This document shows positions 1-64,000 of a DNA stretch of 64,000 nucleotides, one piece after another; position 1 is the stretch's first letter; the number at the start of each line of letters is the position of its first letter. The notes below the pieces were generated by a model. It did no database searches and had not been told where the DNA came from. It saw only the letters and a program-made list of their open reading frames with translations. The stretch spans positions 55,000 to 118,999 of the forward strand of contig NCGF01000007.1 of NCBI GenBank assembly GCA_002281485.1, read 5' to 3'. This DNA comes from Sphingomonas sp. 28-66-16. Its GTDB lineage: Bacteria > Pseudomonadota > Alphaproteobacteria > Sphingomonadales > Sphingomonadaceae. A program made the translations under genes and the position numbers.

Positions 1-864
1 CGATGCATCGGGGGTGCCGGTGATCGGATTGGTGCAGATCATCGCGGTGCCGCGGCGCGGCTGGCCGGTGAAGCCTGTCGTCGCGTCGAACGTGTCGACG
101 ATCGCGGCCGGATCGGCAGGTTCGGCAAAGCTCTGCCACGAAAGGATGCATCCCGCCTGATCGGCGGCGGCACATTCGGGCAAGCCCATCGCCGGCAGAT
201 CGGCGGTCCGCGAAATCGGCCAGCCAACGACATAGGCGGCGACGATCCGCTTCGCGAGCGGCGTCCCCGCGACGCGTTCGCGCAGCAACCGCGCGAGATG
301 GAGCGCGCCCTGGCTGTGCCCGGCGAGGATGATCGGGCGGTCCGGCCCCACCTCGTGCAGGAATTCCTCGAACGCCGCCGCCACGTCGCCGTAAGCGAGA
401 TCGAGCGCGCGCTGCGCCTCGACCTGGCTGGTCAGAAACGCGCCAAAGGTCGCCTGGCGATAGCGTGGCGCCCAGATCGCGGCGCTTTCGTTGAAGGCCG
501 TCGCCTGACCGCGCAGGAACAGCACGGCACGGTCATTGGCGATCTGGTCGTCAAGCGGCGCGTTCCAGCGCGTGCGCTCCAGATACGACGTGGGGTGGAT
601 GTAGAACAGCGCTGCTGCGGGATCGGCCTTCGCGGCGTAGCCCGAGGGGGTCCAGCGCGCCGGATTGCCCGGCTTGTCGGGCCGCGCGATCCACATCTTC
701 GGGTCGGCATAGGCCACCGGCTTGACCCCCGGCAGCGCCTCGAACCGGGCCGACGGCACCAGCGCGGCGCGCATCATCTGCGTGCCGAAGAAGGTGTAGG
801 CAAGGCGACCAGCGAAACCCAGCACGATGAGGACAGCGACCAGATAGAGGAATTTGCGGGCCAA
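1..864 (-). CDS. DUF3089 family alpha/beta hydrolase-like protein (partial, runs off left edge)
   Basis: 288 codons are open from a TTG at 864 to the window edge without a stop, so the C-terminus is missing. The TTG is preceded by a GGGAG ribosome site seven bases upstream; no ATG fits. The product starts with an N-terminal membrane anchor or signal segment (FLYLVAVLIVLGFAG), then matches the DUF3089 pattern: FYIHPTSYL near residue 90 and a nucleophile elbow GHSQGA near residue 187, which suggests a serine-hydrolase fold. Its substrate is unknown. It is transcribed away from the DUF4153 gene. Confidence 0.8.
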   Translation of the reverse strand, partial: MARKFLYLVAVLIVLGFAGRLAYTFFGTQMMRAALVPSARFEALPGVKPVAYADPKMWIARPDKPGNPARWTPSGYAAKADPAAALFYIHPTSYLERTRWNAPLDDQIANDRAVLFLRGQATAFNESAAIWAPRYRQATFGAFLTSQVEAQRALDLAYGDVAAAFEEFLHEVGPDRPIILAGHSQGALHLARLLRERVAGTPLAKRIVAAYVVGWPISRTADLPAMGLPECAAADQAGCILSWQSFAEPADPAAIVDTFDATTGFTGQPRRGTAMICTNPITGTPDAS

Positions 865-999
865 AATGCGCTCCCGTAGAGATGGTGCAGTGCAGCAAAA
901 ACGCGCCGACCGCAATTGAGATTTCCCTGCCCCACGAATGTGTCGCTTGCAATCGCGGCAGCGGCTATTGAGGCAAACAGGGTGCGGGGAGTGGCGGCG

Positions 1000-2787
1000 A
1001 TGAGCGACGAGGCGAGCAAGCCGCAGGTGCCCGAGGCTGGCGAATGGCCGATCAGGCCGGCCTTGCTGGCCGCGATCGGCGCCGCCGCGGCCCTTGCTGT
1101 CCAGCAATTGCTCGATCGTAGCGGTTCACCCCCGCCGTTGGTCCCGCTGTCGATCGCGATCGGCATCGGCACCACGGCGACCGGGTTTGGTTTTGTCGCC
1201 GGGCGGCGGCGTCTGTCGTGGGCGGTGGGTTTTGCGCTCTCGATCGGGTTGATCGCCGCCCTGATCGTCCATTGGCAGGGCATCCCCGGCGGCGCGCCCG
1301 GTTTCTGGAACTGGCGGCTGGCCAGCCTGTTCCTCGCGATCGCGATTGCCTGCCCGCTTTTCCAGACGGCGCGCGACGAAGGGCGCTGGCGACTGCCCTA
1401 TGCCGAGCTCCACAGCCATGCCTGGACCAACGTCGTGCTGTGGTTCGCCGGCTGGATCTTCGTCGGCGTGGTGTTTGCGATGGGCTGGCTGCTTGCGGCG
1501 CTGTTCAACCTGATCAAGATCGACCTGCTCGAAAAACTGCTCGAGAAGGACTGGTTCATGGCGACGCTGGCCGGGGCGGCTTTCGGCGGCGCGATCGGGC
1601 TGATGCGCGAGCGCGACCGGATCGTCAGACTGTTGCAGCGCGTCGTCACCGCGGTGCTGGGGGTGCTCGCGCCGGTGCTCGCCATCGGCCTGCTGCTGTT
1701 CCTGCTCGCCTTGCCCTTTGCCGGGCTCGGTGCGCTGTGGGAGGCGACGCGGTCGACCACGCCGATCCTGCTCAGCTGCGTGATCGGCGCGCTGATCCTC
1801 GCCAATGCGGTGATCGGCAACGGCACCGACGACGAGACGCGCGGCCCGGCCCTGCGCTATGGCGCGCTCGGGCTGGGCGCAGTGATGCTGCCGCTCGTTG
1901 TGATCGCGGCGATCGCGACCGGGCTCAGGATCGACCAATATGGCTTTACGCCTGATCGGCTTTGGGCGCTGATCTTCATCATCATCGCCAGCGCCTATGG
2001 GTTGGCCTATCTGGCCGCGCTCGTACGCGGGCAGATCGCCTGGGCGCCCTTCGCGCGATCGGCGAATGTGACGCTCGGGGTTGCCGTCGCGCCGATCGGG
2101 CTGTTCCTCGCGACGCCGATCGTCAGCTTCAACGCGCTATCGGCCAAAGACCAGGTCGCGCGGCTGCGATCGGGCCGGGTCGCGCCCGAGAAGGTCGACT
2201 GGGCAGCGCTGGCATTCGACTTCGGCGAACCGGGGAGGGCGGCGCTCAAGCGGCTGGCGACCAGCACGACGCCGGCAATCGCCCGGCTGGCGCGCGCCGC
2301 GCAGCGCAAGACGACGCGATATGCGCTGCCGTCGCCGGTCGACACCGACGACAGCCTCGCTAATCTCGCCGGGCGGCTGCGGATTCTGCCCCACCCGGCC
2401 GGGCTGCCGCTCGACCTGCAGAAATTGCTGCTCGACTGGCGCGGGTGCGGTGACGGGCAGCAAGGCCGCTGCACGGTCCTGTTCACCGCCGGCGCCGGCG
2501 AAGCGCTGGCGTTTCGCGACCGCTGCCTCGAACAGTTGATGGTGGCGCCGCCTTCAGGCCCGCCAAGCAGCGATCTCGTCACTCTCGATCAGTCGTGCCC
2601 GATCTCCCGCTACCGGAAGATCGGGAGCGATTGGCGACTGGTCGAGAGCGGTCAGCAGGTACGACCCGGACCTGCGGCGCAGGCGGCGCTCAAGGCGGGC
2701 ATCGACTCGGAGCAGGTCGAGATACGCACCGCGCCGCGCCGTCAGCTGTTTGTCGGTGGCGTGCCGGTCGGCGATCCGTTCGAATAA
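1000..2787 (+). CDS. DUF4153 domain-containing integral membrane protein
   Basis: 595 residues from the ATG at 1000, which has a GGGGAG site just upstream; an in-frame ATG at 916 lacks one. The first two thirds hold about ten hydrophobic segments; the last 200 residues are soluble and fairly basic. The layout (multi-helix core and soluble tail) matches DUF4153 proteins, whose function is unknown. It is upstream of gatC in the same orientation with a 38-base gap, so it may be co-transcribed with the amidotransferase genes. Confidence 0.75.
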
Positions 2788-2825
2788 GTTGCGTTTCGGC
2801 GAGGCGTAATGCTAGCCGCTGCGGC

Positions 2826-3128
2826 ATGGCAGTAGACATCCCCACCGTCCGAAAAATCGCGAGTCTCGCGCGGATCGCGATCACCGAGGAAGAGGCCGCG
2901 CGCATCGCGCCCGAGCTCGACAATATCATGGGCTGGATCGAGCAACTCGGCGAGGTCGACACGACCGATGTCGCGCCGATGACGGCGGTGATCGCCAACA
3001 AATTGCGGCTACGCGACGATGTGGTCAACGCCGATCCGCTGACCGGGGGCAATATCCGCGACGCCGTGCTGGCGAATGCGCCCCAGGCCGAGCATGGCTT
3101 TTTCACCGTGCCCAAGGTGATCGAATAA
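2826..3128 (+). CDS. gatC: Asp-tRNA(Asn)/Glu-tRNA(Gln) amidotransferase subunit C
   Basis: 100 residues, normal GatC length. GatC is the small subunit that wraps around GatA and stabilises the GatCAB complex, which amidates Glu-tRNA(Gln) and/or Asp-tRNA(Asn). The family pattern is clear: [16 protein letters not shown] at the N-terminus, then the DVAPMT segment and LRLRDDVV, ending in a FFTVPKVIE tail. The stop codon overlaps the gatA start by one base (TAATG), indicating translational coupling. Confidence 0.95.
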
Positions 3129-4612
3129 TGACCGACCTTACCGATCTCGGCATCGCCGCCATTCGCGATGGTATCCGTCTCGGCACCTTTTCGGCGCGCG
3201 AAGTCGCCGATGCCTTCATCGTGAAGGTCAGCCGCGCCAAGCCGCTCAATGCCTTCCTCGTCGAGACCCCCGATCACGCGATCGCCGCCGCCAAGGAAGC
3301 CGACGCTGCCCGGGCCGCCGGCGAAACGCTCAAGCCGCTCGCGGGCGTGCCGATCGGCATGAAGGATCTGTTCTGCACGCGGGGCGTGCCGACCACCGCC
3401 GCGAGCCTGATTCTCGAGGGGTTCACGCCACAGTACGAGTCGACCGTGTCGGGCAATCTGTTCGCGGCGGGGGCGGGGATGCTCGGCAAGCTAAACATGG
3501 ACCAGTTCGCGATGGGATCGTCGAACGAGACCAGCGCGTTCGGCAATGTCATCTCGCCGTGGCGGCGCAGCGATGGCGGCAATGCGCCGCTCGCCCCCGG
3601 CGGCTCGTCGGGCGGCTCGTCGGCGGCGATTGCGGCGCGGCTCTGCCCGGGCGCGACCGGCACCGATACCGGCGGCTCGATCCGTCAGCCTGCCGCGTTC
3701 GTCGGCATTTCGGGCATCAAGCCGACCTATGGCCGTTGCTCGCGCTGGGGCGTCGTCGCCTTCGCCTCGTCGCTCGATCAGGCTGGGCCGATGGCGCGCA
3801 GCGTGCGCGACTGCGCGATCCTGCTCGAAAATATGGCGGGCTTCGATCCGAAGGACGCGACTTCGCTCGAACTGCCGGTGCCCAAATGGGAGGCCGGGCT
3901 CAATGCGAGCATGGTCGGCAAGCGAATCGGTATCCCCAGGGAATACCGTGTCGATGGCATGCCGGGCGAAATCGACGCGCTGTGGCAGCAGGGGATCGAT
4001 TGGCTGAAGGATGCCGGCGCCGAGATCGTCGAGGTGTCGCTGCCGCATACCAAATATGCGCTGCCGGCCTATTACATCATCGCGCCTGCCGAAGCCTCGT
4101 CCAATCTCGCCCGCTACGATGGCGTCCGCTACGGGCTGCGCGATCTGCCGAGCGGCGCGAACCTGCAGGACATGTATGCCGCCACCCGCGCGGCCGGCTT
4201 CGGCGACGAAGTAAAGCGCCGGATCATGATCGGCACTTATGTATTGTCGGCGGGCTTTTACGACGCCTACTTCACACAGGCATCGAAGGTCCGCACCCTC
4301 ATCGCGCGCGATTTCGACCGCGCTTGGGAGCAATGCGATTATCTTCTCACGCCGACCACCCCTAGCGCCGCGTTCGCGCTGGGCGAGAAGAGCGCCGATC
4401 CGATCGCGATGTATCTGAACGACGTCTTCACGGTGCCCTCGTCGCTCGCCGGCCTCCCCGCGATGAGCGTACCCGGCGGACTCGACGCGCAGGGGTTGCC
4501 GCTCGGGCTGCAGATCATCGGCAAGGCGCTCGACGAGCAGGGCGTGCTCAATGCGTGCCTGGCGATTGAGGAGCGAGCAGGATTTACGGCACGGCCGGGG
4601 GCTTGGTGGTAG
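3128..4612 (+). CDS. gatA: Asp-tRNA(Asn)/Glu-tRNA(Gln) amidotransferase subunit A
   Basis: 494 residues, full length. GatA is the amidase-signature subunit that releases ammonia from glutamine for the transamidation done with GatB. The Ser-cisSer-Lys triad is visible: Lys79 (GVPIGMKD), the GGSSGGS stretch around residue 160 and nucleophile Ser184 (GTDTGGSIR). It starts on the gatC stop. In this window gatB is not directly next: a vapBC pair lies between them. Confidence 0.97.
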
Positions 4613-4615
4613 ACA

Positions 4616-4640
4616 AGTATTACCAGAAAATAGTATTACC
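4616..4640 (+). promoter_or_regulatory. Tandem 9-base repeats upstream of vapB (candidate autoregulatory operator)
   Basis: AGTATTACC occurs twice, at 4616-4624 and 4632-4640, 16 bases apart. Each copy contains the near-palindrome GTA-T-TAC. They lie right after the gatA stop and end seven bases before the vapB ATG. Toxin-antitoxin pairs usually bind such repeats at their own promoter, so this is a likely VapBC operator. TAGTAT at 4631-4636 could be a -10 box. No ribosome site is seen before the vapB ATG, so the mRNA may be leaderless (inference). Confidence 0.5.
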
Positions 4641-4646
4641 TTTGCC

Positions 4647-4925
4647 ATGAGCAAGCAGACCAACCTCACCGTCAAGGGGCAGGTGACGATCCCCAAGGAC
4701 GTCCGCGACGCGCTCGGGCTCAAACCCGGCGAGCCGGTCGAGATCGACTGGCAGGGCGGCACCGAGGCGATCATCCGCAAGCCGGTGCGTGATTACGCTG
4801 CAGAACGAGACCGGCTGGTTGCGGAAATGCGCGCTGCATCTGATCGGTTCGCCCATCTTAGAGAAGGTCGCCCGACCGACGACATCATGCGCGATATTCG
4901 TGGGGATGATCCTTTTCCGCCATGA
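4647..4925 (+). CDS. vapB: AbrB/MazE/SpoVT-type antitoxin (VapB)
   Basis: 92 residues. The N-terminal half is a swapped-hairpin AbrB domain (LTVKGQVTIPKDVRDALGLKPGEPVEI), the DNA-binding module of VapB/MazE antitoxins. The C-terminal half is charged and probably threads into the toxin active site. Its stop overlaps the vapC ATG (ATGA), the usual antitoxin-toxin coupling. The start follows from the AbrB alignment; no Shine-Dalgarno is seen, and tandem repeats sit immediately upstream. The gene pair interrupts the gatA-gatB order. Confidence 0.9.
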   Translation: MSKQTNLTVKGQVTIPKDVRDALGLKPGEPVEIDWQGGTEAIIRKPVRDYAAERDRLVAEMRAASDRFAHLREGRPTDDIMRDIRGDDPFPP

Positions 4926-5335
4926 TCGTCGTTGATACCAATGTGCTGATCGACATGCGGGAACTCGATACCGAGTGGCACGAATGGTCGTTTCGAGCGG
5001 TCGCGGATGCCCGGCTCAGCGGTCAAGTCGTCGCAATTAGCATCACCGTAGGGGAATTGTCCTTCCGGGGTGGATCGCTCGCCGAGCTCGAAGCTCTCTG
5101 CGGTGAATTTGGGGTTGGGATTTTGCCCTTGAGTAGTGCGGGTGCCTATTGTGCCGGGCAGGCACAGCGTGTTTATCGCGCGGCTGGCGGGCGTCGCGAA
5201 AAGTTGCTTGCCGATTTCCTGATTGGAGGCGAAGCGCAAACACTCGGGGCCAGCATTCTCACGCGTGACCCTTGGCATTATCGACGCTATTTCACCGACC
5301 TCACCCTCATTACCCCCGAGACTGACCATGGCTGA
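4922..5335 (+). CDS. vapC: PIN-domain ribonuclease toxin (VapC)
   Basis: 137 residues with PIN-nuclease acidic positions in the right order: Asp5 (VVDTNVLID), Glu45 (TVGELSF), Asp98 (LLADFLIG) and Asp116 (TRDPWHY). VapC toxins are Mg-dependent RNases that cleave tRNA or rRNA and are neutralised by VapB. It overlaps vapB by four bases upstream. Its last eight bases overlap the start of gatB, so ribosomes finishing vapC could reinitiate on gatB. All catalytic residues are present, so the toxin looks intact. Confidence 0.92.
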
Positions 5336-6806
5336 CGCATCCCCCTACACCCTGCGTGGCGAAACCGGCGACTGGGAGGTCGTCGTCGGCCTCGAAGTCC
5401 ATGCGCAGGTCACGTCGAACGCCAAGCTCTTTTCGGGTGCCGCGACCGCGTTCGGGGCCGAGCCCAACACGCAGGTGTCGCTGGTCGACGCCGCCATGCC
5501 CGGCATGCTGCCCGTGCCCAACCGCGAGTGCATCCGCCAGGCGGTGCGCACTGGCATGGCGATCGAGGCGCAGATCAACAAATGGTCGCGCTTCGATCGC
5601 AAGAATTACTTCTATGCCGATCTGCCGCAGGGTTATCAGATCAGCCAGCTCTATCACCCCATCGTGGGTGAGGGCGCGATCATGATCAGCCTCGACGACA
5701 AGAATCCCGACGCCGCGACCAAGCGGATCGGCGTCGAGCGAATCCATATCGAGCAGGATGCCGGCAAGCTGATGCATGATCAGCACCCGACGCGTTCCTA
5801 TGTCGATCTCAACCGGTCAGGCGTCGCGCTGATGGAAATCGTGTCGAAGCCCGACATGGCGTCGCCTGCAGAAGCAGGGGCTTATCTGTCGAAGCTCAGA
5901 TCGATCCTGCGCTATGTCGGGTCGTGCGACGGCAATATGGATCAGGGGTCGATGCGCGCCGACGTGAATGTCTCGGTACGCAAAGTCGGCGATCCGAACC
6001 TCGGCACCCGTACCGAAACGAAGAACGTCAATTCGGTCCGCTTCGTGATGGCCGTCGTCGAGCAGGAGGCCAAGCGCCAGATTGAAGTGCTGGAGAGCGG
6101 CGGGCGCATCGTTCAGGAAACGCGGCTCTACGATCCCGACCGCAACGAGACGCGGTCGATGCGGTCGAAGGAAGACGCGCATGATTATCGCTACTTCCCC
6201 GACCCCGATCTGCTGCCGCTGGTACTGGAGGATGATTTCCTCGCCGACTGTCGCGCAAGCCTGCCCGAGCTGCCCGACGCCAAGCGCAAGCGCTATGAGT
6301 CGCTCGGCATCACCCCCTATGCCGCTGCCGTGCTGACCGCCGATGTAGATGCGGCGCGCTGGTTCGATGCGCTGCTGGAGGCGGGATCGCCGGCGGTGGC
6401 GGGGGCGAACTGGGTGACGTCCGAACTGTTCGGGGCGCTGAACCGGCTGGGGAGGGAAATTGCAAACTCGCCGGTTACGCCAGCTCAGGCAGGCGAATTG
6501 CTCGGGCTGGTCGCTGATGGCACGCTGTCGGGCAGCCTCGCCAAGCAGGTGTTCGAGATCATGCTCGAAACCGGGCAGGGTGCCTCAGCGATCGTCGAGG
6601 AGCGCGGGCTCAAGCAGACCAGCGATACCGGCGCGATCGAGGCGATCATCGCCGGGGTGCTCGCCGCCAATGCCGACAAGGTCGATCAGTACAAGGCGGG
6701 CAAGGAAGCCTTGTTCGGCTTCTTCGTTGGCCAGACGATGAAGGCGATGGGCGGCAAGGCAAACCCCGGCGTGGTGAACGACTTGCTGAAGAAGGCGCTA
6801 GCTTAA
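5328..6806 (+). CDS. gatB: Asp-tRNA(Asn)/Glu-tRNA(Gln) amidotransferase subunit B
   Basis: 492 residues from the ATG inside the vapC 3' end. GatB phosphorylates the tRNA-bound Glu/Asp and transfers ammonia. Family signatures are present: [12 protein letters not shown] at the start, NRKNYFY-like [28 protein letters not shown], and the C-terminal YqeY-like helical domain ending in [14 protein letters not shown] longer frame to 5223 exists but would overlap most of the vapC end and precede the conserved N-terminus. Translation is probably coupled to vapC. Confidence 0.95.
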
Positions 6807-6822
6807 ACTGGGGGCCTGAACG

Positions 6823-7134
6823 GTGGACGCTTTTATGCACGGCACGGTCCACGAAGCGGGCGACGATCTGCAGGCGGCGATTTGCGCCGACTCCGAGAGT
6901 CTCCTGCTGTGGGAAAAGCTGACACCGCTCGGCCGCAACGAATTCATTTGCTGAGTCGATGACGCCAAGCAGCCAGCGACGCGCGCGCGCCGCATCCAAC
7001 GGACGCGCGAAGAGCTGCTCGAAGGCAAGAAGCGGCCGTGCTGCTGGGTGGGGTGCATTCACCGCACCGACAAGCCGCCGAGCAAGTGGCAGCAGGCGGT
7101 GCTGATCGACAAGAAGCAGCCGAGCGGCGTTTAG
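6823..7134 (+). pseudogene. YdeI/OmpD-associated family protein, interrupted by one in-frame TGA
   Basis: One frame encodes about 100 codons from GTG 6823 (GGGGG eight bases upstream) or ATG 6835 to TAG 7132-7134. It contains LLWEKLTPLGRNEFIC, then TGA at 6952-6954, then VDDAKQPATRARRIQRT, RPCCWVGC and HRTDKPPSKW. Family members read EFICWVEDAK here (from memory), so a Trp codon TGG has become TGA. The rest of the frame is intact, so the loss looks recent; a base-calling error or readthrough are alternatives. It converges on the cytochrome gene, overlapping by four bases. Confidence 0.75.
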
Positions 7135-8270
7135 GCGCCCGGGGTGCAGCCGCCCTTCAGCCCCGCAATCCACGCCTTGATCAGCGCCACGCCTTCCTTG
7201 TGGACGAGGCTGCGCCCCGTTTCGGGCATCATCTCGCCCGGGTCTTCGGTTTCGAGGCGATAGGCGAGGATCGAGCGCTCGGGATGGCCCGGGACGATGC
7301 CATATTGCCGATTGCCGGTGCCCCGCCCGGCGGCGATCGGGGGCTTGCACTCGCCCAGCTTGCGCAGGTCCAGCGTCGCGGAATCGAGCCACAGGCCCGA
7401 CACGCGGGCAGGGCCGGTCGCGCTGTGGCAATGCGCGCAGTTGATGTCGAGATAGGCCCGCGCCTTGGCGTCGATCGTTGCCATCGCATCGTCGAGGCGG
7501 GCGTCGCGCGGGGCGGCAGTGGCGGCGGGGGCGCCGGTCAGATAACCGATCCGGGTCAGCCGGGTAAGCTGGTTGATATCGCCGCCGATGCCCGGAAAAT
7601 CGCGGTTTAGGTGACGCGCCTTGGGGCCGATCGGGAAGATTTTCTTGGTGCGATCGGTCGCGTGGCAGCCGGCGCACTGGTTCACGTTTGGCACGGTGTA
7701 GGTGAAATGGGTGATCTTGCCGCCGTCATCGAAATCGAGCGGGATTTCGGCCCCGGTGCGTTGCAGCGTCGCCTCGGTCTGCTCGGCGTTCCAGACATAG
7801 GGCAGCGCATCCCAACCGGTCGCGCGTCTGACCAGCAGCCGCGTCTCGATCAGCCGGACATGGCTGAGGTCGAGGCCGGTCACCCCGGTCTGATAGCTGG
7901 CGGGCGTGACCTTCAGCACGCGGGCGCTGGTGCCGGGCGCGACGCCGGCGGGGGTGGTGTAGTAGAAGGTCTTGGTGATGATCGTGCCGACCGGGAAGTC
8001 GAAGGTCTTCACCGGATCATAGCGGGCGCTCATCCCCTTCGGCACGAACACCGCGCGCCATTTCTGCGCGTAATCGCTGAACAGGGGAGTCGCGAGCTCG
8101 TAGCTGACCAGCCCCGCGCGCGGCGCGATGTGGCCTTGCTTCACGTCGAACAGACCCCAGCCGGCGAGCGAGGCGGGGTTGTCGTCGGCGTGGAAGGTGA
8201 TCGCGTCGGGATGGCTGGCGCAGGCGGCCAGCATCGCCGCACCGCACAGACCTACAAGGAGCCGGAACAC
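7131..8270 (-). CDS. SO2930-type diheme c-type cytochrome lipoprotein
   Basis: 379 residues from GTG 8270 with a GAGG site five bases upstream that overlaps the stop of the preceding gene. The N-terminus has a lipoprotein signal with LAAC at Cys17. Two heme-c motifs are visible: CAGCH (199-203) and CAHCH (278-282). The family is known as a conserved two-gene pair with a beta-helix protein, both exported, with unknown role. Here the pair is adjacent in the expected arrangement. It probably sits in the periplasm on a membrane anchor and carries electrons. Confidence 0.85.
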   Translation of the reverse strand: MFRLLVGLCGAAMLAACASHPDAITFHADDNPASLAGWGLFDVKQGHIAPRAGLVSYELATPLFSDYAQKWRAVFVPKGMSARYDPVKTFDFPVGTIITKTFYYTTPAGVAPGTSARVLKVTPASYQTGVTGLDLSHVRLIETRLLVRRATGWDALPYVWNAEQTEATLQRTGAEIPLDFDDGGKITHFTYTVPNVNQCAGCHATDRTKKIFPIGPKARHLNRDFPGIGGDINQLTRLTRIGYLTGAPAATAAPRDARLDDAMATIDAKARAYLDINCAHCHSATGPARVSGLWLDSATLDLRKLGECKPPIAAGRGTGNRQYGIVPGHPERSILAYRLETEDPGEMMPETGRSLVHKEGVALIKAWIAGLKGGCTPGA

Positions 8271-8277
8271 GTAAACC

Positions 8278-9498
8278 TCACCCCTTGGTCATCGACGCCG
8301 GCAGGGTGATCTCGGGCAGCCGCGTCGCCGGGGCGCAGTCGAGCCCGGTGTCGATATGCGGGCTGGCCGATTTGTTGGGGCCATCGACGTTGAGCACCTT
8401 GGCATCGCCGTTCTGGATGCAGATGCCCGGCTTGGCGACCTTGGGGTTGACGAACCCGTCCCACAGCACCGCCGGCAAGGCGCCGCCGCCGAGCGCCTTG
8501 AGCGGGGCGTATTTCGCGCCGGGTTCGGTCCCGCCGCCGACGATGCGATTGCCGGTTACGTAGACATTCTCCGGATAGGGATCATAAGCCGCCGCGATGC
8601 CGCGCGTCGCCGCAAAGCCGAGCGAATAGAAGCTCGAGATGATGACGTTGGCGGTCTGGTTGTCCTTCAGATCATTGTCGAAAATTTCGACGTCGTCGTT
8701 GGAATTGACGATCACGCCAGACCCCGGCGGCACCGAGGCGACCGCCGTGCCCTTCGCGCCGAAATTGGCGTGGTTGTTGGCGAACACCTGATTGTGGAAC
8801 ACCCGCGTCTTGCTGCCCGGGACGGGCAGGTCGGGCATGTTGAAGACCAGGATGCCGCCGGCATTGCCGGTGACGACATTGTCATGGACGTCGGCGCCGG
8901 TCGAATTCTCGATCTCGATCCCGGCGACGTTGTTCTCGGCGCGGTTGCGGCGGACGATGATGTTCTTCGACTGGCCGACATAGATGCCGGCGTCCGACGC
9001 GCCCTTCACCACGCAATCCTCGATCAGCACGTTGGTGACCTGCACCGGATAGAGGCCATAGGCGCCGTTCGAGGTCTTCGGCTCGCCCGACCAGCCGACG
9101 CGCACCCGGCGCATCACCGCGTTGCTGGTGCCGTTGATCTTGAGCGCATCGCCCTTGCTGTCCTCGATCGCGACGTCTTCGAGCGTGAAATCATCGCCGG
9201 TGACGAGCAGCCCTTCGGCGCCCGAATTCTGCCTGGCGAACGAGAGCACCGATTTGTCCATCCCCGCGCCCTTGATCGTCACGCCGTTCGCCGCGAGGCT
9301 CAGGCTGCGGGTCAGTGCATATTTGCCGGCGGGGATGGTGATCACGCTGCCCGGCTTGGCGTCGAGCAATTGCTCCTGGAGCTTGGCCTCGAACCCCGGA
9401 TCGATGACGAACCCCTGCGCGTCGGTCTTGGGGGCCGAGGTGCAGCCTGCCGCCAGCGCCAGCATCGCCACCGGGCCGATCATTCCAATCACGCGCAT
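8278..9498 (-). CDS. Parallel beta-helix repeat lipoprotein paired with the diheme cytochrome
   Basis: 406 residues. I chose the ATG at 9498 because GGAG lies six bases upstream; a TTG at 9510 is in frame but coincides with that site. The N-terminus is a lipoprotein signal (LALAAGC). The body is a right-handed beta-helix with repeated turns such as NVLIEDCVVKGASDAGIYVGQSKNIIV and VHDNVVTGNAGGILV, the pattern of carbohydrate-binding or lyase-type parallel beta-helices. The next gene (diheme cytochrome) begins seven bases after its stop. The partners' function is not established. Confidence 0.82.
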   Translation of the reverse strand: MRVIGMIGPVAMLALAAGCTSAPKTDAQGFVIDPGFEAKLQEQLLDAKPGSVITIPAGKYALTRSLSLAANGVTIKGAGMDKSVLSFARQNSGAEGLLVTGDDFTLEDVAIEDSKGDALKINGTSNAVMRRVRVGWSGEPKTSNGAYGLYPVQVTNVLIEDCVVKGASDAGIYVGQSKNIIVRRNRAENNVAGIEIENSTGADVHDNVVTGNAGGILVFNMPDLPVPGSKTRVFHNQVFANNHANFGAKGTAVASVPPGSGVIVNSNDDVEIFDNDLKDNQTANVIISSFYSLGFAATRGIAAAYDPYPENVYVTGNRIVGGGTEPGAKYAPLKALGGGALPAVLWDGFVNPKVAKPGICIQNGDAKVLNVDGPNKSASPHIDTGLDCAPATRLPEITLPASMTKG

Positions 9499-9608
9499 CG
9501 CATTCTCCAATCCCCAGCCCGGTCTTACGCCGGTCGCGCCATCCTAGGCGGCAGCGGGCGTCGCTGGCAATCGCCAACCGGCGCTCGGCGGGAGGCGAGG
9601 GCGCTGGC

Positions 9609-10205
9609 CTAGCGCGCTGCAACCTCGCCGACGGGGACGGACAATGTCACGGCCCGCGCCTCATGCGCGGCGATCGCTGCATCGCTCGCCAGCGTCAGCG
9701 AAATTTCGTCGGTCCCGTGGATCAGGCAATCGCGGCGAAACGGATCGAGCGCGAAATCGAACCGGTCCTGAAACGGCGTCGTCACCGTCATCGTTTCCAG
9801 ATCGATCGTGATCGGGTCGGTCTCGGCGACTTTCATCAGCCGGTCGATCGCCGTCTGCGGCAGGACCACCGCGACCATCCCGTTCTTGAAGGCGTTGCCC
9901 GAGAAGATGTCCGAGAAGGAGGGGGCGATCACCGCGTTGATCCCCATATCCATCATCGCCCAGACGGCATGTTCGCGGCTCGATCCGCAGCCGAAATTGT
10001 CGCCCGCGATCAGGATCGGCGAACCGCTGTGCGCCGGATCGTCGAAGACATTGCCGTCGACCCGCCGGATCGTTTCGAACGCATAGGCGCCCAGCCTCGA
10101 CCGGCTGACCGTCTTGAGATGATCGGCGGCGATGATCACGTCGGTATCGACGTTGGCGGCGCCGAGCGGATAGGCCCGACCTTCGACCTTGCGCACCGGG
10201 GTCAT
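9609..10205 (-). CDS. leuD: 3-isopropylmalate dehydratase small subunit
   Basis: 198 residues, normal LeuD length. It contributes the swivel domain of isopropylmalate isomerase, which converts 2- to 3-isopropylmalate in leucine synthesis. [14 protein letters not shown] and the [14 protein letters not shown] loop are typical. The start overlaps the leuC stop (ATGA). It is the last gene of the leuB-leuC-leuD operon. A second, divergent small subunit lies at 52110-52718. Confidence 0.95.
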
Positions 10206-11629
10206 GCGATCATCTCCCGAACGTCGCTCAGCCGCCCGTTGATCGCCGCGGCGGCGGCCATCGCCGGCGAGAGCAGATGGGTGCGCGCGCCCGGCCCCTG
10301 ACGCCCGACGAAATTGCGGTTCGAGGTCGAGGCGCAGCGTTCGCCGGCCGGCACCTTGTCGGGGTTCATGCCGAGGCACATCGAGCAGCCGGGTTCGCGC
10401 CAGTCGAATCCGGCGGCGATGAAGATCCGGTCGAGACCTTCGGCTTCGGCCTGGCGCTTGACCAGCCCCGAGCCCGGCACGACTAGCGCCTGGCGGATCC
10501 GCTCATGGATGTGGCGCCCGTCGAGCAGCGCCGCCGCTGACCGCAAATCCTCGATCCGGCTGTTGGTGCAGCTGCCGATGAAGACATTGTCGATCGCGAT
10601 GTCGGTGATCGCCTGGCCGGGGGTCAGGCCCATATAGGCAAGCGCCTTGGTCGCGGTCGCGCGGCGCGCGGGATCGGCGAAGCTTGCCGGATCGGGCACG
10701 ACGCCGGTCACGTCGATCACATCGTCGAGGCTGGTGCCCCAGGTCACGCTGGGGGCGACGCTGGCGGCGTCGATCCTCACGCTGCGATCGAAGCGCGCGC
10801 CGTCATCGCTGCGCAGCGTGCGCCAATAGCCGACCATCCGGTCCCAGTCGTCGCCCTTGGGCGCCATCGGACGGCCCTCGAGATAGGCGAAGGTCTTCTC
10901 GTCGGGGGCGATCAGGCCGCTGCGCGCGCCCGCCTCGATCGACATGTTGGCGACGGTCAGCCGGGCCTCGATGCTCAGCGCCTCGATCGTGCTCCCGCGA
11001 TATTCGATGACATGGCCGGTGCCGCCGGCGGCGCCGATCCGGCCGATGATCGTCAGGATCAGGTCCTTGGCGGTGACGCCCAGGCCGAGCGCGCCATCGA
11101 CGCGCACCTCCATCGTCCGTGACGGAGCGAGCTGGAGCGTTTGCGTCGCCAGCACATGCTCCACCTCGCTGGTGCCGATCCCGAAGGCGAGCGCGCCGAG
11201 CGCGCCGTGCGCCGCCGTATGGCTGTCGCCGCAGACCAGCGTCGTGCCCGGCAGCGTAAAGCCCTGTTCGGGGCCGACGACATGGACGATCCCCTGCGCC
11301 GCCGCGCGATCGTTGATGTACGGCACGCCGAATTCGGCGACATTGGCCTCGAGCGCCGCGAGCTGTTCGGCGCTGGCCGGATCGGCGATCGGCAGCCGCC
11401 GGCCCTCGGCGTCGACCCGCGCGGTGGTCGGCAGATTATGGTCGGGCACGGCGAGCGTCAGATCGGGGCGGCGCACCTGCCGACCGGCGATCCGCAAACC
11501 CTCGAACGCCTGCGGTGAGGTCACCTCGTGAACGAGATGGCGATCGATGTAGATCAGGCAGGTGCCGTCGTCGCGTCGCTCGACGACGTGTTCGTTCCAG
11601 ATTTTCTCGTAGAGCGTCGTTGGCCTCAT
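10202..11629 (-). CDS. leuC: 3-isopropylmalate dehydratase large subunit
   Basis: 475 residues, aconitase-superfamily [4Fe-4S] enzyme. Cluster ligands lie in [12 protein letters not shown] and [10 protein letters not shown]. The N-terminal [12 protein letters not shown] and the [32 protein letters not shown] block are textbook LeuC. It overlaps leuB upstream and leuD downstream by four bases each, so the three are one coupled operon. This is the biosynthetic copy; compare the divergent copy at 50704-52113. Confidence 0.96.
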
Positions 11630-12690
11630 ACTGCCTTTTCCATCATCGTCTGGATCCGTGCGCGCACCGCCTCGCCGAACGCGCTGCAGGATGCGGTGCC
11701 GCCAAGATCGGCGGTGCGGACGCCGTCCAGCAAAACATGCCGGACGGCCGCGCGCAACGTTTCGGCGGATGCGGGTGCCCCGATCGAGTCGAGCAGCATC
11801 GCCGCGCTTTCCATCGCCCCGCCGGGATTGGCGCGATCCTGCCCGGCGATATCGGGAGCGGAGCCGTGGATCGGCTCGAACAGGCCGGCCTTGCCCGTGC
11901 CCGTGCTGGCCGAGCCGAGCAATCCGATCGAACCGGGGATCACCGACAATTCGTCGGACAGGATATCACCGAAAAGATTCTCGGTGAGGATCACGTCGAA
12001 CCGGGTCGGATTGTTGACGAGCGCCATCGCGGCCGCATCGACATAGAGGTGATCGAGCGCGACATCGGGATAATCGGCGCCGATCTCGGTGACCACGGCA
12101 CGCCACAGCTTCGACGTCGCGAGCACATTGGCCTTGTCGACCGAGGTGACCTTGCTTCGCCGCGACCGCGCCGCGCGAAAGGCGACATGCGCGATCCGCT
12201 CGATTTCCGCGCGGCTATAGATGCAGACGTCGCTCGCCTGATCGCGCTCGAGCACATGCTCGCCGAAATACAGCCCGCCAGTGAGCTCGCGCACGACGAG
12301 GATATCGGCGCCGGCGATCAGCTCGGGCCGCAGTGGCGACAGGTCTTCCATGCCCGGGATGATCCGCGCCGGGCGCAGGTTGGCGAACAGGCCGAGCGCG
12401 CTGCGCAACCGCAGCAGCCCGCTTTCGGGCGTCTTCGGCGCGCCGGCCCATTGCGGACCGCCGATCGCGCCCATCAGGATCGCGTCGGCCGCGCGCGCGG
12501 CGGCAAGCGTCGCTTCGGGCAGCGGATCGCCGTGCCGGTCGATCGCTACCCCGCCGAAATCATGCTCGGCAAACGCCAGATCGAGGCCGGATCCGCTCGC
12601 GAGAAGCGTCAGGCACGCGACGGCCTCGCGCGTCACTTCGGGGCCGATGCCGTCGCCGGGCAGCAGGGCGATGGTCGCCGGGCGGCTCAT
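11626..12690 (-). CDS. leuB: 3-isopropylmalate dehydrogenase
   Basis: 354 residues; NAD-dependent oxidative decarboxylation of 3-isopropylmalate to 2-oxoisocaproate. Signatures: [12 protein letters not shown] at the N-terminus, the substrate arginines in [28 protein letters not shown], and the C-terminal [13 protein letters not shown] nucleotide-binding stretch. No Shine-Dalgarno precedes the ATG; instead a 16-codon frame with its own ribosome site ends on it (see 12687-12737). First gene of the leuBCD operon, divergent from ilvD. No leuA is in the window. Confidence 0.96.
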
Positions 12691-12737
12691 GCGGCGAGCG
12701 CCACGGCGCGGGTGTCGGTCAGGCCAGTCTCGGTCAC
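12687..12737 (-). CDS. 16-residue ORF overlapping the leuB start (possible leader/coupling peptide)
   Basis: GTG at 12737 has GAGG eight bases upstream and opens a 16-codon frame ([15 protein letters not shown] after the start) whose TGA overlaps the leuB ATG as ATGA. leuB itself has no ribosome site, so ribosomes may reach leuB by reinitiation. It is not leucine-rich, so it does not look like a classical Leu attenuator peptide. Support is positional only. Confidence 0.3.
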   Translation of the reverse strand: MTETGLTDTRAVALAA

Positions 12738-12830
12738 GTCATCATCCTCGCATCGTCATTCCTGCCGTCGCGCTCACCGATGCGCGCATAGCGGCACGAT
12801 GGAAATCCCCCGACTCCGGTCGAGCGCGGT

Positions 12831-12862
12831 GCCGATGCCATGCCTTGGCGTCTGGCATCGGC
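12831..12862. repeat. Perfect 10-bp inverted repeat in the leuB-ilvD divergent region
   Basis: GCCGATGCCA (12831-12840) and TGGCATCGGC (12853-12862) are exact inverted copies with a 12-base loop. It lies 140 bases before leuB and 120 before ilvD. There is no T-run on either strand, so it is not a standard terminator. It could be a leader hairpin on the leuB transcript or a protein site. The rest of the 12738-12984 gap shows no coding signal. Confidence 0.4.
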
Positions 12863-12911
12863 CACCGGCCAACGGCCCCGGTCGGCGGGGCACCCGGTAT
12901 CAGCAAACTAA

Positions 12912-12923
12912 TATTGCGCAATA
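12912..12923. promoter_or_regulatory. 12-bp palindrome TATTGCGCAATA between leuB and ilvD (candidate operator)
   Basis: TATTGC-GCAATA is a perfect palindrome in the A/T-richest part of the divergent intergenic region, 61 bases before the ilvD ATG. Divergent leu/ilv promoters are commonly controlled by one amino-acid-responsive regulator (Lrp- or LysR-type), and this is the best candidate site here. No regulator gene is adjacent, so the assignment is a guess. Confidence 0.3.
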
Positions 12924-12984
12924 GGGGAGTTGGTGCGATGGAAAGTTTCTCCCAGCACCATCTTTTTCTCCATAAGGCGATCTC

Positions 12985-14652
12985 ATGACCGATTCCGCGC
13001 TCCCTTCGCGTGACCTGATAGAAGGCGCCTCGCGCGCCCCTGCCCGGGCGATGCTGCGCGCCGCCGGCCTCGACGATGCGGCGATGGCCAAGCCGATCGT
13101 CGCGATCGTCAACAGCTGGTCGACCGTCACGCCGTGCAACATGCACCTGCGCGCGCTCGCCGATCATGCGCGCGAGGGGATCATCGCCGCCGGCGGCACG
13201 CCGGTCGATTTCAATACGATCGTCGTCACCGACGGCATCTCGATGGGGACGCCCGGGATGCGCGCTTCACTGATGAGTCGCGAATGCATCGCCGATTCGG
13301 CCGAGCTGGCGGTGCGCGGGCATATGCTCGATGCCGTGCTGTTCCTCGTCGGCTGCGACAAGACGATTCCGGCGGCGGCGATGGCGGCGGCGCGGCTCGA
13401 TCTGCCGTCGGTCATTCTCTATGGCGGCTCGATCATGCCGGGTCGGCTGGGCGACAAGGCGCTGACGATTCAGGACGTGTTCGAAGCGGTCGGCGCGCAC
13501 GGCGCGGGCACGCTCGACGATGCCGGGCTGCTCGCCGTCGAAAAGGCGGCGTGTCCCGGGGCCGGCGCGTGCGGCGGCCAGTTCACCGCCAACACGATGG
13601 CGCTGGCGATGAGTTTTCTGGGGCTGTCGCCGATGGGGCTCAACGATATTCCGGCGGTGCACCCGGGCAAGGCCGCCGCCGCTGCCGAGGCCGGACGGGT
13701 GCTGATGGACGCGGTTCGCGCCGGGCGCAACGCGCGCAGCCTGATCACGCCGGCAAGCCTGCGCAATGCAATCGTCGCGGGCACGGCGACGGCCGGTTCG
13801 ACCAATCTGGTACTGCATCTGCTCGCAATCGCGCGCGAGGCGGGGATCGGCGACGACGACTTCACGCTCGACATGTTCGACGCGATTTCGCGCACCACGC
13901 CGGTGATCGCCGATCTCAAACCGGGCGGCCGCTTCATGGCTCCAGACATGACCGCCGCGGGCGGAACGCCGTTGCTCGGCAAGCGGCTGATGGAGGCGGG
14001 ACTGATCACCGATACCCCGACGGTGACCGGCGAGAGCCTGTTCGCCGCCTTCTCGCGCGCCGCGGAGACGCCGGGCCAGGAAGTGATCCTGTCGGCGGCC
14101 GCCCCGCTAAAGCCGCGCGGCGGCTATGGCGTGCTCTACGGCAATATCGCCCCCGAGGGTTGCGTGGTGAAGCTCGCCGGACACGCCCGGCTTCAGCACG
14201 AGGGGCCGGCCAAGGTCTATGACGGCGAGGAAGCGGCGTTCGCGGCGGTCGACGCCGGCGAGATCGAGGCGGGCGACGTGGTCGTCATCCGCTGGGAGGG
14301 CCCGGTCGGCGGCCCCGGCATGCGCGAGATGCTCGGGGTGACCGCCGCGATCCAGGGCAGGGGGCTCGGCGACAGCGTCGCCCTCGTTACCGATGGTCGT
14401 TTTTCGGGCGCGACCTATGGCTTCATGGTCGGGCATATCGCCCCCGAGGCGGCGCGGGGCGGTCCGATCGGTCGGTTGCAGACCGGTGACCGGATCGTGA
14501 TCGATGTCGATGCGCGGACGATCTCGACCGACGCCGATCTGGCGGCGCGAACGCCGTCGACGGCAATCCGGCCCGAACCGACCGGCGCCTTCGCGAAATA
14601 TGCCCGGCTGGTGGGCTCGGCCTCGCAGGGCGCGGTGACGAGCGGCGTCTGA
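12985..14652 (+). CDS. ilvD: Dihydroxy-acid dehydratase
   Basis: 555 residues; Fe-S enzyme for the last common step of valine and isoleucine synthesis, which also feeds leucine. Cluster-binding cysteines appear in [20 protein letters not shown] and [12 protein letters not shown]; the C-terminal [10 protein letters not shown]-like [21 protein letters not shown] block is complete. AAGG lies seven bases upstream of the ATG. It is divergent from leuBCD, consistent with shared control of branched-chain amino acid synthesis. The catabolic island begins just after it. Confidence 0.96.
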
Positions 14653-14661
14653 TCGGAAAAG

Positions 14662-14673
14662 TTGTCCGGACAT
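14662..14673. promoter_or_regulatory. Candidate GntR operator A (TTGTCCGGACAT)
   Basis: TTGTCCGGACAT matches the 12-bp palindrome TTGTCCGGACAA in 11 of 12 positions. It lies ten bases after the ilvD stop and 81 bases before the DUF1838 gene, the first gene of the island. Four other copies precede island genes (19171, 35791, 36560, 48813). The likely binder is the GntR/HutC protein at 30188-30937 (inference). Confidence 0.6.
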
Positions 14674-14754
14674 ATTTGCATTTGCGCGACGATCGGTTAG
14701 GGTGGCGGCGTTCAGGATCGGGCACCAACGGCCCGATGCAAAGGGAGGCCTGCC

Positions 14755-15645
14755 TTGATCCGATCACTCCTCGCCGGAGCTGCGCTCGCGGTCGTTTGCT
14801 CAAGTCCGCTGGCGGCGCGCCAACTCGATCCCAATGTGCCCGCCGACGCGCTCGAGATCAGCAAGCGCACCCAGTGCGGCGCCAAGGACGGCGAGCCGGC
14901 GGTGTATCACTGGTCGGGCAAGGTCTATTCGCGGATCGAGGGCGAGCCCGACAGATTGCTGTTCCTGGGCGAGGGCATGAACATCCGCCAATGCGTCTCG
15001 GTCGACGATCCGAAGCGCGGCAAGGGCTATCGACAGGTCAGTCGCGAGGTGATGCTGTTCCTCGATCCCAAGACCGGCGAGATCGCGCGCAACTGGGCCA
15101 ATCCCTGGACCGGCGAGACGGTGCCCGTCGGCCATATCGCCAATGATCCGGTCAATGGCCGTCCCAGCTTTCCGATCGGTGCCGATGGCAAGCCCTATAC
15201 GATCAGCCTGAACCGGATGGGCCAATGGGCGCAGATGCCGGTCGAAGTGCCGCTCTTCTATGAAAATCCGCTCGGCGGCGATTATCAGGATTATGTCGGC
15301 AACAAATATCACGCGATGGAGATTTTTGATTTCGCGGCGCGCGCCGATGAATTGCTCGATACCAAATACCCGACCGCCTATCCCTCGGTCTCCTGGGTCC
15401 GGATCTCCGACTGGATGCCGTGGATGAAAATGCGCGGCCGCCACGGCAATATCGTTTTCAATGCGATGGGCACGAAGCTCAAGAGCTTCGACGAGCTGCC
15501 CAAGCTGCTCAAGGACGAGATCGCCCGTGCCTATCCCGCCTGGACGTCGCCGCCGCCGGCCGACGATGCCCGGCCCAACGAGACGACCTGGACGGTGTTC
15601 CGCAAACAGATCGACGCTGCGCGCAAGGCGGCGGCGCCGAAATAG
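14755..15645 (+). CDS. DUF1838 family exported protein
   Basis: 296 residues from TTG 14755, preceded by AAGGGAGG six bases upstream. A signal peptide (LLAGAALAVVCSSPLAARQ) sends it to the periplasm. The remainder matches DUF1838: VSREVMLFLDPKTGEI, NPWTGETVPVGHIANDPVN and the C-terminal DWMPWMKMRGRHG region. The function of the family is unknown. It follows operator A and is thus a probable member of the GntR regulon. It converges on the next gene with a three-base gap. Confidence 0.8.
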   Translation: MIRSLLAGAALAVVCSSPLAARQLDPNVPADALEISKRTQCGAKDGEPAVYHWSGKVYSRIEGEPDRLLFLGEGMNIRQCVSVDDPKRGKGYRQVSREVMLFLDPKTGEIARNWANPWTGETVPVGHIANDPVNGRPSFPIGADGKPYTISLNRMGQWAQMPVEVPLFYENPLGGDYQDYVGNKYHAMEIFDFAARADELLDTKYPTAYPSVSWVRISDWMPWMKMRGRHGNIVFNAMGTKLKSFDELPKLLKDEIARAYPAWTSPPPADDARPNETTWTVFRKQIDAARKAAAPK

Positions 15646-15648
15646 CGG

Positions 15649-16401
15649 TCATTTCGGCGGGGTGAACAGCGCATCGTCGATCGGTGCGTCGACCCTGGTG
15701 TCGGTCCAGAACACCTCGTTGGCTTTCACCCCGTTATAGTAGAGCGTCACGTGCCGCGCCTGAAGCCAGCGCGGGTGGGTGAGGGTGACGAAATCGTCAT
15801 AGGTGCGCACGTGCCACCCTTTCGGCGTCGCGAAGCCCATCGTGCGGATCGCGTAGCTCGCCTTGTCGATGCCGAACAACGTGACGCCGCCGTCGGGGTC
15901 GGTGAGCCGCACCATGTAGAGCGGATGGCCGTCGATGCCGTCGTCGGGGACGCGATCGGCCGTGAAGCCGGGATCGGCGGCGTGGCGGATGATGCCGAAG
16001 CCGAAATTGGTCGCCCAGAAGGCGTCGGCTTCGGCCTTGGGGATGATGCCGCGCTCGTTCCACGTGGTTGCGCCGTCATAGCCGATCGTGAACATCGGCT
16101 TGCCCTGCGCATTGGCGACGATTCGGACCTTGCCCTCGGCAGTATGCGCGGCCTTGCGGTCGGGATTGAACACGCGCCACATGCGATAGTCATCCGCCTT
16201 CGCGCGCGGCGCCGCACCGCGTCGCCCGTAAAAGATCGCGTGGCCCCAAAGCGTCAGGGTCTTGGCGCGAGCCCAGGCGTCGCCGCCGGCCGCTTCGGTA
16301 GCGCGCGCGAGAATCGCGGCGCCATCGGGCGTTTCCTGGGCAGGCAGCGCGGTCGCAGCGACGAGGATCGCCAGCGGCACGGCCAGGTGGTGGGGCTTCA
16401 T
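15649..16401 (-). CDS. Exported protein of unknown function (LolA/outer-membrane-lipoprotein-sorting-like)
   Basis: 250 residues. I chose the ATG at 16401 since GGAG is six bases upstream; an ATG at 16407 would abut the ribosome site. It has a cleavable signal (LAVPLAILVAATALPAQ) followed by GAAILARATEAAGGDAWARAKTLTLWGHAIFYGR, a start common in periplasmic beta-rich proteins related to lipoprotein-sorting folds. Specific function is not recognisable. It lies behind the TonB receptor gene and is separated from it by a strong terminator. Confidence 0.65.
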   Translation of the reverse strand: MKPHHLAVPLAILVAATALPAQETPDGAAILARATEAAGGDAWARAKTLTLWGHAIFYGRRGAAPRAKADDYRMWRVFNPDRKAAHTAEGKVRIVANAQGKPMFTIGYDGATTWNERGIIPKAEADAFWATNFGFGIIRHAADPGFTADRVPDDGIDGHPLYMVRLTDPDGGVTLFGIDKASYAIRTMGFATPKGWHVRTYDDFVTLTHPRWLQARHVTLYYNGVKANEVFWTDTRVDAPIDDALFTPPK

Positions 16402-16412
16402 CGGCATCTCCT

Positions 16413-16452
16413 TGCAACAAAAGGCCCCCGCCGAACAGGTTCGGCGGGGGCC
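16413..16452 (-). terminator. Rho-independent terminator after the first TonB receptor gene
   Basis: On the minus strand a perfect 14-bp stem (arms 16439-16452 and 16423-16436, only two bases between them) is followed by TTTTGTT. It begins 24 bases after the receptor stop codon and ends about a dozen bases before the start codon of the next gene, whose ribosome site follows at once. Transcription of that gene must read through it or depend on a site within it. Confidence 0.88.
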
Positions 16453-16475
16453 AATGCGTCACCCATACATGATCA

Positions 16476-19115
16476 TCAGAAGTTGAACGTCCCTTCGATA
16501 CCGAAGGTGCGGCCCTTGCGAAGCGCCGTGAAGAAGGCGCGCGGGGCGCCCGTCTCGATCTGCGCGGGGCGCCCGTCAAAGGTCACCGTTGCGGCCGCCG
16601 GCAGCCCGGTCGTGCCCGCCCCGTAGCGATAGTCGAACCAGCGCGTCGCGAGCGGTGCCGAATCCTCGTCGGTCAGATTGCGGACAAAGGCAGCAAGACT
16701 GAACTGTCCCGATCGAACGCCGATGCGACCGTTGAGGAGGAAGGCGTCGCCGACCTGGGCAAGATTGTCGACCTGCACATATTTGCTCGATTCATAGCTG
16801 AAGTTCAGGTTGCTCCACAGCGACAGATTGCCGTGCAACGGCACCGTGTAGGTCGCGTTGCCGTTGAGCGTCACCGGCGATCCGAGCGGCAGCCGCTTGC
16901 CCGTGATGTCGCACAGCGGCAGGCCGGCAGCGGTCGGATTGCGATTGTCGAAGTTCGGTCGGATGCCACCCGAATTGAGGATGAACTGATCGGCATCGCA
17001 CCCCGAGGTGAACCGCGCGTCGACATACGACACCCCAAAGCCGAGATTGAGCCGGTCGGTCGGCGCTGCTTGCACTTCGAGTTCGAATCCCGTGGTGCGT
17101 GCATTGCCCTGGTTGGTGACGATCGAGGTGATCGCGCCGGTGCCGTTCGGATTGGGAATCGCGGTGGTCAGCTGCACATCGGTGAGCTTGGTGGTGTATA
17201 CCGAAGCCGAAACCCGGACGCGATTGTTGAGCAGCCCGAATTTGGTGCCGAGCTCGAACCCTTCCGATTTCTCGGCGAGATAGTTGACGAAATTCTGGCC
17301 GGTCTGCGTGGTCGCCGTGACGCCGGCGGTGCCGTTGAACCCGCTCGGTTTGCGGCCCTGTGCATAGATGCCGTAAAAGAGCAGCCCGCCGGGCGTCGAA
17401 TAGTTGATCGTCACGCGCGGCGTTGTGCCGGTATCCTTGTTCTCGGGCCGGCAATTGGCGGCGGTGAAAGTCCCGAACACGTTGGTCTGGCCTGCATAGC
17501 CCGCGCAGAAGATCGGCGCCGAGGAGAAATCGAGCGATTTCCTCGTCTCCTCGGCATAGCGGACTTCGCCGGTGATCGACAGCCGCTTGGTAATGTCGAC
17601 CGTCAGCAGACCGAACACCGCCATGTTTTCAAGCTCGTTTCGGCTCGAACCCGGTCCGCCGAGCGGATCGCCGACGATGGGATTGGCGAAGCTCAGATCC
17701 TTGCCATCGGTTTTCTGCTTGAAATAATAGCCGCCGATCAGGCCGCGCACCGGCCAGCGCTGCGGCGAGGCGATGCGGACTTCCTGGCTGAAATCATAGC
17801 CGTCGTTGCGCGTGGTATTGGCAAAGGCGGCTTCGGTGACGAGCGGGTTGGGCGCCGATCCGCCGATCGCCGGATTGGTGTTGAAGAAAAAGAACGAGTC
17901 GCTGTGATCGGAATCGGTGCCGAACAGATTGTTGTTCGCCCGGTAGCCCGACAGGCTGGAAAAGACGAAGCCCGATCCGGCAATGTCCCAGTCGATGATC
18001 GCGGTGCCGTAATATTGATCGTTCTGGATACCGTCGAACGCCGTCCCATCGAACACGCCGGTGATCGGCGCGGTGCGGAACGAGGGTGGCTGGCCGGTAT
18101 ATCCCGGGATGGTGATCGCGATTGGATCGGTATTCAGCCGCACGCCGTTGGGCTGGGGCTGGATCGTCCCGCAGAAATACTGGTTGTTGTTGGTCGATGG
18201 GCCAAGCAGGTTGGGGATATAGGGCAATGCGCTCGATACGGTGCGATACTGCGCCGAGCGGAAGCCCGGCTGGCAGTTGTTGGCGGCCGCTCCCTGGAGG
18301 AACAGCGCCAGCGGTCCATCGCGATTGTGCTGATACTGCCCGCGCAGCCGGATCTTGAGATCGTCGCTCGGGGTGAAATTGAGCAGCGCATAGATCGACT
18401 CGGTGCGCTCGCTGCCGACTTTGCGGCCGGTGAGCTGATTGATGTATTGGCCGCCATATTCATAATGGCGGCCGCCGATGCGAAAGCCAAGCAGGCCGGG
18501 AATGATCTGGCCCGAAACCGAGGCCGAAATCGTGTATTCGTTATATTGCGCGACCGAAGACCTGCCCGACACCGTCAGCTTCTCGGTCGGGTCCTTGGTG
18601 ATGAAGTTGATCGCACCGGCATAGGTGTTGCGGCCGTAGAGCGCCGATTGCGGGCCCTTGATCACCTCGACGCGCTGGAGCGATTCGGGATCGAAGCCCT
18701 GGATGTCGCCCTGATAGTAAATGCCGTCGACGAAATAGGCGGCGCCCGATTCGACGCCGAACTGGACGTTGGCGAGCACGTTCGAAGCGCCGCGCACCAC
18801 GGGCCGATCGGATGACCGTCCGAACGCCTGACTGAAGCTGATGCCGGTCGCCTGCTTGGCGAAATCATCGATGCTGTTGAGGCCGAGCGTCCGGATCTTG
18901 GCTTCGGACAGTACCGAAACCGACACCGGCGCTGTCTGCAGCGATTCCTCGACCTTGCGGGCGGTCACGACGATTTCTTCGAGACCGGTCTGTCCGGCAG
19001 GCGCCTCGGCGGCCGTCGTCGGTGGGGTCTGCTCAGCGGGCCTGTTCTGCGCCACCGCCGTTCCGGAACTCATCACCGTTGCTGCCAGCAAGGCAGCCCG
19101 CGTCACCATCCGCAT
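16476..19115 (-). CDS. TonB-dependent outer-membrane receptor (first)
   Basis: 879 residues from ATG 19115, which has GGGGGAGAG upstream and is followed by a signal peptide (RAALLAATVMSSGTAVAQ). A TonB box-like LEEIVVTARK precedes the plug domain (VIKGPQSALYGRNTYAGAINFITKDP), then a long beta-barrel ending in the typical aromatic tail EGTFNF. Such receptors import scarce or bulky substrates across the outer membrane using TonB energy. No FecR/sigma partner is present. Operator B lies 56-75 bases upstream, so substrate-dependent control by GntR is likely. Confidence 0.93.
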   Translation of the reverse strand: MRMVTRAALLAATVMSSGTAVAQNRPAEQTPPTTAAEAPAGQTGLEEIVVTARKVEESLQTAPVSVSVLSEAKIRTLGLNSIDDFAKQATGISFSQAFGRSSDRPVVRGASNVLANVQFGVESGAAYFVDGIYYQGDIQGFDPESLQRVEVIKGPQSALYGRNTYAGAINFITKDPTEKLTVSGRSSVAQYNEYTISASVSGQIIPGLLGFRIGGRHYEYGGQYINQLTGRKVGSERTESIYALLNFTPSDDLKIRLRGQYQHNRDGPLALFLQGAAANNCQPGFRSAQYRTVSSALPYIPNLLGPSTNNNQYFCGTIQPQPNGVRLNTDPIAITIPGYTGQPPSFRTAPITGVFDGTAFDGIQNDQYYGTAIIDWDIAGSGFVFSSLSGYRANNNLFGTDSDHSDSFFFFNTNPAIGGSAPNPLVTEAAFANTTRNDGYDFSQEVRIASPQRWPVRGLIGGYYFKQKTDGKDLSFANPIVGDPLGGPGSSRNELENMAVFGLLTVDITKRLSITGEVRYAEETRKSLDFSSAPIFCAGYAGQTNVFGTFTAANCRPENKDTGTTPRVTINYSTPGGLLFYGIYAQGRKPSGFNGTAGVTATTQTGQNFVNYLAEKSEGFELGTKFGLLNNRVRVSASVYTTKLTDVQLTTAIPNPNGTGAITSIVTNQGNARTTGFELEVQAAPTDRLNLGFGVSYVDARFTSGCDADQFILNSGGIRPNFDNRNPTAAGLPLCDITGKRLPLGSPVTLNGNATYTVPLHGNLSLWSNLNFSYESSKYVQVDNLAQVGDAFLLNGRIGVRSGQFSLAAFVRNLTDEDSAPLATRWFDYRYGAGTTGLPAAATVTFDGRPAQIETGAPRAFFTALRKGRTFGIEGTFNF

Positions 19116-19170
19116 CGAAACTCTCCCCCAAAAGCCACTTCCCAATTTGCCGAGACTTTCATTTGGGAAT

Positions 19171-19190
19171 AAATTTGTCCAGACAAATTT
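19171..19190. promoter_or_regulatory. Candidate GntR operator B (20-bp inverted repeat)
   Basis: AAATTTGTCCAGACAAATTT is an inverted repeat with nine paired bases on each side of a central CA. It is the longest arm pairing among the five island sites. It sits between the divergent TonB receptor (start 19115, minus) and the DUF1330 gene (start 19316, plus), so it could control both. Confidence 0.75.
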
Positions 19191-19315
19191 TGATTGAGAA
19201 GAGCTGACGACCGTGCAACTGTTGCAGTCGTGTAACACTCATCGGACCGATATTGCCCGGCGACGATCGCGCCGGCGCTAAGGTCCGAGCTACGACCGAA
19301 CGCGAAAGGAACGTC

Positions 19316-19621
19316 ATGGCCGCCTATATGATCGTCACCGCCAGAATTGAGGATCGCGACCGGTTCATCAGCGGCTATGGCCAGGCCGCTGCGGCGCTGG
19401 TGGCGCAATTCGGGGGCAAATACGTGCTGCGCGGCCCCGGCGTCGAGCTGCTTGAGGGCAGCTTTGGCGACGGCGCTTCGATGGTGATCTCCGAATGGCC
19501 CGATCGCGCGGCTGCGCGGGCATTCTGGACCTCGCCCGACTATGCCGAGGTGAAAAAGCTGCGCGCGGGAATCGCCGATTGCCAGGTGTTGCTGATCGAG
19601 GCACCTAGGATCAACGGCTGA
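19316..19621 (+). CDS. DUF1330 family small protein
   Basis: 101 residues from ATG 19316 with AAAGGA upstream. The sequence MIVTARIEDRDRFISGYGQAAAALVAQFGGKYVLRG and ISEWPDRAAARAFWTSPDYAEVKKLR is the DUF1330 ferredoxin-like (dimeric alpha/beta barrel) pattern. Members are found with catabolic enzymes but have no settled activity. First of three genes reading right (with quinone oxidoreductase and DUF421), probably driven from the operator B region. Confidence 0.85.
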   Translation: MAAYMIVTARIEDRDRFISGYGQAAAALVAQFGGKYVLRGPGVELLEGSFGDGASMVISEWPDRAAARAFWTSPDYAEVKKLRAGIADCQVLLIEAPRING

Positions 19622-19652
19622 TCCGAAAAGCGATCGTCGACGGGAGCTTGGC

Positions 19653-20627
19653 ATGGCACGCAGCGCGATTTTCCGGGAGTTTGGCGGACCCGAGGTCATC
19701 GAATGGATCGACGTTGATCTGCCGCCGCCGGGGCCGGGCGAGGTGCGCTTCGTCACGCGCGCGGCGGGGCTGAACTTCATCGATACCTATCATCGCCGCG
19801 GCATCTATCCCGGCGCGCTGCCGAGTCCGTTGGGGATGGAAGGTGCCGGCGTCGTCGCGGCGCTGGGCGAGGGGGTTTCGGGATTTGCCGTCGGCGACCG
19901 GGTGGCGACCTTCGGACCGCTTCGCGGCGCCTATGCGACCGAGCGCAACCTGCCGGCCAGCGCGCTGTTCAAGCTGCCCGAGGCGATTTCCGACGAGATC
20001 GCCGCCGCGTCGCTGCTCAAGGGCTGTACCGCGGAATTCCTGGCCGAGCGCGCCGCAGCAGTGAAGGCGGGCGATTGGGTCCTGGTCCATGCAGCTGCGG
20101 GCGGGGTGGGGCTGATCCTCGTCCAGTGGCTGAACGCGATCGGCGCGCGGGTGATCGGCACCGTCGGCACAGCGGACAAGGCCGTTCTCGCCCGACAGGC
20201 AGGCGCCGAGGCGGTAATCCTCTACCGCGACGAGGAGATCGCCCCCAGGGTGCGCGCGATCACCGGTGGCGCAGGGGTGCGCGTCAGCTACGACGGCATC
20301 GGCCAGGCGACATGGAATGCCTCGCTCGATTCGACCGGGCGGCGCGGGATGATCGTCAGCTATGGCAATGCCGATGCGCCGGTGACGGGCGTCGCACTGG
20401 GCATTCTCGCGACCAAGGGCTCGTTGTATAACACTCGGCCGACGCTGTTCGATTACTATACCACGCCTGACGAACGCGCGGCTGGGGCGGGTCGGCTGTG
20501 GGACATGATCACGAGCGGCAAGGTGACGATTACGATCGGCCAGCGCTTTCGCCTCGAAGACGCGGCGCAGGCACAGCGCGACCTCGAAAGTCGCGCCACT
20601 CACGGATCGACGCTGCTCATTCCTTAG
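19653..20627 (+). CDS. Zinc-independent quinone oxidoreductase-like NADPH dehydrogenase
   Basis: 324 residues, MDR superfamily. The N-terminal half has AGLNFIDTYHRRGIYP and LGMEGAGVV; the Rossmann part has VLVHAAAGGVGLILVQWL, the quinone oxidoreductase signature. Structural zinc cysteines are absent, as in QorA. It reduces quinones or enones with NADPH. Follows the DUF1330 gene by 31 bases. The specific substrate in this island is unknown. Confidence 0.88.
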   Translation: MARSAIFREFGGPEVIEWIDVDLPPPGPGEVRFVTRAAGLNFIDTYHRRGIYPGALPSPLGMEGAGVVAALGEGVSGFAVGDRVATFGPLRGAYATERNLPASALFKLPEAISDEIAAASLLKGCTAEFLAERAAAVKAGDWVLVHAAAGGVGLILVQWLNAIGARVIGTVGTADKAVLARQAGAEAVILYRDEEIAPRVRAITGGAGVRVSYDGIGQATWNASLDSTGRRGMIVSYGNADAPVTGVALGILATKGSLYNTRPTLFDYYTTPDERAAGAGRLWDMITSGKVTITIGQRFRLEDAAQAQRDLESRATHGSTLLIP

Positions 20628-20753
20628 CCGGTGCCGGCAGCGTCACCAACGCATTGAACCATGTTCCACCCCACCCGTTGTCGACATAGATTCACCGCGC
20701 CGGCCACGGCGATTAGGCCGGCAACCCTTGATGCGCGGACACCGGAGATTTCG

Positions 20754-21272
20754 ATGCTGCCTGATACTGTCCTTCGCGGCATCGTGCAGGCCAGCCTGGC
20801 ACTGGTTTGGGTCATTCTGCTCGTCCGGATGATCGGCGCGCGGACGCTTTCAAAAATGACGGCATTTGATTTTGTGGTGACGCTGGCAACGGGCTCGCTG
20901 CTGGCTGCTGCAGGCTCATCGAAGGACGATGATGCCTTTGCCCAGGCGATTGCGGCGATGACGACCCTGCTGCTGGTGCAGTTGGCACTGGCATGGGCCC
21001 GCCGGCGCTTCGACTGGTTCCGACAAGGTATCGAGAACCAACCGCTGGTGTTGATGCGCAACGGGGATTTCATCGATTCCGCGCTGAGGCAGAGCCGGGT
21101 CGCGCGCAGCGACATCTACGTCAAGATTCGCCAGGCCGATGTGGCGATCGATCGGGTCTCGGCGATCATTCTGGAGACGACCGGCGACATTTCGGTCTTG
21201 ACCAACACCATTCTCGAAGAGCCGCTGTCGGCGGGCATCAGAGGCGCCGATGCCGGCGGCCGGGCCGCCTGA
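20754..21272 (+). CDS. DUF421 (YetF/YcaP-type) membrane protein
   Basis: 172 residues from ATG 20754 (GGAG six bases upstream). Three N-terminal hydrophobic helices (LVWVILLVRMIGARTLSKMTAFDFVVTLATGSLLA, then AMTTLLLVQLALAWA) are followed by the cytoplasmic domain with QPLVLMRNGDFIDSALRQSRVARSDI, typical of DUF421. Function is not established. It ends 12 bases from the stop of the convergent VOC gene. It may be unrelated to the island's chemistry. Confidence 0.82.
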   Translation: MLPDTVLRGIVQASLALVWVILLVRMIGARTLSKMTAFDFVVTLATGSLLAAAGSSKDDDAFAQAIAAMTTLLLVQLALAWARRRFDWFRQGIENQPLVLMRNGDFIDSALRQSRVARSDIYVKIRQADVAIDRVSAIILETTGDISVLTNTILEEPLSAGIRGADAGGRAA

Positions 21273-21284
21273 GCCGCCTTGCGA

Positions 21285-22193
21285 TCAGCGGCTGTCGATC
21301 TCGACCAGCTCCAGGAGTTCGCCGGCTGGGCCGATCGTCGTCGATGCCCGGCGACCAGCGTAAAACGGTCCCACGCGCGGCGCCGGCGGCGCAATCAGGG
21401 CAAGGTCCGGGCGATCGAGCGAGTCCACCGCCAGCGTCACCATGGCATTGCCCGGCGGCAGCATGCCCGCCGAGCGCGCCCGCACGGTCGCGACATCCGG
21501 ATAGTCGTCGATCTCGACGATCGGCATTCGCCCCTTTTGGGCCATGCTCAGCGAAGTCATGTGCGGGTCGGGCAGGCCGAACGCCTTGTTGATCATCGTG
21601 TAGGGGATTGTGTACGCCCCGCCTTCATCAAGCCCGAGCCGCTGGGAATACCAGGCCATCGTTGCGGCGCGATCAGGGCTGGCGAGGATGACGATGAACA
21701 GGTGATCGACCGGCGACTGCGCGGGCGGGAGGTCGGACGTCGGCGTGTTCTCGCGCACTTCGTTGAGATAGATCATTTCGCGGCCCCGCCCGAGCATCTG
21801 CATCGCGACGAAATAGGGGAGGCCGGGGATTTCCTTTGGCGGGCCGATGATGTCGAAGCCGCTGCCGGCGAGCTTGTCGGGCCAGGCGAACACATCCTGC
21901 ACGGTGATCTCGAACGCCGCCCAGCCATAAGTACGGGTCGGCACGAAACCGGGGTCGAGCGGTTGCTGCACCAGCCGGAGATAACAGGGCGCGCCGCTGG
22001 TTGGGGCGAGCGTGGCGAAGGGGGCGCCGGCATTGGCAGGGCACCCCCAGCTAGCGGCGAGATCGGCAGGAAGCGCGCCCTGCTCGACGACCGAGAGCCC
22101 GAGCCGGTCGCGGTAGTCGCCGAGACTCGCCTCGACATCGGGCACCGTCGCGAGACCGCCGATGATGCGGCCATGGGTGAGGAAATCGCTCAT
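21285..22193 (-). CDS. VOC (glyoxalase/extradiol dioxygenase fold) family protein
   Basis: 302 residues with two glyoxalase-like modules: residues about 5-140 (GRIIGGLATVPDVEASLGDYRDRLGLSVVEQ) and about 145-300 (PVDHLFIVILASPDRAATMAWYSQRLGLDEG). The fold binds a metal in paired modules. Substrate unknown. Last gene of the minus-strand run starting upstream; its ATG overlaps the stop of the enoyl-CoA hydratase gene by four bases. Confidence 0.82.
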   Translation of the reverse strand: MSDFLTHGRIIGGLATVPDVEASLGDYRDRLGLSVVEQGALPADLAASWGCPANAGAPFATLAPTSGAPCYLRLVQQPLDPGFVPTRTYGWAAFEITVQDVFAWPDKLAGSGFDIIGPPKEIPGLPYFVAMQMLGRGREMIYLNEVRENTPTSDLPPAQSPVDHLFIVILASPDRAATMAWYSQRLGLDEGGAYTIPYTMINKAFGLPDPHMTSLSMAQKGRMPIVEIDDYPDVATVRARSAGMLPPGNAMVTLAVDSLDRPDLALIAPPAPRVGPFYAGRRASTTIGPAGELLELVEIDSR

Positions 22194-22939
22194 CGGAAGA
22201 CCGGCTTTCGCTTGGCAAGAAAGGCGCCGACGCCCTCCTGAAAATCGGGCTGGGTAAAGGCGTCGGCGAACAGCGCGCTCGTCGTCGCATCGTCATGCGC
22301 CTGGCCGTTGAGGATGCGGCGGACCATCGCCTTGGCCTCGCGCGCGGTGTGCGGCGAATTGGCGGCGATCGTTTCCGCAAGCGCGAATGGATCATCGCCG
22401 AGCAAGTCGATCAGCCCGATCCGGAGTGCCTCGGTCGCGTCGACCAAGCCAGCAGTGAACAGGATACGCTTGGCCTGCGAGGCGCCGACCGCATCGACCA
22501 GCAGCTTGGTATCATGAAGCGAATAGACCAGCCCGAGCTTGGCCGGGGTGATCCCGAGGCGGGCGTTCGCCGTTGCGACGCGCAGGTCGCAGGCGAGCGC
22601 CAGCCCGCAGCCGCCGCCGACGCAATCGCCCTCGATAAAGGCGATGACGGGCTTGGGCGCGAGGGTGAGATCGATCTGCGCGCGGGCGATGGCGGCCTGA
22701 TTGGCGGCGCGCCAGGCAGGATCGGTCGCGCCGGCGCCGAATTCGGCGATGTCTGCCCCGGCGGAAAAGGCGCCGGGTTCGGCCGCGCGCAGGATCAGCA
22801 CGCGGACGGCGTCATCGGCCATGGCTTCGGCAATCAGGGCCGGGAATTGCTCCCACATCGCCTGGGTGATCGCGTTTCGTTTGGCAGCGCGATCGATGAT
22901 GAGATGGGCGACGGCACCGTTCGTTCCGAGGCGCAGCAT
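22190..22939 (-). CDS. Enoyl-CoA hydratase/isomerase family protein
   Basis: 249 residues, crotonase fold. Oxyanion-hole segments are visible: FSAGADIAEFG near residue 60 and EGDCVGGGCGLALACDLRVA near residue 105, followed by PAKLGLVY. It hydrates or isomerises an enoyl-CoA. Start ATG 22939 has a GGAGGA site, but this site is the 3' arm of a perfect hairpin (see 22944-22970). Confidence 0.9.
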   Translation of the reverse strand: MLRLGTNGAVAHLIIDRAAKRNAITQAMWEQFPALIAEAMADDAVRVLILRAAEPGAFSAGADIAEFGAGATDPAWRAANQAAIARAQIDLTLAPKPVIAFIEGDCVGGGCGLALACDLRVATANARLGITPAKLGLVYSLHDTKLLVDAVGASQAKRILFTAGLVDATEALRIGLIDLLGDDPFALAETIAANSPHTAREAKAMVRRILNGQAHDDATTSALFADAFTQPDFQEGVGAFLAKRKPVFR

Positions 22940-22943
22940 CAAT

Positions 22944-22970
22944 TCCTCCCCGAGCTTGTCTCGGGGAGGA
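22944..22970 (-). repeat. REP-like hairpin that contains the ribosome site of the enoyl-CoA hydratase gene
   Basis: TCCTCCCCGAG (22944-22954) and CTCGGGGAGGA (22960-22970) form a perfect 11-bp stem with a five-base loop. I recall such elements being common in sphingomonad genomes. In the mRNA (minus strand) the GGAGGA ribosome site lies in the stem, four bases before the ATG at 22939, so initiation may be dampened unless the hairpin is opened. Confidence 0.7.
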
Positions 22971-22985
22971 CTTTGCCGATGATCC

Positions 22986-23852
22986 TCATGCCGGGTCCAC
23001 CTTGGCCAGATGCTGCGCGATCTCGCGGCGGGTGGCGATCCAGACGCCGTCATGCGCACGCACGTGCTTCAGAAAATCCTCGAACGCCCAGATCCGCCCC
23101 GGTCGGCCGATGATGCGCAGATGCAGGCCGAGCGACATCATCTTGGGGTTGCCTTCGACGCCCTCGCGATAGAGCTGGTCGAAGCAGCGCCGGGCATAAT
23201 CGAGCCAGTTGGCGGGGGTATAGGCGGGGTCGGTCCACATCTTCATGTCGTTGTCGTCGAGCTGATAGGGGACGATCGCAATCGGCCTGCCCGGCACGGT
23301 GGTGCGATCCCAGAAGGGCACGTCGCCGGAGTAATCATCCATGTGATAGTCGAACCCGGCCTCGATCAGCAGGCGGCGGGTATTGTCGGTGTGGAAGTAG
23401 CGCGACAGCCAGCCATATGGCCGCGTGCCGGTGGTCGCCTCGATCGATTGCACCGCCTTGGCGATGAAGCCGCGCTCGGCGGCCTCGTCCATCTTGAACT
23501 GGTGGACCCAGCGCCAGCCGTGGCTGACCGGTTCGTGCCCCAGCTCGCGGATCGCGGCGGCGATCTCGGGGTGGTTCTCCAGACTGAGCGCGGCAACCGT
23601 CCAGCTCGCCTTGATGCCGTGCTCGCGCAGCAACTTGACGACACGCGGGGCGCCTGCCTTGATGCCGTAGAGATAATTGCTTTCATTACCGTAATTGCGG
23701 ATCGGCGACTTGATGTGGATGCCGAGCTCGTCGACCGGCTCCATCCCCCGGTCGCCGCGCGCGACGGTCATCTCGCTGCCTTCCTCGACATTGACGACGA
23801 TGCTGAGCGCGAGCTTCGCGTCGTTCGGCCAGTCGATGCGTTCTTCTTTCAA
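22986..23852 (-). CDS. Polysaccharide deacetylase (NodB)-family / allantoinase-like hydrolase
   Basis: 288 residues from TTG 23852, which has GGAGG five bases upstream. The polysaccharide-deacetylase TIM-barrel features of the PuuE/allantoinase branch are present: NVEEGSE, the YGIKAGAPRVVKLLREHGIKASWTV stretch, and HEPVSHGWRWV. Metal-dependent C-N hydrolysis of an amide, such as a cyclic imide, is the family theme. Its place beside an amidase gene fits an amide-bearing substrate, but this is inference. Confidence 0.82.
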   Translation of the reverse strand: MKEERIDWPNDAKLALSIVVNVEEGSEMTVARGDRGMEPVDELGIHIKSPIRNYGNESNYLYGIKAGAPRVVKLLREHGIKASWTVAALSLENHPEIAAAIRELGHEPVSHGWRWVHQFKMDEAAERGFIAKAVQSIEATTGTRPYGWLSRYFHTDNTRRLLIEAGFDYHMDDYSGDVPFWDRTTVPGRPIAIVPYQLDDNDMKMWTDPAYTPANWLDYARRCFDQLYREGVEGNPKMMSLGLHLRIIGRPGRIWAFEDFLKHVRAHDGVWIATRREIAQHLAKVDPA

Positions 23853-23931
23853 AAGTCCCTCCTTTTTCCTCGTCCATGCTCGCAGGGAAGAGGGAATCCT
23901 TGCATTGCGGGCGGCCAAACCGACCCACTTT

Positions 23932-23964
23932 CCCGTCACCCCGGATCAAGTCCGGAGTGACGGG
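23932..23964. repeat. REP-like imperfect palindrome
   Basis: CCCGTCACCCCGGA and TCCGGAGTGACGGG pair in 13 of 14 positions around TCAAG. This is the GTCACCCCGGA...TCCGG type of repeat recalled from sphingomonad intergenic regions. It sits between the SDR gene stop (23985) and the deacetylase start (23852) and could end or attenuate the upstream minus-strand transcript. Confidence 0.65.
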
Positions 23965-23984
23965 TTGGCTTGGCGACACATCAC

Positions 23985-24782
23985 TTAGTGCATTTCCTCG
24001 CCGCCCGAGACATTGATCGCCTCGCCGGTCACGTAAAAGGCGTCGTCGCTCGCCAGCCAGGCGCAGGCAGCCGCGGTGTCGCTGGCAAGGCCGGGGCGGC
24101 CCATAGGATTCTTGGCGGCCATGTTTTTAAGATACGCCTCGACGCTCTCGAAGCCGAGCAGCTTGGAGAAATAGGCATTCTGTTCGGCCCCAAGCCCGGT
24201 GGTGACATGGTTGGGGCAAACCGCGTTGACGGTGATGCGATATGCGCCGAGTTCGACCGCCGAGGCGCGCGTGAGCCCGACCATGCCGTGCTTCGACGAG
24301 ACATAGGCGGGCAGATGCGGAAAGCCGGTCTTGGCGGCCTGCGACGCGATGTTGATGATGCGGCCGCCTTTGCCTGCCGCGACCATCGCCTTGGCCGCCG
24401 CTTGCGTGCAGTAGAAGGCGCCGGACAGATTGACCGCGATGACCTTGTCCCAATCTTCTGGGATGACGTCGAGCAGCGGCTTCATCATGAACCCGATGCC
24501 GGCATTGTTGACGAAGATATCGATGCCGCCGAATGCATCGACCGCGCTCTGCACCAGCGCCTGGCACTGTGCTGCCGAGGACACGTCGCAGGCGATCGTC
24601 GCCACCGGCGCGCCGCGATCGCTCAGCTCCTTGGCGACGGCTTGCGCGGCATCGTCGATCTCGCGGTCGCTGACGACGCAGTTCGCGCCTTCATCGGCGA
24701 AGCGCTGGAGGATCGCCTGGCCGAGGCCCCTGTCCTTGCCCGATCCGGTGACGACGATAGTCTTGCCGGCAAAGCGCATCAC
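23985..24782 (-). CDS. Short-chain dehydrogenase/reductase
   Basis: 265 residues. Cofactor motif VVTGSGKDRGLGQAI at the N-terminus, NNAG at about residue 91, and catalytic Ser-Tyr-Lys with YVSSKHG. C-terminal GRPGLASDTAAACAWLASDDAFYVTGEAINVSGG is a typical classical SDR end. Probable NAD(P)-linked alcohol/ketone oxidoreductase in the island pathway. Its start overlaps the HapK-like gene's stop by four bases. Confidence 0.9.
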   Translation of the reverse strand: MMRFAGKTIVVTGSGKDRGLGQAILQRFADEGANCVVSDREIDDAAQAVAKELSDRGAPVATIACDVSSAAQCQALVQSAVDAFGGIDIFVNNAGIGFMMKPLLDVIPEDWDKVIAVNLSGAFYCTQAAAKAMVAAGKGGRIINIASQAAKTGFPHLPAYVSSKHGMVGLTRASAVELGAYRITVNAVCPNHVTTGLGAEQNAYFSKLLGFESVEAYLKNMAAKNPMGRPGLASDTAAACAWLASDDAFYVTGEAINVSGGEEMH

Positions 24783-25084
24783 AGATCCTCGGTCAGAATG
24801 AATTGCGGGTTGTCGGCAAAGTCCTGAAAGGGCGCGGCGAGTGCCTGGAAATCGGGCGTCGTCACATCGCCGACGAACGCGTCCATCCCGGTGATGTCGA
24901 TCACCTCGACATAGGCATAGGGCGGCTTGGCGTCCGATCCGAACATGCCGGTTGCCCTGTGGACGGTGAAGCTGGTGACCGATCCGAGCGCGTTGACTGC
25001 CGGGATGTCGCCGGTGCGCGCCCAGGCTTCATAGGTAGCGGGATCGACGCCGGGCTTCAGGTTGAACAGGCAGATGATGCGCAT
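24779..25084 (-). CDS. REDY/HapK-like small protein
   Basis: 101 residues from ATG 25084 with GGAG eight bases upstream. The sequence MRIICLFNLKPGVDPATYEAWARTGDIPAVNALGSVTSFTVHRATG fits the small RedY/HapK family (dimeric alpha/beta-barrel type) found in secondary-metabolite and catabolic clusters. Function not settled. It lies between the amidase and SDR genes; overlaps the SDR start by four bases. Confidence 0.65.
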   Translation of the reverse strand: MRIICLFNLKPGVDPATYEAWARTGDIPAVNALGSVTSFTVHRATGMFGSDAKPPYAYVEVIDITGMDAFVGDVTTPDFQALAAPFQDFADNPQFILTEDL

Positions 25085-25097
25085 CGCGGGGTCTCCT

Positions 25098-26267
25098 TCA
25101 GGAATTTGGTGGGGCATATCCGTGAATGCTCGCCTCGATTCGGCGGGCGAGCGCGATCAGCCGCGCCTCGCTGTGCGGACGGGCGACGAGCTGGACGCTG
25201 ACGGGGAGGCCATCGCCATCGACCCCTGCTGGCAGGGAGAGCGCCGGCAAGCCGGCGATGCTGGCGAGGCTGGTAAAATCGGCTTGGGTGACGGGCGCGC
25301 GTTCGCCGTGCGGGAAGGCGGCCTGTGGCGCGGTGGGCATCACCAGCACGGCGTCTTCGCCGAGCGCGGCGATCAAGGCGGCGCGGGTATGCGCGATCAC
25401 CGCAGGCGCAGGTGGGAGCGCGCCGACCGCCGTCATCACGAATTTCAGTTCGTCCGAGACCAGCGGCCCGTCGCGTGCCGCCCCGAGAGCGCCGATCAGC
25501 TCCTTGACCGAGTCCACCAGCCCGGCCATGCGGACGGCGGACAGGGTATCGCCGACGGCAAGTGTTTGGGTGGGCAGGTCGATCGCTCCGAGCGCCCGCC
25601 GATAGCCGGCCTCCACGCCCGGCTGGATTGGCACCTGCTCGATATCGGCGAGCGTCAGCAGCCGTTCGAAGGGTGCGTCGCTCGCGTCGCCGGGCGCCAT
25701 GACTGCCCAGACCCGCGCGAGCATGTCGAGATCGCGCGCGAGCGGGCCGATGCAGTCGAACGCCGTGCCGAGATGGACGAGTCCGTCATCGCTGACCGCA
25801 CCGAAGGTCGGCTTCAGCCCCCAGATTCCGCAATAAGCGGCCGGGATGCGGATCGACCCGAGCGTATCGGTGCCGAGCGCCATATCGCACAACCCCGCCG
25901 CGACGGCCGCCCCACTCCCCCCCGAGGAACCGCCCGGGGTAAAGCCATGCCGGTGCGGATTGTGCGTGCGACCGTAAAAGAAATTGTCGGTCGTCGCGCC
26001 GAGCGCGGCTTCGTGCATGTTGAGGGTGCCGAGGATCACCGCCCCTGCTGCGCGCAACCGCGCCACGATGGCCGCGTCGCGATCGGCGATGATGTCGCGC
26101 CGCGTGCCCATGCCGCCGGTCCACGGCAGGCCCTTGACCGCGATGTTCGATTTGATGCCGATCGTCACGCCCGCGAGCGGCCCTGTGCCACCCGTCGCAT
26201 GCCGGTCCCAATCGACAAAGGCGCCCAGCGGGGCGTTGGCCGCATCAAGGGCGTCCCAGTCGATCAC
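25098..26267 (-). CDS. Amidase-signature hydrolase
   Basis: 389 residues, shorter than most amidases (450-500). The catalytic set is present: Lys39 (TIGIKSN), the GGSSGGSGAAVAAG stretch at 112-123, and the presumed nucleophile Ser138 in GTDTLGSIR, where the usual TGGS is TLGS. It hydrolyses a C-N amide bond; the substrate is not known. Stop lies 13 bases before the HapK-like gene; start overlaps the ligase stop by four bases. Members can also be Glu-tRNA amidotransferase-like, but gatA is separate here. Confidence 0.88.
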   Translation of the reverse strand: MIDWDALDAANAPLGAFVDWDRHATGGTGPLAGVTIGIKSNIAVKGLPWTGGMGTRRDIIADRDAAIVARLRAAGAVILGTLNMHEAALGATTDNFFYGRTHNPHRHGFTPGGSSGGSGAAVAAGLCDMALGTDTLGSIRIPAAYCGIWGLKPTFGAVSDDGLVHLGTAFDCIGPLARDLDMLARVWAVMAPGDASDAPFERLLTLADIEQVPIQPGVEAGYRRALGAIDLPTQTLAVGDTLSAVRMAGLVDSVKELIGALGAARDGPLVSDELKFVMTAVGALPPAPAVIAHTRAALIAALGEDAVLVMPTAPQAAFPHGERAPVTQADFTSLASIAGLPALSLPAGVDGDGLPVSVQLVARPHSEARLIALARRIEASIHGYAPPNS

Positions 26268-27628
26268 AGTCCGCGCTCGTCGATCAGCCGGATCGGCTTC
26301 TGGCGAACATCGATCTGGGTCAGCGTTGCCGTGCCGCCGGGTGCCTCGATCGCGATCGCGACCTCAACGCCCAGCCCATGCCGCAGCAGCGCCGCAAGCT
26401 CGCCCGCATCGCTGCCGCCCCGGCTTTCGAGGATTACCAGCATGTCGTCGCGCTGGGTGGCCGGGTCGCGGACCAGGCGGCAGACATATTCGCCGGTGAG
26501 ATCGGCGCGATTCTCGATGATCGAGCCGATCGCGTGCGGGAAGACGTTGATGCCGCGCAGCTTGACCATATTGTCGCTGCGGCCCTTGAACCCGGCGATC
26601 CGCTTGAACGCCATGCCGGTCGCATTGGTGCCGGTCAGCTCATGCGTGATGTCATGCGTGTTGAAGCGGATGCACGGCGCGATATCGTCCTTGAACAGGC
26701 AGGTGACGACCATGTCGCCGGTCTCGCCGACGCCCACCGGCCCGCCGCTCTCGACATCGAGCAGTTCCAGATATTGCGCGTCCTCCCAGACATAAAGTCC
26801 GTCGCGCTCCGGCCCTTCACCAGCGATGCTGCCGGTATCGCCGACGCCGTACCAGTCGAAGGCTTTCGCCCCGCCCCAGGCCGCCTCGGTCGCGGCGCGA
26901 TCCTCGGTGCCGAGATGGCCGCAGATCATGCGGATATCGATCTGGTCGAGCAGCCCGGTGTCGCGCGCGACCTCGGCCAGCTTGCGGAGATAATCGACGA
27001 AGCCCACCAGCACCGTGACGCCGAAATCGGCCATCAGTTGAACCTGATTGGCGCTTCGCGTCTCGATTCCCGTCCCCGCCGACAGGAACAGCGCGTTGGT
27101 GAAATGGGTGACGGCCTCGCGGATGTAATGCCCGCCATTGATCATGCCGTGGCCATAGACCGACTGGACGACATCATCGGGCTGCAACCCCTGCCAGCGA
27201 TACATGCGGCCGACGAGCAGGTTGGTGATCTCGCGCCCCTTGGGGCCGAACAGCAGGGGTTGCGGACGACCGGTGGTGCCGCTGGTGGTGTGGAAGATCA
27301 CCGGATCGCCCCCGCGCCCGGCGAAATCGCCATAGGGGGGATGCGCGGCAACCGAGGCCATCAGATCGGTCTTGTCATAGACGGGCAGTTTGGTGATGTC
27401 GTCGAGGCCCGCGATATCGCCGGGCTCGATCCCCTGCGCGCCCCACAGCCGCTGGTAGAAGGGAATTTCCCAGCCGCGCTTCATCAGCCGGGCGAATTGC
27501 CGCTCCTGGACGGCACGGAGTTGGTCGCGGCTCATGCCGGTGTAGCGCGCGGTGAAGGCGTCGCCGATCGGGTAATCGGCGAGCATCTGTTTCGAGTCAA
27601 AGGCTTCGAAATAGGTGGGAAACGTCAT
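26264..27628 (-). CDS. Phenylacetate-CoA ligase-like acyl-CoA synthetase
   Basis: 454 residues, adenylate-forming enzyme of the PaaK branch. The P-loop-like TTSGTTGRPQPLLFGP (about residue 113) and a YGVGDTGSIAGEG segment are visible, and the C-terminal GINVFPHAIGSIIENRADLTGEYVC domain is complete. It activates a carboxylic acid to its CoA thioester at ATP expense. It is between the amidase and two PrpD genes, all with four-base overlaps, so these enzymes probably act in sequence. Confidence 0.85.
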   Translation of the reverse strand: MTFPTYFEAFDSKQMLADYPIGDAFTARYTGMSRDQLRAVQERQFARLMKRGWEIPFYQRLWGAQGIEPGDIAGLDDITKLPVYDKTDLMASVAAHPPYGDFAGRGGDPVIFHTTSGTTGRPQPLLFGPKGREITNLLVGRMYRWQGLQPDDVVQSVYGHGMINGGHYIREAVTHFTNALFLSAGTGIETRSANQVQLMADFGVTVLVGFVDYLRKLAEVARDTGLLDQIDIRMICGHLGTEDRAATEAAWGGAKAFDWYGVGDTGSIAGEGPERDGLYVWEDAQYLELLDVESGGPVGVGETGDMVVTCLFKDDIAPCIRFNTHDITHELTGTNATGMAFKRIAGFKGRSDNMVKLRGINVFPHAIGSIIENRADLTGEYVCRLVRDPATQRDDMLVILESRGGSDAGELAALLRHGLGVEVAIAIEAPGGTATLTQIDVRQKPIRLIDERGL

Positions 27629-28911
27629 GCAGGCTCCGTGAACCAGGCGAGGGGGGCATCGAACAGGCGGGGGTCGGCATCTGGCGCAAGCGCGCGGGCG
27701 AGGCTGATCTTGGCCGCTGCTTGGGTGATGGAGAGCGGTGCATCCGGGCTGCCCAGCGTGGCGGGGATCAGATGCTCGGTCACCTTGCCGTCGCGCAGGG
27801 TGATGACCACGCGTTGCGGCGACAGCGCGTTGGGATCGGCATTGCCGTCATCGTTGACGATGACGCACCCGGCGAGATCGAGCATTGCCGGATCGGCGAA
27901 GGTCGCGGGCGTGAAAGCGCGCGGATCGACATGCCCGTCGCGCAGCATCAGCGCGGCGAGCAGCGGCAGGCAGAGCCGGGCATAAGCGGGCGTCATCTCG
28001 CTGAGCATCGGCCGCCCGACCAGCCGCTTGACGAGCGACGGCACGAACAGCTCGATCCGGGCGATGGCCGCCTGATCGAGCGCCAGCCCTTGCAACAGGC
28101 CAAGCGCGCCGTGGCTGGCGCGGCCCGAGGGAAAGGGCTTGGTGCTGATCTCGCTGATCCGCCAGACCGTCCCGAGATGATCGGCATAGGTCGCGAAGTC
28201 GCCCGCATCAAACAACCGGAAATAGCCGAACGGCCCCTCCAGCGCGTCATGCGGCCCGGTCAGCCCGGCCTTGACGAGATCGACCGCCATGATCGCCGAT
28301 CGCGCGGCATTGCCGATTTGCAGCGGCAGCGCGATCGATCCCTCGACATGCGCCTGCATCGTGCCCGCGCAAAAGGAATAAGCGAGGCCGAGCACATCCT
28401 CGAGGGGGTCGACGCCTTCGATCCGCGCCACCGCCAGCGCCGCGCCGATGCAGCCGGCGGTAGCGGGGCGAAAGAAACTGAGCGGCGAGGTGGCAGCGAT
28501 ACCCAGCCCGCTGGCGATATCGACGCCGACCGCCAGCGCGGCCAGCGCGTCATCGGGATCGCAGCCCCCCGTTCGGTCGATACTTGCGCTTAGCGCTGCC
28601 GTGACCACCGACAAGGCATGGACGACGGCAGGTTCGTGGACCGCATCCCATTCGAGGCAATGGATGCGAAAGGCGTTGACGAAGGCGGCGCCAGCGGCGG
28701 GCAATCGCCCCGGCGAGCCGATCAGGCGCGCGTCATCGCCCTGCCCCCAGCCTCGCGCCGCCGCCAGCACGCCCGCCGACCCGGGGGCGGTCGATCCGGC
28801 CGCGCCGACCGTCAGCGTATCGGCGAGCAAGCGCTCAGCATCTGCGCGAACCGAATCGGCCAGCACATGGCTGGCCCGCACGAACGCCAACAGGCGGGCG
28901 GTCGCGCTCAC
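27625..28911 (-). CDS. MmgE/PrpD family protein (second copy in the operon)
   Basis: 428 residues. MmgE/PrpD proteins include 2-methylcitrate dehydratase, cis-aconitate decarboxylase and related hydroxy-acid lyases. The sequence shows FVNAFRIHCLEWDAVHE near residue 80, ASGLGIAATSPLSFFRPATAGCIGAAL and PFPSGRASHGALGLL, which fit the family core. Overlaps both neighbours by four bases. The presence of two unequal copies side by side suggests a heteromeric or two-step role (inference). Confidence 0.82.
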   Translation of the reverse strand: MSATARLLAFVRASHVLADSVRADAERLLADTLTVGAAGSTAPGSAGVLAAARGWGQGDDARLIGSPGRLPAAGAAFVNAFRIHCLEWDAVHEPAVVHALSVVTAALSASIDRTGGCDPDDALAALAVGVDIASGLGIAATSPLSFFRPATAGCIGAALAVARIEGVDPLEDVLGLAYSFCAGTMQAHVEGSIALPLQIGNAARSAIMAVDLVKAGLTGPHDALEGPFGYFRLFDAGDFATYADHLGTVWRISEISTKPFPSGRASHGALGLLQGLALDQAAIARIELFVPSLVKRLVGRPMLSEMTPAYARLCLPLLAALMLRDGHVDPRAFTPATFADPAMLDLAGCVIVNDDGNADPNALSPQRVVITLRDGKVTEHLIPATLGSPDAPLSITQAAAKISLARALAPDADPRLFDAPLAWFTEPA

Positions 28912-30143
28912 AAAATCTCCTCCAGCCAGCCGACAATGCCACCAGAATCGTCGCCGTCGAGCGCCAGCGTCACCCCGCGCTCGGCCTGCGCCGGATCGAG
29001 CCCGCCCCAGGCGAAAAGCGCGCGTGCCTTGGCGATCACCCCGTCGCGCGACAGTGGCCGCTCCGGATCGCCGAGCGTGTCAATGAGCGCCTCGCTCTCG
29101 CCGCCACACCGCACCGTCGCGCCAAAATGCGCGGGATAGCGCGCCGTGATGGCCGGCGATTCGGTCACCGTCACTCTTGCGCGTGCTTCGGCCAACGCCG
29201 CAATCGAGTCGGGCTCGAAATCCGCCAGCGTCGGCAGTCCGCGTACCGCGACAACCGCAACCGCATGCTGCAGCGAGAATTTTGCCTGATGCGGCGTCGT
29301 TGGATCGGGTCGGTCGCAAAAGGTGAGCGCATCGGCGAAGGTCTCGACCTCGATCGGCCCGGTCAGCGCGCCGCGCGCGCGCAATGCCAGGGCTGCGTCG
29401 ATCGCCGGATGGGCATGGCGGCAGGCACCCCATGGCTTGAAGCTGACCTCATCGATCCGCCACCCATCGCCGAACGTCATTGGCCTGGGGCTTTGGCAGG
29501 TGGCGGCATAGAGGCCCTGCACCCCCTCCAAGATATCGAGCGGACCGGTGATGCCGCTTCGCGCGTACATGGCGGCCGATTGCCCGGTTTCGACGGCATT
29601 CGCGACATGCCATTGCTTGGCCATGTTGGCGCTGTGCCGCGTTTGCCAAACCCCACCGCTGACCGATGCCGCGAGGGCCATGGCGTTCGCGACGACAAGC
29701 GCGTCCGACGAGGCGCTGCTCGCCTCGCACGCCGCAGCACCGATGACTCCGGCGGTCGCGGTCGGGTGATACTGCGCATAGTGATGGGCGTCGAAGCTGG
29801 TGCCGAGCGCGATCATCGCTTCGTACCCGCGTACGGCGGCCACCAGCATGTCGTCCATCGACTCGGCCAGACTGCCGAGCGCCACCGGCCAGATCACGGG
29901 GCCGGGGTGGAGCAACGCCGTCCGGTGGACATCGTCCATCTCCAGCACATTGCCCAGAAAGGCTGCCCGCACCAGGCCAGTTCCCTGAATGCTACCCAGC
30001 GCCCCCGCAACATCGCTTTGCCGCGCCCCCGCCACGCAGCCCATCCAGTCAAGCATATGGAGACGCGCCCGATCCCGAGCGACCGTATTGACGGGGCGCA
30101 GCAAATGCTGTGCAAGCCGCTCGGTTAGGCTATGATCGTTCAT
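28908..30143 (-). CDS. MmgE/PrpD family protein (first copy in the operon)
   Basis: 411 residues. Family features include FLGNVLEMDDVHRTALLHPG near residue 85, a FDAHHYAQYHPTATAGVIGAAACEA helix region and VSFKPWGACRHAHPAIDAAL. It is the first gene of the minus-strand run 30143 to 23985. Its start is 44 bases from the divergent GntR gene. No copy of the island palindrome is found in that gap. Compared with the second copy, the family motifs differ in detail. Confidence 0.82.
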   Translation of the reverse strand: MNDHSLTERLAQHLLRPVNTVARDRARLHMLDWMGCVAGARQSDVAGALGSIQGTGLVRAAFLGNVLEMDDVHRTALLHPGPVIWPVALGSLAESMDDMLVAAVRGYEAMIALGTSFDAHHYAQYHPTATAGVIGAAACEASSASSDALVVANAMALAASVSGGVWQTRHSANMAKQWHVANAVETGQSAAMYARSGITGPLDILEGVQGLYAATCQSPRPMTFGDGWRIDEVSFKPWGACRHAHPAIDAALALRARGALTGPIEVETFADALTFCDRPDPTTPHQAKFSLQHAVAVVAVRGLPTLADFEPDSIAALAEARARVTVTESPAITARYPAHFGATVRCGGESEALIDTLGDPERPLSRDGVIAKARALFAWGGLDPAQAERGVTLALDGDDSGGIVGWLEEIL

Positions 30144-30187
30144 CGCAAACCGGCGCCGCTGACGTCGGCAATGGCTGGAGAAGTTGG

Positions 30188-30937
30188 TTGACGGCGCAAA
30201 CCGCCATCAGGCCCCGCAAACCGCGTTATCTCGAGCTTGCCGATGATTTGCGCGCGCAGATCGGACGGGGCGATTTTCCCGGCGCCGATCAGTTCCCGAC
30301 CGAGAGCGTGCTGTGCGCGCGCTACGGCGTCAGTCGCTTCACCGTCCGTGAGGCGCTGCGCACGCTGCAGACCGAAGGGCTGATCCAGCGCAAGCGCGGG
30401 TCGGGTACCGTCATCCAGCCCGCGGCGGCGCGCGGCGGTGCGTTGCACCAGCCGCTCTCGAACGTCGGGGAAATTCTGCAATATGCGCGCGATACGCGCG
30501 TTACCTTCGAACGCTTCGGCACGGTGGCATTGCCGCGCACGCTGGCCGATCAGATCGATCATCCGGCGAGCGGCAATTGGCCGCGCTTTCGCGGCCTGCG
30601 GCTGGGCCGCGATGCCGATCGGCCGATTGCCTTCACCGAGGCCTATATTCATCCCGATCTCGCCGACGCCGCCGATGCGATCGACGCCAGCGAACCGACG
30701 CTGTTCCGCCAGATCGAGCGCCTGTCGGGCGCGAAAATCGCACAGGTGACCCAGGATATTCAGGCAGTGGCCGCGACCGCCGAGATCGCCAAGGCACTCG
30801 GCGTCCCGCGGCGCAGTCCGTGCTTGCGGATCCTGCGCTGCTATGTCGATACCGGCGGCCGGGTGATCGAGATTTCGGCGAGCCATCATCCCGGCGATCG
30901 CTTCGCCTATTCGATGCATATCGAGGTCGAGCGCTGA
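30188..30937 (+). CDS. GntR/HutC-family transcriptional regulator with UTRA domain (proposed island regulator)
   Basis: 249 residues from TTG 30188, which has GGAG seven bases upstream; there are frames to 30110 but without a site. Residues about 12-75 are the GntR winged helix (PRYLELADDLRAQIGRGDF, PTESVLCARYGVSRFTVREALRTLQTEGLIQRKRGSGT). Residues about 95-245 form a UTRA effector domain. HutC members bind palindromes of about 12 bp such as TGGTCTAGACCA of DasR, close in shape to TTGTCCGGACAA found at five promoters here. It is the only obvious regulator in 40 kb. The bound effector is unknown. Confidence 0.9.
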   Translation: MTAQTAIRPRKPRYLELADDLRAQIGRGDFPGADQFPTESVLCARYGVSRFTVREALRTLQTEGLIQRKRGSGTVIQPAAARGGALHQPLSNVGEILQYARDTRVTFERFGTVALPRTLADQIDHPASGNWPRFRGLRLGRDADRPIAFTEAYIHPDLADAADAIDASEPTLFRQIERLSGAKIAQVTQDIQAVAATAEIAKALGVPRRSPCLRILRCYVDTGGRVIEISASHHPGDRFAYSMHIEVER

Positions 30938-30946
30938 CGCCATCGC

Positions 30947-32026
30947 TCAACGCTCACCCAGATCGGGGGCGTCGCGTGGCGACCAGCGTTCGCTGGTGAA
31001 GCGGATGGCGGGCGCGATCTGATGTGCGCCATCATGCTCGACGAGCAGCCCGCGCTCGGCGACGACGGGCTGATCGAGCGCCTCGCGGAAATCGAGCACG
31101 GGAGCAAAAGCGACGTCCTTGTCGGCGAACCACGCGACCCATTCGTCGCGGGTGCGCGTCCCGAAGGTCTGGCGGAGGAAATCGATCAGCAGGGTCTGCT
31201 CCCCGGCCGGAGCGTCGCCGAGCGGGATCAGATCGGGGCGCTCGAGCGCCGTCAGCAAGGCGGCGACGAACTTCGCTTCGCGCCCACCGAGCACGACATG
31301 GCGGCCATCGGCGGTGCGGTAGACATTGTAGAAGGCGGCGCCGCCCAGCGAGCGTTGCGACGCCGATCGCGGCGCCGGTCCGCCCGCGATCGCGCTGCCG
31401 GCGACATGCGCGCTCCAGGGCAGCATCGAATCATACATCGCGATATCGACATAGTCGCCGCGCCCGCTGCGAGCGCGCCCGATCAGCGCCATCAATACCG
31501 CCGCGAGGGCAGTCAATCCGGCGGCCATGTCGGCGGCGGGGACCCCGGGCACCACCGGCGTGCCATCGGCGCCGTCATTGACCGACAGAAACCCGGCCAT
31601 CGCCTGGACCGCCATGTCGTGCGCGGGATGATGCGCGAGCGCGCCGGTTTGGCCGAAGGCGCTGATCGAACAGTAGATCAGCCGCGGATGCCGCGCCGCG
31701 ACGGTGGCATGGCCGAAGCCGAGCCGGTCGATCACGCCGGGGCGAAAGCCCTCGACGAGGATGTCGGCATCGGCGATCAGCGCCCAGAGCGCCGCCTTGC
31801 CGGCCGCGCTCTTCAGATCGAGCGCAACGCTTTGCTTGCCGCGATTGAGATTGCGGAACCAGACCGACTGGCCCGCCTCGAAAGGGGCCTGTGTGCGCGC
31901 GGGATCGCCGGCGATCGGCTCGATCTTGATCACCTCGGCGCCTTGATCGGCGAGCATCATCGTCATCATCGGGCCGGGCAGAAATTGCGTCAGATCGACG
32001 ACCCTGATCCCGGCAAGCTTCGGCAT
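30947..32026 (-). CDS. CaiB/BaiF family CoA-transferase
   Basis: 359 residues, family III CoA-transferase. The N-terminal GIRVVDLTQFLPGPMMTMMLADQGAEVIKIE and the VEGFRPGVIDRLG motif are typical, and the catalytic Asp is probably Asp137 (HHPAHDMAVQAMAG). It moves CoA between carboxylic acids. Convergent with the GntR gene (nine-base gap). Its start touches the stop of another CaiB gene. With CitE and MaoC genes in the same operon it resembles the itaconate or mesaconate CoA-transferase set of other proteobacteria. Confidence 0.92.
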   Translation of the reverse strand: MPKLAGIRVVDLTQFLPGPMMTMMLADQGAEVIKIEPIAGDPARTQAPFEAGQSVWFRNLNRGKQSVALDLKSAAGKAALWALIADADILVEGFRPGVIDRLGFGHATVAARHPRLIYCSISAFGQTGALAHHPAHDMAVQAMAGFLSVNDGADGTPVVPGVPAADMAAGLTALAAVLMALIGRARSGRGDYVDIAMYDSMLPWSAHVAGSAIAGGPAPRSASQRSLGGAAFYNVYRTADGRHVVLGGREAKFVAALLTALERPDLIPLGDAPAGEQTLLIDFLRQTFGTRTRDEWVAWFADKDVAFAPVLDFREALDQPVVAERGLLVEHDGAHQIAPAIRFTSERWSPRDAPDLGER

Positions 32027-33222
32027 CAGACGATTCCGCGTTGCTTCAGCCCGTCAATCTCGCCGGGATCGAAGCCGGCTTCGGCGAGCACCGCGTCGGT
32101 ATCGGCGCCGAGCAGCGGCCCGGCGCGATTGGGCAGGCGTTTGCCGTCGAGCCTGATCGGGCTCGCGAGCACCCGCAGGTCGGCGCGATCGGGATGGGCT
32201 ACCCTATCGATCATCCCGGTTTCGGCAAGAAACGGATTGTCGAGCGCCTCGTCGAGGGCGTTGACCGGCGCGACCGGCATATAGCCGCGGAGCAGATCGA
32301 GCCAATGGCGGGTCGTCTGCTGTTCGAACACCGCATCGAGCGCTTCGGTCAGGGCGTCACGATTGGCGAGGCGCGCATCGGGGCTGGCAAATCGAGCGTC
32401 GAGGGCAAGATCGGGGCGACCGATCCGATCGGTCAGCACCGTCCAGAACTTGGGCAACTGGGCCATCACGAACAGCCAGCCATCGGCGGTTCGAAACATC
32501 TGGCTCGGCGTTACCGACGGATGCGCCGATCGCGGCGCGCGGCTCGTGACATCGCCTTCGTTGAGATACCACATCGCTGGGTAGCTCGTCTGGTGCACCG
32601 CGCTCGACAGCAGATCGACATCGACGTCGCGGCCGGTGCCGGTGCGGGCGGCATCGATCAGCGCGGCCAGCAGCCCGATCGTCATCATCGTGCCGGTCAT
32701 GAAATCGACCATCGACAGGCCGAAGCGCACCGGCGGCCCGTCGGGCTCGCCGGTCAGCGCGAGGAAACCCGCCTCCGCCTGCATCAGATAATCATAGCCG
32801 GGCCATTTGGCGCGGGGATTGTCGCGCCCATAGGCCGACAGATGCGCACAGACGATCGCCGGATTGATCTCGGCGAGCGCGGCATAGGTCAGCCCGAGCT
32901 TGGCGGCGAGATCGCCGCGCATGTTGTTGGCGACGGCGTGCGACGTCGCGGCAAGCCGGCGCAACACGGCCTGTCCCTCGGGCACCGTAAGGTCGAGCGT
33001 CAGCGATCGCTTGTTGAGGTTGAAGCTCTGGAAATACAGGCTCTCGCCTTCGCGCAGATAGTGCGGCCCGACGGCGCGGGCGGTATCGCCCAGCTTCGGC
33101 GGCTCGATCTTGATGACCTCGGCGCCGAGTTGGGCGAGGAACATCGTGCCATAGGGGCCGGCGCCATATTGCTCGGCTGAAAGGATGCGATAGCCGGTGA
33201 GGGGGAGGCGCATCTCGCTCAC
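32026..33222 (-). CDS. CaiB/BaiF family CoA-transferase
   Basis: 398 residues from GTG 33222, whose GTGA overlaps the acyl-CoA dehydrogenase stop; ATG 33213 is an alternative. Family features: ILSAEQYGAGPYGTMFLAQLGAEVIKIEPP, ANNMRGDLAAKLGL, and the likely catalytic Asp144 in WPGYDYLMQAEAGFL. Two transferases in tandem could form a heteromer or serve different acids. One-base junction with the following CaiB gene indicates coupling. Confidence 0.9.
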   Translation of the reverse strand: MSEMRLPLTGYRILSAEQYGAGPYGTMFLAQLGAEVIKIEPPKLGDTARAVGPHYLREGESLYFQSFNLNKRSLTLDLTVPEGQAVLRRLAATSHAVANNMRGDLAAKLGLTYAALAEINPAIVCAHLSAYGRDNPRAKWPGYDYLMQAEAGFLALTGEPDGPPVRFGLSMVDFMTGTMMTIGLLAALIDAARTGTGRDVDVDLLSSAVHQTSYPAMWYLNEGDVTSRAPRSAHPSVTPSQMFRTADGWLFVMAQLPKFWTVLTDRIGRPDLALDARFASPDARLANRDALTEALDAVFEQQTTRHWLDLLRGYMPVAPVNALDEALDNPFLAETGMIDRVAHPDRADLRVLASPIRLDGKRLPNRAGPLLGADTDAVLAEAGFDPGEIDGLKQRGIV

Positions 33223-34397
33223 GCCGGGTTCCGCTTTACCCATTGCTTCGAGATGATCATGCGCTGCATCTCGTTGGTGCCCTCGCCGATGCACATCAGC
33301 ATCGCATCGCGGTAATAGCGCTCGATTTCATATTCTTTCGAATAGGCATAGCCGCCGAAGATTCGCATCGCTTCCTCGGCATTCTTCACCGCCGCCTCCG
33401 AAGCGAAATATTTGGCCATCCCGGCTTCCATGTCGCATCGCTGGCCGCGATCATAGGCTTCCGCTGCATCGAAGGTCAGCAGTCGTGCCGCGCGGGCCCG
33501 CGTCACCATGTCGCCGATCTTCAACTGGATCGCCTGATGCTCGGCGATCGGCTTGCCCATTGTCTCGCGGGTCTGGGCATAATCGGTGGCCAGCCGGAGC
33601 GCACCCTCGGCCAGCCCGACCCCGCGCGCCGCGACGTTGATCCGCCCGAGCTCGAGCCCGCCGGTGGCCTGGAAAAACCCCTGGCCCTCGCGCTCGCCGA
33701 TCAGATAGTGCGCCGGTACGCGATAATCCTCGAAGATCAGTTCGGCCGAATCGATCGATTTATAGCCGAGCTTTTCGAATTTCTTGCCGGTCGTGAACCC
33801 GGGTCCCTTCGGCGCGAGGAACAGGCTCATTCCCTTGTAGCGCGGATCGGCCCTGGTGTCGGTCTTGACGAGCAACGCAAAGCAGCTGCCCTGAATGCCG
33901 TTCGAGATCCACGTCTTGGTACCGTTGATCACATAATCGTCGCCGTCGCGCACGGCGGTGGTTCGAATCGCCTGCAGATCGGTGCCGGCATTCGGCTCGG
34001 TCAGCGCCAGCCCCCCCCTGATTTCGCCGCTCGCGAATTTGGGTAGCCAGAGCTGCTTCTGCGCCTCGGTGCCGAACTTCTCGACCGCGACGGCCATGAT
34101 CAGGTGCGAATTGAAGATGCCGGTGATCGCCATCCAATGGGAGGAAATCCGTGCCACGATTTTGGCATAGGTCACCGCAGGCAGGCCAAGGCCGCCATAT
34201 TGCTTGCCGATCGTCGCACCGAACAGGCCCATCTCGACCATCTGCGCGACGATCTCGGCCGGCCAGACGTCGTCATGGTCATATTTCATCACGACGGGGC
34301 GGACTTCGCGCTCGATCCAGCGATCGATCGCCTCGAGCAGGGCGGCTTCGTCGTCGACGTCGATTGCCGGGCGGATCATGTCCAGGGCGGTTGCCAT
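33219..34397 (-). CDS. Acyl-CoA dehydrogenase family protein
   Basis: 392 residues. FAD-binding and fold features: GGLALTEPNAGTDLQAIRTTAVRDGDDYVINGTKTWISNG in the middle domain, and RIFGGYAYSKEYEIERYYRDAMLMCIGEGTNEMQ at the C-terminus. It inserts a double bond at C2-C3 of an acyl-CoA, passing electrons to ETF. In methylsuccinate pathways an analogous enzyme makes mesaconyl-CoA; here the substrate is only inferred. Overlaps the second CaiB gene by four bases. Confidence 0.92.
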   Translation of the reverse strand: MATALDMIRPAIDVDDEAALLEAIDRWIEREVRPVVMKYDHDDVWPAEIVAQMVEMGLFGATIGKQYGGLGLPAVTYAKIVARISSHWMAITGIFNSHLIMAVAVEKFGTEAQKQLWLPKFASGEIRGGLALTEPNAGTDLQAIRTTAVRDGDDYVINGTKTWISNGIQGSCFALLVKTDTRADPRYKGMSLFLAPKGPGFTTGKKFEKLGYKSIDSAELIFEDYRVPAHYLIGEREGQGFFQATGGLELGRINVAARGVGLAEGALRLATDYAQTRETMGKPIAEHQAIQLKIGDMVTRARAARLLTFDAAEAYDRGQRCDMEAGMAKYFASEAAVKNAEEAMRIFGGYAYSKEYEIERYYRDAMLMCIGEGTNEMQRMIISKQWVKRNPA

Positions 34398-34423
34398 TAC
34401 ATCAGTTCCTCAATCATCATGGC

Positions 34424-34933
34424 TCAGTCGTCTACCGGGCCAAAGCCCCGCTTCCAGATCAGCATCGTCCGATTGAACGTGCACACCACGTCGCCGTGCT
34501 GATTCTTGCCGATCGTCTTGACCGTCACCACGCCCTGTTCGGGGCGCGAGGCCGACTCGCGCTTGTCGAGCACTTCGCTTTCGGCATACAGCGTATCGCC
34601 CGGAAACAACGGATGCGTCAGACGGATATTGTCCCAGCCGAGATTGGCGACCGCCTTCTGGCTGACGTCGGAGACGCTCATGCCTACCATCAGCGCGACG
34701 GTGAACGGCGAGCACACCAGCGGTTTGCCGAATTCGGTCTTCTTGGCGAATTCATAGTCGAAATGCGCGGGATGGGTGTTCATCGTCAACAACGTGAACC
34801 AGACGTTGTCGGTATCGGTGATCGTTCGTCCCGGGCGATGTTCGTAGATGTGGCCGACGACGAAATCCTCGTAGCTTCGGCCGAAATTCTCGCGAAAGCG
34901 GCCTGGCGCCACCTCGATTACTCCATCACGCAT
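34424..34933 (-). CDS. MaoC-like hot-dog acyl-CoA hydratase
   Basis: 169 residues. Hot-dog hydratase with EDFVVGHIYEHRPGRTITDTDNVWFTLLTMNTHPAHFDYEFAK, where Asp, Asn and His occupy the hydratase-2 motif positions. It resembles mesaconyl-CoA or itaconyl-CoA hydratases more than generic R-hydratases. Its start overlaps the CitE-like gene by eight bases, fitting a hydratase followed by a lyase. Exact substrate unknown. Confidence 0.85.
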   Translation of the reverse strand: MRDGVIEVAPGRFRENFGRSYEDFVVGHIYEHRPGRTITDTDNVWFTLLTMNTHPAHFDYEFAKKTEFGKPLVCSPFTVALMVGMSVSDVSQKAVANLGWDNIRLTHPLFPGDTLYAESEVLDKRESASRPEQGVVTVKTIGKNQHGDVVCTFNRTMLIWKRGFGPVDD

Positions 34934-35759
34934 CGATCAGTTCCTCTCCGGTGGCTTGCGCCAGAATGCGGCGATACCGCCGCATGACCGGCAACTCCAG
35001 CATGCGGCCACGAAACCTTGTCGCGGCGCCGCCGGCGGCGTCGAAGGCAGCCTGGGCATCGCGCGCTTCGGCGAGGAGGTCGGCGGATGGTCGCAGGGCG
35101 GCGTTGATCGTCGCGATCTGGCCGGGATGGATCGCCGCCTTGGCCTGAAACCCAAGTGCCTTGGCAAGCTGGGTTTCGGCGTCGAGTCCCGCGGTATCGT
35201 CGAGATCGAGATAGGGCACGTCGATCGTCGGGGCGCCCGCCTGGGCACAGCCGAGCAGAAACACGCCCCGCGCGGTGCGCAATGGTTCCCAGGCAAGCGC
35301 GGTGCCGAGTTCGGCGGCCATGTCGCCGCCCCCGAACATCATCGCGGCGACGCCCGGGGCGGCCGCAATCGCGGCGGTCTGCGCCAGCGCCGCCGGGCTC
35401 TCGATCAGCGGCACGATCTTGGCTCCCTCGCCGAGTGTGCCACGCACCACAGCGATATCGCCGGGGCTCTCCGCCTTGGCGAGCAGCACCAGCGCCGGCA
35501 TCGCGCCGCCGTCCGCGATCGCGATGAGATCGCGCAAGCCGGCCGGGGTGGTGACCGGATTGATCCGGACGGCAAGCCGCGGATCGGCGGCGACGGCGGC
35601 GATCGCGGCGTCGCGCGCGTCTTGCTTTCCCTCCTCGGCGACCGAATCCTCGAGATCGATGCAGGCGACCGATGCGCCGCTCGCGAGCGCCTTGGCAAAG
35701 CGTTGTGGCGCGGCGCCCGGCACAAACAGCAAACTCGTAAGGCCGATCACCGAAGCCAC
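34926..35759 (-). CDS. CitE-like (HpcH/HpaI-type) acyl-CoA lyase, possibly citramalyl- or methylmalyl-CoA lyase
   Basis: 277 residues from GTG 35759, which has GGGGGG seven bases upstream. Family marks: SLLFVPGAAPQRFAKAL, VACIDLEDSVAEEGK, PLIESPAAL, MMFGGGDMAAELG and AAIHPGQI. These enzymes split beta-hydroxy diacyl-CoAs to acetyl-CoA (or propionyl-CoA) and a 2-oxoacid. It is the first gene of the operon CitE-MaoC-ACAD-CaiB-CaiB, and operator C lies 32-43 bases upstream. Confidence 0.9.
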   Translation of the reverse strand: MASVIGLTSLLFVPGAAPQRFAKALASGASVACIDLEDSVAEEGKQDARDAAIAAVAADPRLAVRINPVTTPAGLRDLIAIADGGAMPALVLLAKAESPGDIAVVRGTLGEGAKIVPLIESPAALAQTAAIAAAPGVAAMMFGGGDMAAELGTALAWEPLRTARGVFLLGCAQAGAPTIDVPYLDLDDTAGLDAETQLAKALGFQAKAAIHPGQIATINAALRPSADLLAEARDAQAAFDAAGGAATRFRGRMLELPVMRRYRRILAQATGEELIDA

Positions 35760-35790
35760 GTCAATTCCCCCCTTGGGTTGTAGGGCTGAT

Positions 35791-35802
35791 TTGTCCGGAC
35801 AA
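35791..35802. promoter_or_regulatory. Candidate GntR operator C (TTGTCCGGACAA)
   Basis: Perfect 12-bp palindrome 32 bases before the GTG of the CitE-like gene. On the minus strand a -35-like TTGACC at 35816-35811 is followed, 16 bases later, by ACAAAT that overlaps the palindrome, so a repressor bound here would block the promoter. Operator E has the same geometry. Confidence 0.75.
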
Positions 35803-35832
35803 CTTGTGCAGGTCAAGCCCGAATCGCGCCCG

Positions 35833-36504
35833 TCATGGTTTCGCTACGCCCAGCCAGGCGGTTACGACGAGAAGACCATAGACAGCGAACACCCAAAGGC
35901 GCGTCTTGTCCATCGTGCGGCGAAGCGGCAGTTCGGTGGCGTCGGACGATCCGTCGCGCAGCAATGCGCCGAGTTGCGGTCCGACCGGCCTGAAAGCCAC
36001 GTCGATCATGATCGCGGCGGCGAAGATCAGACCGAACAGCAACGCCTTCGTCGCCAGCCAGGGAAGGGCGATCGGATGGCCGGTCAGCAGCGATTCGATC
36101 CCGAGCCAGAGATAGAAGAGGGTGAGGGCGTATTTTAGCCAGCCCTCGATGCGTCGGTCACGCGCGGCGCGCGGGGTCATGTCGTGCAGATGCGCGTCCC
36201 ACACCAGCCATAACCACGCGCCACCGACCAGCCATGAGGCCACCACCAGTCCTGCCGGCACGTCCCACCAGCCGCCCGCCGCAGCGACCGACAGCGACAT
36301 CGGCACCATCAGCGCCCAGGCCGAGCGCGGGACCATGTCGACTTCGACCAGCAGCTTGAGCAGCGCGATACGCTGATCGAGCGTGTAGCGTTCGCGCTTG
36401 CGGAAATGCTGCCCGAGCAGAAAAACCCCGGCATCCGCGCCGAGCCAGAGAACGAACAGCAGCAAATGCCCGAAGACGAGTGTTCGATAGGCAAGCTCGC
36501 CCAT
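35833..36504 (-). CDS. Integral membrane protein of unknown function
   Basis: 223 residues from ATG 36504 (AAGGA eight bases upstream). Several hydrophobic segments: LVFGHLLLFVLWLGADAGVFLLG, PMSLSVAAAGGWWDVPAGLVVASWLVGGAWLWLVW, ALTLFYLWLGI, ALLFGLIFAAAIMI and LWVFAVYGLLVVTAWLG. I do not recognise the family. It is transcribed away from the second TonB receptor, with operator D and a good promoter between them. Confidence 0.65.
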   Translation of the reverse strand: MGELAYRTLVFGHLLLFVLWLGADAGVFLLGQHFRKRERYTLDQRIALLKLLVEVDMVPRSAWALMVPMSLSVAAAGGWWDVPAGLVVASWLVGGAWLWLVWDAHLHDMTPRAARDRRIEGWLKYALTLFYLWLGIESLLTGHPIALPWLATKALLFGLIFAAAIMIDVAFRPVGPQLGALLRDGSSDATELPLRRTMDKTRLWVFAVYGLLVVTAWLGVAKP

Positions 36505-36559
36505 GTGAAATTTCCTTGCATCGCAGCAGCGCTTGACAGGCCCGATGATACATGAAAAC

Positions 36560-36571
36560 TTGTCCGGACAA
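36560..36571. promoter_or_regulatory. Candidate GntR operator D (TTGTCCGGACAA)
   Basis: Perfect 12-bp palindrome in the divergent region between the membrane protein (start 36504, minus) and the second TonB receptor (start 36640, plus). On the minus strand it starts directly after a TATAAT -10 box, so it covers the probable transcription start. It may also control the receptor side. Confidence 0.78.
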
Positions 36572-36599
36572 ATTATAAAAACGCAGGGTACGCCACCAA
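36572..36599 (-). promoter_or_regulatory. Sigma-70-type promoter for the membrane-protein gene
   Basis: On the minus strand TTGGTG (36599-36594), a 16-base spacer and a perfect TATAAT (36577-36572) precede the gene at 36504. The expected start of transcription falls in operator D, the layout of a repressible promoter. Confidence 0.55.
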
Positions 36600-36639
36600 T
36601 CCATGCCGGCGCGCGGCGCGGGCTAAAGGGAGACGTTTG

Positions 36640-39138
36640 ATGAAACGCCATCTGCTGTTGATCACCTCGGCGCTGTCGATCTCGCTGGGCGCCGCCCCTG
36701 CCTTTGCCCAGAGCGCCGCGAGCAATACCCCCGAGGCGACCGACGACAGCGCGCAATCGACGGTGGGCGAGATCATCGTGACCGCCCAGCGCCGTGACCA
36801 GAAGATTCAGGACGTGCCGATCGCGATCTCGGCCTTTTCGGCGGACGAGCTTCAAGCGCGGGGGGTCACCAGCGCGCTCGATCTCGGTCAGTTCGTTCCC
36901 AATCTGATCGCGCAGAACAACACCGGCCTCGGATCAGCCAACGCCTATTATATTCGCGGCCTCGGCAATACCGAGACGATCCCGACCTTCGATCCGCCCG
37001 TCGGGACCTATGTCGACGACGTCTATCTCAGCCGCCAGAACGCCAACAATCTGAACCTGTTCGATGTCGAGCGGGTCGAGGTGTTGCGCGGGCCGCAGGG
37101 CACGCTGTTCGGTCGCAACACGACGGGCGGCGCGATCAACGTGATTCTGCGGCAGCCCAAGTTCGGCGATCTCGGCGGCTATGCCGAGGTCGGCTATGGC
37201 TCGTACAACAAGAAGCTGGCGCGGGCCTCGATCGACGTGCCGCTCGCGTCGACCTTTTCGGCCAAGGTCAGCGGCTATTGGCAGGATGACGATGGCTATG
37301 CCCGCAACGTCACGACGGGGCAGCGGCTCAACGATCAGGACGGGTGGGGGGTGCGGCTCGGCCTGCGCGGCGAGCTTGCCTCCTGGGCGCGCTGGTCGGG
37401 GGCCTATGCCCATATCGAGGACAATAGCGAAAACCTGCTCAACTTCGATTGCAATCCGGCGGCGCCGACGCAGTGCGACGGCCGTTTCATCACCACCGGC
37501 CTGATCGCCGGCCCGCCGGCCGCGACATCTCCCTATGCGCCGCTGGTGATTTCGGGTCGCAAGGCCAATTATCAGATGGGCAACTATACCCAGACCGATC
37601 TGATCACCTCCAACCTGCAATTCGATGTCGCGACGGACATGACGGTCAGCCTGATCACCGGCTATGTCTCGCAGCGCCAGCAATATGCGCTCGATTTCTT
37701 CGACGGTCGCGGCGGGCCGAGCCTGGCCACGCCGACCCCGCCGGTCCGCGGCTATCCGCGCGGATCGTTCGTGATCCTCAACGACGGCAAATCGGATCAG
37801 TTCAGCCAGGAGATCAAGATCAACGGCAAGATCGGCGGCAACCTGATCGATTATGTCGCCGGCTTTTATTATATCGAGGAAAACAACAAGACCGATTTCG
37901 CCGATGTGTTCGGCTTGTCGCCGACCCTTCAGCTGCTGCTGGCGGATCGGACCCTCACCAACCGCACCCAGGCCTATGCCGGCTACGTCCAGGCCGATCT
38001 GAACCTTACCCGGCAGATCACGCTGACCGCCGGCGTGCGCTATACCGACGAGACCAAGACCTTCGCGATCCGTGACAACCGCCCGCAGTGCAACGTCGTC
38101 GGCGCGTTGCCGGCGACCTGTCTCGACAATGCCAATCTGATCGCGCCTTCGGGCGTGCCGATCCCGACGGTCCAGAAGGTCAAATTGTGGACGCCGCGCT
38201 TCGCGATCAATTTCAAGCCGACCGACGACATTCTGCTGTTTGCAAGCGCCACGCGCGGCTTCAAGTCGGGCGGCTGGAATGCGCGGAGCACTGCTGCCAA
38301 TGCGTTGCTGCCGTTCGGGCCCGAAAAAGTGTGGAGCTACGAACTCGGCGTCAAATCCGAATGGCTCAACCACCGCATCCGCGCCAACGTCACGCTGTAT
38401 CAGGAGGAGGTCAGCGATCTCCAGACACCGTCGGCGCTGGTCGGGCCGACCGGCGCGATCACCTTTCTCACGCGCAATTTCGCCGATTATCGCAATCGCG
38501 GTGTCGAGGCCGAACTGACGGTGGTGCCGGTCGACGGCCTCAACATCTATGCCAATGTCGGGTATCAGGACGATGCCTATAAGCTGAAACCGAACCAGCC
38601 GCCCCTCGACGTCTATGGTATCCAGTCGGTCGCCGCCCAGGCCGCCGCGTGCCAGGCGCTGATCGCGGCCGGCGCAATTCCGGGTGGTACCGGCACCGCG
38701 CCGTGCGCCGCCGGCATCGTCACCGCCCGCGGGACGATCGCGACGCCGGTGCGTACCCCTGATTTCACGGTTGCCGTGGGTGGCAGTTACTCGATCCCGG
38801 TCGGTCGCTTTACGGTCGTGCCGTCGGTCAACGGCGCCTATCACAGCTATCAGGAAGTCCAGACGAGCAACTACACCATTTATTCGGGGGGGATCACCGG
38901 CACCAATGGCAGCTATCCCGCCAATCCATTTGGTGGCGCGGTGATCATCGGATCGGCGAGCCAGCCGGTCTGGCTGGTCAATGCCGGGATCGCGCTCAAC
39001 GGGCCAGACAAGGCGTGGCAGCTGTCGCTCAACTGCACCAATTGCCTTGACGCGGTGTTCTCGCAGAGTGCGCTTGCGAACACGACGTACATCAATCAAC
39101 CTGCAATGTGGACGATCCGGGCGCGGTACAATTTCTAA
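36640..39138 (+). CDS. TonB-dependent outer-membrane receptor (second)
   Basis: 832 residues from ATG 36640 (AAAGGGAG seven bases upstream). The signal peptide ends near AAPAFAQ; a TonB-box-like GEIIVTAQRR follows, then a plug with VEVLRGPQGTLFGRNTTGGAINV and a barrel ending in TIRARYNF. It is the first gene of a rightward operon with an MFS transporter, flavoenzyme, nitrilase-like and methyltransferase genes. Operator D lies 69-80 bases upstream. Likely importer of the island substrate. Confidence 0.93.
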   Translation: MKRHLLLITSALSISLGAAPAFAQSAASNTPEATDDSAQSTVGEIIVTAQRRDQKIQDVPIAISAFSADELQARGVTSALDLGQFVPNLIAQNNTGLGSANAYYIRGLGNTETIPTFDPPVGTYVDDVYLSRQNANNLNLFDVERVEVLRGPQGTLFGRNTTGGAINVILRQPKFGDLGGYAEVGYGSYNKKLARASIDVPLASTFSAKVSGYWQDDDGYARNVTTGQRLNDQDGWGVRLGLRGELASWARWSGAYAHIEDNSENLLNFDCNPAAPTQCDGRFITTGLIAGPPAATSPYAPLVISGRKANYQMGNYTQTDLITSNLQFDVATDMTVSLITGYVSQRQQYALDFFDGRGGPSLATPTPPVRGYPRGSFVILNDGKSDQFSQEIKINGKIGGNLIDYVAGFYYIEENNKTDFADVFGLSPTLQLLLADRTLTNRTQAYAGYVQADLNLTRQITLTAGVRYTDETKTFAIRDNRPQCNVVGALPATCLDNANLIAPSGVPIPTVQKVKLWTPRFAINFKPTDDILLFASATRGFKSGGWNARSTAANALLPFGPEKVWSYELGVKSEWLNHRIRANVTLYQEEVSDLQTPSALVGPTGAITFLTRNFADYRNRGVEAELTVVPVDGLNIYANVGYQDDAYKLKPNQPPLDVYGIQSVAAQAAACQALIAAGAIPGGTGTAPCAAGIVTARGTIATPVRTPDFTVAVGGSYSIPVGRFTVVPSVNGAYHSYQEVQTSNYTIYSGGITGTNGSYPANPFGGAVIIGSASQPVWLVNAGIALNGPDKAWQLSLNCTNCLDAVFSQSALANTTYINQPAMWTIRARYNF

Positions 39139-39151
39139 GGTGGCAACGGGC

Positions 39152-40420
39152 ATGACGGCGGGGATTTCGATCGCGACGACTGCCGCCCGGCCCTCCGAGT
39201 TCAGGCGCGGGGCCAAGCCCCTGGCGGCGGCGCTGCTGGGCGTTGCGTGCGGCGCCTCGCCGCTGCCGTTCAACGTCCTGCCGCTGGTTCTCGGGCCGGT
39301 CCATGCGGAGTTCGGCTGGGATTTCGCGCAGGTCGCAGCCGGCGTGACGGTGTTCGGCATCGTCGCGTCGCTGCTCGCCCCCGTCTATGGCGGCCTGGCG
39401 GATCGGCTGGGGGTGCGGCCGGTGGCGCTGTGGTCTACCTTCGGCTTCGCGCTGGTCTTCGCGGCGTTTTACTTTGTGCCGGGCTCGCTGGGCGGCTGGT
39501 ATGGCGCCTGGGCGATCCTGGGTCTGATCGGGATCGGATCGACCCCGGTGACGTGGAGCCGGGCGGTATCGATGTGGTTCGATCGCAACCGCGGGCTGGC
39601 GCTCGGCATCATGCTGATCGGTACGAGCATCGCCGCGATCATCGTGCCACAGGTGGCGAACAAAGCGATCGCGGCTGGCGGCTGGCGGCTGGCCTTCCCG
39701 GTCGTCGCGCTGTTCCCGCTGCTCATCGCCTTGCCCGTCGGGCTCGCCTGGTTTCGCGAGCCCCGTCCGGACGAACGCCCGGTCGGGGTCACCGATGCGG
39801 CCGGCGCACTGGTCGGGCTCACGCTGCGCGAGGCGGCGGCGGGGTATCGCTTCTGGGTGCTGCTGATCTCGATCCTGATCATCGCGCTCGCTTATGGCGG
39901 CGCGCACATCCACATGGCGCAGATTGTCGCGTTGCACGGCTTCACGCCGGCCATCGCCGCCAGTGTGCTCGGGGTGGTGGCGCTCGGCATTCTCGCCGGG
40001 CGGATCGGGGTGGGGCTGTTGTTCGATCGCTTCTGGGCGCCGGGCATCGCCTTTCCCGCCATGCTGCTGCCGGCGATCGCCTGCGTGTTGCTGATGGGGA
40101 CGGGCGCCGATCTCTCGGTGCTGATGTGCGGCGGCTTTCTGCTCGGCTTCGCCGCCGGTGCCGAGAGCGACGTGATCGCCTTTCTCGCCGCACGCTACTT
40201 CGGGATGGCACATTACGGGCGCATTTACGGCGCGCTCTACATGCCGTTCGGAATCGGCTCGGCGATTTCGCCGATCCTCTACGGCGTCGTCCGCGACCGG
40301 ACGGGGAATTACGATCTGATGCTGGCCGCGGCGGTCGGCATGTTCGCGGTCGGCGGCGGCTTGTTGCTGACGCTTGGCCGCTATCCGGTCCTGGGGGCAC
40401 GCGATGGCGACGATCGCTAG
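39152..40420 (+). CDS. Major facilitator superfamily transporter
   Basis: 422 residues with about 12 hydrophobic segments, and the MFS inter-helix motif GGLADRLGVRPVALW in the second loop. It starts 13 bases after the TonB receptor stop, so outer- and inner-membrane transport are paired in one transcript. It probably carries an organic acid or small aromatic across the inner membrane; the substrate is not readable. Overlaps the flavoenzyme start by 17 bases. Confidence 0.88.
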   Translation: MTAGISIATTAARPSEFRRGAKPLAAALLGVACGASPLPFNVLPLVLGPVHAEFGWDFAQVAAGVTVFGIVASLLAPVYGGLADRLGVRPVALWSTFGFALVFAAFYFVPGSLGGWYGAWAILGLIGIGSTPVTWSRAVSMWFDRNRGLALGIMLIGTSIAAIIVPQVANKAIAAGGWRLAFPVVALFPLLIALPVGLAWFREPRPDERPVGVTDAAGALVGLTLREAAAGYRFWVLLISILIIALAYGGAHIHMAQIVALHGFTPAIAASVLGVVALGILAGRIGVGLLFDRFWAPGIAFPAMLLPAIACVLLMGTGADLSVLMCGGFLLGFAAGAESDVIAFLAARYFGMAHYGRIYGALYMPFGIGSAISPILYGVVRDRTGNYDLMLAAAVGMFAVGGGLLLTLGRYPVLGARDGDDR

Positions 40421-41954
40421 GCACGATCGCCTCGAGGCGATCATCGACGCCGTCGGCAGCGCGGCGATCGTCAGCGATCCCGCTGCGCTCGCGCTTTACG
40501 GCCAGGACGTCTTCTCGCTTGGCGTAACGCCGCTCGCGCTGTTCCGACCGACCAGCGTCGCGGATCTCGCCGCCGGCGTGGCGGCTGCGACCGCCCAGGG
40601 GATCGCGGTGGTGCCGCGCGGCGGCGGGATGAGCTATACCTCGGGTTATCTCGCCGATACGCCGGCGCTGCTGGTCGATCTCGCCGGTCTCGACCGGATC
40701 CTCGAAATCGATCCGGTCGACATGCGCGTGACGGTCGAGGCCGGGTGCAGTTGGGCGGCGCTCTACGAGGCGCTTCACCCGCGCGGGCTGCGCACGCCCT
40801 TATGGGGCACGCTCTCGGGGATCAAGGCGAGCATCGGCGGCGGGATGAGCCAGAACGGGCTGTTCTGGGGCGGGCGCGACGGAACGATCGCCGGCAGCGC
40901 CTTGTCGTTCGACGTCGTGCTCGCCGACGGCACGATTCTGAGCACGGGCAGCGCCACCCTGCGTCCGTTCGGGCCTGACCTGACCGGACTGTTCGCCGCC
41001 GATTGCGGGGCGTTGGGCATCAAGGCGCGGGTGACGCTGCCGCTGGTGCGCGAGGCAGCGGCATTGGCCTATGGCAGCTTCGCCTTCGCCGCCCCCGATC
41101 GCTTCGTCGCTGCGACCAGCGAGATTGCCCGTGCCGGCCTCGCCAGCGAAAGCTTCGGGTTCGATCCCTTCCTCCAGGCGCAACGGATGAAGCGCGACAG
41201 TCTGTCGAGCGATGCCAGGGCGCTGGTCGGCATGATGAAGGCACAGGGCGGTTTCTGGAAGGGACTGAGGGAAGGGGCCCGGGTGGTCGCTGCCGGGCGC
41301 AGTTTTCTCGACGAGGCGCGCTTTTCGATTCATACCATCGCCGAGGGGCGAACCCAGGCGGCCGCCGATGCCGATATGGCCGCGATTCGCGCGATCGTGG
41401 CGGCACAAGGGGGAACCGAGGTCGAAAATACGATCCCCAAGGTTCTGCGCGCCAATCCGTTCCCGCCGGTCAATTCGATGCTCGGTCCCTCGGGCGAGCG
41501 CTGGGTGCCGGTTCACGGCGTCGTCCGGCACAGCCGCGCGCTCGCGACGATCGAGTCGATCATCGATTTGTTCGAGGCGCACCGCGCCGAAATGGAAGCG
41601 CTCGATGTCGGTGCGGGCTATATGTTCCTGCCCGTCGCCGCGACGGGGTTTCTGATCGAGCCGGTGTTTTACTGGCCGGATGCCCAGGCCGCGCTGCATA
41701 GACACGCGGTCGAGCCGGCACATCTCGCCCGGCTCACCGAGTACCGCAGCAACCCGCCGGCACGCGCGCTCGTCGAGAAGCTGCGCGCGGCCATCATCGC
41801 GATCTTCGGACGGATGGAGGCGGTGCATTTCCAGCTCGGCCGCGCCTATCCGCTCGCCGAGCGAATCGACCCGGCAGGCTGGCGGCTGCTACAATCGGTC
41901 AAGGCGGCGGTCGATCCGCGCGGGCTGATGAACCCGGGGGTGCTGGGGCTGTGA
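40404..41954 (+). CDS. FAD-binding (PCMH/VAO-type) oxidoreductase
   Basis: 516 residues. FAD-binding PCMH domain near residues 40-220 (RPTSVADLAAGVAAATAQGIAVVPRGGGMSYTSGY, GTLSGIKASIGGGMSQN), and a vanillyl-alcohol-oxidase-like C-terminal domain. The usual flavin-linking His in the PRGGG region is not seen, so FAD is probably non-covalent. It oxidises an alcohol, amine or hydroxyacid; the electron acceptor is unknown. Overlaps MFS and nitrilase-like genes. Confidence 0.85.
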   Translation: MATIARHDRLEAIIDAVGSAAIVSDPAALALYGQDVFSLGVTPLALFRPTSVADLAAGVAAATAQGIAVVPRGGGMSYTSGYLADTPALLVDLAGLDRILEIDPVDMRVTVEAGCSWAALYEALHPRGLRTPLWGTLSGIKASIGGGMSQNGLFWGGRDGTIAGSALSFDVVLADGTILSTGSATLRPFGPDLTGLFAADCGALGIKARVTLPLVREAAALAYGSFAFAAPDRFVAATSEIARAGLASESFGFDPFLQAQRMKRDSLSSDARALVGMMKAQGGFWKGLREGARVVAAGRSFLDEARFSIHTIAEGRTQAAADADMAAIRAIVAAQGGTEVENTIPKVLRANPFPPVNSMLGPSGERWVPVHGVVRHSRALATIESIIDLFEAHRAEMEALDVGAGYMFLPVAATGFLIEPVFYWPDAQAALHRHAVEPAHLARLTEYRSNPPARALVEKLRAAIIAIFGRMEAVHFQLGRAYPLAERIDPAGWRLLQSVKAAVDPRGLMNPGVLGL

Positions 41955-43003
41955 CGACAGCGTTCGCCGCGGTCGCGATGCAACTCACGGCACGGTCGGT
42001 CGAGGCGTGCGCCGATCGTGCCGCCGCGAGCGCGCAGATGACGGCGATGATCGCCGAGGTGGGTGTCAGGCTTCGCGGCGCTGCGATCTTCATCGAGCAA
42101 TATGGCGGCACGCCGGTCCGGCTCGCGGTGCTGCCCGAATATCTGCTGACGAGCTATCCCGGGCGCATCTCCATTCCCGATTTCGCCGCCAAGGCCGCGA
42201 TCGATGTCGACGGGCCCGAATATGAGGCATTCGGAAAGCTGGCGCAGGGACAGGGACTCTTCATCGCCGGCAACGCCTATGAACGCGACAGGCATTTTCC
42301 GGGGCTCTATTTCCAGACGAGTTTTGTCGTTGCCCCCTCGGGTGACGTCGTGTTGCGCTATCGCCGGTTGAACTCGATGTTCGCGCCGACCCCGCACGAT
42401 GTCTGGTCGAACTATCTCGACATTTACGGGCTCGATGGCGTGTTCCCGGTGGCGAAGACGGAGATCGGCAACCTTGCGGCGATCGCGTCGGAGGAAATCC
42501 TCTATCCCGAAATCGCGCGCGCCCATGCCTTACGCGGTGCCGAAATCTTCGTGCACAGCTCGTCCGAGATCGGGTCGCCCAACCCGACCCCCAAGGCGAT
42601 CGCCCGCCGCGCGCGCGCCTTCGAAAACATGGCCTATATCGTCTCGGCCAACACCGCCGGCATCAGCGGGACGATCATGCCGCTCGCCTCCGCCGACGGC
42701 AATTCGGTGGTGGTCGACTACAAGGGCCAGATCCTCGCCGAAGCCAATCCGGGCGAGACCTTCACTGCCTTTGCCGATCTCGATCTGGGCGCGCTGCGGG
42801 CGCAGCGCCGCAAGCCCGGCATGACCAACCAGCTTGCGCGGCAGCGGCTCGAACTGTTCGCCGACAGCTATACCGGCCGATCGGTCCAGCCCGCCAACAG
42901 CCTTGCCGATGCCGATGGCGGCTTCCAGATACCCGATCGGGATCATTTTCTGCGCGTCCACGAAAGCGTGATCGCGCGGCTCGCCAAGGATGGGCTGATA
43001 TGA
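41951..43003 (+). CDS. Nitrilase-fold protein lacking the catalytic cysteine
   Basis: 350 residues, carbon-nitrogen hydrolase fold. Glu63 (VLPEYL) is in place, but the catalytic Lys segment reads RYRRLN (Arg139) and the Cys segment reads AIASEEILYPE, where Ser180 stands where Cys is expected. The protein's only cysteine is Cys20, outside the active site. Glu is kept and the other two replaced by conservative changes, so it may have altered or no hydrolase activity. It overlaps both neighbours, indicating tight coupling with the flavoenzyme and the methyltransferase. Confidence 0.8.
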   Translation: MTTAFAAVAMQLTARSVEACADRAAASAQMTAMIAEVGVRLRGAAIFIEQYGGTPVRLAVLPEYLLTSYPGRISIPDFAAKAAIDVDGPEYEAFGKLAQGQGLFIAGNAYERDRHFPGLYFQTSFVVAPSGDVVLRYRRLNSMFAPTPHDVWSNYLDIYGLDGVFPVAKTEIGNLAAIASEEILYPEIARAHALRGAEIFVHSSSEIGSPNPTPKAIARRARAFENMAYIVSANTAGISGTIMPLASADGNSVVVDYKGQILAEANPGETFTAFADLDLGALRAQRRKPGMTNQLARQRLELFADSYTGRSVQPANSLADADGGFQIPDRDHFLRVHESVIARLAKDGLI

Positions 43004-44196
43004 AGCACGACGTCGCACCCCCCTATACCGCCGTTGCGCGCCATGCGGTGTTCCCCGAGCCTAGCCATGACGAGGCGGCGCGCTTCGATTTTCTGGCGAA
43101 TTTCAACAAATACATGTCGGGCACGCTCGGGCCCGGGAACAAGCGCGCCTATGAAACGCGCGTTCTGCCCGCCTTCATCAAGGAGCATGGGCGCCCGCCC
43201 GGGGACCGCTTCGAGATCAGGCGGGCGATGAACAAGGACCCGTGGCACCGCTTCTGGTCGGCGCTCAAGCGCAACTCGATGGAGATGCGCCAGCAGAACG
43301 GCCGCCAGATGGTGCTCCGCCAACTCGACGAGCTCGACGCGAGGGTGCGTCAATTCAATGAGGGTCGCGAGACGCTTCGGCTCGATGCGAGGGTGGCGGT
43401 GCCACGCTATCAGCAGGCAGTCGATATCCACTGCATGCCCGGCAGCTATCACGGCGAAGAACGACCCGGGGACGTCTCGGCGGGGGCCAATTATGATTGC
43501 GGGATTTTCGCGACGACGGCGGGCGGCCTTGGCGCGCTGAGCGATGGCGGCGGTATGGCGCTGGTCGAATGGGCCCGGCGCGAACGGCCCGGCTGGGCGC
43601 CGAAGCGGATCCTCGATCTGGGTTGTACGATCGGCCACAATATCGTCCCGCTCGCCCTCGCTTTCCCCGATGCCGAGGTCGTCGCGATCGACACCGCTGC
43701 GCCCAGCCTGCGTTACGGCCACGCGCGCGCGCAGGCGCTCGGCGCCCGCAACCTCAGCTTCGTGCAGATGAACGCCGAGGACATGAGCGCCTTTCCCGAT
43801 GGCCATTTCGATTGGGTGCAGACGACGATGTACCTCCACGAACTGTCGGGCACCGCCTTGCCGCGGATCATCGAGGAGGGATTCCGCGTGCTCGCGCCCG
43901 GCGGGCTGATGTTTCATCTCGAACAGCCGCAATATTCCGACGAGATGCCACTGTTCGAACAGTTCCTCCGCGATTGGGATGCCTTCAACAACAACGAGCC
44001 GTTTTGGTCGGCGATGCACGCGCTCGACCTGAAACAGATCATGATCGATGCCGGCTTCCCCGCGGACCGCCTGTTCACGACCGGGGTGCGCGCGGTCGTC
44101 GACACGGCGATCTTCCCCCGACAGGCGGCGGACGAGAAGGAAGACTTCGGCCGCGCGGCCTATTGGAACGCTTATGGCGCGTGGAAGCCGGAATGA
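43000..44196 (+). CDS. Class I SAM-dependent methyltransferase
   Basis: 398 residues. The Rossmann motif I is DLGCTIGHNIVPLALAFPDAEVVAID (about residues 205-230), with motif II-like FDWVQTTMYLHELSG following. The first 190 residues are a non-catalytic extension (KYMSGTLGPGNKRAYETRVLPAFIKEHGR and a long helical part). Motif I has T in place of the second Gly of the usual GxGxG. Methyl acceptor unknown. Overlaps the nitrilase-like gene and the next small gene. Confidence 0.82.
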   Translation: MKHDVAPPYTAVARHAVFPEPSHDEAARFDFLANFNKYMSGTLGPGNKRAYETRVLPAFIKEHGRPPGDRFEIRRAMNKDPWHRFWSALKRNSMEMRQQNGRQMVLRQLDELDARVRQFNEGRETLRLDARVAVPRYQQAVDIHCMPGSYHGEERPGDVSAGANYDCGIFATTAGGLGALSDGGGMALVEWARRERPGWAPKRILDLGCTIGHNIVPLALAFPDAEVVAIDTAAPSLRYGHARAQALGARNLSFVQMNAEDMSAFPDGHFDWVQTTMYLHELSGTALPRIIEEGFRVLAPGGLMFHLEQPQYSDEMPLFEQFLRDWDAFNNNEPFWSAMHALDLKQIMIDAGFPADRLFTTGVRAVVDTAIFPRQAADEKEDFGRAAYWNAYGAWKPE

Positions 44197-44552
44197 CCGA
44201 CGGACTTGACTGGATCGGCCTGTCGGGGAAGCGCGCCAAGGGCAAGCGCCCCGACTATTTCGACGATCCGGCGATCGACCGGCTGATGTCGATCACGATG
44301 GCGCTGGTGGGCGAGGTATCGGTGCTGCGGCAGCGGCTCGACACCGCCGAGCGGCTGCTCGAAGCAAAGGGGGTGGTGTCGCAAGCCGAGATCGAAACCT
44401 ATGTCGCCGATGCCGACGCCGCCTATGCGCGCGGGGTGATGACCAAGGCCTATATCGCCCGCGTGATGCGCGGCGTTCAACAGGCGATGGAAGCAATGGC
44501 GGTAGACGAAAAGCCGATCGAGCAGGTCAGTCGTGATCTGCGCGAAAGCTAG
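44193..44552 (+). CDS. Hypothetical protein (last gene of the second TonB operon)
   Basis: 119 residues, ATG overlaps the methyltransferase stop as ATGA. No family recognised. The sequence contains a heptad-rich segment (MALVGEVSVLRQRLDTAERLLEAKG) that could be a short coiled coil, followed by EIETYVADADAAYARG. Position in the operon suggests it assists the flavoenzyme or methyltransferase. Confidence 0.6.
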   Translation: MTDGLDWIGLSGKRAKGKRPDYFDDPAIDRLMSITMALVGEVSVLRQRLDTAERLLEAKGVVSQAEIETYVADADAAYARGVMTKAYIARVMRGVQQAMEAMAVDEKPIEQVSRDLRES

Positions 44553-44579
44553 CCGATGCCGCCTCGATTGCCGAATGCG

Positions 44580-44930
44580 TCAGGAACAGCCGCCGCCGAC
44601 GTCGAACCGCTTGGTGCTGTTGGCGCCGATCACCTCGATGCCCTGCGACCCGGTGATCCCGGTCAGCGCGATCGTCACCGTGAAGGGCTTCACCGCATCG
44701 AGGCAAAATCCCCCCGGCAGCGTGCCGACGACTTCGATGCCCCAATATTCGGGGCACCGGACATACATCAGCGGGATCAGCGAGACTTCCATGTTGATAC
44801 AGGGCGCTTCGCCGCTGACCACAAGAAAGAAGCTGTTGTTGACGAAGCCGCCAACGACCTCCGCCTTGTCGAAATTGATGACACGGCTGCTCTGGGCGGC
44901 AGACGTCATTTCGATCACGTTCATGGTCAT
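44580..44930 (-). CDS. Hypothetical small protein
   Basis: 116 residues from ATG 44930 (GGGGG four bases upstream; ATG 44924 is an alternative). No family recognised. A central PLMYVRCPEYWGIEVVGTLPGGFCLDAVKPFTVTIALTG stretch is beta-rich and has four cysteines overall. No signal peptide is obvious. Transcribed opposite to its neighbours. Confidence 0.5.
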   Translation of the reverse strand: MTMNVIEMTSAAQSSRVINFDKAEVVGGFVNNSFFLVVSGEAPCINMEVSLIPLMYVRCPEYWGIEVVGTLPGGFCLDAVKPFTVTIALTGITGSQGIEVIGANSTKRFDVGGGCS

Positions 44931-45041
44931 AGTTCCCCCGGGGCGACGGCGCGTTGAAAGTGAGGAGTCATCTATACCAGATTCGATAATGATTGAGCGA
45001 CGTCGCCGGACAACTCAGACCAATCTGGAGCTTTCCTTTCG

Positions 45042-45773
45042 ATGAACCATCGCACCGTGCGCGGCCGGATCCGCTATACCTCCAAAAAGCCCGAGATGAT
45101 CGACGTCGAGCGCGGCCGCGAGTGGTTTGCCTTCACTCATCATGGCGACGGATCGGTGGTGCTGCGCGCGCAATGCGAGATCGAGGAGCCCGCACCGACG
45201 GTCATGCGCGACGTCATCTATGCGATCGGGCCCGACGGCAAACCGCGCAACCTCCACGTCCATCTGGTGGTCGGCGATGTCTTCATGGGGTCGGGCTGGT
45301 TCACCCTCGCGCATCGCGACGATGGCGGCACGATCGACTGCCAAAGCGCGGGGCCGTCGATCGGCCGACTATCGCAGCACGTCGATTTCGCCGGCCCGCT
45401 CGACGGCTTCGGCACGCATCCGATCGTCGGCGACGGCTATCTCACCCGCTGCCTCGATCTGTCGAGGGGGCCGCATCGCCGCACGATCCGCGTCTATGTG
45501 CCGTCGCCCGATCATCGCGGCGCGACGCCGCCGATGGCATCCGAAGTGCTGATCGACCTCGAATATTGCGGTGACGAGACCGTCACCGTCGCCGCCGGCA
45601 CTTTTGACTGCCGCAAATTCGCGTTCATCGATTCGAGCGACGGCGGGATGGGCGGCAAGGAGCATCCACGCTATGAAATCTGGGTGACTGCCGACCGCGA
45701 CGCGGTGTTCGTCCAGGGCGGGGTCGGCGGCTATATGGCCACCTGGTACGAACTGGTCGAACTGATCCGCTAG
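45042..45773 (+). CDS. Hypothetical protein, possibly lipocalin-like beta-barrel
   Basis: 243 residues from ATG 45042. The composition (alternating beta strands, few hydrophobic helices) and the C-terminal TVAAGTFDCRKFAFIDSSDGGMGGKEHPRYEIWVTADRDAVFVQGGVGGYMATWYELVELI suggest a beta-barrel, but I do not recognise a family. A degenerate match (9 of 12) to the island palindrome, GTCGCCGGACAA, lies at 45002-45013. It is transcribed alone toward the convergent minus run. Confidence 0.55.
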   Translation: MNHRTVRGRIRYTSKKPEMIDVERGREWFAFTHHGDGSVVLRAQCEIEEPAPTVMRDVIYAIGPDGKPRNLHVHLVVGDVFMGSGWFTLAHRDDGGTIDCQSAGPSIGRLSQHVDFAGPLDGFGTHPIVGDGYLTRCLDLSRGPHRRTIRVYVPSPDHRGATPPMASEVLIDLEYCGDETVTVAAGTFDCRKFAFIDSSDGGMGGKEHPRYEIWVTADRDAVFVQGGVGGYMATWYELVELIR

Positions 45774-45795
45774 TCAGCGGCGCCAGCCGCGCCGG

Positions 45796-46266
45796 TCAGG
45801 GGTCGACCTGATCGATCCCGGCGGCGCTGAAGGTCGCCCGATATTCGGCATCGCCGACCTTGCCGACCATGTCGCTGCGCAGTGGCGCCTCGGGATAGAC
45901 GGCGACGACATAATCGCCCGCCGAGGGGTTCAGCCGCAACGGCTTGATCGTTTCCTGATAGGTCTTTGAATGCCAGAAGGCCCGGGCATTGGCGAGGCAC
46001 GGGAAACGCACGATCAGGTTGGTATAGCCCTTGGGGGGGGCGCCCTCGAAGGTATCGAGCGCCGCCGGCGCATTGAGATAATAGCCGCCGAGGCGCTGAT
46101 ACAGGCCGCTATCGGCGATTGCCTTGGCATAGGCGATCATCCGCGCGCGATCGATCGTCGGCCCCGAAACGACCATCAGCACCGGCTTGTTGTCGCAGCC
46201 AGCCGGTTGGGGAAGCGGGGCGGGCGTCGGACCGGCTACGGCCAGCAGCGCAAGCATCAGAATCAT
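45796..46266 (-). CDS. Exported DUF1330-like protein
   Basis: 156 residues from ATG 46266 with a GGAGG site upstream that straddles the VOC stop codon. An N-terminal signal-like segment (ILMLALLAVAGPTPAPL) precedes a DUF1330-type domain (YAKAIADSGLYQRLGGYYLN, FPCLANARAFWHSKTYQETIKPLR). Last gene of the aldehyde dehydrogenase operon. A cytoplasmic DUF1330 protein also exists at 19316-19621. Confidence 0.65.
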   Translation of the reverse strand: MILMLALLAVAGPTPAPLPQPAGCDNKPVLMVVSGPTIDRARMIAYAKAIADSGLYQRLGGYYLNAPAALDTFEGAPPKGYTNLIVRFPCLANARAFWHSKTYQETIKPLRLNPSAGDYVVAVYPEAPLRSDMVGKVGDAEYRATFSAAGIDQVDP

Positions 46267-46267
46267 C

Positions 46268-46846
46268 CTATCCTCCCAGCAACTGGTTCATTTCGATCAG
46301 GATCCCGTCGGGATCGAAGAAATTGCATCCCTTCACCCGGATGTCAGGGCCGCCGCCCCGTCCCGGATAGGTCTGCAGCCGCGGCGGCGAGGTCATCGTG
46401 ACCCCGGGCACTTTGGCCGCCGCGGCGCAGCGGCCCTCGACATCGTCGGTATTCATCACGATCACCACGCCGCCATAGCTCATCCGTTTCGGGTAGGGTT
46501 TCGCCTTCCCGAGCGTGGGGCTCGTCCATTGCATCAGCCCGATCCACCCTACCCAGGGATCATTGCCGTTGAGCAGCACGAGCCGCGCGGTCGCACCCGG
46601 CGCCCCGGCGGGCAGCGCCACCCCCGACGTCGTGACACCGGTATCGTAATTGACCTTGAGACCGATGACGTCGCGATAGAGCTTGAGCGAGGCATCGATG
46701 TCGCGGACGATCAGGGTCGTGCGGCGCACGTCGGTGGGTACTTTTTCGACAGGCGCTGCCACGCCCGGCGAACTGCGTGGCGGCGGCGCGGTCTGGGCCC
46801 AACCGGGGGCTGCGATGGCGAGCAGCGCGAGCGCCGGGATTTTCAT
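46268..46846 (-). CDS. Exported VOC (glyoxalase-fold) protein
   Basis: 192 residues. ATG 46846 is confirmed by the GGAG site six bases upstream and an ATGA overlap with the gene above. A signal peptide (KIPALALLAIAAPGWAQ) is followed by VRRTTLIVRDIDASLKLYRDVIGLKVNYDTG and a C-terminal FFDPDGILIEMNQLLG, typical of VOC proteins. Export is unusual for this fold. The role is unknown. Confidence 0.8.
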   Translation of the reverse strand: MKIPALALLAIAAPGWAQTAPPPRSSPGVAAPVEKVPTDVRRTTLIVRDIDASLKLYRDVIGLKVNYDTGVTTSGVALPAGAPGATARLVLLNGNDPWVGWIGLMQWTSPTLGKAKPYPKRMSYGGVVIVMNTDDVEGRCAAAAKVPGVTMTSPPRLQTYPGRGGGPDIRVKGCNFFDPDGILIEMNQLLGG

Positions 46847-47286
46847 GCTGTTCTCCATTCGTCACAAAGCGTGCGGCGGATCGGCACGCCCTTTTCGAAC
46901 CACTGCCAGGTCCTGGCCCGGGTGTTGCCGTCGTCGGCGAGCAGGATCGTCTCGATGAAATGCACGCCGGGTTCGTCGCGGCGATCGAGCCGGAGCATTA
47001 CCGCACCCTCGCGGGTTTCCCAGCCGGTACCGACGAACCGGTCGGTGTCCCAGTGCAGCAGCCCGTCGCGATAGGCACCCGCGAAGCGTCGCTCGACGAC
47101 GCGACCGTCCTCCCAGGTCAGCCGGTTGGTCTGGACATAGGCCTCGTCGTCGCGTCCCGGAAAGGCGCAGCGCGTCCAGGTGCGATGCTGGTCGATCAGC
47201 ACGAAGTCGCGGCTGACATGGCGGTAGATGCCCTCCCATTCGCCCGCGTGGCGCAGCATGGTCGGCATGGTTCGGGCAAGGCTCAT
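46843..47286 (-). CDS. DUF3598-like lipocalin-type protein (copy 1)
   Basis: 147 residues. LRHAGEWEGIYRHVSRDFVLIDQHRTWTRCAFP and YVQTNRLTWEDGRVVERRFAGAYRDGLLHWDTDRFVGTGWE resemble the DUF3598/lipocalin-like pattern (family name from memory). Its paralogue, at 50208-50711, shares the HxGxWxGxY start and the YHQTNxYxWxDGR... region. The two paralogues flank the divergent promoter with operator E. Four-base overlaps with both neighbours. Confidence 0.7.
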   Translation of the reverse strand: MSLARTMPTMLRHAGEWEGIYRHVSRDFVLIDQHRTWTRCAFPGRDDEAYVQTNRLTWEDGRVVERRFAGAYRDGLLHWDTDRFVGTGWETREGAVMLRLDRRDEPGVHFIETILLADDGNTRARTWQWFEKGVPIRRTLCDEWRTA

Positions 47287-48698
47287 CGGGCATCCTCGGC
47301 ATAAGCGGCAAGCGGCAGGGCGACGCCGGTCTGCCGGATCAGCGCCTGTTTGCGGAAGAAGCGCAGCAGCCCGCTGTCGCCCATCCGCGAGGGACCCAGT
47401 CCGCTCGACCCGAAACTCGATTTCTCGGCGTCGGCGACCATCGAGGTGAGCGCGCCGTCGTTGATCGAGATTGCCCCCGCCTCGAGCCGGACGGCGACGG
47501 CTTCGGCCTCGGCCGCCGTGCCCGCGAGCACCGCCGCCGACAGCCCGAAGGCGCCTTGATTGGCGAGGCCCACTGCCTCGTCGATCGTGGCAAACGGGGT
47601 CACCGGCAGCACCGGGCCAAAAGTCTCCTCGCGCATGATCGCCATCTCGGGCGTGACCTCGGTGAGCACCGTCGGTCGCAGATAGAGCCCGCCGCGTTGC
47701 TCGACCGTGCCGCCGCAGTGGACCACGGCACCGCGCGCGACCGCGTCGTCGATCTGTGCCTGAACGATTGCCGCCTGCTTCGCAAAGATGAACGGACCGA
47801 TGTCGCCGGCGCCGATATCCGAATCGTTGAGCCGCACCTGTTCCGCGAGTTCGACCAGCGCTGCCAGAAACGGTTCGGCGATCTGCCGCGCGACATAGAG
47901 TCGCTCGATCGACTGGCAGGCCTGGCCCGTATTGACGACCGATGCCCGCAGCGCGATCCGCGCCGCCCAAGCCGGATCGGCGCTCGCAAGAATGATCATC
48001 GGATCCTTGCCGCCGAGCTCGAGACTCGCCGGGATGAAGGCGCTCGCGGCGGCAACGGCGACCTGGCGACCGGTCGTCACCGATCCGGTGAAGGCGACGA
48101 AATCGACCGCCGCAACCATTGCCGCGCCCGTGGTGCCGTCGCCTTCGATCACCGCGATCGGCAGTTCGGGTACTTCGGCGATTGCCTGCATCAGCGGACC
48201 GATGAAGCGCGGGGTGACTTCGGACGGCTTGACGATCACCGCGCAGCCCGCCGCGAGCGCCGGGATCGCATCGATCAGCGCCAGCGTGAGCGGAAAATTC
48301 CATGGGCTGATCACGCCGACCAGCGGATAGGGCACCAGCCGGGTCTCGAGCTCGATCCCCGGCACGGCGCTGCTTCTCGGATCGGGGCTGTGCGACGCGA
48401 TCAGCGCCGGCGCCCGCGCTGCCCAGCGGTCGATTGCCCGGATCGTGCCGTCGACCTCGATGATCGAAATCGCCCGCCGACCGGTGTCGATCGTCAGCGC
48501 CTCGGCCAGTGCCTCGCGGTGGCGATCGATCGCCTCCGCCAATCGCCGCAGGATGCCGGCCCGCGTCTCGGGGCTGCGCGCCGCCCAGTCGGGCTGGCGA
48601 TGCCGCAAGCTGGTCGCGAGATCGTCGATCGTGACGCTATCGAGCGGATCGATGCGATGATCGTCAAGACCGGTGCGCGGGTTCCGGATCGCGATCAA
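47283..48698 (-). CDS. Aldehyde dehydrogenase family protein
   Basis: 471 residues from TTG 48698. Catalytic residues: Glu in SLELGGKDPMIILAS and Cys in NTGQACQSIERLYV. It oxidises an aldehyde with NAD(P). The N-terminus starts LIAIRNPRTG. No ribosome site lies before the TTG; it overlaps (TTGA) the end of an 18-codon frame that has one (48695-48751). Either coupling or a small frameshift in the 5' end explains this. Operator E lies upstream. Confidence 0.9.
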   Translation of the reverse strand: MIAIRNPRTGLDDHRIDPLDSVTIDDLATSLRHRQPDWAARSPETRAGILRRLAEAIDRHREALAEALTIDTGRRAISIIEVDGTIRAIDRWAARAPALIASHSPDPRSSAVPGIELETRLVPYPLVGVISPWNFPLTLALIDAIPALAAGCAVIVKPSEVTPRFIGPLMQAIAEVPELPIAVIEGDGTTGAAMVAAVDFVAFTGSVTTGRQVAVAAASAFIPASLELGGKDPMIILASADPAWAARIALRASVVNTGQACQSIERLYVARQIAEPFLAALVELAEQVRLNDSDIGAGDIGPFIFAKQAAIVQAQIDDAVARGAVVHCGGTVEQRGGLYLRPTVLTEVTPEMAIMREETFGPVLPVTPFATIDEAVGLANQGAFGLSAAVLAGTAAEAEAVAVRLEAGAISINDGALTSMVADAEKSSFGSSGLGPSRMGDSGLLRFFRKQALIRQTGVALPLAAYAEDAR

Positions 48699-48751
48699 CG
48701 CAGCGCCGCTCGATCGCCGCCGATCATCCGCATGCCGGTCATTTCCGCCAC
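48695..48751 (-). CDS. 18-residue ORF overlapping the aldehyde dehydrogenase start
   Basis: GTG 48751 has GGGAG six bases upstream and opens a 18-codon frame (AEMTGMRMIGGDRAALR after the start). Its TGA overlaps the TTG of the dehydrogenase as TTGA. It may be a coupling leader or the true N-terminus after a -1 frameshift. The same layout occurs before leuB. Confidence 0.35.
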   Translation of the reverse strand: MAEMTGMRMIGGDRAALR

Positions 48752-48812
48752 GACTGTCTCCCTCTTTTCGTCCCGTCTGATAGTGCGGAGACGATTAGGG
48801 CTTGTCCAGCGC

Positions 48813-48830
48813 AATTTGTCCGGACAAATT
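48813..48830. promoter_or_regulatory. Candidate GntR operator E (18-bp perfect palindrome)
   Basis: AATTTGTCCGGACAAATT is a perfect 18-bp palindrome, the longest fully symmetric island site. It ends seven bases before the hydrolase ATG at 48838 and lies 62 bases before the 18-codon frame of the divergent dehydrogenase. On the plus strand TTGTCC (48802-48807) is followed 16 bases later by ACAAAT, the same geometry as at operator C. Confidence 0.82.
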
Positions 48831-48837
48831 AGGGGCT

Positions 48838-50208
48838 ATGAGGATCACGCGTCATTTCGTCGATATCGGGGGGCGCCGGGTCCATTACCGTCGCTGCGGC
48901 GAGGGGCCGGCGCTGCTGATGGTGCACCAGAGCCCAAGGTCGTCGGCCGAATATGAGTCGCTGATGCGGCAATGGGGGGGCTATTTTACCTGCATTGCGC
49001 CTGACACGCCGGGCTTCGGCCAGTCCGATCCGCTTCCGGCCGACTCACCGACGATCGACGATTTTGCCGACGCGCTGGCCGATCTGCTCGATTCGCTGGG
49101 GATCGACCGGGTCCCGGCTTATGGCTTTCATTCGGGCGCGATCATCCTGGTCACGGCGCTGAAGCGCCATCCGGCTCGATTTTCGCGGCTGGCTGCGGGG
49201 GGCTATGCGATCTGGACCGCCGAGGAGAGCGCGCTGTTCTCGGACCGCTATCTGCCGCCGTTCGAGCCATCCGACTATGGCGAGCATCTCACCTGGCTGT
49301 GGAATCGCCTGCTCGAACAAAGCTGGTTCTTCCCCTGGTTTGCGGTAACGCCGGCGCACCGTCTGAACTTGGCGCATGCCGATATCGGCCGGGTCGATGC
49401 GGCAGTTCGCGATATGCTCGATTCGGGGGCTGCCTATCGCGCCGGCTATGGCGCGGTGTTGCGGGCGCCGCGCGACATACCTCCCGCCGATGCGGTCACC
49501 CCGCCCGTGCTGATCACCGCCTATGACGGCGATCCGCTTCAGGCGCATATCGACCGATTGGGAACGATGCCGGCGGGGTGGGCCGCGCTCAAAGTCGCGA
49601 GCGTTGCCGAACACCAACTGGTGAGCCTTGCCTTTCTCCGCGCTGGCCACCCCGATCCGCGTCCGGTCTTGGTCGACTGCCCTGACGAGGGGTTTTGGCA
49701 TGTGACCACCGCCGCGTTCGACGGGCTGATCCACTGGAGGGGGCGGCGGGGCGGGACGCTCCATCTTCATGCACCCGGGCGGGCGCTCGATCTGCTCGGC
49801 GCGGTCGACGGCCTGGCGATCGACCTGCCCGGGCACGGGCTGTCGGACCGCTGGCCCGACGCGGTGCCGACCCATTGGGCGCCATGGCAGGCGGTCATCG
49901 ACGGTATCGCTGCGCAGTTCGGTTGCAGCGATATCGTCATGGAACCAGCACCCGCAGGCGACCCCGAGCGGCTGTTTCCCGATCTCGCGCCCGATCGTTT
50001 CGGGAGTTATCTCACCCGGGCCTGGGCAATCGTTCGCGCCGGTCATTTCTTCGAACCATGGTATGAAACCGGGGCGGCTGCGGCGCGCGCCTTCGTGGCC
50101 GACGAGGTTGCGGCGGGCGCGCTGGCACGCGAACATCGCGCCCTGATCCGGGCAAGCAGCGCCCGGGAATGTCTGATCGCACGGCGATCGATCGAGGGAG
50201 GAAGCTGA
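48838..50208 (+). CDS. Alpha/beta hydrolase with a second hydrolase-like domain
   Basis: 456 residues, about 1.6 times the usual length. Domain 1 (about 1-270) has the oxyanion part HQSPRSSAEYE, a strand-turn DTPGFGQSD and a nucleophile-like elbow GFHSGAI, where Gly positions are partly replaced. Domain 2 (about 280-440) repeats strand patterns (GTLHLHAPGRALDLLGAVDGLAIDLPGHGLSD) but I see no nucleophile. It probably hydrolyses an ester, lactone or C-C bond. It starts the six-gene operon to 54801, and its stop overlaps the next start (TGATG). Confidence 0.82.
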   Translation: MRITRHFVDIGGRRVHYRRCGEGPALLMVHQSPRSSAEYESLMRQWGGYFTCIAPDTPGFGQSDPLPADSPTIDDFADALADLLDSLGIDRVPAYGFHSGAIILVTALKRHPARFSRLAAGGYAIWTAEESALFSDRYLPPFEPSDYGEHLTWLWNRLLEQSWFFPWFAVTPAHRLNLAHADIGRVDAAVRDMLDSGAAYRAGYGAVLRAPRDIPPADAVTPPVLITAYDGDPLQAHIDRLGTMPAGWAALKVASVAEHQLVSLAFLRAGHPDPRPVLVDCPDEGFWHVTTAAFDGLIHWRGRRGGTLHLHAPGRALDLLGAVDGLAIDLPGHGLSDRWPDAVPTHWAPWQAVIDGIAAQFGCSDIVMEPAPAGDPERLFPDLAPDRFGSYLTRAWAIVRAGHFFEPWYETGAAAARAFVADEVAAGALAREHRALIRASSARECLIARRSIEGGS

Positions 50209-50711
50209 TGGGAATTCGCGAAGACATGCCGATACTGGCGCGCCACGAGGGCGTCTGGGATGGCACCTATATCTATTACAATGCCGCCGGCGAAAAGATC
50301 GACGAGCATCGATCGCGGCTGTTCTGCCGGTTTCTCGATGACAATCCCGAAACGCCCTATCACCAGACCAACCACTATAGCTGGGCCGACGGGCGCACCG
50401 AAATCCGCGACTTCCCCGCCGCCTATCGCGACAAGCGCGTGTGGTGGGACAATGAGCTGATCGTCGGATCGGCGTGGGAAGTCGCCAATGACGACGAACG
50501 CCGCGCGGTCATGCTCTACTGGCAGCGCACCGGCGATCCCTCGCTCTATCTCTACGAGATGATCCAGATCGCCGATCACGGTGAATCGCGGTGCCGCACC
50601 TGGCACTGGATCCGCAATGGCGAGCTCGAGACCCGCACCGCGATCCAGGAGCGGCTGGTCACGCGCGACTGGCGCGCACTCGAAAAGGAAATGGAGGCCA
50701 AGGCTGGCTGA
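50208..50711 (+). CDS. DUF3598-like lipocalin-type protein (copy 2)
   Basis: 167 residues. RHEGVWDGTYIYYNAAGEKIDEHRSRLFC and YHQTNHYSWADGRTEIRDFPAAYRDKRVWWDNELIVGSAWE resemble copy 1 at 46843-47286 but the two are clearly different. No signal peptide. The 3' end carries the GGAGG site for the next gene, which starts at a CTG inside this coding sequence. Role unknown. Confidence 0.7.
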   Translation: MGIREDMPILARHEGVWDGTYIYYNAAGEKIDEHRSRLFCRFLDDNPETPYHQTNHYSWADGRTEIRDFPAAYRDKRVWWDNELIVGSAWEVANDDERRAVMLYWQRTGDPSLYLYEMIQIADHGESRCRTWHWIRNGELETRTAIQERLVTRDWRALEKEMEAKAG

Positions 50712-52113
50712 TCAGGGCGCCTTTCCCCGAACCCTGTTCGCCAAGCTCTGGGACGCGCATGTCGTGGCGAGCCTTGGGCCGGGCGAGGATCTGATCGCTG
50801 TCGACCGGGTGTTCCTGCACGAACGCACGGGCGCGGTGGCGCTCCGCTCGCTCGCCGAGGCGGGGCGCCGCGTGATCGATCCCGCGCGGGTGTTCGCGGT
50901 CACCGATCACATCGTCGATACGCTGCCGGGACGCACCGGGACGCGTGTGCCCGGCGGCGAGCAGTTTCTCGACGCCACCCGTGCCGAAACGCTGGCGGCC
51001 GGGATCAGGCTGTTCGATGTCGACGACCCCGATCAGGGGATCGTTCATGTCATTTCGCCCGAACTCGCGATCGTCCTGCCCGGCGCGACGCTGGTCTGTC
51101 CGGACAGTCATACCTGCTCGCAAGGCGCGCTCGGCGCGCTCGCCTGGGGAATCGGCTCGACCGAAGCTGAACATGCGATGGCGACGGGCGCGCTGCGATT
51201 GACCCGGCCGAAAACGATGCGCGTGACCTTCACGGGGCGGGTCGGGACCGGGCTGACCGCCAAGGACATGATGCTCGCGCTGATCGCCGCGCACGGCGCC
51301 GGTGGCGGCAAGGGCCATGCGATCGAGTTTGCCGGTGAGGCGGTGCGGGCGCTCGATCTCGAGGGGCGGCTGACTTTGTGCAACATGGCGACCGAGTTCG
51401 CCGCGATGACGGGCTTCGTCGCGCCCGATGCAATCGTGTTCGATTATCTCGAGGGGCGCCGCTTTGCCCCCAAGGGTGATCAATGGCGGACGGCGATCGA
51501 GTCCTGGCGGCATCTGTCGAGCGACGCCGACGCATCGTTCGATCGCGAAATCGTGATCGACGCGGCGACGATCCAGCCGATGGTGAGCTGGGGCACCAGC
51601 CCGCAAAGCGCGGTCGCCATCGGCGGAAAGGTGCCGTTGCAGCCGGCGAGCGGGCTTGGCGATGCCGACTATCGCCGCGCGCTCGACTATATGGCGCTGT
51701 CTCCCGGCCAGCCGCTCGCGGGCACCATGATCGACGCGGCCTTCATCGGCAGTTGCACCAATGGCCGCCTGAGCGACCTTCGCCGGGCCGCCGCGATCGT
51801 TGCGGGCCGCCGCGTCGCACCAGGCGTCACCGCGATCGTCGTGCCGGGCTCGTCAGCGGTGCGGCGCGCGGCCGAAGCAGAGGGGCTCGACCGGGTATTC
51901 GTCGACGCCGGGTTCGAATGGCGGATGAGCGGCTGTTCGTTGTGCTTCTACGCCGGCGGCGACGGCTTCGCGCCGGGCGCGCGCGTCGTTTCGTCGACCA
52001 ACCGCAATTTCGAGGGACGGCAGGGGCCCGGCATCAAAACCCATATTGCGAGCCCCGAAACCGTCGCCGCGAGCGCGATCGCCGGTGCGCTGACCGATCC
52101 GAGGAACGCATGA
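50704..52113 (+). CDS. LeuC-like (aconitase-superfamily) hydro-lyase large subunit, CTG start
   Basis: 469 residues. The start is CTG 50704: GGAGG (50693-50697) lies six bases upstream and the LeuC-like FPRTLFAKLWDAHVV begins ten residues in, with no ATG, GTG or TTG between that and 50617. Cluster ligands are in GSCTNGRLSDLR and SGCSLCFYAGG, differing from the biosynthetic leuC ([22 protein letters not shown]). It therefore should act on a different hydroxy diacid, with the small subunit next door. Confidence 0.85.
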   Translation: MADQGAFPRTLFAKLWDAHVVASLGPGEDLIAVDRVFLHERTGAVALRSLAEAGRRVIDPARVFAVTDHIVDTLPGRTGTRVPGGEQFLDATRAETLAAGIRLFDVDDPDQGIVHVISPELAIVLPGATLVCPDSHTCSQGALGALAWGIGSTEAEHAMATGALRLTRPKTMRVTFTGRVGTGLTAKDMMLALIAAHGAGGGKGHAIEFAGEAVRALDLEGRLTLCNMATEFAAMTGFVAPDAIVFDYLEGRRFAPKGDQWRTAIESWRHLSSDADASFDREIVIDAATIQPMVSWGTSPQSAVAIGGKVPLQPASGLGDADYRRALDYMALSPGQPLAGTMIDAAFIGSCTNGRLSDLRRAAAIVAGRRVAPGVTAIVVPGSSAVRRAAEAEGLDRVFVDAGFEWRMSGCSLCFYAGGDGFAPGARVVSSTNRNFEGRQGPGIKTHIASPETVAASAIAGALTDPRNA

Positions 52114-52718
52114 GCGCCTTTCCGCCCGTGCCCATTGTCAGTGGAATTGCTGCACCTTTGCTGCGCAACAATATCGACACCGACGCGATCATCCCCTCGC
52201 GCGAGATCAAGGGCGTCGGCAAGGCCGGGCTGGCTGGTGGCCTGTTCGCCGGCTGGCGATATCAGGCCGGCACGCGCGATCCCGATCCGGCATTCGTGCT
52301 CAACGATCCGGCCTATGCCGGCGCGTCGATCCTGCTGGCGGGCGAGAATTTCGGCTGCGGATCGAGCCGCGAACATGCCGTCTGGGCGCTGCACGATTAC
52401 GGCATTCGCGCGGTGATCGCGCCCAGCTTCGCGCCGATCTTCGAGGGCAATTGTCTCCGCAACGGCATCATTCCCGTCATCCTCTCCGGCGATGCGATCG
52501 CGTCGCTGGGCCGCATCGTGACCATCGACCTGCTCGCGCAGACGGTGCAATCGGCCGATCACCGCATCGCTTTCGCGATCGACCCGGCGGCCCGCGCGAT
52601 GCTCGCCGAGGGGCTCGACGCGATCGACCTCACGCTGAGGAAAGCGCCGGCCATCGCCGCCTTTCACGCCCGGGATCGACTCGCCCGGCCATGGATTTAC
52701 CTGGAAGGTACCGCATGA
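52110..52718 (+). CDS. LeuD-like hydro-lyase small subunit
   Basis: 202 residues. NIDTDAIIPSREIKGVGKAGLAGGLFAGW and [35 protein letters not shown] are LeuD-type. The substrate loop differs from biosynthetic leuD ([14 protein letters not shown]). ATG with GAGGA upstream, four-base overlap with the large subunit and with the next gene. It completes the second isomerase/dehydratase; the likely substrate is a branched hydroxy diacid. Confidence 0.88.
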   Translation: MSAFPPVPIVSGIAAPLLRNNIDTDAIIPSREIKGVGKAGLAGGLFAGWRYQAGTRDPDPAFVLNDPAYAGASILLAGENFGCGSSREHAVWALHDYGIRAVIAPSFAPIFEGNCLRNGIIPVILSGDAIASLGRIVTIDLLAQTVQSADHRIAFAIDPAARAMLAEGLDAIDLTLRKAPAIAAFHARDRLARPWIYLEGTA

Positions 52719-53638
52719 CTGATATCCTGATCAGCGAAGTCGGCCCGCGCGACGGGCTGCAATCGATCGACCGGATCATGCCGCTTGCCGCCAAAAAGGC
52801 GTGGATCGCGGCCGAGGCGGCGGCCGGCGTGCGCGAGATCGAGGTCGGCAGCTTCGTGCCACCCTCGTTGCTCCCGCAAATGGCCGATACAGCCGAACTG
52901 GTCGCGTTCGCGCGCACCATCCCGGGGCTGATCGTCGGCGTGCTGGTGCCCAATCTCAAGGGCGCCGAACGCGCGATCGCGGCGGGCGCACGCAAGCTGT
53001 CTATCCCTTTCTCGATGTCCGAGACGCACAGCCTGCGCAACGTCCGCAAAGATCACGCAGCGATGCTCGCCGAAATCGCGGCGATCGCCGAACGCGTGGC
53101 GCGCGAGCCGAATCCCCCGCATTTCGAAGTGGGTCTCTCGACGGCGTTCGGGTGCACGATCGAGGGCCATGTGCCAGAAGACACGGTCGTCCGCCTCGCC
53201 GAAGCCTCGATCGCCGCCGGGGCGGCCGAGGTCGGCCTGTCCGACACCACCGGCTATGCCGATCCGGCGCAGGTCAGACGTTTGGTGCGGCGGGTGAAGG
53301 CAGCGGTGGGCGCCGAGCGGCTCAACAGTCTGCATCTTCACAACACACGGGGGCTCGGGCTGGCCAATGCGCTCGCAGGGCTGGAGGAGGGGATCACGAC
53401 GCTCGACGCGTCGCTTGGCGGGTTGGGGGGCTGCCCTTATGCGCCGGGCGCGTCGGGCAACATCGTCACCGAGGATCTTGCTTTCATGCTGGCGGCGATG
53501 GGCTATCGCACCGGCATCGATCTTGACGCCCTGCTGCGGGTGCGCGCGATCCTGAGCGAGGCTTTGCCGGGAGAGCCGCTTTACGGCTTCACTCCCGACG
53601 CTGGCCTGCCGCTCGGCCTCGACCGGCGCGCGGCATGA
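52715..53638 (+). CDS. HMG-CoA lyase-like enzyme
   Basis: 307 residues, DRE-TIM metallolyase. EVGPRDGLQ at the N-terminus, HLHNTRGLGLANALAG (metal His pair, with Asn in place of the usual Asp) and the catalytic-Cys loop GGLGGCPYAPGASGN. It cleaves 3-hydroxy-3-methyl-type acyl-CoAs, as HMG-CoA lyase does for leucine breakdown. Position between LeuD-like and CaiB genes suggests cleavage of the CoA ester that those enzymes form. Confidence 0.9.
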   Translation: MTDILISEVGPRDGLQSIDRIMPLAAKKAWIAAEAAAGVREIEVGSFVPPSLLPQMADTAELVAFARTIPGLIVGVLVPNLKGAERAIAAGARKLSIPFSMSETHSLRNVRKDHAAMLAEIAAIAERVAREPNPPHFEVGLSTAFGCTIEGHVPEDTVVRLAEASIAAGAAEVGLSDTTGYADPAQVRRLVRRVKAAVGAERLNSLHLHNTRGLGLANALAGLEEGITTLDASLGGLGGCPYAPGASGNIVTEDLAFMLAAMGYRTGIDLDALLRVRAILSEALPGEPLYGFTPDAGLPLGLDRRAA

Positions 53639-54801
53639 GCCCGCCGGCGCCGCTCGCCGGCCTCAGGGTCGTCGAATTCACGCACATGGTGATGGGCCCC
53701 GCCGCCGGGGCGATCCTGGCCGGGCTGGGTGCCGAGGTGATTCGCGTCGAGCCGCCCGGGGGCGATCAGACGCGGCGACTGATCGGATCGGGTGCCGGCT
53801 ATTTCCCGATGTACAACCGCCACAAGGCGAGCCTGTGCCTCGATCTCAAATCGCCGCTCGGGCTGGAGGCGGCACGGCGGCTCGCGGCGAGCGCCGACAT
53901 CCTGATCGAGAATTTTCGTCCCGGTGCGCTCGATCGGCTCGGGCTCGATTACGAGACGCTGCGCGCGCTCAACCCCCGGCTGATCCACTGTTCGCTCAAG
54001 GGATTTCTGCCCGGCCCCTATCAGGGCCGCACCGCGCTCGACGAGGTCGCCCAGATGATGGGGGGGCTCGCTTATATGACCGGCCCGCCCGGCCGCCCGC
54101 TGCGCGCAGGCGCGAGCGTCATCGACGTGACCGGCGGCATGTTCGGCGTGATCGCGATTCTGGCTGCCGTCGAGGAACGGCATCGCACCGGCAAGGGTCA
54201 GAAGGTCCAGGCGGCGCTGTTCGAGACGACGGTCTATCTCGTCGGCCAGCATATGGCGCAGATGGCGGTGACGGGGGCGGCAGCGGCACCGATGCCGGCG
54301 CGCATTTCGGCCTGGGCGGTCTACGACGTCTTCGAGACGCGTGACGACCCGGTCTTCATCGGGGTGGTTACCGACGCGCTGTGGGAGAAATTCTGCGCGC
54401 TGTTCGGGCTCGACTCGCTCTGGGCCGATCAGGGCTTGCGCCGCAACAATGATCGCGTTCGCGCCCGAGACCGGATTCTGCCCGAAATCCGCGCCCTGAT
54501 CGCCGGTTTCACCCGCGCCGAGGTGATCGCGAAGCTGGAGGGAACCGGTCTGCCGTTCGCGCCGATCAGTCGCCCCGAAGATCTGTTCGACGACCCGCAT
54601 CTGCTGGCATCCGGTGGTCTCGAAGCAGTCACGCTCGCGGACGGGACGACCACGCTGCTGCCGACCCTGCCGATCGATCTGGACGGCGCGCGCCCCGGTA
54701 CGCCTGCGCACCTGTCCGAAGCCGGTCGCGAAGGCGAAGCGATCCTGGCCAGCCTCGGTTTTGACGACCGCGAGCTCGAGGCGTTGACGGGCGCCGAATG
54801 A
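53635..54801 (+). CDS. CaiB/BaiF family CoA-transferase (third)
   Basis: 388 residues, ATG overlaps the lyase stop. N-terminal LRVVEFTHMVMGPAAGAILAGLGAEVIRVEPPGGD, the IENFRPGALDRLGLDYETL motif and the likely catalytic Asp136 in RTALDEVAQ. It would make the CoA ester for the adjacent lyase. Last gene of the operon that begins at 48838. Same family as the two transferases at 30947-33222. Confidence 0.9.
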   Translation: MSPPAPLAGLRVVEFTHMVMGPAAGAILAGLGAEVIRVEPPGGDQTRRLIGSGAGYFPMYNRHKASLCLDLKSPLGLEAARRLAASADILIENFRPGALDRLGLDYETLRALNPRLIHCSLKGFLPGPYQGRTALDEVAQMMGGLAYMTGPPGRPLRAGASVIDVTGGMFGVIAILAAVEERHRTGKGQKVQAALFETTVYLVGQHMAQMAVTGAAAAPMPARISAWAVYDVFETRDDPVFIGVVTDALWEKFCALFGLDSLWADQGLRRNNDRVRARDRILPEIRALIAGFTRAEVIAKLEGTGLPFAPISRPEDLFDDPHLLASGGLEAVTLADGTTTLLPTLPIDLDGARPGTPAHLSEAGREGEAILASLGFDDRELEALTGAE

Positions 54802-54820
54802 ACCGGCGCCCGTCTGCAGC

Positions 54821-55198
54821 TTAGCGCGTCGAAGCGATCGCGCCATCGGTCGCTGCGATACGCTGATCGGCATAGTCGCGACGCCGGTTTGCCAAGGTGA
54901 CCGCTAGCTGCACCTGAGGACGGGTAGCGTCCCAGGCCGCGCGGTGGCATCGTTCGATCGCGGCGCGCCGCCAAAGTTCTCGCGCGTCCGCCCGCCCGCA
55001 AACCCGGCCGATGGCGATCCGAAGGCGCCTGTCGAGCATGGCCCGGCCTTCGGGGGCGGAAAGATCAAGGCCAGCAAAGCTGACCGCAAGCCGGCGAGGG
55101 CGCTCCTCGACGCCCCAGTCATCGTGCGCATAGGCTGCAAAAGCGCCCGAAAATATTATGGTCAATAGGCCTATCGATGCGAGAATATTCCGCGTCAT
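54821..55198 (-). CDS. UrcA family exported protein
   Basis: 125 residues from ATG 55198 (AGGAG seven bases upstream) with a signal peptide (NILASIGLLTIIFSGAFAAYA). The following RRLAVSFAGLDLSAPEGRAMLDRRLRIAIGRVCG is the UrcA pattern, a family common in sphingomonads, with no known function. It lies 19 bases after the convergent CaiB stop. The 222 bases between it and the tRNA hold no recognised feature. Confidence 0.8.
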   Translation of the reverse strand: MTRNILASIGLLTIIFSGAFAAYAHDDWGVEERPRRLAVSFAGLDLSAPEGRAMLDRRLRIAIGRVCGRADARELWRRAAIERCHRAAWDATRPQVQLAVTLANRRRDYADQRIAATDGAIASTR

Positions 55199-55421
55199 GG
55201 TTTGGCTCCTGCTGAGTTCGTGCTCTGCGTTTCGGGGCGTTCGGGGCCATCCGAGTCGGCACGCGCGTCAGATACAGGCGGATTGCGGTCGGCACGGCGA
55301 TGCTACGGCGTCAATTTACTTACCAGCGAATGACGGAACGTCGCGTGTCGATGCCGCTTCCGAGGCGCGGTATGCTACCGTCCTCGCAGGATCGCCATTG
55401 AACGAATGGTAGGTGGTGAAC

Positions 55422-55496
55422 TGGCTCCCCGGGACGGATTCGAACCGCCGACCGATCGGTTAACAGCCGATTGCTCTACCGCTGAGCTACCGGGGA
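55422..55496 (-). tRNA. tRNA-Asn (anticodon GTT)
   Basis: 75 nt including the encoded CCA. The acceptor arms TCCCCGG and CCGGGGA pair fully; the anticodon stem ATCGG/CCGAT encloses CTGTTAA with anticodon GTT (complement of 55462-55464); the T arm contains GGTTCGAATCC. Asn identity matters for the GatCAB pathway, which forms Asn-tRNA in organisms lacking AsnRS, but no link is implied. Confidence 0.97.
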
Positions 55497-55585
55497 ATGC
55501 CTGTGCGCGGAAGGGATACATCCCCTGCGAGAGGCGCGCCTATAGCAGCGCCTTTCTCAAGGATGCAAGGGCCCCGGCTTCGCTG

Positions 55586-56365
55586 TCAGGCGATGAATTG
55601 CTCCATCGTGATCCGGTCGTCGAGCGCGTGCTCGGGATCGAACAGCAATGTCAGCTCGCGGGTGCGATCGATCGCGACGTCGACCCGGGCGACATCGCGG
55701 ACTTCGCGCTGATCGGCGACGGCGCTCACCGGGCGCTTCGAAGGCTCCAGTACGCGGATGCCGATCCGTGCCTTGTCGGGCAGGATCGCGCCGCGCCAGC
55801 GCCGCGGGCGGAACGCGCTGATCGGCGTGAGCGCGATCATCGCCGAGCCGAGCGGCAGGATCGGGCCCTGTGCCGAAAAATTATAAGCGGTCGATCCGGC
55901 CGGCGTCGCCGCGAGGATGCCGTCGCACGCCAGTTCGGGAATGACGATGCGATCGTTGAGCGTCACTTCGAGCTTCGCCGTTTCGCGCGTCTCGCGCAGC
56001 AGCGACACTTCGTTGATCGCCGGAAAGGAGTGGGTCTCGCCCGACACGGTTTGGGCGATCATCCGCAGCGGGGTGACCTTGAACGCCTTGCACCGGCTGA
56101 GCCGCAGTTCGAGGCCGTCGTGGCGCCATTCGTTCATCAGGAACCCGATCGTGCCGAGATTCATCCCGAACACCGGCAGGGCATCGCCGCGGCTGTCGAG
56201 CTGGGCGTGCAGGGTCTGGAGCATGAAGCCGTCGCCGCCGAGCGCGACGACCATTTCGGCGTCGCGCTCCGGCACCCATTCATAGGTGTCGCGCAATTGC
56301 GCTGCGGCCGCCTGCGCCGGCGCGGTCGGCGAAGCCACCAGCGCCCGGCGGAGTTGCGCCGTCAT
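55586..56365 (-). CDS. NAD kinase
   Basis: 259 residues. ATP-dependent phosphorylation of NAD to NADP. GGDG at 43-46 (VALGGDGFMLQTLH), NLGTIGFLMNEW, and ATPAGSTAYNFSAQGPILPLGSAMIALTPI, the conserved core. ATG 56365 overlaps the moaA stop (ATGA). Often symbol nadK or ppnK. Cytoplasmic, housekeeping. Confidence 0.95.
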   Translation of the reverse strand: MTAQLRRALVASPTAPAQAAAAQLRDTYEWVPERDAEMVVALGGDGFMLQTLHAQLDSRGDALPVFGMNLGTIGFLMNEWRHDGLELRLSRCKAFKVTPLRMIAQTVSGETHSFPAINEVSLLRETRETAKLEVTLNDRIVIPELACDGILAATPAGSTAYNFSAQGPILPLGSAMIALTPISAFRPRRWRGAILPDKARIGIRVLEPSKRPVSAVADQREVRDVARVDVAIDRTRELTLLFDPEHALDDRITMEQFIA

Positions 56366-57360
56366 CCGCCGGTGACACTCATATGGCGCGCCACTGCCGG
56401 GGCATCGCCGCGCGCGATCCGAAAGTCGTGCCGGGCGGGCTTGATCCGCATGGCATGGTCGAGCGCCGAATCGAGCGCGTCGACGCCGCCGTCGCGCAAG
56501 GCTGTCTTGAGATCGACCTGTTCGTCCTGGCCGAGGCACATATAGAGCTTGCCCTCGGTCGTCAGCCGCACGCGATTGCAGCCCTCGCAGAAATTGGCGG
56601 TAAGCGGCGAGATCAGCCCCAGCCGTGTGCCCCAGGGCGCTACCTGCCAATAGCGTGCGGGCCCGCCGCTGCGATGATCGTCGCGGGTCAGCATGAACCG
56701 CGACGACAGATCGTCGAACACGGCGGTCAGCGGGAGGAATCGATCGGCGCGATCCTCGTCGATCGCGCCGAGCGGCATCGTCTCGATCAGCGACAGATCG
56801 AAGCCGTTGGCGCCGCACCAGGCGAGCATCGGCGCGATCTCGTCGTCGTTCAGACCCTTCAGCGCGACCATGTTGATCTTGATCGCGAGCCCGGCATCGC
56901 GTGCAGCGAAGATGCCGCCGATCACCTGATCGACGTCACCGTGCCGGGTGATATGGCGAAAGCGCGCGGGGTCGCGGCTGTCGAGGCTGACGTTGATCCG
57001 GCGAATACCCGCCTCGACCAGCGCCGGCGCATGCTCGGCCAGCCTTGTACCGTTGGTGGTCATCGTCAGCTCGTCGAGCCCCGCGCCGATATGGCGGCCG
57101 AGCCGGCGGGCGAGTTCGGCGACATCGCGCCGCACCAGTGGTTCGCCGCCGCTCAGCCGGATCTTGGTGATGCCCCGCGCGATGAACCGCTCGGCGATGA
57201 TCGCGATCTCCTCGAGGCTGAGCAGCGCGCGCTTGGGAAGGAAGGTCATCTCCTCGGCCATGCAATACCGGCAGCGCAGATCGCATCGGTCGGTCACCGA
57301 AATTCGCAGATAGCTGATCGTGCGACCAAAGCTGTCGATCAGGGCGGGTGCGCAGGCCAT
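56362..57360 (-). CDS. moaA: GTP 3',8-cyclase MoaA
   Basis: 332 residues. Radical SAM enzyme for the first step of molybdenum cofactor synthesis. First cluster cysteines Cys26, Cys30 and Cys33 (TDRCDLRCRYCM); second cluster in NFCEGCNRVRLTTEGKLYMCLG; C-terminal GG tail present (SVTGG). I chose ATG 57360 to give normal length; an ATG 42 bases upstream is possible, and neither has a clear ribosome site. Overlaps NAD kinase. Confidence 0.95.
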   Translation of the reverse strand: MACAPALIDSFGRTISYLRISVTDRCDLRCRYCMAEEMTFLPKRALLSLEEIAIIAERFIARGITKIRLSGGEPLVRRDVAELARRLGRHIGAGLDELTMTTNGTRLAEHAPALVEAGIRRINVSLDSRDPARFRHITRHGDVDQVIGGIFAARDAGLAIKINMVALKGLNDDEIAPMLAWCGANGFDLSLIETMPLGAIDEDRADRFLPLTAVFDDLSSRFMLTRDDHRSGGPARYWQVAPWGTRLGLISPLTANFCEGCNRVRLTTEGKLYMCLGQDEQVDLKTALRDGGVDALDSALDHAMRIKPARHDFRIARGDAPAVARHMSVTGG

Positions 57361-57492
57361 CGGGTAGGAGCTAGGCGTTCCGCCCGTTCCAAACAACCCC
57401 ATTGCTGGTGGATCGCGCACGCACACCGTGGCCGCCGATCGACCATCGTATTGCCGATTGGCGAAGCGCCGGCCGGTCGCTAGACCTGTGCG

Positions 57493-59529
57493 ATGAGCGA
57501 TCGGACGGTGTCGAGCGACGAGGCAGCAAACGAGCGCGGCTCTGCGTCGGCGCCGCTTTTCATTTTGTCTTTCCGGCAGCGGGACGAGCTTGCCGCGCTC
57601 GGCGCCCACGGCGGCTGGAACGTCGTTGCCGCCCGCCGTTCGGACGGCGCCGAGCAGCGTTTTCTGGCGAGCGGGGCGCAGGTGGCCGTTGTCGACGCGC
57701 GCGGTGCGCTTGGCGATGGGCTGACCGCCGTCGCGGCACTCGGCGACGCGGTGGCCGCCAATGGCGGCGCGCTGCTCGTCCTCGTGTCGCGCGGCGACAT
57801 CGACGAGATCGGAACATTCTACGACGCCGGTGCGACGCATTTCCTCGCCAGCCCGCTCAGCGAACAGGAATTCGTCCAGGCGCTTCGTTTCGCCGCGCGG
57901 CATTGCGAACGCTTGTCGGGAGACTGGCGTCAGGCCGGTGCGTCGCCGGCGCCGCTGGGATGGCGGCTCGACCGGCCATCGGGGACGGTGCGGCTGACCC
58001 CGGCGTTGAGCGAACTGCTCGATACCAGCGAGATCGACAGCGCACGCGGGCTGCTTCGCCGGCTGGGGGTCGACGATCGGCTGATTGCCCTCAGCGCGCT
58101 CAGGCGCCTGGTCAGGAGCGGTGCTGCGACTGCCTTCGCGCATGATTTCGACGGGATCGGACGGGTCGTCCAGCATCTCCAGCTCGATTCTCAGGGCGGT
58201 TTCGTCGACGCGGTCGTCGAGCGGCTGCGGCCGGTTGATGCGCGGGTGGCGGTGATCGGCGACGTCCTGAGCGACGTGCGTGATGCCAATGGCGCGCGTC
58301 GCTGGCTCGATCGCCGGCTGGTCGATGGCGGCGAGCGGGCCGTGCAGGCGATGCTCGTCGCGCTCAACCGCTTCGATATCGTCAATGCCGCCTATGGCCG
58401 CAGCGCGGGCGACGGTCTGCTGCGCGCGGCGCAGCGCCGGATCGACGAGGTCGTCGGCGATCTGCTCGGGCGCGCGGCGATCGTCGCGCGGATGGGCGGA
58501 TCGGAATTTCTGGTCGCGGCCGCCGAGGCGCCCGCGCGATTCGAGCTCGTCGCCGGGCGTGTCGCCGAGAGCCTGGCGCGCCCGTTCGTGGCCGGCGGCG
58601 CCATGGCGGTGCTCGGCTGCCGGATCGGCATCGCCGCCGCGCAGATCGACGACACCAGCGCCAGCCTGCTGCGACGGACCAGCGAAGCGCTCGCCGAGGC
58701 GCGCGCATCGGACAGCCTGACGATTCATGTCGCGCGCGGCGCTGCCGACCAGGGCGCATCGATCGACACGCTCGCGGTCGATTTGCGTCGCGCGATCGAT
58801 CGCGCCGAGATCGACATTCTCTTCCAGCCGCAGGTGTCGATCACGACGGGCGTGATCGTCGGCGTCGAGGCGCTCGCCCGCTGGGACCATCCGGTGATGG
58901 GAGCGATCGGGGCCGAAACGCTGTTCGCCGCCGCCGATCGCGCCGATCTCGTCATCGGCCTGTCCGATCACCTTCAGCGCACCGTGCTCGCGCGCGCCGC
59001 CGCCTGGCCCGCCAGCCTGTCGGGATTGCGGGTCGCGCTCAACTTGACGGCGGCCGATATCGCGCGGCCAGGCTTTGCCGACATCTTTCTCGACCGGGTC
59101 GACAGCAGCGGCTTTCCGCGCGGGCGGCTGACCGTCGAAATCACCGAGAGCGGGCTGATCGAGGATCTGGGCATCGCCTCGATGCTGCTCGCGACGCTGC
59201 GCAGCGCGGGGTGTCGCGTCGCGATCGACGATTTCGGGACAGGCTATTCGAGCCTCGCCTATCTGAAGGCGCTGCCGCTCGATTATCTCAAGATCGACAA
59301 GAAGCTCGCGCAGGACATTGCCGGATCGACGCGGGACCGCATCGTCGTGCGCGGGGTGATCGACATGGCGCGTTCGCTCGGGCTGTCGGTGATCGCCGAG
59401 GGTGTCGAGACCGACGAGCAGCTCGATTTGCTCGCCAAGGAAGGCTGCCAATATTATCAGGGGTTTCTGTGCGCCGAGCCGCTCGACATGGCGGCGCTCG
59501 AGGCGATGGTGCTGGCGCGGAGGAAATGA
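57493..59529 (+). CDS. EAL phosphodiesterase with degenerate GGDEF domain
   Basis: 678 residues. N-terminal about 160 residues resemble a receiver-type fold but without a clear phosphoacceptor motif. The GGDEF domain carries MGGSEF in place of GGDEF and is therefore likely inactive as a cyclase. The C-terminal EAL domain has EALAR, EITES, DDFGTGYSSL, KIDKKL and EGVETDEQ, so it should hydrolyse cyclic di-GMP. No membrane segment. Divergent from moaA. Confidence 0.88.
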   Translation: MSDRTVSSDEAANERGSASAPLFILSFRQRDELAALGAHGGWNVVAARRSDGAEQRFLASGAQVAVVDARGALGDGLTAVAALGDAVAANGGALLVLVSRGDIDEIGTFYDAGATHFLASPLSEQEFVQALRFAARHCERLSGDWRQAGASPAPLGWRLDRPSGTVRLTPALSELLDTSEIDSARGLLRRLGVDDRLIALSALRRLVRSGAATAFAHDFDGIGRVVQHLQLDSQGGFVDAVVERLRPVDARVAVIGDVLSDVRDANGARRWLDRRLVDGGERAVQAMLVALNRFDIVNAAYGRSAGDGLLRAAQRRIDEVVGDLLGRAAIVARMGGSEFLVAAAEAPARFELVAGRVAESLARPFVAGGAMAVLGCRIGIAAAQIDDTSASLLRRTSEALAEARASDSLTIHVARGAADQGASIDTLAVDLRRAIDRAEIDILFQPQVSITTGVIVGVEALARWDHPVMGAIGAETLFAAADRADLVIGLSDHLQRTVLARAAAWPASLSGLRVALNLTAADIARPGFADIFLDRVDSSGFPRGRLTVEITESGLIEDLGIASMLLATLRSAGCRVAIDDFGTGYSSLAYLKALPLDYLKIDKKLAQDIAGSTRDRIVVRGVIDMARSLGLSVIAEGVETDEQLDLLAKEGCQYYQGFLCAEPLDMAALEAMVLARRK

Positions 59530-59531
59530 GC

Positions 59532-59972
59532 ATGCGGCATGGTTGGTCGGCAATGGCGGCTGTGGCGATCGTCTGGGTCGCGCCGGCGGTGGCGGCCACC
59601 AGCGAACAGGTCGCGGTCGAGGCGGCAATGACGGCGAGCGCGGCGGGCTGGAATGCAGGCGACGTCGTCGCCTTCATGGCCGTCTATTCGGACGATCCGC
59701 GGACCAGCTTCGTCACGAGGCAAGGCCTGCTGCGCGGCAAGGCGGCGATGACCGAACGCTACAAGACCCGTTACGATTTCGACGATCCGGCCAGACGCGG
59801 CATGCTGACCTTCAGGACGCTCGACTTCCGCCTCCTCGACCCGACCCACGCGCTCTATATCGGCCAGTATCTGCTGACCTATGGCGACGGCAAGACGCAG
59901 ACTGGGCCGACGACGCTGGTGTTCGCGAAGGAAGCTGGCGGCTGGAAGATCATCGCCGACCATAGCGGGTGA
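59532..59972 (+). CDS. Exported SnoaL/DUF4440-like protein
   Basis: 146 residues from ATG 59532, which has GGAGG eight bases upstream; an ATG at 59526 is too close to the site. A signal peptide (AAVAIVWVAPAVAA) is followed by a nuclear-transport-factor-2-like fold: AAGWNAGDVVAFMAVYSDD, FVTRQGLLRGKAAMTERYKTRY, and KEAGGWKIIADHSG. Substrate unknown. Directly behind the EAL gene. Confidence 0.82.
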   Translation: MRHGWSAMAAVAIVWVAPAVAATSEQVAVEAAMTASAAGWNAGDVVAFMAVYSDDPRTSFVTRQGLLRGKAAMTERYKTRYDFDDPARRGMLTFRTLDFRLLDPTHALYIGQYLLTYGDGKTQTGPTTLVFAKEAGGWKIIADHSG

Positions 59973-60122
59973 GGGGCAAAAACGCCGAACGGACTGCCCT
60001 ACCTATCGTTGAAACCGGCCCAGAGCACAGCTTATCCGGGGTCTCGACGTCGCTCGACCCGTGCCGGACGGTCGCCATGGCATCCGCCGTCATCGCCGAT
60101 TGTGACGACTGCCTTGCGAAAA

Positions 60123-63100
60123 TCATCCCGCCGCCTTGGCCAGCCCCCGCGCCAGCTGCAGCGCGCCGTTGAGCCGCGCCTTGGGATCGCCCCACGCCCT
60201 GGTCAGCACCAGTTTCGAATCCGGCCGCAGCTTGGCGATCGCCCCCACCCGCTCGACATAGGCGAGCAGGCCCGGAATATTGGGCGGGCGATCGTCGTGG
60301 AACGACACCAGCGCGCCGCGCGGGCCGACGTCGATCTTGGCGACGCCGGCATTCTTGGCGTGGAGCTTGATCTCGATCAGGCGGATCAGGTTCTCGGTCG
60401 CGTCGGGCAGCTTGCCGAACCGGTCGATCAGTTCGGCCGCGAAGGCCTCGATGCCTTGCGGCTCGTCGATTTCGTTGAGGCGGCGGTACAGACCCATCCG
60501 CAGATCGAGATCGGGCACATAATCGTCGGGGATCAGGATCGGCGCGTCGATCGTGATCTGGGGTGAGAAATCGCGCGGCCGCTTGGCAAGCCCACCGGCG
60601 CGGGCGTTCATGATCGCCTCCTCCAGCATCGACTGATAGAGTTCATAGCCGACCTCGCGGATATGGCCCGATTGCTCGTCGCCGAGCAGATTGCCCGCGC
60701 CGCGAATGTCGAGATCGTGGCTCGCGAGCTGGAAGCCGGCCCCCAGATTTTCGAGATCGGAGAGCACTTTCAGCCGCTTCTCGGCGGTTTCGGTGACGAT
60801 CCGATCGGCAGGCGTCGTCAGATAGGCATAGGCGCGCGTCTTGGCGCGGCCGACGCGCCCGCGCAGCTGATACAACTGGGCGAGGCCGAAGCGATCGGCG
60901 CGGTGGATGATCATCGTGTTGGCGCTCGGGATATCGAGCCCCGATTCGACGATGGTGGTCGAGACCAGCACCTCGAACTTCTTGTCGTAGAAGGCGCTCA
61001 TCCGCTCCTCGACCTCGGTCGGGGACATCTGCCCGTGCGCGACGACATAGCGGATTTCGGGGACTTCCTTCGTCAGGAATTCCTCGATATCGGGCAAATC
61101 GGCGATGCGCGGGGTGACGAAGAAGCTCTGCCCGCCGCGATAATGTTCGCGCAGCAACGCCTCGCGTAGCACCACCGGATCCCACGGCATCACATAGGTC
61201 CGCACCGCGAGCCGATCGACCGGCGGGGTCTGGATCACCGACAGCTCGCGCAGGCCCGACATCGCCATTTGCAGCGTGCGCGGGATCGGCGTGGCGGTGA
61301 GCGTGAGGACATGGACGTCGGTCTTGAGCGCCTTCAGCCGCTCCTTGTGCGTCACGCCGAAGCGCTGCTCCTCGTCGACCACTACCAGCCCGAGCCGCTT
61401 GAAGCCGACGCTTTTGGCGAGGATCGCATGCGTGCCGATGACGATGTCGATCGTGCCGTCTTCCAGCCCCTCGCGCGTTGCCTTGGCTTCCGCCGCGGTG
61501 ACGAGGCGGGAGAGGCGACCGATCCGCAAGGGGAACCCCTCGAAACGCGCCACGAAATTGTTGAAATGCTGGCGGGCGAGCAGGGTGGTCGGGCAGACCA
61601 CGGCGACCTGCAGCCCCGCCATCGCGGCGACGAACGCGCCGCGCAGCGCGATCTCGGTCTTGCCGAAGCCGACATCGCCGACGATCAGCCGGTCCATCGG
61701 CTTGCCCGCCGCCAGATCCTCGAGCACTTCGCCGATGGCGCGATCCTGATCGTCGGTTTCCTCATAGGGGAAGCGATCGACGAAGCTGGGATAGCCGCTC
61801 GAATCGGGTTCGGCGATATCGGCGGGGCGCAGCGCGCGTTCGGCGGCGATGGCGATCAGCTCACCCGCGATTTCGCGGATGCGTTCCTTCATCCGCGATT
61901 TACGCCGCTGCCACGCCTCGCCGCCGAGCCGGTCGAGCGTCGCGGCATCATCGCTGCCATAGCGGCTGAGCACGTCGATATTTTCGACCGGCACGTAGAG
62001 CTTGTCGCCGCCGGCATATTCGAGCGCGACGCAGTCGTGGGGCGAAGCGCCGACGGGGATCGAGGTCAGCCCGGTATAGCGCCCGATGCCGTGATCGACA
62101 TGGACGACGAGATCGCCCGGCGAGAGGGTTGCGAGTTCGGCAAGGAAGGCGTCGGCCGATTTGCGGCGCTTGGCACGGCGGACGAGCCGGTCGCCCAGCA
62201 TGTCCTGTTCGGTCAGCACCGATACCGAGGGCGCGGCGAAACCGTGGTCGAGCGGGAGAACGATCAGCGCGACATGCCGGTCGCCGACCCCGAGCGCTTC
62301 CTGCCAGCTCTCCGCCGTCTTGGCGCCCTTCAGCCCATGATCGGCGAGCAACCCGCTCAACCGCTCGCGCGCGCCGATCGAATAGCTGGCGAGCACAGCC
62401 TTGCGGCCATCCTTGCGGAGCTTGGCGATATGCGCGACCACGGCTTCATAAATATTGGCCCCGGCGGCCCGCTCGGCGCCGAAATCCTTGGCGCCGTCGA
62501 CCCCGAAGTCGATCACGCCGGCGCTGTCGGGCTCGTGGAATTGCGTGATCAGATGCGCGACCGATGCGTTCAGCCGCTCCGCCCACTCATCGGCTTTCAG
62601 ATAGAGCATCTCGGGCGGCAGCGGGCGATAGCTGCCCGGATCGCTCGACTGCGCGCGGACGCGGTTGGCGTGGTAATCGCTGACCGCTTCGAACCGCGAT
62701 TCCGCCGCCGCCGCCACGCCTGAATCGCGCACGACGATCGCGCCATCCCCCAGGTGATCGAACAAGGTCGTCAATTTCTCTTCGAACAGCGGCAGCCAAT
62801 GCTCCATGCCCGACAGGCGGCGGCTTTCCGATATCGCCTGATAGAGCGGGTCGCCGGTCGCGCTCGCCCCGAAGCGCTCGCGGTAACGGCTGCGGAAACG
62901 CTTGACGCTGTCCTCGTCGAGCAGCGCTTCGGACGCCGGGAGCAGGGTGAATCCCTCGACCCGTCCCGTTGTGCGCTGATCGGCGGGATCGAAGGTGCGT
63001 ACGCTTTCGATCTCGTCGCCGAAGAAGTCGAGCCGCAGCCCGTGTTCCTCGCCACTCGGGAACAGATCGACCAGCCCGCCGCGCACCGCGAATTCGCCCG

Positions 63101-63575
63101 AATCGGTGACGGTCTCGACCCGCTGATAGCCGTTCGCCTGGAGCAGCCCGGCCAGCTTGTCGCGCCCGATCCGTTCGCCGGGCTTGAGCGTCGCGACCAG
63201 TTGCCGGACGCGGAACGGCGTCAGCGTGCGCTGCGCGGCGGCATTGGCGGTGGTGACCAGCAGCTGCGGGCCTTTGCGCGGTTGCTGCAGCCGGTGGAGC
63301 GCGGCCACCCGCTCGGCCATGACGCGCAATGTGGGGGAGGCGCGGTCATAGGGCAGGCAGTCCCAGGCCGGGAAGCTGACCGTCTCGAGCTCGGGCGCGA
63401 AATAATGCGCGGCGGTGGCGATGGCGCGCATCTCCGCCTCGTCCGCCGCGATGAAGACGGCGCGGGTGGTCGCCGCGCGCGCGAGATCGGCGAGCAGCCA
63501 TGGCAGGAAGCCGGTCGGCACGCCTGCAAGGGTGAGCGGGCGCTTGGCGGCGAGGATCGTCGAGAGGTTGGGCAT
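60123..63575 (-). CDS. mfd: Transcription-repair coupling factor
   Basis: 1150 residues from ATG 63575, preceded by AGGA six bases upstream. Mfd releases RNA polymerase stalled at lesions and recruits UvrA. N-terminal UvrB-like part (DCLPYDRASPTLRVMAERV), RNA-polymerase-interaction part (LSPGDLVVHVDHGIGRYTG), RecG-like helicase with Walker A VGDVGFGKTEIALR and VVDEEQRFGVTHKERLK, and the C-terminal TRCF domain. A REP-like pair of hairpins lies behind its start, next to sdhE. Confidence 0.97.
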   Translation of the reverse strand: MPNLSTILAAKRPLTLAGVPTGFLPWLLADLARAATTRAVFIAADEAEMRAIATAAHYFAPELETVSFPAWDCLPYDRASPTLRVMAERVAALHRLQQPRKGPQLLVTTANAAAQRTLTPFRVRQLVATLKPGERIGRDKLAGLLQANGYQRVETVTDSGEFAVRGGLVDLFPSGEEHGLRLDFFGDEIESVRTFDPADQRTTGRVEGFTLLPASEALLDEDSVKRFRSRYRERFGASATGDPLYQAISESRRLSGMEHWLPLFEEKLTTLFDHLGDGAIVVRDSGVAAAAESRFEAVSDYHANRVRAQSSDPGSYRPLPPEMLYLKADEWAERLNASVAHLITQFHEPDSAGVIDFGVDGAKDFGAERAAGANIYEAVVAHIAKLRKDGRKAVLASYSIGARERLSGLLADHGLKGAKTAESWQEALGVGDRHVALIVLPLDHGFAAPSVSVLTEQDMLGDRLVRRAKRRKSADAFLAELATLSPGDLVVHVDHGIGRYTGLTSIPVGASPHDCVALEYAGGDKLYVPVENIDVLSRYGSDDAATLDRLGGEAWQRRKSRMKERIREIAGELIAIAAERALRPADIAEPDSSGYPSFVDRFPYEETDDQDRAIGEVLEDLAAGKPMDRLIVGDVGFGKTEIALRGAFVAAMAGLQVAVVCPTTLLARQHFNNFVARFEGFPLRIGRLSRLVTAAEAKATREGLEDGTIDIVIGTHAILAKSVGFKRLGLVVVDEEQRFGVTHKERLKALKTDVHVLTLTATPIPRTLQMAMSGLRELSVIQTPPVDRLAVRTYVMPWDPVVLREALLREHYRGGQSFFVTPRIADLPDIEEFLTKEVPEIRYVVAHGQMSPTEVEERMSAFYDKKFEVLVSTTIVESGLDIPSANTMIIHRADRFGLAQLYQLRGRVGRAKTRAYAYLTTPADRIVTETAEKRLKVLSDLENLGAGFQLASHDLDIRGAGNLLGDEQSGHIREVGYELYQSMLEEAIMNARAGGLAKRPRDFSPQITIDAPILIPDDYVPDLDLRMGLYRRLNEIDEPQGIEAFAAELIDRFGKLPDATENLIRLIEIKLHAKNAGVAKIDVGPRGALVSFHDDRPPNIPGLLAYVERVGAIAKLRPDSKLVLTRAWGDPKARLNGALQLARGLAKAAG

Positions 63576-63589
63576 TTCGGGTCCTAAAG

Positions 63590-63612
63590 CCCTCTCCCCG
63601 TTGGGGAGAGGG
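63590..63612. repeat. REP-like perfect hairpin (first of two)
   Basis: CCCTCTCCCC and GGGGAGAGGG are perfect inverted arms around GTT. A close relative lies at 63665-63687. They sit between mfd and sdhE, which are both transcribed leftward, so they may stop or slow sdhE transcription. Confidence 0.7.
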
Positions 63613-63664
63613 TTGGGTGAGGGGTGGCTCCAGGCGTTGCGCTTGGGGCGCCCCGTCACCCCGA

Positions 63665-63687
63665 CCCTCTCCCTGCAGGGGAGAGGG
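63665..63687. repeat. REP-like hairpin (second of two)
   Basis: CCCTCTCCC and GGGAGAGGG (63679-63687) pair around the centre TGCAG. Sequence and position relate it to 63590-63612; the 52 bases between include a GTCACCCC segment seen in the 23932 repeat. Confidence 0.65.
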
Positions 63688-63693
63688 AGTAGT

Positions 63694-63960
63694 TCAACTC
63701 AGCGTGGGCACGTAGTTCAGCGTCTTGAGCGCCGCCAAGATCGACCCCGCATAGCGTTCCGGCGCGACGTCCGTCCCCATCGCCCAGGCCATGATATCGA
63801 CATCCTGTTCCTCGAGCAGCGCCTCGAACAGCAGCATCTCGTCCTCCGACCAGCCTGCGCCATGCGCGTCGAAGAACCCGCCGATCAGCAGATCGGCCTC
63901 CTTGGTGCCGCGGTGGTGCGCGCGGAAGTGCAGGCGTTTCAGGCGGGTGGCGCGGTCCAT
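63694..63960 (-). CDS. sdhE: FAD assembly factor SdhE
   Basis: 88 residues, normal length. It carries the RGxxE motif (HHRGTKEADLLIGGFF; Arg17, Gly18, Glu21) that is needed to attach FAD covalently to the succinate dehydrogenase flavoprotein. GWSEDEMLLFEALLEEQDVDIMAWAMG follows. Upstream of mfd, as often in alphaproteobacteria. The remaining 40 bases to the edge hold no called gene. Confidence 0.93.
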   Translation of the reverse strand: MDRATRLKRLHFRAHHRGTKEADLLIGGFFDAHGAGWSEDEMLLFEALLEEQDVDIMAWAMGTDVAPERYAGSILAALKTLNYVPTLS

Positions 63961-64000
63961 GGGGCTTCCAACGACGATTGGCCGGCGGGTGCTTTGCGCA

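Follow-up and report, generated by a model that had tools for sequence, protein, structure and literature searches.

Operators of the HutC subfamily of GntR regulators carry GT and AC 4 nt apart, with NyGTMTAKACNy as the consensus given in one account (PMC4494728), and a HutC-regulated TonB-dependent transporter has been described for Caulobacterales and Sphingomonadales (PMC5343134). In the 64,000-nucleotide stretch of Sphingomonas DNA analyzed here (the window), five copies of a palindrome, TTGTCCGGACAA, lie in an island of uptake and catabolic genes that also encodes a GntR/UTRA regulator. The palindrome has the spacing of the HutC subfamily (GT-N4-AC), with CG in place of the TA center, which is typical of the subfamily consensus but does not strictly define it. 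We consider the five copies most likely to be operators of a HutC-subfamily GntR regulator, predicted to repress uptake and breakdown until an effector arrives.

The features of the island are listed in Table 1. In the regulator, Pfam analysis of the longer ORF (30110-30937) detected an N-terminal GntR domain (PF00392, 1.6e-18) and a C-terminal UTRA domain (PF07702, 1.4e-20). The solved structures nearest to it in sequence include YvoA (7.5e-18), followed by DasR (2.2e-11). The protein stayed below every NCBIfam equivalog cut-off, with 97.5 bits against 220 for HutC (TIGR02018). The first-pass annotation had named it the only regulator gene of the region and, indeed, Pfam identified no other regulator domain among the ORFs scanned in 14662-48830, the scan covering ORFs other than overlapping shadow ORFs.

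Table 1. Candidate operators and genes of the island, with window coordinates; scores are from the operator matrix.
Feature	Coordinates	Strand	Remarks
Operator site 1 (candidate)	14662-14673		TTGTCCGGACAT, 1 mismatch; upstream of DUF1838 gene; 33.5 bits
DUF1838 protein	14755-15645	+	Pfam
TonB-dependent receptor 1 (TBDR1)	16476-19115	-	Pfam
Operator site 2 (candidate)	19171-19190		AAATTTGTCCAGACAAATTT; between TBDR1 (-) and DUF1330 (+); 37.9 bits
DUF1330, zinc alcohol dehydrogenase, YetF-like genes	19253-21272	+	Pfam
Catabolic run: VOC/glyoxalase, enoyl-CoA hydratase, PuuE-like cyclic amidohydrolase, SDR, HapK-like	21285-30143	-	
Same run, continued: amidase, PaaK-like ligase, two MmgE/PrpD proteins	21285-30143	-	
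GntR-family regulator with UTRA domain	30188-30937	+	Pfam; predicted binder of the five sites
Catabolic run: two class III CoA transferases, acyl-CoA dehydrogenase, RipB-like hydratase, RipC-like C-C lyase	30947-35759	-	
Operator site 3 (candidate)	35791-35802		Upstream of HpcH-MaoC-acyl-CoA dehydrogenase-CoA transferase run (-); 27.2 bits
Membrane-like protein	35833-36504	-	No Pfam match; homologue in Peristeroidobacter locus 72% identical
Operator site 4 (candidate)	36560-36571		Between membrane-like protein gene (-) and TBDR2 (+); 39.0 bits
TonB-dependent receptor 2 (TBDR2)	36640-39138	+	Pfam; adjoins a site in relatives too
MFS transporter, FAD-linked oxidase, carbon-nitrogen hydrolase, methyltransferase	38981-44196	+	
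DUF1330, glyoxalase-like, aldehyde dehydrogenase genes	45796-48698	-	
Operator site 5 (candidate)	48813-48830		Between aldehyde dehydrogenase (-) and alpha/beta hydrolase (+); 33.5 bits
Alpha/beta hydrolase, DUF3598-like calycin, LeuC-like and LeuD-like isomerase/hydratase	48838-54801	+	
Same run, continued: HMG-CoA-lyase-like, class III CoA transferase	48838-54801	+	

The five palindromes reported in the first-pass annotation were all located again. The genome-wide search with one mismatch, which that annotation had named as a test, returned five matches in the whole draft genome (3.14 Mb, 51 contigs, 86% complete; some sites may be missed because of this draft state), all at 14662-48827 of the window; the span is 34 kb rather than the 40 kb or so first proposed. 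Site 2 has a 12-bp core at 19175-19186 and a CCAG center, its 9-bp arms spanning 19171-19190, while the 12-mer of site 5 (48816-48827) lies within an 18-bp perfect palindrome, 48813-48830. With the starts judged likely (TBDR1 ATG 19115, HpcH GTG 35759 or 35750, TBDR2 ATG 36640, hydrolase ATG 48838 and DUF1838 TTG 14755), all five sites are intergenic, as had been claimed; those at 19175, 36560 and 48816 sit between divergent genes, and those at 14662 and 35791 are each upstream of a single gene. Start codons follow 10 bp after the end of site 5, 30-40 bp after site 3 and about 60-80 bp after sites 1, 2 and 4. When 35700-36700 was scanned for promoters, neither site 3 nor site 4 showed a sigma-70-like one. 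In the window, the 44-bp gap that precedes the regulator gene holds no site, and the matrix scan found none ahead of the PrpD gene run (21285-30143) either, although some relatives do carry an operator at one or the other of these places.

These counts are above those of the controls. With at most two mismatches, the window holds 6 matches, against a mean of 1.51 and a largest count of 5 in 100 shuffles; with at most one mismatch it holds 5, whereas 59 rearranged palindromes averaged 0.15, and the highest of them, a single one, gave 4. Genome-wide, at most one mismatch gave 5 matches to TTGTCCGGACAA and 3 to a reversed control pattern. A matrix built from other genomes (88 unique sites, gathered at no more than one mismatch to the 12-mer, which in part builds in the conservation of its core) gave the five sites 27-39 bits and left every other position of the window below 7.5 bits. 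Its columns reach 0.99 for G and 1.00 for T over these sites gathered at no more than one mismatch, and the symmetrized center column is C 0.95 and T 0.05, most sites being centered on CG. A sixth copy, at 51096-51107, was dropped: it has 2 mismatches, lies within the LeuC-like coding region, scored below 7.5 bits and looks like a chance match.

The tie between palindrome and regulator, also part of the first-pass annotation, was borne out in 80 loci selected by similarity to the regulator protein, the motif being ignored. These contain 82 exact sites, against an average of about 0.14 for the 59 control palindromes, and 142 sites with at most one mismatch, against about 3.1. A site with at most one mismatch is present in 25/29 loci with regulator identity of at least 60%, in 15/17 at 50-59%, in 9/12 at 40-49% and in 12/22 below 40%; exact sites number 45, 26, 1 and 10 in the same classes. 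Counting from the aligned regulator start, 17 of the 80 loci have a site in the 0-400 bp upstream. No site was found in 19 of the 80: ten have a regulator below 40% identity, three fall in the 40-49% class, and the six at 50% or above (L060, L067, L069, L080, L081 and L082) all stop short of HpcH, the gene with the main sites. Location of sites in coding DNA was weighed as an objection and dismissed. Of the 142 sites, 18 fall within homology-aligned stretches (79 loci; L060, equal in length to G012:C186, probably the same contig and holding no site, was left out): 12 in HpcH or TonB receptor 1 hits, where the query ORFs began too far upstream and so included the site itself, 4 in PrpD2, 1 in MFS and 1 in CoA transferase hits. 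A rough ORF caller, which over-calls long ORFs in high-GC DNA, placed 49 of 206 sites inside ORFs (101 loci, some overlapping).

Many Sphingomonadales, and two Steroidobacter-type genomes, share the gene order around the regulator; elsewhere it is kept more loosely. An exact site occurs in 10/11 genomes with a strong regulator match versus 5/50 others (Fisher p 3e-7), the cut-off for a strong match having been chosen after the hits were seen. All 4 exact sites of the single-contig genome G020 are inside 19 kb that includes the regulator gene. In G038, whose regulator is 39% identical, sites precede homologues of TBDR2, TBDR1, LeuC, HMG lyase/CoA transferase and unk243. A second contig of Peristeroidobacter (L166) has three exact sites, at unk243, TBDR1/carbon-nitrogen hydrolase and a glyoxalase-like gene, and speaks for a regulon because these sites adjoin homologues of window genes. 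Among the more distant positives, the exact site often lies apart from the regulator: it is about 31 kb from it in G045 and G051 and 183 kb away in G039, and it is on a contig other than the regulator's in G012, G021, G038, G048 and G056. Several of these genomes are fragmented drafts. One of the four copies of the 14-mer in Sphingomonas cavernae is likewise on another contig. What the computation establishes is the sites themselves, the fact that the draft genome has them in the island alone, and a conserved tie to the regulator and the gene set in other genomes.

To chance, or to a non-regulatory repeat, we assign next to no probability as the source of the palindromes: the shortness of the motif is the sole point in its favor, whereas the counts exceed those of shuffles and control palindromes, on which ground a chance origin was rejected, and placement at the same genes is conserved across genomes. 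It is also quite improbable that some other transcription factor, encoded elsewhere, binds the palindrome and that the GntR gene is a mere neighbor. Binding by the GntR protein is a prediction, three matches to the regulator in one genome (G000) imply other GntR-type proteins there, and a LysR-family gene starts beside an exact site in Peristeroidobacter (L166:11947). Against this, the loci were chosen by the GntR protein and the motif still appears in about half of those below 40% identity, sites precede the regulator gene itself in the 17 loci mentioned above, the scanned ORFs of the island hold no second regulator domain, and the operator spacing fits the HutC subfamily. The GntR/UTRA protein encoded at 30188-30937 therein very probably binds the palindromes.

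How binding would act on transcription is a separate matter. The regulator could bind the sites and activate, or play dual roles, instead of simply repressing. The positions of the sites relative to the starts do not force one mode, and NagR of Bacillus thuringiensis is reportedly a dual HutC-type regulator, but operators near start codons fit repression and most UTRA regulators of catabolic operons repress, so that we regard activation as unlikely. Under the preferred reading, repression, a dimer of the regulator would sit on each palindrome (consensus aaATTTGTCCGGACAAATtt), closing five promoter regions that face up to eight transcription units, with two TonB receptors, the transporter unit and several catabolic units under its control. 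The substrate or a pathway intermediate would enter the UTRA domain and release the regulator, and uptake and breakdown would start together. Dimer binding, repression and release by a small effector are what we infer from the behavior of the family.

The gene content suggests degradation of an imide- or amide-type compound via CoA esters of an alkyl-succinate-like acid. In such a route, ring opening of a cyclic imide or amide would be followed by removal of the nitrogen, activation of the acid with CoA and cleavage of an alkyl-succinyl/citramalyl-type CoA ester; this order, deduced from the enzyme families only, is probable. Literature searches gave nothing direct on the substrate and only an unrelated match for the operator motif. 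Solved relatives of the FAD-linked oxidase pointed to no clear substrate, none were found for the VOC protein, and the DUF1838 structure model matched no fold at E 0.001 or better.

A more speculative proposal, which we think doubtful, is that the regulon represents a bacterial pathway, so far undescribed, feeding on bilin-type tetrapyrroles or their maleimide fragments. PuuE-like enzymes would open a substituted maleimide, amidase or isochorismatase-type enzymes would take off the nitrogen, LeuCD-like enzymes would hydrate the alkyl-maleate, and CoA transferases with RipC-like or HMG-lyase-like enzymes would cleave the product to central metabolites. Only three hints support it. The best fold match of the DUF3598-like protein is Ycf58 (E 1.1e-5), a CpcS-type phycobilin lyase, and calycins bind many ligands; the HapK-type protein belongs to a family named from a prodigiosin cluster; and maleamate-amidase-like hydrolases adjoin an operator in relatives. 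Outside the sphingomonads, exact sites adjoin TRAP transporter genes (L116, L168) or an ABC solute-binding gene (L132), and one-mismatch sites adjoin TctC-type (L133) and permease (L128) genes. This setting points to a small substrate, for instance a carboxylate, rather than to a whole bilin.

Sequence by itself defines a regulator with its operator and a regulon of several operons, one found again in many genomes. Genes can be placed in the pathway by the operator that they bear, and a reporter put behind such a promoter region could be used to screen compounds for the inducer, a pointer to the substrate.

Compared with the HutC subfamily (HutC, NagR/YvoA and DasR), the system described here shares the GntR and UTRA domains and the GT/AC palindrome with 4 nt between, but differs in its CG center, where the subfamily has TA, and in its predicted targets, which are neither histidine nor amino-sugar genes. 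No hut genes, as controlled by the HutC histidine-utilization repressor, and no amino-sugar gene were found among the scanned ORFs, and the TGGTCTAGACCA-type operator of the DasR/NagR amino-sugar regulators differs from the operator here. Among catabolic systems, itaconate degradation by RipABC (CoA transferase, RipB hydratase and RipC lyase) can be compared: the MaoC protein has RipB as its best match (238.7 bits, equivalog cut-off 340) and the HpcH protein has RipC (209.9 bits, cut-off 375), so that neither reaches equivalog level, and the island has many extra enzymes, amide-/imide-hydrolase-like ones among them. With the histidine-utilization HutC regulons of Sphingomonadales, it has in common a HutC-type regulator, here predicted to act on catabolic genes and a TonB-dependent transporter.

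All five copies of the palindrome listed by the first-pass annotation were found at their positions. The genome-wide search that it had proposed, using the 12-bp core (12-mer) with up to one mismatch, returned five copies, all within 14662-48827 of the window, from a 3,136,252-bp draft assembly (51 contigs, 86.4% complete; the window is C38:55000-118999). The reversed control pattern occurred three times genome-wide in the same search, and the probability of such clustering by random placement alone is of the order of 2e-7. Scored with a 28-column matrix, for which 88 unique sites were taken from other genomes, the five sites reached 39.0, 37.9, 33.5, 33.5 and 27.2 bits, and no further match of at least 7.5 bits was detected in the window or the preceding 20 kb. 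The symmetric consensus of the matrix sites is aaATTTGTCCGGACAAATtt, its core conservation being partly by construction because the sites were gathered at up to one mismatch. A two-mismatch copy, CTGTCCGGACAG, lies within a LeuC-like coding region and is probably due to chance. An additional half-site of doubtful significance, TTGTCC, was observed at a distance of 17 bp from the site 5 centre; published extra boxes are placed at 7-12 nt (PMC4494728).

The genes facing each site are listed in the table, with operon extents judged solely by gene order and strand. The GntR/UTRA gene was said to be the sole regulator gene of the region, and the ORFs scanned there include no other. No site was detectable in this window upstream of the PrpD run. 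The membrane-like protein between sites 3 and 4 has no Pfam match; its homologue in a Peristeroidobacter locus (L088, 72% identity) belongs to a family of 24 genes that adjoin sites in relatives. The window holds two LeuC/LeuD-like pairs, the first adjoining LeuB- and IlvD-like genes, while the second may be catabolic and not for leucine.

Predicted operator sites and associated features, in window coordinates
Feature	Coordinates	Strand	Genes faced, or closest match
Site 1	14662-14673		DUF1838
Site 2	19171-19190		TonB receptor 1; DUF1330-dehydrogenase unit
Site 3	35791-35802		HpcH-MaoC-acyl-CoA dehydrogenase-two CoA transferases
Site 4	36560-36571		membrane-like protein; TonB receptor 2-MFS-FAD oxidase-carbon-nitrogen hydrolase-methyltransferase
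Site 5	48813-48830		aldehyde dehydrogenase; hydrolase-DUF3598-LeuC-LeuD-HMG lyase-CoA transferase
LeuC/LeuD-like pair, first	9609-12690	-	
TonB receptor 1	16476-19115	-	
PrpD-PrpD-PaaK-amidase-HapK-SDR-PuuE-like-enoyl-CoA hydratase-VOC run, divergent from regulator gene	21285-30143		
Regulator (GntR/UTRA)	30188-30937	+	
Class III CoA transferase	30947-32026		CoA:oxalate model
Class III CoA transferase	32026-33294		succinate-glutarate and succinyl-CoA:mesaconate models
Membrane-like protein	35833-36504	-	
TonB receptor 2	36640-39138	+	
Half-site	48802-48807		
DUF3598-like protein	50169-50711	+	Ycf58 (3bdr)
LeuC/LeuD-like pair, second	50581-52718	+	
Two-mismatch copy	51096-51107		
Class III CoA transferase	53635-54801		succinate-glutarate model

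Searching with the regulator alignment confirmed at least 582 relatives, of which the best 80 loci were kept; these were chosen by protein, and the motif counts are therefore independent of the selection. They contain 82 exact 12-mers, against a mean of ~0.14 for 59 control palindromes of the same letters, and 142 against ~3.1 at up to one mismatch. Sites at this tolerance occur in 61/80 loci: 25/29 at ≥60% regulator identity, 15/17 at 50-59%, 9/12 at 40-49% and 12/22 below 40% (45, 26, 1 and 10 exact sites, respectively). Six loci at ≥50% identity lack a site, and all of them end short of the gene bearing the main sites. The gene content of the 80 loci is strongly conserved: 62 have PrpD1, 59 CoA transferase 1, 57 each PaaK-like and acyl-CoA dehydrogenase, and 55 the amidase. 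In 17 of them, a site is located in the 0-400 bp before the aligned start of the regulator. Site-bearing loci come from Sphingomonas, Sphingobium, Novosphingobium, Sphingorhabdus, Erythrobacter, Altererythrobacter, Sandarakinorhabdus and others, as well as Steroidobacter and Peristeroidobacter, with a looser form in other bacteria such as Flavimaricola, Vineibacter and a Hyphomonadaceae genome. L117, a contig recorded as belonging to the cyanobacterium Phormidium willei, has the cluster layout of the Azospirillum loci and is probably a contaminant.

Among 61 compared genomes, an exact site was found in 10/11 with a best regulator match of ≥112 bits (the exception being G011) versus 5/50 others (Fisher p 3e-7, the threshold having been picked after viewing the hits). 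Three same-genus genomes encode regulator relatives of 74, 60 and 53% identity. The single contig of G020 (3.68 Mb) has nine matches within one mismatch. Every one of the four exact copies is among the five that surround the regulator gene (1665184), at 1647430-1667849, and the remaining four, each with one mismatch, are scattered. Of the matches in G011, 3/4 fall within 12 kb adjoining the regulator. Against the association, the exact site and the regulator are far apart or on different contigs in 8/10 positive genomes, several of them fragmented drafts (31 kb in G045 and G051, 183 kb in G039; different contigs in G012, G021, G038, G048 and G056). In G038 (regulator only 39% identical), sites nevertheless precede homologues of TonB receptors 2 and 1, LeuC, HMG lyase/CoA transferase 3 and unk243, with one more between PrpD1 and the regulator. 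The regulator homologue itself (L032:3261-4070) carries an in-frame TAG despite six exact sites in that genome, reflecting either a sequencing error or a broken copy.

The stricter 14-mer WTTGTCCRGACAAW was present in all eight whole genomes searched behind named loci, and its reversed control in none. Copies were confined to one contig in 6/8; one of four lies on another contig in Sphingomonas cavernae, and the sole copy in a Peristeroidobacter genome (G063) is on a contig other than the regulator's. That second Peristeroidobacter stretch (L166) has three exact 12-mers in 9.4 kb (2581, 9705 and 11947), adjoining homologues of window genes (unk243, TonB receptor 1, carbon-nitrogen hydrolase and glyoxalase-like) and, at one site, a LysR-family gene start. 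The Peristeroidobacter regulon thus seems divided between two places.

The pathway enzymes' NCBIfam and PDB matches, all of which stay under equivalog cut-offs, suggest CoA-ester chemistry on a substituted dicarboxylate. The set comprises a RipB-like hydratase, a RipC-like lyase, an acyl-CoA dehydrogenase (closest model, acryloyl-CoA reductase) and class III CoA transferases. The amidase, the carbon-nitrogen hydrolase and the PuuE-like protein (allantoinase model, 249 bits versus a cut-off of 424.6) suggest that nitrogen is removed. G020, G012 and Sphingomonas hylomeconis encode two extra PuuE-like proteins, and divergently from the site-5 operon they have a gene of 230 residues. In G020 this gene encodes a hydrolase of the isochorismatase family, whose closest solved relatives include N-carbamoylsarcosine amidohydrolase, 4l07 and 3uao, the last two being presumably maleamate amidases. 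A cyclic imide or amide would fit as substrate. One candidate is a tetrapyrrole-derived maleimide, backed by the predicted model of the DUF3598-like protein, which is closest to Ycf58 and other calycin-like folds; this protein could possibly bind pigment or lipid. Whole bilins are disfavoured, because other relatives have TRAP or ABC transporter genes at exact sites, which suit small molecules. Outside sphingomonads, TRAP, ABC or TctC-type transporter genes adjoin the operator in place of TonB receptors (exact sites in loci L116, L168 and L132; one-mismatch in L126, L128 and L133), and the transport part seems to be swapped while the regulator type stays.

Taken from sequence comparison, this is a conserved, real regulon with a regulator of ordinary type. 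As in its family, a regulator dimer would bind each palindrome and be released when an effector occupies the UTRA domain. Neither the motif nor the gene set was described in the literature searched, which does not prove that no description exists. The solved structures closest to the regulator by sequence include YvoA and DasR. The HutC-subfamily operator consensus is NyGTMTAKACNy, with a GT-AC gap of 4 nt in most members, as given in PMC4494728; the window operator agrees at the M and K positions, but its centre is CG instead of TA.
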